Shown: one piece after another, positions 1 through 64,000 of the stretch
How positions within the stretch are numbered: the first letter of the stretch is position 1
Layout: every line of letters starts with the position of its first letter
From: Ulota crispa
Lineage: Eukaryota > Streptophyta > Bryopsida > Orthotrichales > Orthotrichaceae
Direction of reading: 5' to 3'
DNA: 64,000 bases
Assembly: GCA_963920765.1 (NCBI GenBank)
Contig: OY987245.1
Span: 932,501 to 996,500 of the forward strand
Position numbers and translations under genes: made by a program
Notes under the pieces: generated by a model
What the model was told of the DNA's origin: nothing
Database searches by the model: none
Seen by the model: only the letters and a program-made list of their open reading frames with translations

Positions 1-372
1 TTTACAAGCTAGGGCACTGAGAGCTAGGAGGAGATTTTGGGTTTGCCATGGCAAGGAGGGACACGGAATTCATTTTCACCAAGGCGCCACCGGTTGGGGT
101 GAGGCGCACAAGCCACCTCGCTGCCTTGTTGTTGATTGAGCCCCGGCCTCTTGCCAGGTTGCACACCTTGGCCTAGCGGCCAAGGTGGAGATGCTCTTAC
201 AACATCTCCATGCGCATTACAAGATACTGGGAGTCTAGGATAAGGAGACTTTTGGATGAAAATAAAGCAATCAATGCATGGACCCGTCAAAATATTCTCC
301 TTGGTATAGCAAAAATTATGATTTAGCAATGCACAACAACTCCTTTGAATATAATCTATCATTTTTTTAACA
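1..372. other. Non-coding, two perfect hairpins
   Basis: No supported gene. Two adjacent perfect hairpins are visible: a 10-bp stem at 164-173/178-187 with a 4-base loop, and an 8-bp stem at 186-193/203-210. They could be the end structure of an unrecognised mobile element; no tRNA fold fits. Confidence 0.4.
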
Positions 373-373
373 A

Positions 374-633
374 GGCATTAGAAGAGATTTGGACCCAAGA
401 AGGGGTTGTGAGTTTGGATGCTCCCAATAATGGGAACCAGCGCGTGCTAGTCATTAAAAAAATTTAATTAAAAAATAAGATTTTTTTTCTTACAATAAAA
501 TAATACTATCTGATGTGATTGCCTCAATGCCATGTTAAACTATTGCAGACTGCCCACATGGAAGGTGTTTCCAAAATTCCCATGAATTCGAGAGAAGAGG
601 CCTATTCTTGGGTCCAAATCCCTCCTATTGAGG
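374..633. repeat. Foldback element (degenerate MITE)
   Basis: The stretch around 386-401 recurs inverted around 604-619 (core ATTTGGACCCAAGAA). The arms are short and diverged and the element's ends are unclear. It is probably an old inverted-repeat transposon derivative. Confidence 0.4.
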
Positions 634-1176
634 GTTGCTATTGGTTGAATGCTTTTACCATTTGAACGGATGAGGGAAATTATTGTCCAACATTGGAAAT
701 AAGAAACACTATGTTTCTCCGAAGATGGAATTCTAGAGGTCGCCTGGTGATGCTCTTCTGATGCATAATAAACTCTCGCACTATTCAAAAGCGACAAAAC
801 ATATAACATCAACTATTGAGGCATTTCACACATGGTAAAGGAAAAATATGAATGTGCTAGAATTGTCGGATCTTCAAGAATTGATGGTGGGTCCAAGCAT
901 TAACAAAGTAGTTTCCATATTCAAAACTTGGAAATTCCAAGGTTTTCTGACACTGTTGCCAATGTTCTCACTACCTATATTCTTTTTGGCCGTGGTACTT
1001 TTCCTTTTACAATTTTTTTTCTACAAATGCAAAGTTTTTACAAATTCTCTTCATTTCTCATGAACTTCACAAGGTTAACAATCTTGTTTCCAATCACTTA
1101 ACCTCTAAGCGCCCAAGCGGACCGTTTTGGTCAAGGATCCTGTCTTATTGTGAAAAGTTGGGCTCTCAAGGGTTAA
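634..1176. other. Intergenic, no gene seen
   Basis: AT-rich DNA with only short chance reading frames. A possible degenerate TTAA-type end (TTAACCTCTAAGCGCCC) lies near 1098. Confidence 0.35.
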
Positions 1177-1400
1177 CCCCTAAAGGACCAAGGAGCCCTC
1201 TTTGGGTTTTATGAGAACTTGGGCAGGCTCTCTTGATTTCATAATTTGGAAATTTTTCATGAGATTTTTAGGATGGATGCTACTCATCATAATCTACATG
1301 TGAAGCTTTATTTCATGTCGTTCCAATAAGTAATGCAAAAGTTAGAAGGTTTTTTCAATTTCAATGCCAAACTGGGCAACAAAAAATATGTTTGAAATTT
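1177..1400 (+). repeat. Fragment of a family-A TTAA element
   Basis: TTAA at 1173-1176 is followed by CCCCTAAAGGACCAAGGA, the left end shared with the elements at 8063 and 10314. The similarity fades after roughly 200 bp and no matching right end was found, so this is a truncated copy. The right boundary is approximate. Confidence 0.5.
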
Positions 1401-1477
1401 TTTAATTTTTTTTATTGAGTTGTATAGATTAATACCTACTCAAAAAAGATTGAAACACTCAATTCCAAATAATGAGG

Positions 1478-1811
1478 CATTAGGAAAAATATGGGGCCCT
1501 AATAAGGCCCTGAGTTTGGGGGGGTCCCTAGCCATGGGAACCCGGTTCCCAATAAAATCATGCAGAGGTTGAGGTGGCATCTTTGATGCCACATCAGCTT
1601 TTTTGATTTTTTTAATTTACAAAAATCAAAAAATCAAAAAAGTCAAAAAAAAATCTTATTTTTTTCTAAGACTTTTTTTTGGATTTTTGGATTTTTGGAT
1701 TAATTTTTTCTAACCATCAGCAAGGGCTGGTTCCCCACATTGGGAACCAAAAAAATGAAGGGCTGGAATTGTTTATAAAGGCCTTCTTGAGGCCCCATAT
1801 TTTTCCTAATG
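1478..1811. repeat. Foldback MITE with CATTAGGAAAAATATGGGGCC ends
   Basis: The 21-bp sequence at 1478-1498 recurs inverted at 1791-1811. Weaker pairing continues inward (GGGAACC-type blocks near 1537 and 1741). About 334 bp, no coding capacity. Target duplication not clear. Confidence 0.6.
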
Positions 1812-2504
1812 TAAGAGTTAAGAGGAGTTTTATTTTGTGGGCAATGAAGGTAGGAAGAGGGTAGAAAAAACATATAAAGTTATCTTTTACTCTCAATTTC
1901 AAAAATTTTCAAATGAAAATGAAAATTTAAGTTACTAATTATCTGTTAAAGCATTCTCACCATTGGGATTAACAATTTTCAAATTCTTCCAAAACTTATT
2001 AGCATATTAGTTATATCTTTCATTCATCAATACCTTTCACTTTACAATTTTTGTAAAAATGAATCCAAAGTTTTTTTTGGTTAGATTTTTTTATGTCTGC
2101 TTTCAACACATTTTCCAACATATTGCCAAAATTGCACAAGAAATACAACATATATGTTTTTCTCTAAAAAGTTTGAAAAACAAAACTTCACCTTCTGGGA
2201 GGACTAGCAAAGCCTACATTTTGAAGTTTAGGCACATTGATCTTGCAATTGATAGGGATTTTCATTCTAAAAGTTTGGGATGATGTAGTTGTGCAAGTCA
2301 ACCAAAGGATCTTACGGTTGGATTTGTTAAAAGATAAGTTTCAATGAAGATTTAGACCTTGCTTTGGAAACTAGCATTTCACTATTTTGAAGCAGTTTTG
2401 GGCCTCTAAACACAAAAGAATTTTGGGGGTTAAACAATTGAAGGTAGGAAGGACATAACATTTAGTAGCACTAGTAAAGGTTACCCTCCCTCCAAGAGAA
2501 TGGT
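1812..2504. other. Intergenic, no gene seen
   Basis: AT-rich sequence with poly-T runs and short chance frames only. Confidence 0.35.
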
Positions 2505-2770
2505 ATGGAATATTCCACACCATGTCATCCATTGGATGAAATGGCGTGGAATATTCCACACCATTTTTTAACTATGGGGACACTTGGTTGAATTTGTCAA
2601 AAAGTCTATGAAAGAGAAGCTCAGTCCAATGCACATACATCAATGTGGGGACCCAAACATGTCAAAACTTTATTATTATTATTTTTTGTGAAGATGAAGT
2701 TCATGATGATACCTGACGAGAGGGAAAGGCAGCCTCTCTTCACGCTACTGAACGTTATGAGTCATCTTCA
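2505..2770 (+). repeat. Dispersed repeat, copy 1 (partner 27310-27580)
   Basis: Blocks such as GGACACTTGG, GAAGCTCAGT, GATGTGGGG and GAGGGAAAGGCAGCCTCT occur in the same order near 27370-27580. Both copies contain TGGAATATTCCA palindromes at the left. Family unknown. Confidence 0.6.
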
Positions 2771-2828
2771 TACCGTTGCATATACGTAAACGTTGCTATT
2801 GATCTTGTTATGCCGGGCTGTTTGCAGG

Positions 2829-2854
2829 GTGCACTGAGGACGCCCTCAGTGCAC
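2829..2854. repeat. Perfect hairpin, 11-bp stem
   Basis: GTGCACTGAGG (2829-2839) pairs with CCTCAGTGCAC (2844-2854) around a 4-base loop. It is GC-rich in AT-rich surroundings. No CTAG end follows, so a Helitron end is not supported. Confidence 0.6.
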
Positions 2855-2857
2855 GGG

Positions 2858-3879
2858 TTTGGGTTGCTTCTTGGAGATGGGTACATGTATTTTATACTTA
2901 CTTTAAAAGGAAGGAAAAAGAAATATTATTTCTAAGGCGGTCATAGACAAAGATTCACTTTGAAGGTAGGAAGTGAATAAAGAGGATATGGGGATATTGC
3001 ATGGATGGACGTGGGTAAATGCTACCTTGGATTCCCCTCAGCCTCTAAATCCCCTTTGGGCTGGCTTGGTTTCGTGCACAGACGAATTTGTGTGGCCTGG
3101 GTGGGTGGGAAACCTCAGCTTTTTCAACAAACAAGGGTAAAAGTAATAATTTGGAATTGTTTTGTTGTTGTTGTTAAGTTGTATCCTTTTCCACTATTTT
3201 CCACTAAAGTTGGGTATTTTAATTCAAATGTGAATTCAAAATTCCCAAATTCAATCTCCAATGTATTTCTTGGTCGCATGGTTGTTAAAGGGTTAATGAT
3301 AAATATCTAAACCCTTACATTTTAGGACCAATGAAAAATCAAAACTTTTTCACCTTGACCCACATCAACATATGTGTAGTAAAGCAAACCCTCTTTGAAA
3401 GTGACTGTGGGATTAGGGTGGAATTCTTTTGTTTATTTTTACATACCACATGCCAAAAAATGTAAGAGCTTAAATTTTTTCCATTGAGAGATTGAATTTA
3501 GGATTATGGAATTCATATTTGGATTTGGATTCAGAGGCCCTAATTTGGGGTATCTTCAACTAACCTCAAAAGCTTCATCACTAAAAAAACATAATGCTTC
3601 TTGTTTCTAACGTTGATCGTATGTTCCTCTCACCTGTCAAACATGTTAACTTTCAACCAATGACAAGTCAGTAAATGGATCTTTTATCATTAACTATTCA
3701 TCTTACTAATTTTGAAAAATGTAATATTTAAAAAAGTTGTTATGCACAAGGGAATTACAAATGTTAGCAATGTCAATGAGTATGTTTTAGTGGCACTGTG
3801 CATCGATTTTACAGTATCATTTCCATTTGAAAATTCCCCTAACTTGGTGTTTTGCAATATGAATGTGGATGCCCTTAGG
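2858..3879. other. Intergenic, no gene seen
   Basis: No supported gene. Pieces around 3127-3160 and 3480-3560 resemble parts of the Mutator-type MITE at 50226-50634 but are too diverged to delimit. Confidence 0.35.
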
Positions 3880-3997
3880 TGCTCTTACACTGGAGGTGGA
3901 AAATATGGAGAGCAAAATTTTAACCAATGAAAATTACATTTTTGTAATTTTCATTGGCTGAAATTTTGTTTCTCATTGTTTCTCACTTCTAGAGTAA
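3880..3997. repeat. Hairpin MITE, about 118 bp
   Basis: The whole stretch folds back on itself. The centre is CCAATGAAAATTACA paired with its complement around a 3-base loop, and the pairing continues outward to about CTTACACTGGAGGTGG against CTAGAGTAAAG. Ends are approximate. Confidence 0.65.
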
Positions 3998-4007
3998 AGT
4001 GGATCTA

Positions 4008-4337
4008 AGGTAGGAGGTTCTAAATTGATGGTGCGTGCTCTAAAATGGTGCACCTCTTCAAATAAATTCAATTTGTACATGTTGTTTTTCATAGTCCTTC
4101 AATAATGTACAAGAGATGTACATTTGAGGAGATGCACCAATTTTGAAACCTATGGCTTTTCTACTTCAATATTTCTTAACTAATTTCACAAAGCTCCAAA
4201 AATTATGAAACAACTTGGGTTAGATGCCATTTTGACTTGTCTATCAAGGAAAATTTATTAAAAAATATTTCAAGGAGTTTTACCTCCCCAAAATTCAATT
4301 TCAGCCCTTAAATGCTCCATTTTAGAACCTCCTACCT
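4008..4337. mobile_element. AGGTAGGAGG element, 330 bp (TA site)
   Basis: Terminal inverted repeats AGGTAGGAGGTTCTAAA and its complement, flanked by TA at 4006-4007 and 4338-4339. It shares its interior with 6177-6502 in the opposite orientation. Non-autonomous; TA sites suggest Tc1/mariner-like transposition. Its right end overlaps the TTAA of the next element. Confidence 0.75.
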
Positions 4338-4340
4338 TAA

Positions 4341-4988
4341 CCCCAAAGCGTCATTGGGGACAAAAATTGTCCTTGACCAATTTTTGAGGTTAAATTAAAC
4401 CTGACCAAATTACTATTTTTACTAGATTATATTTTTGAAAAGTTCTTTCTAAAGTTTAATTTTAGCTTCAACAATTTGATTTTGCAAATGATTAATTATG
4501 ATTTTTCTATTCAAGATTTTGTGCACGGGTGTTCATTGCAATCTTGACTTTATGTAGTGTTGACAGCTCATGGGAATGAGCCTCAAATACACTAGATCTT
4601 TGAGAAAAAAATCACATTAGAAATTCATTTAAAAAAATTGTAGAGTAGGTTTTGAGAAGTCATAAATTGATTGGAGTTATATATGTTTGGCTCTTTAACC
4701 TCATATTTTTTTAGTGACCAAATTTTTTGATTTGACATGTGAAAAGAAGATTGAAAGACTTCAAATCACTTTCACAGTTTTAACACGCTCATGATCAAAC
4801 ATTATAATCTTTCAATTCATAAGAGATATTGTTGTGTTTTATTTTCTACTGTGATTTCTAACATGTCTAGTTTGATTTTTTACAATTACAATTCAAAAAG
4901 AATTGATACAATTTATCAAAATATTGGCTTTTTAGTTCAAATTAGAGAAAATTCCTAGAAGCCTTGGGAATGCAATGTAACTTTGGGG
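4341..4988 (+). mobile_element. Family-B TTAA (piggyBac-like) element, 648 bp
   Basis: TTAA at 4337-4340 and 4989-4992 flank ends CCCCAAAG...CTTTGGGG. Same family as 48608, 49241, 50078 and 59670. It keeps an unoccupied TTAA at 4492-4495, exactly where the 59670 copy carries another element. No coding frame. Confidence 0.8.
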
Positions 4989-4992
4989 TTAA

Positions 4993-6176
4993 GTACAGAA
5001 CCACTAACAGAGATAAAACTAACCCAAGGAGGGGCAGCTTTTACCCTTACCTTTGCTGGTAAAGGACAGAGCTTTTCCACCCTAGCTACACAAACACTTA
5101 AGGAAGGAGGCTCGCATTCAAACCAAGCATTTTGAACAGATCATGTAGGGTCACAAAAACAATGCACACATGTTCTTAAATGGGTCACGGTTTTTATGTT
5201 CAAAAATTGTGCTTGTGCATGCAGAGTTTTAGGAACTTAAGAGAGTGACATGAGCCACTGTTGTGTGTGCTTATTGGTCATAATTGTGTTCATGTTATTT
5301 TTTTAGTAAAATATAGATACATATCATACTAAAATATATGAAAACTTGTTCTTAACCATGATTTAAATATTAGAATATGGAACGGGTGCTTGCACACTTT
5401 AAAAGCCTTATTGGGGCATTTTTGGTTTTGTGGTAGTTGTTTTTAAAACTAATGTGCTCCATTTACAAGCCACCTTTGCATCATGAATGCTACCACCTAT
5501 GATTAAGAATAGCTATCTGTGCACCTTTTGCTTTGATAAATTGTAACTAAATCATGCTAACTTTGAAAATTTCAAATCAAATGGCCACAGAGCTATATCT
5601 TCTTTGGCTTTCTACCAAAAATATTTCCATTTTACCAAAATGCCCTTATTTTTCCACAGAAGCGCACTTTTGCTTAGATGGTCCATTCACAAGCCTCCTA
5701 CCTTAGAGCATCATCAACCTAAGGCAGGGAATGGGGTTGTAAAGGCGTATCTCTAGGTGGGGGCCAGTTACAAGGGAGGAAGAGGTAGTTTAGAGCTCCA
5801 ACGCAACCACGGCAGCGGAAAAGCAAGAGATGGCCTCGTCAAAACAACCTCCTCTCACCAAAAATTTGCTCATTTTGTAGTGCTTTAGAAATACCAATGC
5901 ATTTGTTGCTGGATTGACACGTTGCTTGTAGTAGCTTGCAATTTCCTACCAACAACTTACAAGTACTCACAAGTGTCTTATACTGTGGCTAGATTTACAA
6001 CAGAAATTGCGTAGGTTGAGAAGATTGCAGCAAGGAAAAGGGCTGCAAAATTACAAGGACGGGGAGAGGCGCAGGATCGGCCCGTTCCCAACCCCATTCC
6101 TAGTGGTTGCATTGGTCATGCCCTTATGTGCAATAAGTTAAACCGAGCCCTTTTACCTCCTCAAACTTTTGAGCTA
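4993..6176. other. Intergenic with a truncated AGGTAGGAGG end
   Basis: No supported gene. At 5674-5703 lies an isolated right end of the 4008/6177 family (reading TTAGATGGTCC to CCTCCTACCT). The somewhat GC-richer piece at 5710-6110 is unassigned. Confidence 0.4.
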
Positions 6177-6502
6177 AGGTAGGAGGCTCATAAAAGGACC
6201 ATCTAAGGGCTGAAGCTGAATTTTGGGTAGGTGAAACTTCTTGAACTATTTTTCAATAAATTTTCCTTGAAAGACAAGAAGAATTGACATCTAACCCAAG
6301 TTGTTTCATATTTTTTGGAGCTTTATGGAATTAGTTATAAGATTTTGAAGTGAAAAGGCCATATGGCTTTAAAACGGTTCACCTTCTCAAATGCACTTTG
6401 TTTGTACATATTTGAAACCTATGAAAAACAACATGTACACATCAAATACATTTGAGAAGGTGGATAGTTTTAGAACCTGAGCGGAAAATGAGCCTCCTAC
6501 CT
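6177..6502. mobile_element. AGGTAGGAGG element, 326 bp (TA site)
   Basis: TA at 6175-6176 and 6503-6504 flank ends AGGTAGGAGGCTC and its complement. The interior matches 4008-4337 reversed, including the GGGCTGAA...TTGAATTTTGGG block. Non-coding. Confidence 0.75.
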
Positions 6503-7924
6503 TAAAGGACTGCAAACATGCACATGAGATGATGACGTGTGTCAAATTTTCAAACCATGCAATCAACGGTAACATTACCAAATTGTACCCGTGAGGCCCT
6601 GATGCCGGGGCCATACAGGCTCAGAACCGGCGTTTTGAAATGGATAAAGAGTAACTTGTATTTTTGGAAAACTAGGAGACAATCACTTTTCCAAGTTTTC
6701 ATCTACTATTCAGCTAAAGATAACCTCTCCACCATTCTAGGGCAGGAGGTTTGAGACGCCGGTTTGTGGACCTTCAAAATCAACTTTTTTAAACAAACCA
6801 AAAAAGTAGGCCCTCAAAAGTCAAAGGATCTGCTTTTACTAAAATCAATAACTCCGACACTTGTTTTTCACAAACACACATATTGAAACGCCAATTTTTG
6901 TCTGTGTGGCCTAGCCTTGAGTCTACGAGCAACTCCACTGGTCTTCGCATGTTCAAACTTCAAAGGATTTCATCTATTTTTGGAGGGTCCTCAAGCTCCT
7001 TGATCAGCACCCATGCTCTTCAAAAAAGGTGACCTTGCACTTTAACACGCCTCATAAATAATCATTTGATCACTTATCAAGGAAGGTAGAGGTTAAAGTT
7101 CACTAAATTTAAGATGAATTATGATGAATAGTAATGAATAGGATCTTGAAGGGCCCTTGCTAGAAACTTGCTAGAAACAGTAAGAAAAATGTTTGGATCA
7201 TACTAGCAGCATGATGAAATTATCTCAAATGTCATTGGTTAAAATGTAGGTTTTGTCCATTGAAGGGTTCACACTTAAGGTTTGTTTAGTACTTCAACTT
7301 GCCATGTCACCAACCAAAATGTACATGTCAGCAAACAAGATAATGAAATTTTGGGGCTTACTCTAAGGGTGATTCCAAACTTGTCTGGTAGAGGAACACT
7401 CTTGGATGGCACACCCAACAACTAATTGAGGTGGAAGTGGTCTTAGCAAATGAAACACCGGACGGGGTGCAAATTTTTGTGTGTCGTACAGTCGCTAGTC
7501 TAAACCGGGCCAAAGTATCTTGAGAAGGTTTTGAGAGGGCCTTCAACACTTTTCATCCACTTTAAGGATGTTTGAGGCATTGGTAGAGATGTTCTAAACC
7601 ATCTTCTTTAGTAAGTAAGAGTCAACTTTATAGGTGATTAGAACTGATAGTCTTTGTTATTGGAAAACTGAGAGTCTCGTTAACAGTAAGCACTTTGTTG
7701 TCCCCCTTACATTGGAAAACATTAGGAGGGAAGATGCTACGTTGGCTGTAATTTGTCACTGGTGGCAAAAGTTTGCCAAAAAAAAATTTGGTTGAGACCC
7801 TCGACCTAGAACACAATTTCCAACCTTTGATTTTTGTAATTTTCTGGCACATTTCCATGCATATTTTTGTAATTGTTTTTTCCTTTGTTAAACTTTTCAA
7901 TTTTAAACCATCATGGAAGTTGAG
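6503..7924. other. Intergenic, no gene seen
   Basis: Only short frames without family signals. Base composition is mildly richer in GC around 6560-6770 and 7370-7530, without a convincing gene. Confidence 0.35.
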
Positions 7925-8053
7925 CTTAAGTATGTTCCCACTTGGTGTTAAGAGGGGTATTAGTAATTTGAATGTAGTTTGAGGGTGTGTTCAAATGCAT
8001 TTAATTTTTTTTGTTACAACCACTCTTAACACTAAGTGTGAACATATCCTAAG
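7925..8053. repeat. Hairpin MITE, about 129 bp
   Basis: CTTAAGTATGTTCCCACTT at 7925 pairs with the inverted CTTAGGATATGTTCACACTT ending at 8053; GTGTTAAGAG blocks pair next. Small non-coding inverted-repeat element. Confidence 0.6.
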
Positions 8054-8062
8054 TACCATTAA

Positions 8063-8947
8063 TCCCTAAAGGACCAAAGTTCCCTCAGGGAACTTTCAGG
8101 ATTTTGGGTAGGCTCGTGTGACCTCAATTTTTGACATGATTTTTTGAAACTTTCTATGGGTGTTTAAGAATGTATAAGGTTTGTGGATACAAAAAATCAT
8201 GTGATTTTGTCATACAGTTCACAAGTTATGGGTTTTTTTTGGCCAAAAGTAGTTCAAGGGGCAGCTTGGGCAAGGGAGAAAATATTGACTTTGGAGGGGA
8301 GGGAGCAAGGAGGGGTTGCCACATGTTGCTCTGGTGGTCCCCATTACTTCCCCTTTCATTTTCAAATAGGAGGTGAAATTGGGCTTTGGGAGCTTCTAAA
8401 TTTTAGAGATTTTGAGTTTTTAAACTTTTTCTTTTTTTGACATTTGAAGTACATGTTTATCTTCAAACTCACCGTTTGGATTTTCCATATCTAAAAACAT
8501 GTGGTGGGAAACTTCACTCAAAAATGTCATAGTGTATTTGCAAAACTTGTCATATAGTGGCATTGCAATGTACTTTAGGATGTGTTCTGTTTCTTTGATT
8601 GCCTTGAAAATTGGTGTACAAAGGTCTAACTTGACTGCCTACAAGATAAAATTACAACTTCAATGTCCGTAGTGCAAAAAAAATCAGCAAATGTTAGTGA
8701 AAGCCATCTGAAATTTTTGAGCATAATGGAAAAAAAATTTCCCTTCAAATGCTCATAACTTTCAATCCATATGGTCAAATGTCATGAAATTTTTACCACT
8801 TCTTCTTCTACAAGTGCATTACAAGATCCTATGGTTAGATGATCAAAAACAACATTTTGTTGAGATTTTTGGTGAACGCAGCAATAGGGGCAGTTTTAAG
8901 TGGTTTTTGGCAAAAAATGGCCTTGGTAGTTTAGCTCAGTTTAGGGG
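8063..8947 (+). mobile_element. Family-A TTAA element, 885 bp
   Basis: TTAA at 8059-8062 and 8948-8951. Left end TCCCTAAAGGACCAAAG; right end GTTTAGGGG. The right part (ACCAAGGCC..TGCCAAAAACCACT on the complement) matches the elements at 60167 and 10314. Non-coding. Confidence 0.65.
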
Positions 8948-8951
8948 TTAA

Positions 8952-9809
8952 GTACAAGTAAACGCTCCATTCAAATTTGTCTTTTTGCCTTTTTTGCCTT
9001 CATGTTCCATTTAACTTCATGAGTGCCTTCACCCCCTTAACCCCCTTAATCCCCTGAGCGCTCACAGTTGAATCAAGAAAATGAGGCCGAGGCATGCTCA
9101 AAAACATTGTGCGCCTTGAGCTAGGAACTTAGATCAAGGAAGATTCACCGCTAAAATAGTAAAAAAGAAGCTTGATGCACTTGATTAGAATTTGCCAAAC
9201 TATTGACTGCACTATTTTAGAGATTATAATAGTCAAAGTACAATTGACTATGTGGTAATTGACCAATTTGGGCGGGGGGGGGGGGGGTCCGTGATTGTGG
9301 ACACATAAACACATGCCTTAGAGGAGGCTCCTTTTTATGAAATTTAGGCAAGGAGTGCGATTTACAAATATCTCACTTGTAGCAAAACTTGGCAATGTTC
9401 TGACATCCATAGGGTTCTCTTTTAGAGGCCTAGAGTTGCAAGGCTCACATAGCACGGTGGATGATAGACAAGGGATAGGTACGGCTATGACCTCCACAAA
9501 GGCACGGCTCTCGGTGGTGTAGTTGCAAAACCCTTCTCTAACCTGAGGCATATGTGCCAAAACACCTCCAATGGTATGGAACCGGCCATAGCCAATGGTC
9601 TTTGTCCTTGCACCTAAATTCTAAACCCTAAACCACACAAAATGAAATTCTAGCATACTATTGTGCTACTTGACTTGCACGATCCACACTTGTAAAAATG
9701 GAGAAACCCTCGTTGCCCACTTTGTGACATGAGAGTAGTATTGTAGCTTAAACCAAATACAGTTTTTTGGGCAATACACTTTTTATTTTGACATGGCATT
9801 AGCAAAGTT
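8952..9809. other. Intergenic with a 14-G run
   Basis: No supported gene. An uninterrupted run of 14 G lies at 9274-9287. The moderately GC-rich stretch 9400-9560 has open frames on both strands but no recognisable product. Confidence 0.35.
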
Positions 9810-10313
9810 TTGAGACCTCTAAGAGCTCCCTCTAAAATACCAAATAGAGTCCCAAGGCATGTACTTCTTACAACAAACAAATCACTAATCCTCTATTTCC
9901 GCTCACCCTTTGAATTCAATGCAATCATGAAAACTATACTATTATGTTATCCCTATTGGACAAAAACTATGGGTACAAATGTACAATAGGACCGTAAATT
10001 CTACTTTACTCTATTTGAATAGATGAGTGAAGTACTTGGATAGTGAGTAGTGAGTACATTTACACATTTTATGAGTACAATATCCTTCTTTATTAGTTTG
10101 GATTGTGCATGTGGCTTAGGTCCTTCATACAAGGTAGTGATGGATATGAGTGCTCTTTTCTTGTACTCATGCTAGCTAATTAATAGCTTGGATTGTCAAA
10201 CCTTGGGGGGACTCTTTGAGGGCTCAAAACTTTACAACACGGTTTTGTACAATGTTTGATTTCAAGAGTCAATATTTGGGAGGTGGGGGTGCTTAGGGGT
10301 TCAGTTTGTTTAA

Positions 10314-11275
10314 CCCCTAAAGGACCAAGCCCTTTTTACTTTGAAAATCATTGAAAACAAGCCACTTTTGGGGGAATGAGTAGAAAGGTAGGAAAAAAAG
10401 TTTTTTTTGAAAATTCAACCATAGTATCTTGCCCTAGACTATGGGAGGTACTCAAGGGAAAAATTTTAGCTTATTCTAGAAGTAGAGGAGTGAGACATTG
10501 ACATTTAAAGTGAAAAAAAAAGTTTTTTCCTTGCTGCCCAAAAATTTCAAAAGCCTTTGATAGCTCCTATATCAAAAAAGTTGCTCTCCGCAAAGTTGAG
10601 GTTTATTTTTTCTATGTAGAAGACCAAGTTAGGTAAATGTGGGAGAATTTTCAAATGAATTGGAGGTTTGAATCATACATTGTAAAATCTTGCAACGCCA
10701 TAAGGCCATGAAATTTGCATATACATTAGGCAAAATTGGAGGATTTGTGTAAAATTGAGAAATCTGAATTAGTTTGATCTAAATGGTAAAATCCAAGGAA
10801 TCTTAGTCTACTACAACTTGAGAAAAAAAAAAGTAAAAAGAAACACAAAGAGCTCAAAAAAGTAAAGTAACAAATTTTACAAGGGGTTTAGGGTTTAGGG
10901 TTTAAGGACTGGAGGTTTGGGAGTCCCATACTTACCTGCAAACTAAAACTTCTCATAACTTTCATCTCATTAATCAAAATTGAATGATTCAAGGACCTCC
11001 ACATTTGTGTAAATTTAAAAAATTGATTTCAGATTTTTATTTGAGAAAAATGCAATTTTGATTATTTTTTGGGCTGCCCGCCATCCCCCTTTTTCAAAAA
11101 TGCATGCATAACTTCTTCAATAAATGTTGGAATAAAGAAAAAATTAGACGCCCACATAGAACATTGAATTCCCCACCTTCCATAAAAGTTTCAAAAAATC
11201 TCAAAAAATATATCAGCTATAAGTACATGCCCAAAATCCATTTGTCTCCCGAGGAGACAGTTTGCCCTTTAGGGG
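10314..11275 (+). mobile_element. Family-A TTAA element, 962 bp
   Basis: TTAA at 10310-10313 and 11276-11279; ends CCCCTAAAGGACCAAG and CCCTTTAGGGG. Same family as 25625-26497 and, inverted, 60167-61103. It lies within the spacer of the 9810-13836 inverted repeat. It contains three plant-telomere-like TTTAGGG units near 10884-10904. Non-coding. Confidence 0.8.
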
Positions 11276-11279
11276 TTAA

Positions 11280-12639
11280 CCTCATGGAGGAATTCTTAAT
11301 TTCATCTTTCAACATGTTAAGGCTCTAACGTAGTTGGATTTTTTTGGTGCGTTGTTTGGAAACGGATTGACAATTTGGTGGAAATACTGGACTATTCTAG
11401 CTACGGCACATTTAACCAGTTTTGGACAATGGGAATTTTTTAAATTGTGTAATATCTCAAGGTAAATTGGTGATTCAAAGGTATGATCATGTCATGCATG
11501 TCACGAACACTAAATTCTCTATGCGTGGAATGGAACTCCTATAGAATATGCCCCAATATAATTTAGAAAGGATGCACAAATTGACAAACTTCCAAATGAT
11601 CTTTGCCTTGTGTATCTAGATTTGGGAACGTCCAAATTACCTTAAAATGGCATAGTTACAAGTGGTTATAGTAATCACTATTTTTGAATCATTATTTTTG
11701 AGTTTAGTGCCGCACCTTTTTACCGTCTTAGCACCTAAAAGTAGCTTACTTTATAACTTTCTTTTGAGCATAATTGTTTTGGAAAACATTGGTTTCCTCC
11801 CATTAACACAATACTTGATAATTTGAGTAAAAATCTTCCCCAAAACCGATTTTGGATATACTGGTTACTGAATGTTGCATTTGTGAGAATATTTTAATGA
11901 TTGAACGTGGGTTCTTTGATAATTTCCTCAAGATATTTCATCATTGATGTAACATCTTGAAAAAATCATCATAAAATTCAGTCTATACAACCAAAAACTC
12001 TTAAAAGTGAAAAAATTTAGAAGTCCCAAAATCAATGTTTTTTCCCAAATTAACAAATATTGCATTCATTGCTATTGAGCACCCTAAAAAATAAGTGAAT
12101 TTATATATTGAGATCATACCCTGACTTACAATATTTGCATGCAATCAAACAAATTGGTCCACCAAAATCACCAAACATTGTTGAGTGTGAACCACAATAT
12201 TTTTGACAAGTATTACTAATTTTGTGTCTTTTGTGATTTATTGTGGATTAAAATTCCTCAAAGTATTATTATGTCTAATTAGGTCAAAGCACTTTCAAAC
12301 TTCTTAGCGTCCCAAGTTTTAGATATGTGATCTCCCTTGTCATAGTGCTTCGTAATAACTTCGAAGCACAATAATTATTCATATAGAGCTAATTAGCATG
12401 ATTTTCATGTTAGGCAAATTCCTACTCATAAAATGTATGTACTCACTGATGTACACAACACATACATCCATAAAATGTGTTCATAAATGTACCTTTCTCA
12501 TGTACATTATGGGACGTTGATGGATAGAAATCCACCCAATATGACAACCCAATCAGTGATTAGGCAAGATCAAGATTAAAGATCCAAATATAATTCTTTA
12601 GCTAATCAAGGAAATCCAAAGCATGCACTTGACATTAGA
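11280..12639. other. Spacer of the large inverted repeat, no gene seen
   Basis: AT-rich DNA between the arms. No frame with family features and no transposase remnant. Confidence 0.35.
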
Positions 12640-12822
12640 AAAAATTTGAGCCCTCCAAGAGCCCTACCTAATCTTTGACAAATCAAGCTTTTATTTAGCT
12701 AGCGTGAGTACAAGAAAAGGGCACTCATACATATTGCTGTCTTGTATGAAGAACCTTAGTCACATGCATAATTCAAAACAATACTAAAGACATTGTACTC
12801 ATAAAATATGTAAGTGTGTTCA

Positions 12823-13197
12823 TCTATACTAATAATAGGCTTGGTTTCATTAGTTGGGTAGTTGGGTGTCTATAATAGAATAAAATCTCTATTAGTTGGG
12901 TAGTTGGGTGTTGCTATAAGAAGATTAAATGGCGGTTATGTGGCGGTTATTCTTATTTTTATGGTTATGTGGCGGTTATGGTTGTCCTTGGGGATGGGAT
13001 ATACACGGGAATAGGGGGTGGACGCCTAGAGAAGGAGGCAAAGTGCATAGGTAGGCATAGTATAGGTAAGCTCATTGTAACGGAAAGGAGAAGAAGCCTG
13101 AAGAACGTGATTATGAGGAAGGTCATGTTAATATTTTTGCAAGGACCCCCTCCCGTGATGGCCCTCCGCCGGAACAGCGGGTACAAGGGTCCACTAG
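12823..13197 (+). mobile_element. Non-autonomous Helitron, 375 bp
   Basis: It begins TCTATACTAATAATAGG and ends CCACTAG, with flanking host bases A (12822) and T (13198) as Helitrons require. A short hairpin, CCGC..GCGG, lies just before the 3' end. There is no target duplication. Internal direct repeats (AGTTGGGTAGTTGGGTG, GGCGGTTATG) are visible. No Rep/helicase gene. Confidence 0.75.
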
Positions 13198-13264
13198 TTA
13201 CTCATTATAACACCATATTTGTTATAATGAGAGAATGGGAACCTCTCAAAATAAAATTGTTAGA

Positions 13265-13535
13265 TTTTTGACCAAAATCACCAATTTCCATCCAAAATCA
13301 CCAATTTCCATTAAAATGAGTAATTTCAGCTCAAATCGAGCTAAATTGACATAAAACCATTCAATTTTAGGTCAAAATTGAAAAGTTTTATGTCAATTTG
13401 AATCGAGTTGAATTGACCTAAAACCTTTCAATTTTAGATCATATTTGAAAGGTTTTATGCCAATTTAGCTCAATTTGAGTTAAATTGACATAAAACTTTT
13501 TGTCAAATTGACATATATTTTTTTGAATTTTAGGT
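13265..13535. repeat. Tandem and inverted low-complexity block
   Basis: Two copies of AAAATCACCAATTTCCAT sit at 13275-13310. They are followed by alternating direct and inverted copies of a unit like GACATAAAACCTTTCAATTTTA up to about 13530. This block interrupts the right arm of the large inverted repeat. Confidence 0.6.
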
Positions 13536-13836
13536 ATTTTACCTCTCATTTCACTAGAATACTCTCAGTATATCAAATATGGTGTTCTATCCAAATACTT
13601 CATTGAGTCCACTCAACTTCATCTACTTAAATACTGTAAAGTAGAATTTATGGTTGTATAGTACTTGCGTACCTTTAGTTTTTGTACAATTGAGATAACA
13701 TAATAATATGATTTTCATGATTGCATTGAATTCAAAGTGTGAACGAGAATAGGGGATTAGTGATTTGTTTATTGTAGTAAGCACATATCGTAGGACCCAT
13801 TTAGCGACTTCGGAGGGGCTCTTGGGGGCTCCAAAT

Positions 13837-14253
13837 TTTCCGCAGATGATCTGCGGCTTCGAAGCTGAAATGCTGTAGCAGCGAAGCAATGTCACTATAG
13901 TACATTACTGAGGTGGCCGGAGGGCCGACGTGGATCGTGACATGAAGTCCCTGGTGCGCACGACGGTGGGATCGCCTCACAAACAGCCTTCACAGATCAT
14001 GTCACAAGCTGAAGCGTCTCTCCCAATTCAGAGACCATTGAGATCGAATTCGAATTGTGGAGGGAGGAGCTGCAGTTTCAGGAACGCCGAGCTGGTTCCC
14101 GTAACCGCCATCGTCTTCTTGGAGCATCCGCTTGAAATTTCGAACTCTGATCTAATTTGCTCAACGCACTTGATATTATTGTTGTTGTTGATGATTCCGT
14201 GAAATAAATTGCGTTCTTACAGATAGTGCTGCATCCGTGACCCGCAGTCTTTG
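13837..14253 (+). promoter_or_regulatory. 5' flank and likely leader of the GT61 gene
   Basis: GC content rises sharply after about 13840. An open frame at 13930-14202 lacks family features and probably lies in the leader or promoter. No clear TATA box was identified. Confidence 0.35.
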
Positions 14254-16988
14254 ATGCACCTGTTGAGCGCGCGAGCTCACGAAATGGGCAAAGTGCACAA
14301 GGAGGAAGATGCTGCTGTGACTGCTGCAAGTGGAGGACCGACATCGAGCAGACCGGTGGGGAGGAAACGGGATCTGGGGTGGAAGATGATTTACATTGTG
14401 ACGGTGATCGGGTTCATCGGCATGATGCAGCTGATTTTGGTGGAGAATCGCTGGCGGAGCTACCGATACAGGCAATTCCCTCTTGCTACTGTCGAGTTCG
14501 GGAGGACGGCGTCGTTCATGCGGTCCGCTTCGTCGTCTTCACAGCACGACGCAGCACAGCTTCCGAGTAAGTAAATCCGATTGCACCTCGTCGTTCAAGC
14601 TTGCAGGCTTTCAGAGAAGTAGTCTTAATTACAGCGTGACACCATTTTGAGAGCTTTCGAAAAACTGAACACCGGCCGGGTGTGACAGTAGGCGCCAATT
14701 CAGACAGGCAGCAGCAATCTGTCGAGCTTCACGAGCGACGACACGGCGACATCGAGACAGAAACCAAGAATGAGAGGTTGCTAGAATTCTCGCCTTCGGA
14801 TTCTTTCCTCCCGATGAAGGACGTGACGCAGTCGGGCCTGTCATGGACGGACACCAATTGGTTCATGAGTGGACTCCGTGGTCGAAATACCGGCTCCGGC
14901 GAGACATTCGACTTACCGCGAGATGATCCCGCCGGGAGATTGCTCTGCTTGCGCGGAACCGACCAACAAGACGGCACCAAGAACAGCTATGGCTTGTTCC
15001 GAACACTGCCCGCGGATGCACTCCTCCTCACCGGCACTACATTCGTCGCGGACAACTACTGGGACTACGGTAACCCCTGGCACGCCATGGCCGCTCTTGC
15101 CAACTTCGCGACCTGGCGCTTGGAGAACAAATGCGCCGCGCCGGACAGACTGTTGCTGTACCACATGGGCGAGGTCGTCGATTCCATGGGGGGGTGGATC
15201 ACGCACCTCCTCCACGCGGTTTTTATGAAACCCGTCCCGATTGAAACCGCAACAGGATCGCCAGCGGGGTCCGCCTCAGTGTGCATGGAGCGGGCTGTTG
15301 TGCAGCGGCGGGGGTTGGGCAGGATGGACCAAGCTCATATTCATGCAGTCTTTGAATTGCTGCAATGCAGCGCCAGGCGATATTGCGGAGTTCCGAGACG
15401 GCGGCATTCTGCACGCGCGCCTGCGGTGCTGCTGTACACGAGGTCAGGCCCGCGCGCGTTTGCGAACGAGAGCGGCGTCGCGGCTGTCGTGCGAAATGAA
15501 TGCGCGATGGCGCCGGGGTGCGACTTGCGCGTCGTGAATGCTGCCAACCTCACATTCTGCGAACAGGTGCGTGTGTGTGCTTGTGTGGCATTTGTAAGCT
15601 TGCTACAATGCAAGTAGTGTACACAAATGTGGCTAAATTTACCAAAAAATAAAGAAAAGAGAAGAAAACTAGAGTATTTAGTTTGAGTTTATACATTTAG
15701 CAGTGTTTTGGCATGGTTCAAGGGTGTAAAAACCAAGATACTAATTATTTAGAGGCATGCTCCAGTCTTTTTGGAATTTAACGTACTATTGATCTTCTCT
15801 TCACTCATCTTCTCTTGGTTTCAATGTCTTAATTATCCCAGTTACATCAAATGCATCATAAAGGAAAGTTTTTTTTTAAAAGGTTTTAGCATTACTTTGG
15901 AGTTTGGATGAATTAGAAGTCATTTTGATGAAACCTCGTTCCAAAGCACCTTCAGAATAGGGACTTGATGGGCACTCACAGGTAAGTAAGTCAAAATGTT
16001 TTCCATAATAAATAAATAAAAGTAGGAGCACCTAATTGTCCCGTTGACATGAGTAAAACAAAAACATGATAAAAAAGAGGATTTTAGAAACTAAACGAAA
16101 ACATCTCTTGGGATGTGTTGTAGTTACTTTGGATGTTTTACAATCGTCCAACTCAAAACCTTGACCATTATGGTCTAGCAAGCTATGTACTTGTCTCAAC
16201 TACCATGCTCACAAAAAAACTCAATGATAATAACATTACACAGCGTTATGTTTGACTATCTTCCAATCCCAAAATTTTCCTCAAATTTAAATGGACAAGA
16301 GGAGAAACAATGGTTACATTCACTCCTGGATATGTGGAAAAGTGTATTTCCTCACCTTCTATGTTCTAGTTCCTTTCAATATGTTGGGCTATGTGATCAA
16401 TCAAGTTGGTAATGAAGACTACGAAAGCTTGGTATTGTTGGGAGGGTTTAGGGTTTAACGCGGGCAAGCAACCCTAATTTGGTGCTGGAGAGGGGGCGGG
16501 GGGGGGGGGGGGGGGGGGATGTGGTGGCACAGGTGGAGGTGATGAGCGGCACAGACGTGCTGATCAGCGTGCACGGAGCGCAGTTAACCAACATGATGTT
16601 CATGGATCCGGGCTCCCGAGTGATGGAGCTCTTCCCCAAGGGATGGCTGGAGTTCGCGGGCGTGGGGCAGGAAATTTACAAGTGGCTCGCCGACTGGACC
16701 AGAATCGTCCATGCCGGACAGTGGCGCGATCCGGACGGGCCCGATTGCCCCTTCCCCACTTCCGAGACTCTGCAGTGTCTCTTCTTCTTCAAGGATCGGG
16801 AAGTGGGGCTCAACGCCACGCACCTCGCGCTCTGGACTCGCTCCGTGTTGGCCGAGTACGGCAACGCCTCGGAGCTGCCGCCTCCCTTGGCTCATGCCGG
16901 GTCCTCCTGTGCTTGCGACGAGACTGATCGTGGCAGTAGCTCTGGAGCGAGCTTTGCAACCGATTCCAAGTTTCATACGTCACCATGA
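14254..16988 (+). CDS. GT61-family glycosyltransferase (DUF563), type II Golgi membrane protein
   Basis: Exons 14254-14566, 14689-15566 and 16533-16988 join in frame to 548 aa. A short basic cytosolic tail is followed by one membrane segment (about residues 44-63) and a lumenal catalytic domain, the type II layout of Golgi transferases. Family hallmarks are YWDYGNPWH at 228-236, a GLGRM-type block, FCEQ at the end of exon 2, and HGAQLTN at 411-417 followed by ELFPKGWLEFAGVGQ and WRDPDGPDCPFP. Plant GT61 enzymes transfer xylose or arabinose to N-glycans, xylan or mucilage; the donor and acceptor here cannot be read. The start at 14254 gives the longest frame; an ATG at 14284 also lies before the membrane segment. 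The last intron ends in an unusual run of 21 G just before the acceptor, and an in-frame alternative acceptor at 16491 would add a Gly-rich stretch. The gene is convergent with the acyltransferase. Confidence 0.9.
16498..16518 (+). repeat. Run of 21 G at an intron end
   Basis: An uninterrupted G tract inside the last GT61 intron, 14 bp before the acceptor at 16531-16532. It replaces the usual pyrimidine-rich tract. Confidence 0.8.
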
Positions 16989-17975
16989 AAACGTGCAACC
17001 CGCAAAAATGCAGCAATCCTTCAAGCAAGGCGAGCAACCTAACCCTTTCAAGTCACCCCCCTCCAGATGTATGCTTTTGCTTAAACCATGAATTTGCTTA
17101 ACTCCTATGGGACCAATAAGCTCAAATCTACCATCCGTTAATTTTTAAAGTTCTTAGTAGGTCACATGGGAAATTTCTTTTTGTTTATTTTTACCAACAA
17201 ATGCAATGCTCTTCACCGAATTTGATGTTTTAATATAATATTCTGAGCAATGTTGGCCACGTACCCTTCTCTCTATAACTAAATTATGAATGGCAATGAC
17301 TGAACCCATCTGCAGTAATACGAATCTTGAGTTCAAATTATACCCGTAACACCAACCCTTACATACTTGAACTCCAAGCTGTTGTAAGGAGTGGAGCATT
17401 TTTTTTGGATGTTCCCATTCTTCTTCGTATTAAGAGATGAGCCCAGGAGTTAGCAACAGCTCCATTCAGGAATTTTATGAAAGTTAGGCCCTCTTATATT
17501 GCATTTGTCACCACATGATTAATAGAGATGGTTCTATTGAAACCATGAATTGTTGGTTTTTTTTAAGGGTCGACCTCCACCTGGCTTGATTTATCTTTGG
17601 CTCTGGGTTTGTAATATGTGATGCTCAATGAAAAGGGAGACTTCGATCGACAGCTTGTGTTTCTCTTAACGAAAAATGCAATTTTTCATTGATAAATTGA
17701 AGCCAGTACTCCTTGATGGATGAATATCACAGATTCTGGACTCTTGAATCCACTTGGGACCAAGAGTCGTCAGTCTCAAGCCAACGGTTGTTGGCTTTTA
17801 GGATCAAACTGTAGGAGCCAAACCAGGGCTTTTACCAGAGACAACGAGGAGCTACACCACTAGAATCAGCAACATTGCATTGCTGAAGATGGAATACTAC
17901 TAACAAGAACCTTGTTGAATTGCAGGAGTGTTCACGGGTGTTATCATAGTCAGAATTCAACTCTGGTGATGTGTC
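16989..17975. other. Convergent 3' region between GT61 and DHHC genes
   Basis: It holds the 3' ends of both genes. No further gene is supported, and I could not place poly(A) sites. Confidence 0.5.
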
Positions 17976-20900
17976 TCAAGCGTAAGGCTTTGAAATGAAG
18001 ATGCCACTGGGGGTACTACTGCGCTTCTTCTTCGCCATAAGAAGTAAGCTTTCCTTGAGCTTCCTGGTGGATGGAATGACCGCTGTTTCAGCAGGCATCA
18101 GTTTGTCTCGTGACTCATCTTCAGCGGAGCCCGGCATGTGCTCTTCTCTTGCGGGGGAGTTGTGGCGTGTCGGGGAGGAGGCCTCCGTTGTACTGTCGTC
18201 AGGAGGCGAAACCGAAAGCCGGTCTCGAAGCTCTGGCCATTCCTTCCTTACGTGCTTCAAAATGCTGGCCTCTGCTCGGGATCCTGAGCTTCCTGCCAAT
18301 AGCGAAAAAAAAAAATCCTTCAGAATTTACGGAGACATGATTTTCAGCAGAATAGGAGTTAATGCTTGTTTTTCGTACTTAGTAAGAATCCAGATCCTTC
18401 ACCCACCTCCAGTAGTACTGCTCTCGCCTTTGGAGCTTCTGGAGCCGAGAGAACCCAAACTCCGTGAGCCGGTACTGGTTCTCGACTTCGCCATAGTTGC
18501 TTCCACCGTATCATACTCCCACACTGCAACTTTCTCATTAGGAGTCACGACCGAAGTATCAAGGGTGTTTTTACAAATCAACAAGTGACCAGAGCGCTTC
18601 TCATCACCACTCTCCCCAGCAGAGGCTTCGTAGCCATCCCTCTCCCGTCTTGGCAACAAAACTTTGGAAACCAAATCCTCGGACGCTTTTCCAACATCTG
18701 CAGCTGGTTTGGGAATGATGCTCATTCGAAGGTCCGGAGACTCTTGGAAAAGATCAGGAGAGGCCATTTGACTCCCGGGATATGAGCTTCCTGGATCACA
18801 ATTTGGAAAGAACTGACGATGAGTATGTGACAAAAACAGGCTAAAGTTCTGGAAAAAAATCTAGTTTCTATTGAGAATGCAGTAACTCGAAATAGCGATG
18901 TGAAAAGTATGGAAGGCTGACCTGGATATGAGCTTCCAGGGCAGGAGCCCACCCCACCAGAGAACCGGCTGGGGCTACTCCGGAAGCCATTGGGAAGAGG
19001 AAGAACCACCGACTCAGGGATGCCGAGGATTCCTGGTCTGTTGTTCGTGGCGACGTTCTTCCCCCGCCGGTCTTTCATCAGCAACCACCTCTCTTTCCCC
19101 GTGAGGTACGCCAGGTCAGGTTTTTTGCGAGAGAATCGCCTGTTTCCGACCACGGTGATCTCCCCGCTCACGTTTCGAGAGCTCTCGAGGCTGCTGTCTT
19201 CTGTCTCGGTGATGACGGAGGAGCCTTTAGAGTAGACCATGGTGGAGACAGCTTCCCCCCGAGCTTGAGCGGCTGCCTTGGTGGCTTCTTCGGCGTTCAG
19301 CCGTGCCAGTTTCCAAGGGTTGATCCCTACTGAGAGCTTTCTCGTAGCAGCAGCTGCTCCGTTTCCAGCTTTTGTTGCCGCTTTTCTCGTTGTTCCTGGA
19401 TTCGTCTCCACGTCCCCACTGAAGGCCAGAACGGTCTGTTTCATCCAGTAATCCCAAATATCAAATCTGAAAGTTTAGCACTTGTAGCAGTCTTTTTTAG
19501 CCACTTATATTAATTATGAACTTATCACTGTGGTGCTCACATCTTTTTGTAGCTTCGAAAAGAGTTTGGTAGAAGGTTTGCTATGTTTAGCCATACTGGT
19601 TCCATCATCCAAGCCAGAATGTGAGTTTGTATGAATAAACTACACATGGTACTTTTGTAATGTTTGCATAAAATACTCAGTTTTATTGTAGGAAAAGTGT
19701 GTTCAGGCGCACCTGCTGATGTTCAACGAACATTCGAGGTGGTGTACAGAACACACCTCGGTGAAAGGACGAAGCGCCCACTGAACTGAACCCGGCACTA
19801 ACTCCTGTTATGTTGGAGCTTGCAGGTGAGGAGGTCAAGCTGTTGAACCCATCAACTTCTCCATGCTCTTGCTCTTGCTCTTGCTCTTGCCCTTGCTCTT
19901 GTTCTCGTACTGCTAAGATGTAATCATACGTAGTAATTCCCTGCTTGCACTCTCCACGATAGTTCTACTAAGATTTTGAAGTTGGCAAGAATTATATTTG
20001 TGAGAGATGATTATTAGAACACCAAGTCAGCTTGGAGAAGGAACTCACCGACTTTATTTTGGATGTTTCGTTTTTTTATGAGCATCCCATAGAGGTGCTT
20101 TTTCTACGGATGTCTACACCAGTAATCCCAGCTGTGATCTTCATAATTAGCTCCCGTGGCTAAATACATTGCTACATGTGCTAAACTTTCAAACTGTTCA
20201 CATTCTTTGTAGCTTCGTTGGTAAAAGATTTCTGTGTTGAGCCACATTTGTGAACACTGGTCTAAACAGTTGACATTGTATAAGTAGAAAGAAACATGAA
20301 GTGGGTGAGTATCAAGCTTACCTTGTGGATTAGAATGAGGTGGAAGAAGAAGAGTTGACACAACGGGATCGTTGCCAACATGGCCAGGAGAGACAGGATT
20401 ACCTGAAAACTCAAATCACAATTTTAGTTTCTTCAAGACCTGTGTCAAAAATTGAGCAAAAATTGTTGTGCTCAATGTCGGGGAAGAAGCAGCGCAAATG
20501 AAGAAGTGTTTAGCATTGAAATTCTTACTACAACAACGATGTAAGATATTCGAGAGAAGCTGCTGCCGAGTCTGTGAATGATCTCTTTCTCAAAACTTGT
20601 TTTCTCTGAGAAGCACCGAATCATGACACCGATTCCAGTTGCCCACACGATAATCAGCTGCACCATCGAAGATCAAAGCGTTGCTGTGAGCTTTTAATCA
20701 GTTGGTGAGTCTTGTTTTAATTCCTCCCAATTTTAAACATTAAAAGTTTCAGTAAAAGTAGATTGTTTCAGGAACTTTAAGAGTGTGTTTTTCATGATTT
20801 GTGGAGAGATATTTGTAAGGTAGCAATGATCATATGGAGTAGTGTTGTAGTGTGCTAAATTGGTTAAGGATTTTGAAGTTGACTTAGAGTTCTCAAAGCA

Positions 20901-22860
20901 GTCAAATTTTACTGAAAACTGAGTTCATAATGTGAAACTTTTTCAAAAGTAAATCTCTATAGTATCAGAAAGATCAGTTTGGTTACCAGCAGGAGACATG
21001 CCATCATAAGGCTCACGAAAGTCCTGTAATTTTTCTTTCCCACGCAGTTGTTGAGCCACTATGATAATAAAAAAAACACTATGGTCGTTAGACATAGAAT
21101 AATCATAATCATAAACAATATTTAAATGACATTAGAATTTTTGACCAGAAATTAAAAAACAGCACTGGTATTTTTTGGTTTAAATCGCAGAAACGAAAAT
21201 GTAAGAAATTTCAAGCCGAGGAGGGGCTACGGAGATATATACCCTACAGTGATGATCGAACCCATGCACGCACTTGTCACAAGCTCTGCAATGCTTGCTG
21301 TTCCTTGAGATCTGTCAATACACCAGTTCAGAATGCTGGTGAATTGGTTGAGCACTTCGATATGCAAACACCAAATTGGATCCCAGATGTTTTAGCACTT
21401 TTAAGTGGGTTAGATAGAACTTCCTTTCTTTTCGACTTTACTTGTATTTTGACCAACAAATTCAAGGTTATTGGCTGATTTTGGTGATACAAAGTTTAGC
21501 TCCCTCTGAACTATAGTTTTGCATAACACTGTCAATCGAGTTGGTTGTTATATAACCATGAAACTTTTCCCTTCTAGAGATTCATAGTAACATCGAATGT
21601 CGTATAATGGATGTGAAGGGAATGAAAAAGAGCATGCCCAGAAGTACCTCAGCTTCGCAAATGCTGCAGTAGAGCAACTGCTCCCCGGAATTCTGCTTTG
21701 CCGAGTCGTCCTTTTTGGTGCAAAAGGTGAATGGGAGGCACAAGCAACTAGCCCCGCATTTCGAAGGTTTGGTGGATTCTGAACTTCTGTCAGACTCATC
21801 ATGTGGATGTTCATAGCAAGTTTCAATGTTTGATAAATTTAAGTCCTTGGCTTTCTGCTGCTTGGCTCGAAGGGCGCTTTTGGACTGGTGCACCCCAGAA
21901 TCAGCTGGATCACATCCTGCGCATCTCACATACAAAATGAAGACCGCCACGACCTGCAAGTTGCCCCACCCAGTCGTCATTACTACTCAAACTAAACACC
22001 ACAGGTAGCTCAACATAGGAAGTCCACTTTGGAGGAAGATTATAGTAACTTTCAAAACGTATTTCTGCAGAGTATGCTTTCTTGTTTCTATTAGCACGTT
22101 TTGTCATCTTGTTGAAAAGCATTGTAATTAATGGGTTAATACTTTTCAACTCCTATAGATACTGAAAAGGAGCTACTTTTGGCAATAGCGCACTCAGGCT
22201 GTAACCATTTTTTGTGCATTTTTGTACTTCAGTGCTAAATTGCGCAATTCAATACAATGATTTTTCAACATTTCCCATTGCCACTAATTATCGAGCAATT
22301 TCTAGTCCCATGAAATATTCCGAACCTAGCATCAGTGAAAGATTTCTTTTACTCAAGCCACTACTTACCACTGGGGAGAAGACTGCGTAGATGTGAAACT
22401 TAAGGACACTGCTTCCGACGAAAGGAATGAAAAAGACGTAGAAGGAGAAAGAAATCCCCGAAAATACAGCCACCGCCACCGTCTGCTCGAAACATCAAAC
22501 AGATTTCAGTCAGTCTTGCAAATCTAAAACTCAAGCCTACACTTTTCCTCACAGCTTGCAAAATCGGTTCTACACCACCATTTGAAGCTGATTCGTAGTT
22601 GGACCATTGCAGAATACATCAACTCGAAACTTTTTAATTATCCACAGAAATTTTCCATGATCGTCCCGACTTATAATTTTCAACAGCATCAAAATTGGGT
22701 GCGCCCTTGCAGCAATTCCAGACAACCTGTAGCTTGGACTCTTTGTCATGAACAATCTTCGCCAGAAAGTGGTCAGAGTTTAGCCAAAAACCGCAAGGAG
22801 GGCAAACAATATACCTACCTGGAGAGGATGATACGGCAGCTCCCATCCATGGTTTCGCAT
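17976..22860 (-). CDS. DHHC-type palmitoyltransferase (protein S-acyltransferase)
   Basis: Exons, reading the minus strand: 22860-22819, 22482-22369, 21953-21648, 21311-21243, 21058-20987, 20657-20529, 20402-20322, 19940-19713, 19435-18922, 18790-18407, 18292-17976; 751 aa. The start MRNHGWELPYHPLQ matches the beginning of the Arabidopsis PAT22-like group as I recall it, which fixes the first exon. There are two membrane helices (about 16-37 and 45-63), then a Cys-rich domain with [22 protein letters not shown] and the catalytic DHHC at 173-176, then two more helices (about 190-215 and 238-270). The tail is long and cytosolic, with the group motifs FHRGVFCTPPR, INPWKLARLNAEEATKAAAQAR and RDGYEASAGES. 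The enzyme attaches palmitate to cysteines of membrane proteins. An EQ repeat follows the last helix. A 2A-like GDVETNPG lies at 354-361, but the usual final Pro is Thr. Exon 10 and exon 11 both start with the same bases that end exon 9. Confidence 0.92.
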
Positions 22861-23380
22861 TGTGCACGCAACTGGGGTTGAAATTGCTGGTGTTGTTCGT
22901 CAATGGCGCCGAGGTACCATGAGGTTTTCGCAGACTCCTGCACACATTAATTAATGGTCGCCAGTGCTCATGTGTCCACCACCATTGCAGTGCTCGCTAT
23001 GTTCCTCCCCAGAGCAGCATTGCAGGGACCTTGCATGCGCTTCTTCTGGAAAACCCCGACCCAGACCCAGCCTAACATTCAGTCACAACCAGCGAAACGT
23101 TGCTAATCCAGGACAGCTAGCGCACTTCCTAACCTTTCTTCACATTTCTGTCGATCTTTAGCAAAGGACACAATGCTAATTGTTTAATCCATACCAGCTG
23201 CACTTTAAGGCGTTTCTTTCGAAACCCGCACACACAGAGTCTATGTCACAAACTCGAACTCGAATCGTTAATGAACCTCACTGACGCTCGCTCTCACCCA
23301 GACGACAATATTGTACCCCGTCTTGGAAACGCCGCCTGCTTGGTCCACTGTCCGCCATTATCCCCTCCGCATTGACCCCC
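22861..23380 (-). promoter_or_regulatory. 5' flank and likely leader of the DHHC gene
   Basis: Richer in GC than distant intergenic DNA, directly upstream of the start codon at 22860. Transcription start and core elements are not identifiable by eye. Confidence 0.35.
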
Positions 23381-23381
23381 C

Positions 23382-23746
23382 TTGGCTGGCTGCTCTCACT
23401 CTCTCACTCATAAGCTTATTAATTTAACACCAGCTGAGAGTTGCCTGATCAGGCACCCTCCCGCGGCAGCAATGGCTGCACGTATGGAGCCTATGCTTGC
23501 ATTGAAACACCACAGCATCCCATCATTGGCGGCTGTAAATGGTACTGCCACATTCTTCCGCCTCGGGGAACGCGTCACTTGCACTCCCGAGGTGTTGTCT
23601 CATCCCCATTCCCCAAAGTCCAAAGAGATGACGAAGAAGAAGACGAAGGGCGTTCCGAAGAAGAGACAGCAAAAGAAGTAAAGGAAGGAGTAGCTGGTGC
23701 AGCAGGCACGCTTCTCGACGCTCCTACTGTGGAGCTACTAGACTAG
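23382..23746 (+). pseudogene. Possible gene fragment, unknown product
   Basis: Two overlapping plus-strand frames. One, from 23471, begins MAARMEPMLALKHHSIPSLA, resembling a plastid transit peptide, and ends in a Lys-rich tail. The other (23441-23746) ends with an acidic run and KEVKEGVAGAAGTLLDAP. Read together they could be one gene with a frameshift, or simply leader sequence. No family recognised. Confidence 0.2.
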
Positions 23747-24311
23747 TGCTGCATTCTGTACCAGAGTGATTTCAAACGCCGAGTGTAGCCAATGCTGCTG
23801 CTGCTAAGCTTAATGCTGCTGGCTTGTCTCTCTCCCTTTCTCTCGCTTTCTCTGCGAGCGTATCTTTGCCATGTTTGTAAAGTCGGATGCACTGACAGAC
23901 AATGCGGGACTGAGTTTTAAACCGAGCTGCTTCCATTCTCTCTCTCTCACTCTCTTTCTGCCCCTGCCTTTGCTTCTCTATGGCAGGCGGCTGCCACTTG
24001 CAACATTTGCATCTTTGCATAGGAACTGCGTTTTTCTCAGTTGCCAAATTGAGAATATCTTTACCATGGATGGAGTGGTGGATGTCGAATTTCAATATAT
24101 TTAGTATTTCGCGTGCTTTGGGGTGCAAAAGGCAAGTAATTACCATAGTTAGAAAAAGCCATACTGGCTTAGCCCTCATAATTCATGTCAAGGGCAATAC
24201 TACACCTCACGGTTGTCACTTTGGGCAAGATTTGGCCAACAAAGAGGACAGGTGGACATGCAATGTAGACCGGACGGGGTAGCTGTCCATGTTGGAATCA
24301 AAGTGCAGTAA
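23747..24311. other. Intergenic, pyrimidine-rich patches
   Basis: CT-rich runs at 23826-23860 and 23936-23962. No supported gene. Confidence 0.35.
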
Positions 24312-24702
24312 GGTAGCAGCATCCATAAGTGTTGCGTCCCCATGCCGTCACCCGACAGTGGCAGGGGCTAATCGATAAAAAAACAAATGGTTGTGGGTGA
24401 TTGAGTGATAGTTATGGATGATGAAGTGATGGTTGTGGGTGACTAGCATGAGGTATTGAGTATGTATCTCACTATGTAAGAACCAACAAGCCTTGTTTTT
24501 AGCATCTCTTACACATGGTTCCTATAATTTCAGTGATTTTAGACTTTGAAAAATCTTTGTGAAATGCTTGCAGTTGGAACCTTGAAATTGATGCCAATCT
24601 TTTTGGTTTCCATTTCCTAACTTATAGTATTTTTTTCAAAGTTAGTCAATTTTTTTACCTGCTCCAAAACCCTTATTTCCACGATTATGGGTGCGCCTAC
24701 CT
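24312..24702. mobile_element. AGGTAG-CACCCAT element, 391 bp (TA site)
   Basis: TA at 24310-24311 and 24703-24704 flank ends AGGTAGCAGCATCCAT and the complement of AGGTAGGCGCACCCAT. It is a close relative of 59310-59666, sharing AAGAACCAACAAGCCTTG and CAGTTGGAACCTTGAAATTG. Non-coding. Confidence 0.75.
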
Positions 24703-24704
24703 TA

Positions 24705-25620
24705 GTTAAAGCTTAAACGCAGGGTTGCATTCATGTTCCAACTCCCCACCTTAAAAAATAAAAATAAAAATACCCGCCTATATGCCATGACATGATAGCA
24801 AGCAAGCAACATGATATGGAACTATATTGTTCCATGGTACTTTTTACTTTTTACATTTGGCTAGATATATGTCACGCCTACTGGCTTGTCATGCCTAGTA
24901 GCACTTTCCAACATTCATGACTTATCTATGTATGCTATGAAGGCTGAAGTAGTTGTCAAAATACAATTTTGAGATTTCCATGAGTTTATATTTTGACTCA
25001 GATACCAATGAATTAAAAAGAGGTATCACATATCATCAGATGGTTGAATCCCTCTTGATAATGGTGATTTTTTTCTTTTTTTTCTTTTAGGCTGCAAAGT
25101 GCTAACCCTGCCTTACACTAGTAGAATGACTAGAATCCAATGAAAATCATTGGGGTTTTGGAAAGGGCAACATCATGAATGATTCCAATTGTGATTTTGC
25201 CAAAATTAGCTCAAGCTGACAGTAACACTGCTAAATGTGCTAAAAACTCAAATTAAATACTGTAATCTTTGCATGGTTGGCAGCGACAGGAAACAAAAAT
25301 CTAGTATAAGTTTTCCTAAATATAGTCAGTCGCCACTTTCAAGAACACTGGTGAATGCTCTGCACTCTGACAGTGGACTTGTTTCTGTACCAAACCTTCA
25401 ATCTCAAAAAACAGAATGTAAGCTCAATTGCCATAAAGGTTATGGTCATATTGTCATACTGAATATTTCATGCATGAACAGAGTTGCCGGAAGCGTTGGT
25501 CAAGGATAGCAAGGTTGACCTTTGCTACTTTTATTACATTGAATGCCAAAAAATGAAGCTTGCCAGGTCTTGTTGCTGTGTACAAATAGCACCTACTCTA
25601 AATAGTGCATTTAGGTTGCC
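24705..25620. other. Intergenic, no gene seen
   Basis: AT-rich, with short frames only. Confidence 0.35.
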
Positions 25621-25624
25621 TCAA

Positions 25625-26497
25625 CCCCTAAAGACGCAAGCCCTTTTTTCTGTGAAGTCATTGAAAACTGTCATCTTGGGAGGAATAAATAGAAAGGTAG
25701 GAATTTTTTTTTTGGGAAATTTAGTTGTAAATTTTTGCCCTAAATTATGGGAAGTACTTGTGGGAAAAAATCAGCTCATTCTAGATGTAGAGGAGTGAAA
25801 TATTGACATTTGAAGTAAAAATCAAAGTTTTTTCTATGCTACCCAAAAATTTCAAAAGCATTTGACAACTCCTATATTAAAAAAAACTCTCTATGCAAAG
25901 TTGAGGTTTATTATTTTCATGTAGAAGACCAAGTTGGGTAACTAGGTAAGCGTAGGAGAACTTTCAAATGAATTGGAGGTGTGAGTCATACTTTGTAAAC
26001 TCTTACAATGCTCTAAGGCCGTGAAATTTGCAAATACACTAAGCAAAATTGGAGGATTTATGTAATATTCAGAAATTTGAATTACTTTGATCCAAATGGT
26101 AAAAATCAAGGAATCTAGTCTACAACAATTTGGAAAAAAAGTCAAAAAACAAATACACAAATTACTCAAAAAAATAAAGCCCCAAATTTTACAAGAGGCA
26201 AAGAGAATGGAGGTTTGTGAGTTCCATACCTTCCAGCAAACTAGAACTCATAATTTCATCTCATTAATCAAAATTGAATGATTCAAAGCTTCTTGTGTAT
26301 ATATATACATATATATACATACATACATATACATACATACATACATACATATATATGTATATATGCATATATGTATAGTATATCTATCTATCTCTCTCTA
26401 AAGAACCAATTCCCCATCTTTCATAAGAGTTTCAAAAAATCACATAAAGTAGTTTAGTTGTAAGTACATGCTCAAAATCCCACTTGGCCTTTAGGAG
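25625..26497 (+). mobile_element. Family-A TTAA element, 873 bp
   Basis: Left flank TCAA (25621-25624, one change from TTAA), right flank TTAA (26498-26501). Ends CCCCTAAAGACGCAAG and GGCCTTTAGGAG. The interior closely follows 10314-11275. An AT microsatellite has grown at 26299-26400. Confidence 0.75.
26299..26400. repeat. TA/CATA microsatellite
   Basis: Alternating TATA, CATA and TCTA units, inside the family-A element. Confidence 0.85.
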
Positions 26498-26634
26498 TTA
26501 ACAATCATGTTACCTTACCTTAGAAAATTACCTCATGATTCATTGCTTGGGCACATGGAGGTGCATGTGACTTTTAAAATATCTAGATTTCTCATGATTT
26601 ACAACCTTAGCATTTTGGGAATGGTTGTTACATT

Positions 26635-26780
26635 CACTAAAAGAAAAAAACGTATCTTAAACAACTAATTTACAACAATTGTAAATGTCCTAAACAATTA
26701 TAAAATGACTCAATTATAGTTGTTTAGGACAATTGCAGTTATTGTGAAGTAGTGGTTTAGGACATGCTTTTCTTCTACAT
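26635..26780. mobile_element. CACTA-like MITE, about 146 bp
   Basis: Left end CACTAAAAGAAAAAAACGT, right end GCTTTTCTTCTA. The interior (TTTACAACAATTGTAAATG, AGTTGTTTAGGACAATTGC) matches 32467-32611. CACTA-type termini; the right end is degraded. Confidence 0.55.
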
Positions 26781-28916
26781 TTGCTTGCCCGTACTCCCAA
26801 AGTGACTGATTGAGCTCACGGTCCATTTGATGTAATAAGCTTGTATTTGATTTCAAAATATGATAAAAATGGCAAAAAAAATTTACTTTTTACATGTTGG
26901 TGACACTCATTGTTACCAACATGAAGTCAAATGTGGATTTAAAGCCATATTAGTGATATCAAGGAATAAAATTGAAAAGTAGTAATTGATTCTTCATAAT
27001 TTAGGTCAAAACCCCTAAAAATGACCTTAAAAACAAGAGAGGGTGGACATGTTCATCTATGTTGTCCGTTCTATGCCATCTGTTTTGTGTGTCCTCTTGT
27101 ACTATTTGACAACCAAATCGTGCCCTAAGTAACGACCATGGTTGCTAGTTTGTTTCTTTGCAACATTGTTGTTGTTGCCAAGCCCTTAATATTGTTAATA
27201 ATTGTTTACTATAATAATAATTGATTGAAAAATCTTCTAGTATCAATATGTATTCATATAGTGTAAAATGTTGAGAATATAATGTACGCAATAAAACATT
27301 CAATAGCACTGAACAGGCCTGCCTTCTCTCCAACTGAAAAGTGTGGAATATTCCACATCCATCAGCAACTAAGAGGACACTTGGCTAAATTTATCAAAGA
27401 GTTTATGAAAAAGAAGCTCAGTTTAGTGTACATACGTCGATGTGGGGCTAGATATGTCAGAAAATTTATTAAAATAAAAAAAAGTAATATATAATATAAA
27501 TTATTATTATTATGAAACTCATGAATGATACCTTAAGAGAGGGAAAGGCAGCCTCTTTTCAGGCTACCGAATGTTATGAACCTAAATGCATTATCTGGTA
27601 TGAATAATGTGAAATCACAAACACAGAAATTGTCACAAAGGTGGTGCTTGCTGGCTGTAGGTGTTTGGATGGGCCACCTGGATGGTGACACCAAACCCAG
27701 TCCAGGTTTTGAGTTCTTTTGACAACCTTTGTACATTCGTATCAGACCCCCAAAAAAAACAATAAAAACTAAAAAATAAACCGCTGAAGAGTACATAAAT
27801 TGGGTACCAGCGTTACGAGAAGGAGGTCACAAAATGGCTGTTCTTCTAGTTTTGTGGTAAAATGGCTACTTTGCTCAAAAAAATTACTAGTTATTTGTTA
27901 AAAAAATTTGGATCATGTGACCACTTTTTAATCACAAAATGACATGTCGTTGATGAAATGACAATCTTCGTACCTCGTTTTTATTAAAAAGGGAAATAAA
28001 TCTTGAGGTCCATTCGAGGGCCCATTCTTGTTGTATCATTATTATTGCAAATATTTCCAGCTTTTAGTATCGGCATAGTATCAATAATTGAAAAACTCCA
28101 AAGACATCAGAAAATGATAATGAGAAATTCAAGTTTGATACCATATTGGAATGGTAGTTGATCGAACTCTGAAGTTTTAATTTTTTTTGCCACTAACATT
28201 GTCAAAACTATGGCCTTAAAAAGACATCATTGTAGTGAATTTTGGAGAGACTCATAGTGCACTTAATTGCATGTTCTCAAAATCAATTTGACTTATTTAT
28301 GGTCATGAAAACTTTAAACCCTACATACTTGTTATCGACAGGATTTGAAATTTTGAACATTCGAAGAGAGGATTTAAAAAAAAAAAATTGGTGTTGTGCA
28401 AATGGGGATAACTCACTAATTTTGGGGACTTGTAAGTTCACATGTATTTTTGTGCTTTTAATATATCAAAACTATGTTGCGTTAGTGTGTTGAGATTGTC
28501 TTTGAAAGAAACACTTGTAGTCTTGTATAGATCTCTTACGGTGAAAAATCATGGTTATAGCTTTACAAAGTGGTAAAAAAACATTCACCATTTAAAAATA
28601 AATTTTAGAATGTGCATTTTGTTCACCCAATTGGACATACATTTGCCTCTTTACCCAAAGCTGCACTTACAATGCAATAATATAAAAAAATGGCCTTAGT
28701 GCCAAAAATGCTTGAAGTCCTACCTCGCTTCAAATAAATAATTTTCGGGAATGTCATTGTTGAACTACTGTTAGAATTGCTCAAAACTTGCAAGGCTTGA
28801 TGCTAATTGTGGAACACATATCTAATCCAAATTTTATAAGCACTCAACAAATGTTGCATGTGCTACAACTTGCCAAGAAGTAAAGCATGGATTTGAAATT
28901 CAACTTGGTTCTTTAA
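26781..28916. other. Intergenic, with a dispersed repeat copy
   Basis: 27310-27580 is the second copy of the 2505-2770 repeat. Otherwise AT-rich with no supported gene. Confidence 0.4.
27310..27580 (+). repeat. Dispersed repeat, copy 2 (partner 2505-2770)
   Basis: Shares ordered blocks with 2505-2770, ending with GAGAGGGAAAGGCAGCCTCT. Family unknown. Confidence 0.6.
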
Positions 28917-29277
28917 CCTCTAAATGTTGAGTTGGTCATCAACCCCTCTACAATGTTCTACAATGTTGTGGCAAGTGCCTAGCCATTATAATATTGTTTC
29001 CAAAAGTTGCAAAACTCAAGAATACATGATATCTTCATGAAAATTACAAAAAGGGTAACATGAGATCTAACATTGTGTCTCTGAGTCTTCTCACAATTTG
29101 GGGTAGCTAAACACATGAGTGCATTTAATGAAATAAATTTTGCCTTCTATGATGGACCATGTGTTTATGACCACTTTTTTTTTAATCAAATGAAAAACAA
29201 CCTCTCCTTTTTTCATTTTGCAAAACATCTTTTTTGGTATGCAGCACGCGTTTTCCCTCCACCTTAGCGTTTAGGGG
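28917..29277. mobile_element. Short TTAA element, 361 bp
   Basis: TTAA at 28913-28916 and 29278-29281; ends CCTCTAAATG and CGTTTAGGGG. Either an internally deleted member of the TTAA group or a separate small family. Confidence 0.5.
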
Positions 29278-29347
29278 TTAAGCAATGGCTTGACAATTCT
29301 AGGAAGTGATGTTTCAATAGTATGAGGAGCATTGAACAATCCCTTAA

Positions 29348-30257
29348 CCCTTTAACGACCACACCCATTTTCACAAAATCCATTGAAAACAAAATAGGGG
29401 TTGTAAGCTTAGATTTGGAATTGACTCAAATATGGACCCACTTTCAATAATCCAACCGTACGAATGGAAAGTACACCTTGTTTGTTGTATAGCACCAAAA
29501 TTTCAGCTAGATCTACCATTGGAGGTGAAATACTATAATGACTCAGTGAGCCATATGCAGAAAATCTCTTGTGTTTCATTCTTGTATAGTTATGAATGTT
29601 AACCTTTCATGCAAGCTTTGATTGAGAAGAGCCTTACATTTCTAGAAAGCAGGGGTTCCCACCTTTCCAACAAGACTAGTTTCACACAAAATAAACAAAA
29701 ATAGCAATCACAAGGTGTAGCTAAGTGGACAAAGAGGGTCAAAAAACCCACTTTCTTTGCTACCCTAAAACGGTTCTACAAGAAATTTGATAATTATTCT
29801 CAAAAATCCAATTGGTGAAAACAATTAAGAACTAGCCTTAAATGTAGGATAACAAATTTTAAAACCAAAATGACAACAACATTTTAGTAGATCTTCAAAT
29901 ACTACAATTATACTACTACCGTATAGGAAAACAATACAAGCATATTTCTTAAGTAATTTTTATTTTTTTAAATTGTGCAATTGAAATTTGACATTCTTCT
30001 TGCATATTTGATATATTGTGTTATTGCTTTGATCCATCTTTGACAAAAATTGGATACGTATTTTGAAACCATGCCATATAAACACCATTATTTGTCAACT
30101 CACATACTTGATTGCATTGATATTTTTTTAGATGGATGCAAAATTCTTGTGATTACATGCATTCTTCAAGACCAAATTTCAAATTACTAAGAGATTTCAA
30201 CCTACAAGCCCAAAACCACACCTAGCGACCAAATATGGTTGCGTGGTCCTTAAAGGG
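29348..30257. mobile_element. TTAA element, 910 bp
   Basis: TTAA at 29344-29347 and 30258-30261. Ends CCCTTTAACGACCAC and the complement of CCCTTTAAGGACCAC are near-perfect inverted repeats. Same size class as family A but largely diverged inside. Non-coding. Confidence 0.7.
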
Positions 30258-30402
30258 TTAATAAAGCGACCTGGTTTCTGTTGTTCATTAATTCCTTACC
30301 AACTAAGCAATCCAATTTTGAAATGTAAACAAGTTCCATATTTAGGGAAACCTGGTTTTCCATTTATTCACATGATATTAGATGTTTGTGTTAATCCAGT
30401 AA

Positions 30403-31325
30403 CCCCTGAAGCACTAATTTCAAATTTTCACCAAAACCGCTCCAAAAATGCCATTCTTATACAAGTACCAAATTTTAGATTTTATTTTTATTTTTAACAA
30501 ATGTAACCGTAAGATCTTGTACTACACTGCTATCCAAAGATGCAGGAAAAAATCCATGAGTTTTCTCCATGTAGATTGTTAGATTTTGAGTTTGAATTCA
30601 CAAAAAGTCATTTTTTGTTTGTGCAAAAATTTGGGTAGCTGCACTTCACAAGGTCATATCTGTATGAAAGAAGCTCCAAAATGGTTGTAAATTTTTGGAT
30701 TTGTTCTTCAAAGCAAGTTGGATACATACTTGAAAAATTCCAAATCATTTGGAATTGTAAAACACATGAAAAAACAATAGTAAGTAAAAAGAAGTAGAGA
30801 ATGATTCAAACCACTAAATGGTGAAGAACTTAATCATGGAAATGAATAACTCCAATCCCAATGGTCATAAATTTGTGATAAACAATCTACATTCTTCAAT
30901 TTTGTTTTTTTCTAAAATATTGAAAATTGAGTAAAATAAAGGACTTCAAAGTTTATTTTAGAAGTGAGAATCCATAACTGCTTGCAAACAAAATCTCCTC
31001 ATAACTTTCATCTCATTGATCAAAATGGAATGATGCAAAGCTTCCCAAACATGTATAAATCTAAAGAACCAATTCCAAAAAACAAAAGTAAAAAAATGTA
31101 ATTTTTAAAGAAGTTTTTTGGCTGCCCGACGAGCAATGAAAACAACATATCATGTAATAACTTTTGAACCATGAAGTCAAAATTTATGAAAGTTGTTGGG
31201 CCTTAAAGCTACTCCTTGGACACAGCATGTGTGAAAATTTCAAAGAAAAAAAATGAAAACCCCATTGGTAGTGAGCTACCCAAAATTGCTATGTTACCAA
31301 AAAAGGGGGTTCAATGGTTTAGGGG
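30403..31325. mobile_element. Family-A TTAA element, 923 bp
   Basis: Left flank GTAA (30399-30402), right flank TTAA (31326-31329). Ends CCCCTGAAGCACT and GGTTTAGGGG. The interior matches 60167-61103 (reversed) in the ACTTTCATCTCATTGATC and AAAGAAGTAGAGAATGA blocks. Confidence 0.6.
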
Positions 31326-31442
31326 TTAACAATTAAGGTTCCAAAAATACACTAGAAATCGATCACATTCTGGTTGCCTGGTTGTTAATGAATTGTTGTA
31401 ACATTTGTGTGGTCTAGAACTCCAAATGTATCATTTTTGCAA

Positions 31443-31846
31443 GGGAATTGATATATGCACATTGAGGGGTTGATATTTGCACACCCCCTTGGCCTAAATT
31501 TTAGATTTCTACCATCATAAAGCTGAATTTGAGAATTTTGAATTCAAATTTGGACTTAGAGACCATGCTTTAGTCTAGAATCATAAAAAAGGTTGCAATT
31601 GAACAACACCCAATGAAATAGTTTAGTTAGAGGGAAAGGTGTTACTTTTACTATTTGTAAAAAATGATAAGCTTTTTCATTGGGTTTTGTTCAATTGCAA
31701 CTTTTTTTTATGATTTTAGACTAAATCATGTTCTCTAAGTCCAAATCTAAATTCTCAAATTCAACTTTATGATAATAGAAACCTAAAATTTAGACCAAGC
31801 AGAGTGTGCAAATATCAACCCCTAGTGTGCATATATCAATTCCCTT
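31443..31846. mobile_element. Mutator-type MITE, 404 bp, 9-bp target duplication
   Basis: The exact duplication TTTTTGCAA flanks it at 31434-31442 and 31847-31855. Terminal inverted repeats begin GGGAATTGATATATGCACA, and most of the element folds back on itself. Sister of 50226-50634. Non-coding. Confidence 0.88.
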
Positions 31847-34650
31847 TTTGCAATCATTGTTCTATAATTAAAATTGTACACGCTTGTTTGACTTTTAATA
31901 ACTAACTTTTTTCCATTCAAATAACACTGAAGGTCAGACATTGACTTTCATAACCAAAAGCAATCATGCTAAAAAGAAACACATGTAAAATGCACTATGG
32001 TTAGAACTTAGCATTATGAGTGTAAATGAAAAAAATCATGTGAGACTTATTATTTTTCATTACAAAATCAATTTTAGTAGCAAATTTGGGTTATATTTCA
32101 TTTTTTTTATTGATATCTATTGGTGACTAGAAAGGTATATCCAATCATGTGGATTTGGTAATTCCATCCATTTCTTCACCCTATCTTTCAATTAATTTTG
32201 AAGGAAAACATTGTAAAATTTCCCAAAAAATAAATCATTTGGCTCAAGCATTCATAGCTAACTTAGCAAAATTTCTTCTAGACCCAAGCAATCAATATTT
32301 CACTCTAAAATCTAAAATTACATATCTTGAAAGCTCTAAGATTAAATTGAGAATGTATTGGTGATAGATTGATGGTAGACTTGTAGTGATTTTAAGTGCA
32401 TTTCAATCATGATTTGATGTTTTTTTTTTAATGCTTTTTTATTAACACTTCTTCTAATTTGATTCATCTAGTAGAAGAAAACGTGTCTTACATAACTGGT
32501 TCACAACAATTGCAAATGTCTTAAACAATTATATGATGACTCAATTACATTTGGTTAGGACACTTGCAGTAGTTGTGGACCAAACATATAGGACATGTTT
32601 TTCTTCTAGTGATGTCAAATTTTAGTGTATTGTGTCCCTCTTTTTATCTACAAGAGACATGCTTGAGTTGAGACAATTTCAAGTTTTAAAAAATGGTCAA
32701 AAACTAAAAAGATGTTGATCAAAGAGTAAAAGTTGATGAGGATTTGATAGTGCACAAAATTACACTTAACATAAGTTAAAGACATGAAGTTGGGATAGTC
32801 TACCTTTCAAATTTTAATTTATGTTGTCCCCCTTTATAGGCTTGAATTATGTCATTGGTTTTATATTTGGTGAAAATTTAACTAAATTAGAAGGATTTAA
32901 GTGAGGAATGAATCTTTTTGTCCAAATTTCTATTTTCTTTTCTTTGTACATACTGTAGTACAATAGCCGTGTTTTTTTTGCCACTTGGGGCTAATTATGA
33001 AATTTACATTTGGGTTGCCAGTTACCACTGCCCGTTCAATCAATAATAACACCAGCCTTCATTCATGTTGACTTGGACACATGATTGGTGCGCATGAGAT
33101 TTAGAAATACGGGCAGCCTTTAAATACGGTGTCAGCAGCACTTAATGTGCCATTCAACCCCTGCTCAATCTTTAATGATGTAAGGTTTGTACTTTGTAGC
33201 CTCCCAGTCTTAGTGCTCAACTGCTCACGAATGTATCTAAATTTAGAAATGATCATACTAAATTTAGATTTCAGCTACATAAGAAATTTAAAAAATATTA
33301 GGGTTTTGGGTTTACGCCACTTGGATTGATGATGAAAATCACATTTGGGATTACTCCCCAGTCCCCAGTACAGTACAGTTTGAGCTGGGCTGCATGAGAT
33401 AATTCAGAGAGATAGTAGATTGACATTAGGAGGTGGCCAGAACCGTATTAAAGTATTCAATAACAAGCACTAGAGTTAATAGTTGAAAATGGAAAGGTTA
33501 ATTAAGTACGCTCCTGGTTGAAAAAATAAAGGTCTGACCACTTTATAATTTACTGTAACTTACGTGAACAGCAGCATCACTACACTACATCCCAGATAGG
33601 GTTTTTTGTTTTTTTGTTTTTCAACCAATGGTGTGCGGCATTCTTTGAAAATGGTTTGTAGCTTGCTGCCTCCATCCTATTTTTGGTTGGAGTTGAAGGT
33701 GGCCCCTATGCATGGATTTTTGTTTGTTTTGTTTGCAAAAAATATTCATTGGCTTTTTTTGAAAATTTTCAAATAATCATTGACATTACTAAATTAATGC
33801 ATGGACATGGATCAAACAACACCTCAAATAATTTTAAAATGATGGCATCAATTTTCAATTTGATAAGAATTTTATGAAAGCCTAGGCTCCAATGTAATTT
33901 TCATTCTTGCAATCTGACATTTTTTTTAAAAATTTCCCTTTTTCTTTCTATAGGCTTGAAGCTCACCTTTTCTTTCTGAGGCAATTGGGCCTTTAATTGC
34001 CCAAAAAAAAAAACTGTGATCCAAGACAACACAACCAATAGTGGTAGTCACACCTTCTTCAAGCCATACTCAATTTTCAAAGAATGGGAATGTGGTAAGC
34101 TCTCCTTGATTTGCAAAGGTTTTATTTTTTTGAAATTCGAGAAATTTTCTTCTTCACCTCTAGTGGAAAAGAATGGGTGTGAACAAGTTTTTGCACCCAA
34201 AGTTTTTATCAAAGCATGTCTCTTTTTCATCTTGCTCATCTTTTTTTCACCTTCCTTATAGCTAGAGACCTTGGTTGAGCTTGCTTTCATACCACATCAC
34301 AATGTTTAGAACATTTATGTGTTCTTTGTATTTGGTTTCTAGTAAATGATTTTACACTATGATTCTATCTTATTTTATAAAGATACCTAGTTTCTATTCT
34401 TTTGTATCCATCTTGATGTCATGCTACTCAAATGTTATAGCATATCTTATATGCTTTTGTAAATGTTGCTTGAACAAAACCTTTTGTATCCTCAATTGCC
34501 TTTTTACTTGTGAACATATTGACAAAAAGTGCAGAGTGGTGTTATGATGTGTAACCGTAATGCAAGAAATTGGTGAGTGGTGTCACTATGTAAAGTCACT
34601 CCTTTTGTTAGAAAAGGTACGTGTTGGAATTTTGTTCAAGCTGCATTTAC
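31847..34650. other. Intergenic, one CACTA-like MITE
   Basis: Holds the MITE at 32467-32611. The rest is AT-rich without a supported gene. Confidence 0.4.
32467..32611. mobile_element. CACTA-like MITE, about 145 bp
   Basis: Right end TTTTTCTTCTAGTG is the complement of CACTAGAAGAAAAA; left end CTAGTAGAAGAAAACGTG. The interior matches 26635-26780. Confidence 0.6.
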
Positions 34651-34769
34651 GTAGGGTTAGGGTCTCACGCAAGTGCATTCTCATGTTTAAGGCGTTGGGA
34701 ATGAGGGTGTAGCCCAAATAACCAATAGTGCAAATGTGAGAATGCACTTGTGTGAGGCCCTTACCCTAC
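34651..34769. repeat. Hairpin MITE, 119 bp
   Basis: Arms of about 33 bp: GTAGGGTTAGGGTCTCACGC onward at 34651 pairs with the stretch ending CTTACCCTAC at 34769. Flanks CATTTAC and ACATTTGC hint at a degraded target duplication. Confidence 0.65.
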
Positions 34770-36509
34770 ACATTTGCATGGGTGGATGTTGCAAAACACA
34801 TATTTCCCACATTCTTTTCCCTTCCTCTCCTTCAATAAGATCTCTTGAATATCACTTGGAAGGAGATGGCAACAAAAAAAAATGAAATAAATAGATAAGA
34901 ATAATTATGGTAGTGATAATAATAATAATAACAATAATCATAATCGTAACACTTATAATATCAACAATATTAAATACCTCGAGTGTTGAAGAAATGCAAA
35001 AAAAAATCATTGTTTTACACAAAGTTATCATGTAAAGAGTGCACTTGATCAAGTGCAATAATGAGAATTGCATGTTTACAATACATAATGGGAAATTAGC
35101 AACTAAGATAGCAACACCCATAAGCATGAAACTAAAGAATTTGGAGTAGAAAAATCAATTGATGAACTTTGGAAAAAATATTGTCAAGTAAGCAAGAAGA
35201 AAGAAAAAAATATTGGCATCAATTTAAAAGTTTCAATTGCAAGCATTTGTTCACAAAGATTTCTCAAAGGTCAAAATCATTGAATATATATTGTTGCATG
35301 TAAGAGATGCTAAAAAGAGGCTTATTGAAGTTTTCATTGTGCTCATACGCTCATGATATTAGCTTGAATAGTTACTTAAATAGTTATACGGGGCACCCAA
35401 AACTATCATGAAAGGTGACAAAATACCATGCTTAGGGTACTTGAATGGCGTCTTGATCTCCTTTATTTATTTATTGCAAAACTATTTAACACCATTCACT
35501 AAACTTATTTTCATACCCAAAGGCACTCAAATGGGATGCACTTGTTACTTGTAACTATTACTTTGTTATCCATAACCAATTTCATTTTGTATTTGTCAGT
35601 CATGGGACCAACAAACATAGATATGAGTGCAAATGTAGGTCACAACCATGAAAACCTCACGTTTATGGGTGTTGCTACCTTAATGTACAATATCTACCAA
35701 CAAGTTTTTTGAAACTCAGCTAGACAACAACTGTTGGTGAAGAGTATCAGTTGAACACTTCAAAATCAATAAAATTTTACAAGGTTGTATGCTAGCAATC
35801 TCGAGTTGCATATCCACAAATCAAATAAATGTAAAAACTACTAGCATGATAATGGGACTAGTTATTGTTTGACTAAGCCCAAAAAGTGACTAGTTGAATT
35901 TTAACAAACTTGAGAAATTCTCGGAGGGCATTGTGTAATGATTGAGGTTAGATGACATGTTATTTTATGGGGTTTGGGTAGAAAACTTCACCTAACACCA
36001 TATTTGATAAATTGGAAAAAACATTACATTTTGGGACTTTCAAAGGTTTTAGATGATCACCTAAAATTGAGCTCGCAGCATTTTTTTGGGTACAAGTGCT
36101 CCCACGTGAGAGGAGGAATTTGTGAGGGAAAAAATCTTAGTCGCTTAGATTGAATTTGGTACCTTCAAATCTGATTTAAGATAACTTTTTGAATATAAGG
36201 TGGAGTACAAAATGATACCTATGTTTTTCCCAATTTAACAAATATGGTTACCTTTTTTATTGGCCAAACAATGTATAAGTTTAGATACTTACTGGGAAGA
36301 GATTGAACTTGAGAACTTTAAATTCACATTTGGATTCGAATTTGGATTTGAAGACCCTTATTTTGTCTAGAACCATTGAGGAGAATAACAGTGACAAATG
36401 CAAAAATAAGAGACACATTTTTACTATTACCCTGGGTGTAAAAAGCTCTCACATTTTGCCACCCTGGCTCCACAAACAGCATGTCATGTAACCCTTGCGG
36501 TTTACAGTA
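34770..36509. other. Intergenic, no gene seen
   Basis: AT-rich. 36240-36430 faintly resembles the Mutator-type MITE family. No supported gene. Confidence 0.35.
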
Positions 36510-37446
36510 CAGTGGCCTCGAACAAAGTTTGTCGGGCCATGTTTTTGCACTGAGAGATCATGTTATGTTTTGACATGAAAATGAGGTCCATGGCCACTTC
36601 TTTTTCTTGTATTTTTTATATCTTGTTCTTACTCCCAATCCCAACCAAGCATATTAAATTTTAATCCTAATAAATCAAAATCCAAATTTTGATAAATTGT
36701 TTTGTGTCACAAATTATAGTTTTACATGGTTTTGCAAGAAAATTCATTGAAAAACGTTGATGATGAATTTTGGAAATTGGACTGCATGAGTAAAGAGGTA
36801 GCATCCATACGCACATCTGAATTCAAATTTTCCATGCTAAAAAACACCCCTAAAGTAAAACAAAATTGATCTTTGAAGAGTTTAGTGTGACCCGCAATAT
36901 GTCCAAATTTTGTCTAACATATGTTTTTAAGTTTTAGTTAGCTTTTCACCAAAGAAACACAATAGCATGTTCAAAGGTACAATCTTAGTCATAATGTATG
37001 AGTCAAATAGCAAAATTTGATTACCATAAGAAAATATCTATTTTACAAATTTTGGACATATCACGGGTCACACTAAACCCTTCAAAGATCAATTTTGTTT
37101 ACTTAAGGGGATTCTTTAGCATGGAAGATTTGCATTTGGATGTGCATATGAATGCTACCTATATACCCATGCAATCAAATCTCCAAAATTTATTGTCAAT
37201 GTTTTTCAATCAAGTTTCTTGCAAAACCATGTAAAACCATGATTTGTGACACAAAACAATTTATCAAAATTTGGATTTTGGTTTATTGGGATTAAAATTT
37301 GGTATGCATTGTTGGGATTGGGAGTAAGAATGAGATATAAAAAATACAAGAAAAAGAAGTGGCCATGGACCTCATTTTCATGTCAAAACATGACATGATC
37401 TCTGAGTGCAAAAACATGACCTGACAAACTTTGTTCTAGGCTACTG
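36510..37446. mobile_element. Palindromic pogo-like element, 937 bp
   Basis: TA at 36508-36509 and 37447-37448 flank ends CAGTGGCCTCGAACAAAG and the complement of CAGTAGCCTAGAACAAAG. Nearly the whole element is two inverted arms around a centre near 36970. TA sites and CAGT ends fit pogo/Tc1-mariner derivatives. Non-coding. Confidence 0.8.
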
Positions 37447-37448
37447 TA

Positions 37449-38337
37449 TAGTACCCAAAAGAAAGAGTATATAACACCCTTATATGGCATCCAAAGAAGT
37501 AAGTATAACTATGTACAACAAAGAATATAAGTGACATTTCATTCTCACATTTTTAATATGTGATCCTCATGCAATCTTGATTAAGCATATCAAATTTCAG
37601 TTACTAAAACCCAAAATCCTATTTTTGGTAAAGAGTTTTGTGTCAAAATCATGGTTTTACAAGAAAGTTGATTAATAAATAGTGGTGATGAATTTTTGAG
37701 ATTTAATTGCATGGATATGTAGGAGACATCCATACGTACATCTTTCTTTCAAACAAACATTTCCAAAAAAATTCAAATTTCCTTCTATAGAGATTTTATG
37801 TTAGGGTGATCATGATCAAATTTAGTGAAATACATATTTCTTCATGGAAATTAGTTTTTTGTTAATTGACTCATACATTGTGATTAAGTTTGTACCTTTA
37901 AACATGATGATATATATTTTTTTGCCAAAAACTAATTTCCATGAAGAAATATGTATTTTACTAAATTTGGTCATAATCACTCTAACATTAAAATCTCTAC
38001 ATAAGGAAATTTGAATTTTTTGGAAATGTTTGTTTGAAAGAAAGATGTACGTATGGATGTCTCCTACATATCCATGCAATCAAATCTCAAAAATTCACCA
38101 CCACTATTTATTAATCAACTTTCTTGTAAAACCATGATTTTGACACAAAACCCTTTACCAAAAATAGGGTTTTGGGTTTTAGTAACTGAAATTTGATATG
38201 CTTGATCAAGATTGCATGAGGATCACATATTAAAAATGTGAGAATGAAATGTCACTTATATTCTTTGTTGTACATAGTTATACTTACTTCTTTGGATGCC
38301 ATATAAGGGTGTTATATACTCTTTCTTTTGGGTACTG
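37449..38337. mobile_element. Palindromic pogo-like element, 889 bp
   Basis: It follows the previous element directly, sharing TA 37447-37448; the right TA is 38338-38339. Ends TAGTACCCAAAAGAAAGAG and the complement of CAGTACCCAAAAGAAAGAG. The arms cover nearly all of it. Central blocks (ATTGACTCATACATTGTG, TACCTTTAAACATGAT) resemble the centre of the 36510 element. Confidence 0.8.
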
Positions 38338-38339
38338 TA

Positions 38340-39092
38340 CAGTGGACAGGATAATGTTCCTAAAACATCAACAAAAAAGTTAAAACTTTAAATAAACTGC
38401 CAAGCAATACATCAATAGAATTTGATGTCATGTAAAAAACACGGGAAAGAACTGAAATACATCAATAGAATGAAAAACCAGTTGACAATTAGGAACTACA
38501 CATGTAGACTGCTTTTGGCTCCATTTCTTACAGAACAATACCACTTAACGCCTTAAAGTGCCTACAAAGATGAAGCATGTAGATTTTGAGCTTTTGATAC
38601 AAAATTAATCATGACTTGAGAAGTTTATAAGATTTTTCAAAATTTCCCCGTTTCATCATTTATATTTCCCCGTATCTATATGAACAAGAACCTAGAATGG
38701 TCAAATTACTTTGATAGTTGAAGAATAGACAAAAAAGAATTCTTTTCTTTCTAAGCATACTTGGATGTGTTGCATCCATTTCATACAAATTATGATGTAT
38801 GGTTTTGGGTTTGAAAACCTTTGTTGTTCCCCAGTGGACTCTGGCTGGTTACCCAAATTGGTCTTTTGATTGTGTCCAGTTTTAGGGGAAAAGAACACCA
38901 GGGTACTGGTGTCCGTGGGGCCATTACGACCGTCATGTCACCTGCAAGGCACACTCAAAAGCCAGGACCATGCAGAAGTTATGGTTCACTGGAGGTGAAC
39001 CATCACCACCCCTGAGCCGGACTGACCACCAAGCCTGCACTCACAGCTCCATATCCCATGCCTTGGATGTGATGGCCTGGCCATTTATTGGC
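38340..39092. other. Intergenic with a GC-richer patch
   Basis: 38820-39070 is GC-rich and contains the hairpin CACCAGGGTACTGGTG, but no recognisable gene. Confidence 0.35.
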
Positions 39093-39096
39093 TTAA

Positions 39097-39559
39097 CCCT
39101 TAAAGGACAGAGCTACTACAATACATAATATGTATGCTGCTGTATAACTAGCATTTGCTACCAACAAGAAGTTTAACCCTTAAACGTTCCAACGTGCCGC
39201 TACGACCAGTACAATACGGGGTATTTTTTTTGTATTTGGAATGGATTCACACCTCTACTACATCTGAGATCAACAAAGCAGTCGGAGAATAGATCAATGC
39301 GGTTCTAGTGAGCTACTTGAGATCCCAAATTAAAATTTCTTATCGGTAGCAAATGACAATTATAGGTCAGCGTATATACAATTCCCCATGGATGTTTAAG
39401 GGTTAATTTGGAATCTTGACTACCTCACTAGAACAATATTGATCTATTTTCTAACTTCTTTGTTGATCTCAAATGTAATAAAGGTGTGGATGCACTCCAA
39501 ATACAAGAAAAATACATCGTATTGTATTGGCCACAAAGGGCTACTTTGTCCTTTAGGGA
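39097..39559. mobile_element. Foldback TTAA element with duplicated left end
   Basis: TTAA at 39093-39096 and 39560-39563. The right end is the complement of TCCCTAAAGGACAAAGTAGC. Two left ends exist, CCCTTAAAGGACAGAGCTAC at 39097 and CCCTTAAACGTTCC at 39177 (after TTAA 39173-39176). Arms from 39190-39345 and 39403-39540 pair. A further TTAA at 39403-39406 marks the middle. Confidence 0.6.
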
Positions 39560-39650
39560 TTAAAGAAGCTACCATGAGGACGTTTGAATAGGTACTGTAC
39601 TTCAAAATAGAGCCAACGTTGTAGGAACAAAGCCTCATGGGTGCAGCTTA

Positions 39651-40068
39651 GGGCATCCCCAATGCAGCCGTAAGAGAGGCAGACAAAAGCTTGTGCAGGG
39701 CTTTAAACCGACTTGAGCAAAAACATGGGCTCCAATGCAGCAGTTAAACCATACTGCATTTTTCAGGGCTCCCCACATAAGAGCCCCTCCCCTGTAAATT
39801 TTCACTATTTGGAGAGTCCTTCATACCATTCCAGCTTTGACATTGATGCAATTTCAAGGAATTTCAAATACTTTTGACATGAATTAGCCACACATAAGCA
39901 CTTAAAAAAAACATAAACTAATAAAAAATTGTGGTTAGTGAGTGTCATAAAGTATGTGCATTGGGAGGTAGTGGATTGGGAAAAGACCCTGCTCTGTAAG
40001 AGAGCCGCAGTTAGACCCGGTCTGACACAGTTGGCGGGGCTAATATAACTACTGGATTGGGGATGCCC
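39651..40068. mobile_element. PIF/Harbinger (Tourist-like) MITE, 418 bp
   Basis: TTA at 39648-39650 and 40069-40071. Ends GGGCATCCCCAATGCAG and the complement of GGGCATCCCCAATCCAG, typical of Tourist-like elements. Non-coding. Confidence 0.8.
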
Positions 40069-40071
40069 TTA

Positions 40072-41465
40072 GGGCATTCTTTTAGCAGAATGGAGTCATA
40101 CTAGCAACAAATTTTGACAAACTTAGACAAATGTGTGCAGGTTCCTCTTTTTATTACCCAATGGAGGGTCGACAAATAGAATCTAGCAAAACATTTCAGA
40201 TTCAAAAAGGTGCCCTTGTGCAGTTGTTTGTTGTAATAATTTGCAAGTTCAAGGGTAAGATCTGATGTTCACAAATGAGTCTAAATTTGACAAATTTCTA
40301 CTGAACTTTGTATGCAGCTACAAAACATGTGAACATTACACTGTCAAAATTGAAAATTTTAGCTCATTTAGCAGTGTTCTACTGTTCTTACCACTTGAGC
40401 AAAAAATGATTTTCTTTTTTTGGATCATCGGTTAGATCATTGGTTAGAAACATTGAGCCTACTAGGGGGTTTAGAACTTCATAAAAATCAAACAAAGTGT
40501 CCTTCGGCGTTTTCCTTATAAAAAAGCGGGAGATTTTTTTGAGCAAAATCGTTTAATTTTAACCTAGCAAGGTGTGCAAGAGTGCCGGCTTGGGCTCTCG
40601 TATTTGAGAAAGTAAGATGCACGGCCTTCTCATGTGAGAAAATGAGAAAAAGAAAAGAGAAAGAAGAAGTGATAAAACAAGGAAAAAGGCAAGGAAGCAT
40701 GGCCCTCTTGTGTGAGCAATGGAGGGGAGAAAACAAATAACAAGCCTTGAAACCACTTGTGAGAAATTAAAATTATTCTTGCATGCGTGAGAGGAGAAAA
40801 AAATACATTTAGTTGCACAAGAGACTAAGGACCTATGCAGGGGTACTCCTTCCATTATGAAGTAACATGTATGACCTTCAATAAAAAATTTACCAAGAAA
40901 AATGCAATGCTTCAAACTCAAAATTTGCAAAATCTAAATTGTTCAAGAGAAATGGAGTTTGTTTCTGCAATTATCATGAGATCTCCATTTTTCTCGTAGA
41001 CTCTATTTTTATTTATAGTGATCATTTTTTTTAGTGAAATTTGCATTTTAAGAAAAATCATTAGGTTCAACTAGCTCAAATTCCTTCAAACAAAACTATA
41101 ACTAGCCCTAACTCAAGCTACTTGACACTGTAATTCACCTAACCACTACTGTTCAAAAGATATTTGTAGCGTTCTTGAATATTGTGTTTTTGAAATATCA
41201 CATTTTATTGTAACAATTCTCCTAAAGATGGTCAAATTTGACCATGCAAAACCTAGATTTGATTATTTGTGTGTTATTTGCTAATTATTTCAATGGTTTT
41301 TTTTTTTTTTTTTTTGGCAATGCAATTGTCACATGTTGTGACAAGTCCTTGTTAAACCTGCAAAGATATCACTTATGACATTTTCACTAGTCACGTGACA
41401 TTTTCATGAATATGACGTTCCAAAACAACAAGAATGCCATACTCTCCTTAATACACAATCATGTG
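40072..41465. other. Intergenic, no gene seen
   Basis: A minus-strand frame at 40559-40930 is low-complexity (Phe, Leu, Ser) and not convincing. Purine-rich GTGAG..GAGAAA blocks recur near 40630, 40690 and 40784. Confidence 0.35.
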
Positions 41466-41669
41466 GTGCATGACACTTATAACCAAGAAAACTTCAAATT
41501 TGAGCAGCTACTTTATTGCCATATCAAAAATCCAAATCCAAAACTAGGAGAATGAAGACTAGGTTTTGTTCTTCTTGCTAGTGGAATTGTTTTTGAGCTA
41601 ATGGATACATGTGTTATGCTTTTGTATTTCTTGTCACATCAATAGTTGTTGGTTATAAGTGTCATGCAC
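41466..41669. repeat. Inverted repeat with perfect 21-bp arms
   Basis: GTGCATGACACTTATAACCA at 41466 recurs exactly inverted at 41649-41669. It abuts the large palindrome on its right. Confidence 0.7.
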
Positions 41670-41674
41670 TATAT

Positions 41675-42836
41675 TCTTGATTGCATCACTATTTGTGAGT
41701 ATTGCACTGCTTTTAGTCAACCAGATTCTCACTAGTCATTTCTAACAAGGCTGCCACGTCGTGTTGCACTTTCTCTTGTCGTCCATAGTTATTGATTCTC
41801 GTCACGTTACACCACTACTTGTCGTTGTGAAATGTGAACACTCCCACTCCTCACTACCATTCCAAACAAGTTTGTATAAAAATTATATATAAATGGTGTT
41901 TTAATCTCATATTGATGGTGTGTGATTCTCATGCAATCCCAATCAATCACACCAAATTTTGGTTACCAAAAACCAAAATCTTATTTTGGTAAATTGTTGT
42001 GTCAAAATCATGGTTTTACAAGAAAGTTGATTAAAAAACATTGGTGATGAATTTTTGAGATTTGATTGTGTGGATGTCATATGTAGAAAACATCCATATG
42101 CACATCTTTCCTTTTAACAAACATCTTCAAAAAGCTCAAAACTCCTTCATTTGAGATTTAAATGTTGAAGCGATCATGACCAAATTTAGTAAAATAGATA
42201 TCTCTGTGTTTTTAATTAACTTTAGGCAAAATAAACATATTATCATGTTCAAAGGTATAGATTTGATCATAACATATGAGTCAAATAACACAATTTAATC
42301 ACCATAAAGAATCATCTATCTTACTAAGTTTGGTCATGATCACTTCAACATTTAAATCTCAAATGGAGTTTTGAGCTTTTTGAAGATGTTCGTTAAAAGG
42401 AAAGATGTGCAAATGGGTGTTTTCTACATATGACATCCACACAATCAAATCTCAAAAATTCATCACCAATGTTTTTTAATCAACTTTCTTGTAAAACCAT
42501 GATTTTGACACAACAATTTACCAAAATAAGATTTTGGTTTTTGGTAACCAAAATTTGGTGTGATTGATTGGGATTGCATGAGAATCACACACCATCAATA
42601 TGAGATTAAAACACCATTTATATATAATTTTTATACAAACTTGTTTGGAATGGTAGTGAGGAGTGGGAGTGTTCACATTTCACAACGACAAGTAGTGGTG
42701 TAACGTGACGAGAATCAATAACTATGGACGACAAGAGAAAGTGCAACACGACGTGGCAGCCTTGTTAGAAATGACTAGTGAGAATCTGGTTGACTAAAAG
42801 CAGTGCAATACTCACAAATAGTGATGCAATCAAGGA
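41675..42836. mobile_element. Near-perfect palindromic element, about 1.16 kb
   Basis: The outer about 260 bp of the two arms look identical by eye. Inner arms are slightly diverged, meeting near 42240. It shares inner blocks (AAATCATGGTTTTACAAGAA, GATGAATTTTTGAGATTT) with 37449-38337. Terminal TA/CAGT marks are not clear, so the ends are approximate. Confidence 0.7.
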
Positions 42837-43210
42837 TAGTACCAAAGCTTGATAAACATTATAAAACACATCAGTGAATGGAGATACACTTATAATTATT
42901 TGCAAGGACTATAATATCTTTTGAACTCGGGATGTTTTGCAAAAAGAATCTACAAAGAACAAGGGTGTTGACGCAGCTGTTCAAGAAAGTTATGCAACTG
43001 GGGAGCGTGTGGCACTTAGATTTAGCTGGGTTTGAGGAGTTGCACAAGAGAAAAAGAAGAGAAAAAGAAAAATTAAACTTGTCATTCTTCAAGGAGGCTA
43101 CAACAAAAAGTACAACATTTGTAGAGAAGTTCTGTTTGACAGGGGAACCATATCTGTACAAGAAAAAAGAAAAAAATAGAAAATTGATATTAGAATACAC
43201 AGGACTTCGT
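42837..43210. other. 3' flank of the aspartic protease gene
   Basis: Includes the likely 3' untranslated region on the minus strand. An open plus-strand frame overlapping the last exon is its shadow. Confidence 0.4.
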
Positions 43211-48607
<5,397 letters not shown>

Positions 48608-49236
48608 CCCCTTACCGCCCATGGTATTTTTGAGTATCTCAGAATTTGCTTGAAAGTGAGGAAAATGCAAGCATTTTGATCAATTTTCTCTAAAACGCAA
48701 CCATACAAATCCAAAGTAGATATGTTATAGATCACATAAGAAAAGAAATTACAACAATATCACTTATGGATTGAAAGATTATAATGTTTAATCATGAGGG
48801 TGTTGCAAAAGTGATTTGAAGTCTTTCAATCCTCTTTTTGCATCTCAAACCTAAAACTAAAGGTACCAAAAAAATATAATTAGGTAAAGTATAACATGCA
48901 TAACCCAATCAATTTACGGCTTCTCAAAATCTATTCTACAGTTTTTTTAATTGAAATTTTTAAGTGAATTTCTCTCCAATTTCTTGTGTACTTGAGGCTC
49001 ATTTCCAAGAGCCTTCAACACTAGAAAGTGAAGATTTACAATGGACACCTTTGCACAAAATCTTGAACAGACAAATCACTTTGATTCGTTTTCAAAATCA
49101 GACTCCTAATGCTGAAACTAGACTTCAATAAGAATTTTAAAATAATAAAAATCACTAAAAAAATCTTGAAAAAAGGTCAAGCATCTTTGAATAAAATTCA
49201 GAGGGGCCCAATTTGGGTCCTTTGGGCGGTGAGGGG
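48608..49236 (-). mobile_element. Family-B TTAA element, 629 bp
   Basis: TTAA at 48604-48607 and 49237-49240; ends CCCCTTACCGCCCA and the complement of CCCCTCACCGCCCA, nearly perfect. The interior matches 4341-4988 in reverse. Confidence 0.82.
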
Positions 49237-49240
49237 TTAA

Positions 49241-49873
49241 CCTCTAAATGCCTAAGGCACCAAAAATTGGTGTAAATAATATTTTGAAGTTCAATAAATC
49301 TAACTAAGTTTCTATTTTTAGTACTTTATATTTTTGAACTATTCTTTCTAAAGTCTAGTTTTAGTATCAAAAATCCAATTTTGAAAATGATTGATTGTGA
49401 TTTTTCTATTGAAGATTTTGTGCAAGGGTCTTGACTTTTTGTAGTGTTGAGAGTTTTTGGAAATGAGCCTCAAATACTCTCAATCTTGGACAAAAGTTTG
49501 CACTAAAAATCCATCAAAAAAATAGTTGATAAGATTTTGAAAAACTGTAAAATGATTGGAGTTACATATGTTATGTCCTTTAACCTTGTATTTTTTTGGT
49601 GACCAAATTTTTAGATCCAACATTTGACAATATGGTTGAAGAGCTTCAAATCATTTTTGCAATTTTAATACCCTCATGATCAAACATTATAATCTTTCAA
49701 CCCATAAGTGATATTGCTGTGTTTTCTTTTTCAATGTGATCTCCAATATTTCTAGTTTCAATTTGTATGGTTACATTTAAAAATAATAATTTACAACTTA
49801 TTAAAATGTTAGCTTTTTGTTCAATTTACAGCAATTTCCTAGAAGCCCAAAAAAGGCCTCAAGCATTTAGGGG
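49241..49873 (+). mobile_element. Family-B TTAA element, 633 bp
   Basis: Shares TTAA 49237-49240 with its left neighbour; right TTAA 49874-49877. Ends CCTCTAAATGCCTAAGGC and the complement of CCCCTAAATGCTTGAGGC. Opposite orientation to its neighbour. Confidence 0.82.
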
Positions 49874-50077
49874 TTAAGATGGATTTTAAAGGATGTTTTG
49901 GAGAAATAATTTGGTTTGAGACAGCCATAGGTTTCAAATTTTGTATTTGAGTTTGTAAGGTTAGGTTTTATATGGCTGTCATTATTATTTTTTTGGAAAG
50001 TATCTTTGTGAAGCTCATTTGTTAAAGTTGCTTGCAAAATCCAAAAGATGTTTTGTTTGGACTTGTTGTACTTTTAA

Positions 50078-51140
50078 CCCCTAAATGCCCAAGGCATTCC
50101 ATTTGGATGTTTACAAAGATTTGAAGATGAATAAAACCTTATCAAATCATTATTTTTAGTAAAAAAACTCAACACAAGTTTGTTTTGAAGTCTATTTTCA
50201 ATATTAAAAAATATAATTTTGAAAAGGGAATTGATATGGACACACCTTGAGTTTGATATATGCACACCCCCTCTAAGATAAATTCTAGAGTTACCATCAA
50301 AAAGTTGAAATTAAAAAGTTTGAATTCAAATTTGGACTTTGAGACCTTGATTTAGTCTAGATACATAACGAAGATTACAATTGAACAACATCCAATGAAA
50401 AAACTTAGTTTTTTTTACAAACAAGAGTAAAAGTAATAACTTTCCCCTAGTTAAGCTTTTTCATTGGGTGTTGTTCATTTGTAACATCATTCATGGTTCT
50501 AGACTAAATCAAGATCTCAAAATCCAAATCTGAATTCAAAATATTCAAATTTAGCTTTTTGATGGTAAATATCTAAAATTCTTCTCCCGGGAGGTGTGCA
50601 TATATCAAACCTTGGGTGTGCCCATATCAATTCCTTTTGAAAATGAGTATTAATGATTTTTCTACTCAAGCTTTTGTACAAGGGTGTCCATGGCAATCTG
50701 GAGTTTTCTAGTGTTGGAAGATCTTGAAAATGAGTCTCAAATACACTAGAGCTTGGAAAAAAATTCACATGAGAAATTCATTTAAGACAAATATAGGAGT
50801 AGATTTTGAAAGCCGTAAATTGATTGAAGTTAAATTTGTAATGGCTGTAAACCTCATATTTTTTTGGTGACCAACTTTTTAGATTTGACATGTGAAATGA
50901 GGATTGGAAGACTTCAAGTCACTTTTGCAATTTTAACACCCTCATCTTCAAACATTTTAATCTTTCAAACTATAAGTGATATTCTTGAGTTATTCTTTTT
51001 TCATGTAATCTCTAACATGTTTAATTTCAATTTGTACAATTACAATTGAAAAAAACTTGATGAATTTATGAAAAGGTTGATTGATTGTTTAGTTCCATGA
51101 ATATTCCAAGAAACTCAAAAAGGCCTTGGGCATTTAGGGG
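50078..51140 (+). mobile_element. Family-B TTAA element split by a Mutator MITE
   Basis: TTAA at 50074-50077 and 51141-51144; ends CCCCTAAATGCCCAAGGC and its exact complement. The total is 1063 bp; without the 409-bp MITE and one 9-bp duplication it is 645 bp, matching sister copies. Confidence 0.88.
50226..50634. mobile_element. Mutator-type MITE, 409 bp, 9-bp target duplication
   Basis: TTTTGAAAA duplicated exactly at 50217-50225 and 50635-50643. Ends GGGAATTGATATGGACACA and the complement of GGAATTGATATGGGCACA. Foldback structure; sister of 31443-31846. Confidence 0.88.
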
Positions 51141-51144
51141 TTAA

Positions 51145-52501
51145 TCTTCAATTTATAAAATGCTAGTAAAAATACTTTTGAGGATTTGTTCCACTTGAGT
51201 GTTATTGGATTAACCCAAGAAAAAGAAACGTTCATGGTTGAAAAATGCATTATTTGAAGACCTAGAAAAAATGCACACCATCCCAAAAAATGATGTGCAA
51301 GGTGGAGGGCTTAGTATGAGAGGTACTTTGTATTGTTGCATTTCAAGCGGAGACAGTTATACAAAACATGTTTACCAAAAATCAACCAACCTACATAAAT
51401 ATAAATAATTTCAGTTCACTATCTTTGATAAATGCTTAGATACCTTAAACTCTAGAACAACCATTTGGGCAAACTTATTTTCATACAAATATCTAGACTA
51501 CTATTACAATGAAAAATGAAAACTACTATGCCCATGTAAAACAAGAGCACATGTAGGCATAAAAAATGTACTAAAAATTAGTAAAATAAGAAACACTTCA
51601 AGTCTTGAAAAACTCACAAATGGCTTTTCAAATGCACATTTAAGCTCCTAATAGATGCACATAGTCATTCCAAAAAAAATGCTTGAGTACAACAAAATAT
51701 TTCCATTAGGATCTTTCAAAATGAAAAAATTTAACAAACAAAAAATACATGCCAAGAACTTTGAAACCATGAAAAAGAATATTGGATAATATTACAAAAG
51801 ACCCAATAAAATTCAACCGTTTCTACAAAAATCCGCATATAATGAACAAACAACAAACGAATTACTAAACCTTAAGAAAAATACATGAAAATGCAACAGA
51901 ACACCTCATCTCTACTAGAAAGGCAGCTTGAAACTAGCCATATCATTAATAGGATTGAAAACAAAAACAAAAATAAGTTACTCTTGTGAATGCAAACAAG
52001 ACTGTCGCTTTCATCGCAGTTCCCAACGAAATGTTCAAGCTGTCGACCGAAACAACGGATGGTTTCATCCAGTGTGAAGAACGATACAGAACATTCGTCG
52101 GCGGAAAGGATGAAATCGTAGCTTTGATGATGAGCTTAGCTTTCGGGGCACCAAGGGTAGGGTTGCTGTTGCTTCATCAATGCTGGCGTAAGGGATTCCT
52201 GCTTCGCCATAGCCACGATTTAATGCGAAGGCATGCCCGTCGCTCTCTGTTTGCACGTCAGCGGTACCGGGCATTCACTCCCGATACGGTTGCCTCCCTT
52301 CTCTCATTTGCAGCGCTCCGCTTCCCGCGCTCCGGACAAACTTAAGTTAAATAGGATCAAACTTTATCCGAGCTTTTTTGTATTCCTCTCCTGCTTCCGT
52401 TTGCAGCCAGGCCTAAGCTGAGTTCCTGATCGGGAGTTGAACTGAAGCAATAGAGGAGTGTGATTCGTGGATCTTTGTTGGAATCAGAACGAGGAGAAGC
52501 G
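51145..52501. other. Intergenic, then 5' flank of APP1
   Basis: 51145-51980 is AT-rich without a gene. 51986-52345 is GC-richer with open frames on both strands but no family signal; it may be promoter and leader DNA of APP1. Confidence 0.4.
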
Positions 52502-55500
52502 ATGGCACCTTCGCAGGTGAATGCGCTGGAGCTGCTGCGACCGCTCATGGAGAGCCATTCGCCTCCTCTCCATGCGCTTGTTGTGCCCTCGGAGGATTAT
52601 CATCAGGTCAGTATCGTCATTTCCTCGTAACTTCTTTTCGTTGGCATTTTTCGTTTCTCTGATGTTGTGGCAGGCCACGAGGAAATTGGCGAGAATTTCA
52701 ATGAGAAATTAGATCGTTTGGTGTGCGTTGGAGTGATTGGCAATCGTCAGCTTAGAGATCGGAGATCGTTTAATTTTCTTTTTATTCAGTTTCTATGTTT
52801 TTTATATGCTCACTTTTCTGTTGAGTATTACTCCGCTGTCTCCTTCTTGAGACTTATAAGCTAGGGTTCCTTTATTAGGCGTGTAGACCTGCAAGTGTTT
52901 TCAGCCAGGTTTATTTTTTAGAATTAGCTCAAATGAAAGTTGGTGAGATAAGTGCATGAGCTAAGGTCGGCTCCGAGAATGTAGCACCGATTTATTACAT
53001 CACTTGGAGTTTCATCTTGAGAGTATGTGGCGTATGCAGAGGTCAGACATGCGGGTAGTAGTTTTGATTTTTTGTGCTCACTATATCTTTCACATTTGCG
53101 AAGGAAGCAATTGACGTCTATTCGCTATGCGGATGAGCATGTTCGGCAACTCACAGTGTACCTACTTGCATGCAGAGCGAGTATGTTGCTGATGCGGATA
53201 AAAGGCGGGAGTTTGTCTCAGGATTCAGTGGAAGCGCTGGTAAAAAAACAGTGTATCCTTAAACGCTGGTTGCATTTTGGTGTTCAGAAACAACTTCATT
53301 TGTGCATAGGTTGCATGTTTAATTATAGTTCTCGGTTGGTTGTTTAGATTTAATATCACAATGTGCGCATGTTTCTGTTCTTTGGTAAATTTCAGTGCAC
53401 GTTTGAAAGCGCATCTTATTATCTTTCGCTTATTGACTAAATCATTCTAGACTAACCTAGAATCGCCTCTTACGCTGCTTGTATTGCTGCTACATGGATA
53501 TGAATGCGATCTTCAGAACAGATTCTCATGATATTTGTACTGCACCTTTTGAACAGGAATTGCTTTGATCACTGCAAATGAAGCCTTCCTCTGGACAGAT
53601 GGACGATACTTTCTGCAAGCTACCCAACAGCTCAGTCACGAGTGGAAGTTAATGAGGATTGGCGAAGATCCACCTCTTGAGAACTGGATCGCTGATGTGT
53701 GTACTCCCTTTACTTTCAAGCTATTGACCTTATTTGTTAGGCGGATTTTTGTCGCGGGATCTCTGACCTTGTCTTAGTAGGAGGTTAGCTGAACCTACTC
53801 TGTCGACGGTCCTTAATGGGCCAATTTACCTTTTGAACCTAGCTTTTTTTCTTTGTGTGCATCAATACTGCTGTGTAAAGTTTCATCTCTAAGCAACATA
53901 TCATTGTCGTTGCAGAATCTTCATAAAGATGCAAATGTGGGGGTTGACCCGTGTTGCATTTCGGTTGACACTTCACACCGATGGCAACAGGCCTTCAGTA
54001 AGCATAACCAGAAACTGGTTTCACTGAAAGAAAATTTAGTTGACCGCGTGTGGGAAAATCGTCCCGCACATGTTGTGGCTCCCGTTTGCATTCAGCCTTT
54101 GGAGTTCACAGGCAGGACAGCAAAGGATAAGATAAGTGATTTGCGAGGGAAGCTGGACCAGGAGAAGGCTAGTGCAATTGTTGTGACTACGCTCGATGAG
54201 GTAAAATTAACGTTCTTGCTCTTTCTTTAACGAGTCGCCCTCTGACATGTTCAACCTGATAATAGTTTGTTTCCTCAACAGCTTCATCCTATTGGTAGGT
54301 TATTCATATCTCACCCTGTGTTAACCAGGGAAGTAGAACATCTGAACGAATTCAAGTGTATAGAACGTGATAAGTAGAACGTCGGAGGTGGTTCACTTAG
54401 ACGAAAGCGGCAATTGATCTGAATTTATGAGATTTTTTGTGGGATTTTACGGAGGATTGCTTTTTTTTTGGTTTATTTTTGACAATCTGGGCTTTACGAT
54501 GCTTAATTATTTTTCGTTCATGCAAGAAAGTGCTAGCTGTTCGGACATTGATGTTCTTCTTTGCAAATGCCGACGTGGGCGTTCGAGTACATCAATGTGC
54601 TCACTGTGCTCTGAATACGGATACCCAGGTCGCATGGCTTTACAATCTGAGAGGTGGAGACGTACTTTACAACCCTGTAGTTCATGCATATGCCATAGTG
54701 ACTCGAGATTCTGCCTACTACTATGTGAACAAGGCAAAAGTGGATCTGAAGGTACCCATTGAATCCTTGGTTATTCTGCGTCTCAATTATGTAACTATTG
54801 GAAACATTTATTGTCGAAAAATACTCAGTTGCTTTTAGCGGTGTTATTGTTAATTGGTCCGCATATTTTATCTGTGTCTTGTTTTATCTTTTATAAATGT
54901 TTTTCAGGTGGAACAGTATCTTTGTGAGAACGGAGTGGAATTACGTGACTATGAGGCTGTATTTGAAGATGTAGAAGCCCTTGCTTCTGAGAAGCCATCT
55001 GCAGTGAAGAATACTTCTACGGAGTCTACTGAAAAAAACGGTCTTATAAATGGTCATGGAAATGACGAGAAATCAGAATCCACCGAGTCCAAAGCTGCAG
55101 AAAAACTTGACGATTTGTCAAATACATCTGTTGAAGGATCTCTTGATGATGCCCAAAGCGTATTGACTTGGATTGATCCTGGGACATGCAGCTTTGCTGT
55201 GTATTCTCGTTTGACAGCTGATCGCTTCGTTTTACAGCAGTCTCCTCTTGCTTTGGCAAAGGCTTTAAAGGTGGATTTCCGTCCGATTATCTTTGTTCTC
55301 GTGTTGGCGTTTCCTAGTAGTTGTAACTGTTGTAAAAGCTGATAGCCAGTCTTTTCAAGGCTGATAATCAATATGGGCAGTAATACTCCCAACGGTTCTT
55401 GTTATGTACTCTAGTTAGTTTCTAAGAAGTCTATAAATTTATACCGTAGCACTTTTGAATGCGAGTGAGTCGTTGCAGTTCACTGCCGCATGGTTTCAAT

Positions 55501-58500
55501 GTGATTAACGGGTATGTAATTTTGTTGTTGAGAATAACAGCACCCAGTGGAGCTGAATGGTATGAGGAATGCTCACATCCGGGATGGAGCTGCTGTCATC
55601 TCTTATTTGTGTTGGCTTGATGCTCAGGTTTTCAGCCTCACTCTTCAACAGACGTTATCTTCAGTCGTTTGATCTCTTTAACTTCGGTATTTGTTGGTGA
55701 TGGATTTTCATTATAGTGTAGATTTTACTGTACGCAGTACCTACTCTTCTTTCCATTTTTAAGAGCATCTTTTTATAAATTAGCCTCTCACTCTTTGTTG
55801 CCCTGACAAGGCGTATGGTAATTTGTCCTACTTTTAACAGAGGTTGGCGTCCAATCGATTATTTTACGCAGATGCAAGATTTATATGGTGCAGCAGGCTA
55901 CTTTTCTGAAGTGAAGGGCTCCCTCAAACGCAAGCGCTCGTGCGTCCCTCTCCCTTTTTGCAAACGAGGTTATGTGAGTCTTAAAACAGTTTAGACGTTT
56001 AAACTTAGAGGGTTATCACGTACTTGGCCCTTGTAAAACTAGACATTATTTTGGCTGACCTGTATTTTTGCAATCCTTCTGGTACCTGCACTTACATGTA
56101 TATCTTTGAACCTCTCTAAGTCGATTGTTACAGAATTGTTCGTGACAATCAGGTTGAGCACTTCATTGAAAGTCAAAATTAAACAAGATGTGTATGATTA
56201 ACTGAAACCATTCTATATTCTTTACGGAAAGCCCATATAATGTTGGATGACTGCGTTCCAGATTATGGTCATGTTAAGCTAATGCTCAAACATACATCTG
56301 CACAAGTGTTTATTTCCACAATCTCTTTGTCCATATACATACTTGGAAAGTCCAGGTTCTGAAAGAGTTTTTTGGTAACATTATTGCAGGGAGGAAGAAA
56401 AATTAACGGAGGTTACTGTTGCAGATAAGCTTCAGACTTTCAGAGCAAAGCAAGAGGTGCCTGCGTGTGTTTATTCCTTCTTCTGGTGACTGCTTTACTC
56501 TAGAATTAGATTTGAGATGTAGGTGACGGTGATTTTACTTTCTTAGAAAGCTTTGGAGGTAGAACATGTTTCAGTGGATTGTCCAAGTAATTGCAAGTGT
56601 GGATCTTTCCCTCAATGGTTGAAAGCCTTTATATCTTTGGACATTGGTTGCAGCATTTTAAGGGTTTGAGCTTTGAGACCATCAGCTCCGTTGGAGGAAA
56701 TGCAGCTATTATTCACTATGCTGCTAAGGAAGAGAGTTGTGCAGAAATGCAGCCTGATTCCGTGTATTTGTGTGACTCAGGAGGCCAGGTGAGGTGTACT
56801 TTGCATGCATTTGTCTTCTTTGGTGTTGGTATGCTGACAGTTATTTGGGCTCAATTCTAAAATGTGCATTTTGGGCTTAGGCTTCATGTTCTTGTGCAAT
56901 GATTGCCCCTATGTTAGCAGAAGTATGACTTCAACATTTTTATCGGCTCTATACACGGTAATTTGCCAACTTCTGTTGTATCGATGACTTTTTTTTGTTG
57001 GTTGTGAAGTATCTGGATGGCACGACTGATATAACGAGGACTATGCATTTCGGGAAACCAACAGCTCACGAGAAAACTTGTGCTACTCAGGTACCTATGC
57101 TTCCATAATTTTGAATCTTAGTGATTTCTTATGTTGTGATATTGTATCAGGGAGTCCTTGTTGCTGTGTTATATATAATTTGCATAAATATCTATGTACA
57201 GTGGTGTCAGCTACTCTTTTTTGGAGGCTCTCTTTTCCTTTGCTTGGAGTCACGATGGGATCACATGTAGGACCCTTTGTGATAGCCTGGATGATGTTAT
57301 ATATCGAATGCACTACTTTGAGAGCCGCAGGTGTTGAAAGGGCATATAGCTTTGGACATGGCTGTTTTCCCCACTGGCACTACAGGTACTATTCAATATT
57401 GAAAGTTGCATTTTCTCCCCAGCACTTATCTGCCTGCAGGACTTAATGTCGTCCTGTTGGCTTTTCGTTTTGTTCCTTACTATGCTGCTGTGTCTCTCGA
57501 GTGAAGCACTTCACATGTCGATGTCAAGATCTCAGATCTGCTAACACTAGATATGTTCTCATTTGCTCAATTAACACAAGTGCTCTATTTGAAATGTCCG
57601 TGATGTTTTCACTTCGAGTCTAAAGTGTCTACCCAGGGTCACCAGGGTATGTCAAGGCCTTTTAGAATTTGTGCAGTGGTACCATGTGTTGAAGCAGCAA
57701 ATGGTTGCTTGGAATGATTATAACAGGTCATGCGCTTGACATCTTGGCGAGGGTTCCCTTATGGAAGGATGGCTTGGACTATAGGCATGGGACTGGGCAT
57801 GGTGTGGGCTCCTTCCTTAATGTGCACGAAGGTGTGTTTGCAACTTCTTTCCTCCACTCTCACACCTCTGTTTGATGTTTTACTTTTCTTAGTAAATATA
57901 TTTGTTGGACAACGTAATGTGGGTAGTTTGAATAGCTTTCATACCGCATGCTTCCTCTTTCTGAGCTGTGGAATGCCCATGGGGTGTTAGAGCTTATACG
58001 AGCATCCTTTACCAAAGCACCAGATTTTCTTGCTTTGCACATAATTTTCTTCTCCATTCTGCAAACAGGACCTCACCTCATCAGCTTCAGGCCTCAAGCT
58101 AGGAACGTCGCATTGCAGGCAAACATGACCGTAACCAATGGTAACCAACTCTGCTTGTCTGGTTGAGGATGGAGGAATTTGGTCTTGACACGCTGTGGTT
58201 TTTATGAGAAACTCAATACCGCTTCTTTTAGATTCGTGGCTTCGGAATTTTTGATGAGGAAGGTGGCATTGTGTTTGCATCACCTGGTCACGATCGGTCT
58301 TCTGGTATGAGACCTTGATTGTAATCCTTCTCAGAATCTGACTCGCTGGTGTGAACTCCTAGAAGAATATCTAAATTGAGGTGATGGTTTTGGGGAACAG
58401 AGCCCGGATACTACGAGGATGGAAACTTTGGGGTCAGAATTGAAAATGTTATGATTGTAAAAGAGGCACAAGCAAAGCACAATTTTGGAGACAAGGGCTA

Positions 58501-58908
58501 TCTTGCTTTTGAACACATTACTTGGGTAAGGATCTCCGAATTGTCATTGTTTTGATACTAGTAGCCGAAGTGCTTACCATGGGCTAATCAGGAGAGACAT
58601 GAAATATAACATCTCATGTTTTCTATGCTTTGAAGTTGAGTTATAGTAGAAGTTTGCAGGACTACTGGTGCTTTGAGCTGTTGTTTCAGATGCTTCTCTA
58701 GGTGGATATTAAATTTTGAAGAGACTTGTTTGTGATCTATATTCAGGCACCGTACCAGACGAAGCTCATGGATCTATCACTGATGTCGGAACTTGAGAAG
58801 GATTGGGTTGATGAATATCACAAAGTTTGTCGGGAAAAGGTTAGCTCGTTTTTCTCAGGTCCTGAATTGGAATGGCTCCACAAAGCCACAGAGCCTCTAC
58901 CTAGATGA
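52502..58908 (+). CDS. APP1: Aminopeptidase P (Xaa-Pro aminopeptidase), M24B family
   Basis: Exons 52502-52606, 53176-53239, 53557-53696, 53916-54200, 54629-54751, 54908-55270, 55541-55627, 55872-55939, 56390-56456, 56654-56788, 57010-57090, 57331-57385, 57727-57831, 58069-58140, 58401-58525, 58747-58908; 678 aa with no frame break. The order is two creatinase-like N-terminal domains, then a pita-bread catalytic domain. The five metal ligands are present at the spacing of the human enzyme: D475 (LCDSGGQ), D486 (TTDITR), H549 (GTGHGVG), E584 (NEPGYYEDG) and E598 (RIENV). The enzyme cuts N-terminal residues before proline and normally uses two Mn ions in the cytosol; no signal peptide is seen. 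It is longer than the Arabidopsis enzyme (about 645 aa) because of an extra Ser/Glu/Lys-rich loop in exon 6 (about residues 262-320). The residue before E584 is Asn where relatives have Asp. Confidence 0.96.
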
Positions 58909-59309
58909 GCATTCTTTGCGGATCTGAATGGATTGCGGCAACTATCTGTCAGGTCTAGTTTGTATTGTTGGAACATCGAATCTATGTTGTGTAAAGAGTA
59001 CAGGTAGGTTTAGGGGTTCCTTTTTTGTTATTGATGCCTTCGTGCAACCCTATCCTTGTATCGATCCAGATTGGCTTTTGTCATCTGAAATTAGTAGTTC
59101 TTGTAAAGAAAGCATCTTTTTATAGCTTGAAATCATCTATTTTACGGCTCGGTTTACTGCACATACGTCGATCTGGGCCCCGCCCCCGTCAGAGCTTAAA
59201 AAAATAATAATGTTCCATGACTGCCCCTGCCCAGGCCCCAGAGCGCCACAGAATGAAACTGTCGTCCACCTTCATGGGCTCAGCTGATGTCATCCACACG
59301 TGGGATTTA
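58909..59309 (+). other. 3' flank of APP1
   Basis: Likely holds the 3' untranslated region. No other gene seen. Confidence 0.4.
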
Positions 59310-59666
59310 AGGTAGCCGCACCCATGGGCATCATTGACAAAGTTAGGGTAGTTATGGGTACTTAAGTGATAATTTATGGGTGACAAAGTGATGGTTGTGG
59401 GTAACTCCATGAAGGTTTTGAGTACACATCTCACTATTTAAGAACCAACAAGCCTTGTTTTTAGCATCTCTTACACATGGCTTTACATTTTTGGTGATTT
59501 TGGACTTTGAAAAATCTTTGTGAACAAATGCTTGCAGTTGGAACCTTGAAATTGATGCCAATGTTTTTTGTTTCCATTTCCTAACTTACAGTATTTTTTT
59601 CAAAGTTAGTCAATTGTTTTACCTACTCCAAAACCCTTATTTCCACGCTTATGGGTGCTCCTTCCT
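59310..59666. mobile_element. AGGTAG-CACCCAT element, 357 bp (TA site)
   Basis: TA at 59308-59309 and 59667-59668; ends AGGTAGCCGCACCCAT and the complement of AGGAAGGAGCACCCAT. Close relative of 24312-24702. Its right end merges into the TTAA of the next element. Confidence 0.75.
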
Positions 59667-59669
59667 TAA

Positions 59670-61263
59670 CCCCAAAGTGACATTGCATTTCCAGGGCTTC
59701 TAGGAATTTTCTTTAATTTGAACTAAAATGCTAATATTTTGATAAGTTGTATAAATTCTTTTTGAATTATAATTGTATAAAATCAAACTAGAGATGTTAG
59801 AGATCACATTAGAAAAATAAAACACAACAATATCTCTTATGAATTGAAAGATTATAATGTTTGATCATGAGTGTGTTAAAAATGTGAAAGTGATTTGAAA
59901 TCTTTCAATCTTCTTTTCACATGTCTAATCAAAAAAGTTGGTCACTAAAAAAATATGAGGTTAAAGAACCTAACATGCATAACCCCAATCAATTTATGAC
60001 TTCTCAAAATTTACTTTACAATTTTTTAAAATGAATTTTTAATGTGATTTTTTCTCAAAGATCTAGTATATTTGAGGCTCATTCCCAAGAGCCCTCAACA
60101 CTACATAAAGTCAAGATTGCAATGAACACTTGTGCACAAAATCTTGAATAGAAAAATCATCATTAACCTTTGAAGGACCATTGTCCCTTTGGGAGACAAG
60201 TTGAACCTTGGGCATGTACCTATGGCTAAACTACTTTGTGTGATTTTCTAAAACTTTTATTGAAGGTGGGGAATTCAAAGATCTACGTGGGCATCTAATT
60301 TTTTTCTTCATTCTGACATTTGATGAAGAAGTTATGCATGAATTTCAAAAAATTTGGGGAGGACTGCCCACCTGGGTAGCCCAAAAACTTCTTTAAAAAT
60401 TAATTTTTTAAAAACTCAAATTTGAAATCGGTTCTTTAGATTTTTTTTAATTCATGAGAAGCTTTGAATCATTCAATCTCAATCAATGACATGAAATTAT
60501 GAGGAGTTTTTGTTTGCGGGCAGGTTTTGAATTCTCTACTCTAAAATACACTTTGAAGTCCTTGATTTTACTCAGTTTTCATTATTTTGGAAAAAAAATT
60601 AAACCAAAGGAAGTAGATTATTTATCACAACATTATTGCTGTTGGGATTAGCATTTTTCATTTCCATAATTAAATTCTTAACAATTTAGTGTTTTGACTC
60701 ATTCTCTACTTCTTTTTACTTACTACTTTTTCCCATGTCTTGTAACGTTCTAATTGATTTGAAAACTCTCCCACACATACCTAACTTGATCTCCTACATG
60801 AAAAAATAAATTGCAACTTTGGGTAGAGCAATTTTTTTGTTATAAGAGTGGCCAAAGGCTTCTGAAATTTTTGGATAGCATGGAAAAAAAACTTTTTTTT
60901 TTTCCACTTTAGATGTAAATATCTCAATCCTCTCCACTTGGAATGAGCTGATTATTTTTCCCACAAGTACCTCTTCCAGTCTAGGGCAAGATCCTATACT
61001 TGGATTTTCCAAAAACAAAACATAAAATCCCTTTTTACTAAACCTCCCAAAAGTGGCAGTTTTCAGTGATTTTGGCAGGAAAAAAGGCTTGGTCCTTTAG
61101 GAGTTAATCATTTGCAAAATCAAATTGTTGAAGCTAAAACTAAAATTTAGAAAGAGCTTTTCAAAAATATAATATACTATTAATAGTAATTTGGTAAAGT
61201 TTTATTTAACCTCAAAAATTGGTCAAGGACAATTTTTGTCATTGGCCCAATGACGCTTTGGGA
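59670..61263 (-). mobile_element. Family-B TTAA element carrying a nested family-A element
   Basis: TTAA at 59666-59669 and 61264-61267; ends CCCCAAAGTGACATTG and ATGACGCTTTGGGA. The total is 1594 bp; minus the nested element and one TTAA it is 653 bp, like its sisters. The interior matches 4341-4988 reversed. Confidence 0.87.
60167..61103 (-). mobile_element. Family-A TTAA element nested in 59670-61263, 937 bp
   Basis: TTAA at 60163-60166 and 61104-61107; ends CCTTTGAAGGACCA and the complement of CTCCTAAAGGACCAAG. The sister copy at 4341 has a single TTAA at this point. Interior matches 10314-11275 inverted. Confidence 0.9.
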
Positions 61264-61267
61264 TTAA

Positions 61268-64000
61268 TAGTGCAAAACTTTTCAAGTTACTTGATATTAG
61301 TGTTGTGTTATATTGTATTATAAACTTACAATGATTATAGTTGCTAAAAAAAGCAATGGAAACATTACTTTGCACCAATGAAAACGTTTTGTGCTGATTA
61401 TTGCTTTTTTGCTATCCCAAAATTGGTGTGGTTGATTGTTCTATAGTTTTTTGAAAAAATGTAAAATATTTAACCAACTTTTATACACAAGTTTGGGAGT
61501 AGGAGCAAGGATTTCAATGGTTCCACTTGATGTCACCTCATCCTACTAGTGCAATATTCTAATTTCTCACAAAAGCATCATGAGATCTTTGATGAAAGCT
61601 CAAAAGCATCCAACTTTACATATGTAAAAAAAATGGTAGCTATCCTTGCTATTCAAACCATTTTTTGGTTAGAAAAAAAGCTATGGTCACTTCATCCAAA
61701 ATATTTTCAATGCTTTGCACCTACATTCAAATGCAATAAGAATCTACACAAAAATATACTTTATATGGCTCGAGCAGATTGACGGCAGCAGTTGGGCGCT
61801 AACATTAGACGGCCACCCGCTCGCTTGCAGGAAGCTAGGATTCTAGCATTTCAATTTCACAAAGTGACGAGGGTTGTGAAGAGAGCTGGAACTGAGCAAA
61901 GCCTTTGTGCATTTGCGTGAGTTCAGTTGTGTCAAGACCAAAATTTCCAGCAACACTTAAGGCGCGGGCTCTGTAGTGTTGTCAGGAGAAGGATAATTTG
62001 CAGGTGCGGCGCAGTTCACTTGTTCTCATTAAAGTTATTGATGGTATTTGCCGCGATTAGCTTTTGTGGAGCTATGTTTTATTGAGATTTGTGCAAGGTA
62101 TTTCTAATTTGAGATTCACTATGAGTTGCTGCCCTTTGATTTGTTATGCATTTCAACTAGAAAGGTATCGGAATTTTTACACTTTGTAGGTAGTGTATTG
62201 TACATGAAGTGTAGGGTTTCCATTTTCGTTAGAGGGATCTAGAGATTGCGAACATGAAGTAGCAGAAGCAGATGAGAGGTACGGAAATAGCTGTTCGCAT
62301 ATAGTTTTAAGGCTGCTTCTGCTTGTAATTAGCTTGAAGTTGGTACTGAGTCGCTCATTCTCTAGACCAATTCAAATCTAGGGTTTCATCCTTAAAATCA
62401 CAAGTATTTTTGCCTATTTAGTTACCCTTGTAATGTTTTGTAAGCTTTGGGTGCCTGAATAGCTAAGACAATAATTTTGAAGGGGCTACATCTAAAATCA
62501 GGTTTTGGAATTGATTGTAGATGCACTCAGCAAAATTGGTTCTGCAATGTTCGGCATTGATAATTAGTTTCAATGATTACCGGTCATAACCGGTTTTGCC
62601 TTTATCATTTTTAGCATAGTTTAGGGTAAGTGTGAGGGAGCAAGCGGGTGACTGGTTTTGCGGTCCGAGCGAGTGAGGATTCCTTGAGGTACGATGCGAT
62701 AGCATTTGTGTGTTTGAGTGAGGAGGTTTTGGCCTCTAAAGGCATCTCTTGCAGCACACTTTCCAAGCCGTGGAAAAATGAGGTTTCACAAGGAGAATGA
62801 CGCGAACCTTCACAGTGAAGCTTGAATTTTTCTTGCAACCCTGGAGGTTTTAGGGCTTGCAGCTGTATTACAGCAAACTACTTGAGTACACTTGGCTATG
62901 GAGTGGGGTTGTGAGTGAATAGTGCTTGACAGGGACCATGAAGGAAGCCTAGAGAAAGCTTGAATTTGATGGAAACAAGGCTCAATCTAAAGGCCCTGTG
63001 ACTTGCACAAGGATGCATCGAGTGTTATTGGGGACTTGAAACGCAAAAGCCGTTATGCCTAGGGAGCATGGGGTTGTTTTGACGTGCTGCAGGAGATGCT
63101 CTAAGTTGTACCAACGAATTTTGTTCTTTTGCAAATGGAGCATGTATTGTTGTAAGTGTAAGTCTTTCTAAACTTTGATACAATTTTTGAATTTTACAGA
63201 GTTAAAAATAAGTATGGTTCAGGACTGACATTTAAGGATTAACATAAGCTTGATTAAAAATGAAACACAAAGAACATGAAGGACATCAACATTGCTACAA
63301 ATTGGAGTTCCTAAATGTGAGGGCTATTGACTTTTGCAACTTTTAAAAGTAATATTTTAATGTATGGGCACCATTGTAGAGATCATTGTTCACATTTGAA
63401 CATTGTACATGGGGTTAATGATTCTGGTTATCAATTTTGCCCATTCTTCATGGGTCCACCTACTTCATAGACAACGATGTGGGGATGCAAATGCAGTTGA
63501 ACGAGAAGGAAGGGGCCTATTACCGCCTCGATCAAAGCAATGACTGTGGTCACGTCTTGGATTATAGTTCTGGAGACGGTTTTAGGTGGAATACATTGTT
63601 AGGCACTGCCCCTTGTTGATCCGCTGCTATATAATTTCTTGTCGGATCCCTAGAAGCCATCTCTTTTGTTCAGCTCTTTCTTTGTCTTGGCGATGCCCTT
63701 GCTATTTTAGGTTTGCTCTTACAGCAAGTGTGAGCTCAATATGAACATCGTCCTTCAATCTTCTGGATGAAAGGGCAGATTGGAGGACAAGCAACGGCCG
63801 TTTTTAAGGCATGTTGGTTGCGTTTGTAGAGTCAGCCAATAAATGTCTTGTCTTTATGCATCCTTTAGACTCGTTAATGAGTCCATCAAATTAGGTGTTC
63901 ATTGTTTGGTTATGAAGACCTAGATTTGATGTGCATTGATGTTAAGTTTCATTGGTTTTCTTGGCCTAGTATCTCCTCCTATCACATTGGATGTTAGAGT
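61268..64000. other. Low-repeat region, gene not resolved
   Basis: After about 61780 the composition resembles transcribed, low-copy DNA more than the repeat deserts, yet no long frame exists. It could be leader exons, a non-coding RNA gene or a decayed gene continuing beyond the window. Confidence 0.3.
63437..63619 (+). CDS. Small open frame, unknown product
   Basis: A 60-codon frame containing YYRLDQSNDCGHVLDYSSGDG and ending TAPC. An acceptor-like CAG precedes TTGAACGAG near 63496, so it may be a last exon. No family recognised and no upstream exon found. Confidence 0.2.
   Translation: MPILHGSTYFIDNDVGMQMQLNEKEGAYYRLDQSNDCGHVLDYSSGDGFRWNTLLGTAPC

What the first reader, a model, noticed from the sequence alone, without database searches (positions are those of the whole stretch)
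1173..61267. A large group of TTAA-flanked, CCCCTAAA-ended elements: piggyBac-like transposons in a plant?
At least twelve copies were delimited (4341, 8063, 10314, 25625, 28917, 29348, 30403, 39097, 48608, 49241, 50078, 59670, 60167), plus fragments. All have TTAA or one-change variants at the flanks and ends close to CCCYTAAAKGNCC. Two size classes recur (about 630-650 and 870-960 bp). To my knowledge piggyBac-type elements are well described in animals and some algae and fungi but hardly in land plants, so a dominant plant population would be notable. Other TTAA-targeting families cannot be excluded.
Basis: partly seen in the sequence, partly recalled or inferred. Interest (0 to 1): 0.8.

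Follow-up and report, generated by a model that had tools for sequence, protein, structure and literature searches.

The report
piggyBac-type transposons crowding a moss genome
The repeated short elements in this stretch are non-autonomous relatives of the piggyBac jumping gene, best known from animals, and they are very numerous in the genome of a moss, alongside longer copies that carry genes for the matching transposase.

Summary
All 13 listed starts are element ends (11 of 13 with exact TTAA); each has a plausible partner end and both size classes recur. One element sits inside another, and the uninterrupted relative has one TTAA where the filled copy has two. The host is a moss by matK. 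Genome-wide TTAACCCYTAAAKGNCC occurs 16,879 times; with TATA instead of TTAA, 7 times.

The genome gave 120 DDE_Tnp_1_7 matches (a lower bound). Of 20 such loci read, 10 could be delimited: 5.0-6.0 kb, TTAA-flanked, similar tips. Two of them align at 89-93% exactly from TTAA to TTAA. Another transposase-bearing copy has the 16-base tip of window element 50078. The commonest short family has no such partner yet.

New: the transposase-start end carries a palindrome centred on bp 25, its arms covarying between lineages. That is the place of the site bound by the C-terminal domain dimer of moth piggyBac (PMC7351741, passages). Short elements share it more weakly. Estimated genome share: roughly 8-16%, from 94 kb.

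The parts
4341..4988 (.). Short element, 648 bp, flanked by TTAA (4337-4340 and 4989-4992); holds the empty site TTAA 4492-4495. Palindrome at its left end (stem 6, centre 25).
8063..8947 (.). Short element, 885 bp, TTAA both sides; tips only 8 of 16 alike; left-end palindrome (stem 9, centre 24)
10314..11275 (.). Short element, 962 bp, tip CCCCTAAAGGACCAAG, TTAA both sides; right-end palindrome (stem 7, centre 25); 8,247 candidate relatives in the genome, the best 40 scored
25625..26497 (.). Short element of the 10314 family, 873 bp, left flank TCAA, right flank TTAA
28917..29277 (.). Short element, 361 bp, TTAA both sides; fits neither size class
29348..30257 (.). Short element, 910 bp, tip CCCTTTAANGACCA, TTAA both sides; whole copies also in L014, L018, L023 and L025
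30403..31325 (.). Short element, 923 bp, left flank GTAA, right flank TTAA
39097..39559 (.). Short element, 463 bp, TTAA both sides, with a second TTAA-flanked pair of ends inside (39177-39402)
48608..49236 (.). Short element, 629 bp, TTAA both sides; shares TTAA 49237-49240 with its neighbour
49241..49873 (.). Short element, 633 bp, TTAA both sides; tip like L012; left-end palindrome (stem 6, centre 25)
50078..51140 (.). Short element, 1,063 bp including a foldback repeat of about 410 bp (50225-50634); both tips CCCCTAAATGCCCAAG, TTAA both sides
59670..61263 (.). Relative of 4341-4988 in inverted orientation, TTAA both sides, interrupted by element 60167-61103
60167..61103 (.). Short element, 937 bp, nested in 59670-61263; TTAA at 60163-60166 and 61104-61107 where the uninterrupted relative has one TTAA
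1177..1192 (+). Exact element tip CCCCTAAAGGACCAAG behind TTAA; no partner end delimited
1102..1172 (.). Pair of TTAA-flanked tips 71 bp apart, probably a remnant; shares TTAA 1173-1176 with the tip at 1177

Best explanation
They are non-autonomous (MITE-type) members of the piggyBac superfamily in a moss nuclear genome. A DDE_Tnp_1_7 transposase encoded by about 5-kb relatives elsewhere in the genome recognises the CCCYTNANNGCCNAAG-like tip of each end and, at the transposase-start end, a palindrome centred on bp 25. It would cut the element out and insert it at another TTAA, which appears on both sides afterwards. Shown: TTAA flanks, one empty-site comparison, shared tips, transposase family, one-sided palindrome in transposase-bearing elements, abundance. 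Inferred: that these transposases move the short elements, that the palindrome is the C-terminal domain site, that excision is seamless, and that each short family is served by its own lineage.
For: TTAA before 24 of 70 window motif hits against 0.4 in controls; 16,879 of 20,180 exact ends behind TTAA genome-wide, 7 behind TATA. Nested insertion with an uninterrupted relative. 120 PF13843 matches, from 116 scored of 528 candidates. Ten of 20 transposase loci delimited with TTAA and similar tips; L024 and L028 align exactly from TTAA to TTAA; tips of L012/L027 equal those of 50078 and nearly those of 49241. The protein matches piggyBat and piggyBac structures and, at E up to 0.01, nothing else in the PDB. 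Palindrome at bp 25 of the transposase-start end with covarying arms, as in moth piggyBac (PMC7351741, passages); weaker in short elements.
Against: The commonest short family (CCCCTAAAGGACCAAG) has no transposase-bearing partner among the 20 loci read; its best tip score against transposase ends is 14, no better than many other pairs (no control run). No stretch inside a delimited transposase element matched a short element at E 1e-8, apart from a foldback repeat in L012. Eight of the ten delimitations rest on one copy and on hand choice among TTAA pairs with 10 to 15 of 16 tip bases alike. L010 and L014 lack the palindrome, and of the 22 other transposase loci the five with the best tips lack a stem of 5. 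TTAA flanks alone cannot tell a four-base duplication from a shorter one inside TTAA.
Confidence: 0.93

Rival explanations
1. The short elements belong to PIF/Harbinger (Tourist-type MITEs), which duplicate three bases, TTA or TAA (recalled), and can look TTAA-flanked.
For: The genome also holds DDE_Tnp_4 transposases: 150 matches from 150 scored of 278 candidates. A three-base duplication inside a preferred TTAA would leave the same flanks.
Against: All four bases are fixed in 16,879 of 20,180 exact ends. Elements with the same tips encode PF13843. I did not look for TTAA-tipped elements around the DDE_Tnp_4 matches.
Confidence: 0.03
2. The elements are Tc1/mariner-like, with a TA duplication inside a preferred TTAA and one more base at each end counted to the element.
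For: The flanks alone fit: T-TA-A on both sides leaves the same empty site.
Against: The transposase inside same-tipped elements is PF13843 and matches only piggyBac and piggyBat structures. Mariner transposases were not searched for in this genome.
Confidence: 0.02
3. The bp-25 palindrome is a chance or incidental feature, not a protein-binding site; the elements are piggyBac-type all the same.
For: Two of ten start ends lack it (L010, L014) and L012 has a stem of only 4. Of 22 further transposase loci, the five whose best tip beats the reversed-sequence control show stems of 1 to 4. In short elements it is weak: 15 of 63 ends, with one other position reaching 13.
Against: 7 of 10 transposase-start ends have a stem of 5 or more against 1 of 10 opposite ends and 3.9% of 10,000 random stretches; 3 of 20,000 arm shuffles reach the observed pairing; centre 25.0 is best in both independent sets; moth piggyBac has its site at the same place.
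Confidence: 0.12

Closest known systems
piggyBac of Trichoplusia ni (PDB 6x67/6x68; PMC7351741, passages seen)
   Same: Same transposase family; TTAA target; asymmetric ends; a palindrome at bp 17-33 of the left end, minor groove narrowed at about bp 25, bound by a dimer of C-terminal domains.
   Different: Moss elements are about 5.0-6.0 kb. The palindrome sequence differs by lineage. No second palindrome was found near the other end. No activity shown.
piggyBat transposase (PDB 9c0f)
   Same: Closest solved relative by sequence: 2.5e-20 for L017, 6.3e-50 for the 12-sequence profile.
   Different: A vertebrate element; its DNA ends were not compared here.
Beetle piggyBac elements (PMC12732532, passages seen)
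   Same: TTAA duplication; ends most often CCCT; one transposase of 500-725 residues.
   Different: Intact beetle elements are 2,074-3,465 bp; the ten moss elements delimited here are 5,025-6,010 bp with both TTAAs.
PiggyBac entries in plant repeat lists: Ceratopteris fern (PMC6890710, table passage), angiosperm MITE review (PMC10004981, passage), plant TE review (PMC10794571, passages)
   Same: Land plants; class named PiggyBac.
   Different: In the fern 1,230 fragments, 122 kb, 0.00% of the assembly; the two reviews name the class without element anatomy in the passages seen. Here elements are delimited, transposase-bearing relatives are present, and the share is several per cent.

Membership tests
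piggyBac superfamily | DDE_Tnp_1_7 (PF13843) transposase inside elements with the same kind of ends | tested here: met
   120 matches in the genome; 10 of 20 loci delimited around it; L024/L028 and L012/L027 agree between copies; PF13843 in open stretches of L012, L017, L018, L020 and L028
piggyBac superfamily | Three catalytic aspartates | tested here: met
   L017 frame aligns TVDE, TDNF and GVDIVDQ with the matching stretches of 6x67 and 9c0f; that these hold the catalytic residues is recalled. Exception: L018 has GVNVGDQ at the third
piggyBac superfamily | TTAA target, duplicated on insertion | tested here: met
   One nested case with an uninterrupted relative; 16,879 of 20,180 exact ends behind TTAA, 7 behind TATA
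piggyBac superfamily | Short terminal inverted repeats beginning CCC | tested here: met
   Window pairs 8 to 16 of 16 bases alike; transposase-bearing elements 10 to 15 of 16; a few tips begin CTC, CCT, TCC or TAC
piggyBac superfamily | C-terminal cysteine-rich domain | tested here: inconclusive
   L012 has a cysteine-rich stretch after the catalytic domain and so do relatives P0001, P0002, P0003, P0005 and P0017, but neither Pfam nor the PDB search matched it to the piggyBac domain
piggyBac superfamily | Asymmetric ends with a palindrome near bp 25 of the left end (as in moth piggyBac; not known here to hold for all members) | tested here: met
   7 of 10 start ends, 1 of 10 opposite ends, 3.9% of controls; covariation 3 of 20,000 shuffles
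piggyBac superfamily | Seamless excision | not testable with these tools
   Needs several individuals or a transposition assay
PIF/Harbinger | Three-base TTA/TAA duplication (recalled) | tested here: inconclusive
   Four bases are fixed at the ends, but a three-base duplication inside TTAA leaves the same empty site
PIF/Harbinger | DDE_Tnp_4 transposase inside elements with these tips | not tested
   The family is in the genome, but its elements were not delimited. The scanned open stretches of L012 and L028 had PF13843 or nothing

The most novel reading that the evidence does not exclude
A moss genome has been colonised by several piggyBac lineages, to about a tenth of its DNA and tens of thousands of short copies, each short family keeping the tip and the one-sided bp-25 palindrome of its own transposase lineage. 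The asymmetric end architecture known from the moth element would then be an ancient property of the superfamily, with the palindrome and the domain that reads it co-evolving.
Probability: 0.5. Interest if true: 0.75.

Novelty: new member of a known kind. Interest (0 to 1): 0.62.

Why it matters
piggyBac is the standard TTAA transposon of animal genetics and is described as only occasional in plants (PMC12732532, passage). A land-plant genome with thousands of ends and many transposase copies offers a natural comparative set for how the two ends are told apart, and for how palindrome and protein change together. It may also hold transposases suited to plant cells. Repeat annotation of mosses could miss a large class if libraries come from vascular plants (inference).

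Tried and rejected
Blastn of the window against the 20 ten-kilobase transposase loci found many whole short copies in the flanks, but nothing inside a delimited transposase element except a foldback repeat in L012 (E 1e-8). So the short elements are not simple recent deletions of the copies read; the link rests on tips and palindromes. Pairing TTAA sites by tip identity is noisy here because short elements lie close by: the chosen pair was not always the single top score (ties or second place in L009, L016 and L024). I lean on L024/L028 and L012/L027, where two copies agree; L027's other end was not delimited.

Tip scores between short and transposase-bearing elements had no control, and the right end of 4341 was cut two bases off there. 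By score 48608-49236 goes with L012 at one end (20) and with L027 or L018 at the other (13); I had thought of L009 and L014 by eye. I searched upstream stretches of 12 more transposases and of the 10 undelimited loci. The best tip beat the reversed-sequence maximum of 7 in five of 22 (L011, L018, L027, L030, L041; that of L027 is a short-element end), and none of the five has a stem of 5; L020 has one, with a tip score of 7. A second palindrome at the 3' end was not found. Protein searches returned 42 and 59 relatives: one with a species name (a fish), one from EukProt, the rest unnamed or called hypothetical; no named plant protein, but these searches need shared five-residue words, so this is no proof of absence. 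Rfam at gathering thresholds: nothing in the window. Ten searches of an open-access library listed no paper that I recognised as reporting piggyBac elements in a moss. I judged mostly by listings and opened passages of seven papers. Subscription papers and repeat databases were not searched. The Niphotrichum hit was the word piggybacking. No structure was predicted.
Full report
What the window is. The window is 64 kb of one chromosome-sized contig (C4:932,501-996,500) of a 275-Mb, 157-contig genome. matK was found on contig C157 (probably the plastid, inferred) and, nearly as a twin, in C7. The C7 copy was the query: its nearest named relatives are moss proteins (Orthodontium lineare 84%, Bartramia pomiformis 83%, Campylium stellatum 81%), with one unnamed protein at 93% (281 matched, 120 listed). 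The species is not identified. Window genes fit a plant: a glycosyltransferase-61 domain and a creatinase/prolidase N-terminal domain, both over the Pfam cut-off.

Noticed in passing
window 31441-31846 and 50225-50634; L012:2780-3185; L020:952-1345; L004:37-451: Family of long foldback repeats of about 400 bp (nearly the whole unit is one hairpin; window 31380-31900 folds at z -22 against shuffles). One copy sits inside short element 50078-51140. No transposase or target duplication was assigned.
   Followed up: partly
window 41672-42838, 37443-38343, 36503-37453: Three large inverted repeats with arms of 474, 337 and 351 bases at 99, 97 and 89%, sharing short repeats with each other.
   Followed up: no
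window 24308-24719 and 59308-59668; L016:8268-8643; L018:7870-8272: Another dispersed repeat, 89-94% alike to the L016 and L018 copies; the second window copy stops at the TTAA of element 59670, so it may give a second empty-site comparison.
   Followed up: no
L012:5802-7091, minus strand: A 430-residue glutamine- and glutamate-rich open stretch upstream of the transposase frame inside the element; no Pfam match. Perhaps a long N-terminal part or a second gene, which could help explain the 5-kb size.
   Followed up: partly
L029 (G000:C7:6540078-6544025): An apparently intact matK frame of 518 residues in a chromosome-sized contig, a twin of the one on C157; weaker matK pieces in C9, C2 and C10. 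Probably plastid DNA in the nucleus, or a misassembly.
   Followed up: no
whole genome: PIF/Harbinger-type DDE_Tnp_4 transposases: 150 matches from 150 scored of 278 candidates.
   Followed up: no
window 14640-16988 and 54854-55342: Parts of a glycosyltransferase-61 gene and of a creatinase/prolidase-type gene between the transposons.
   Followed up: no
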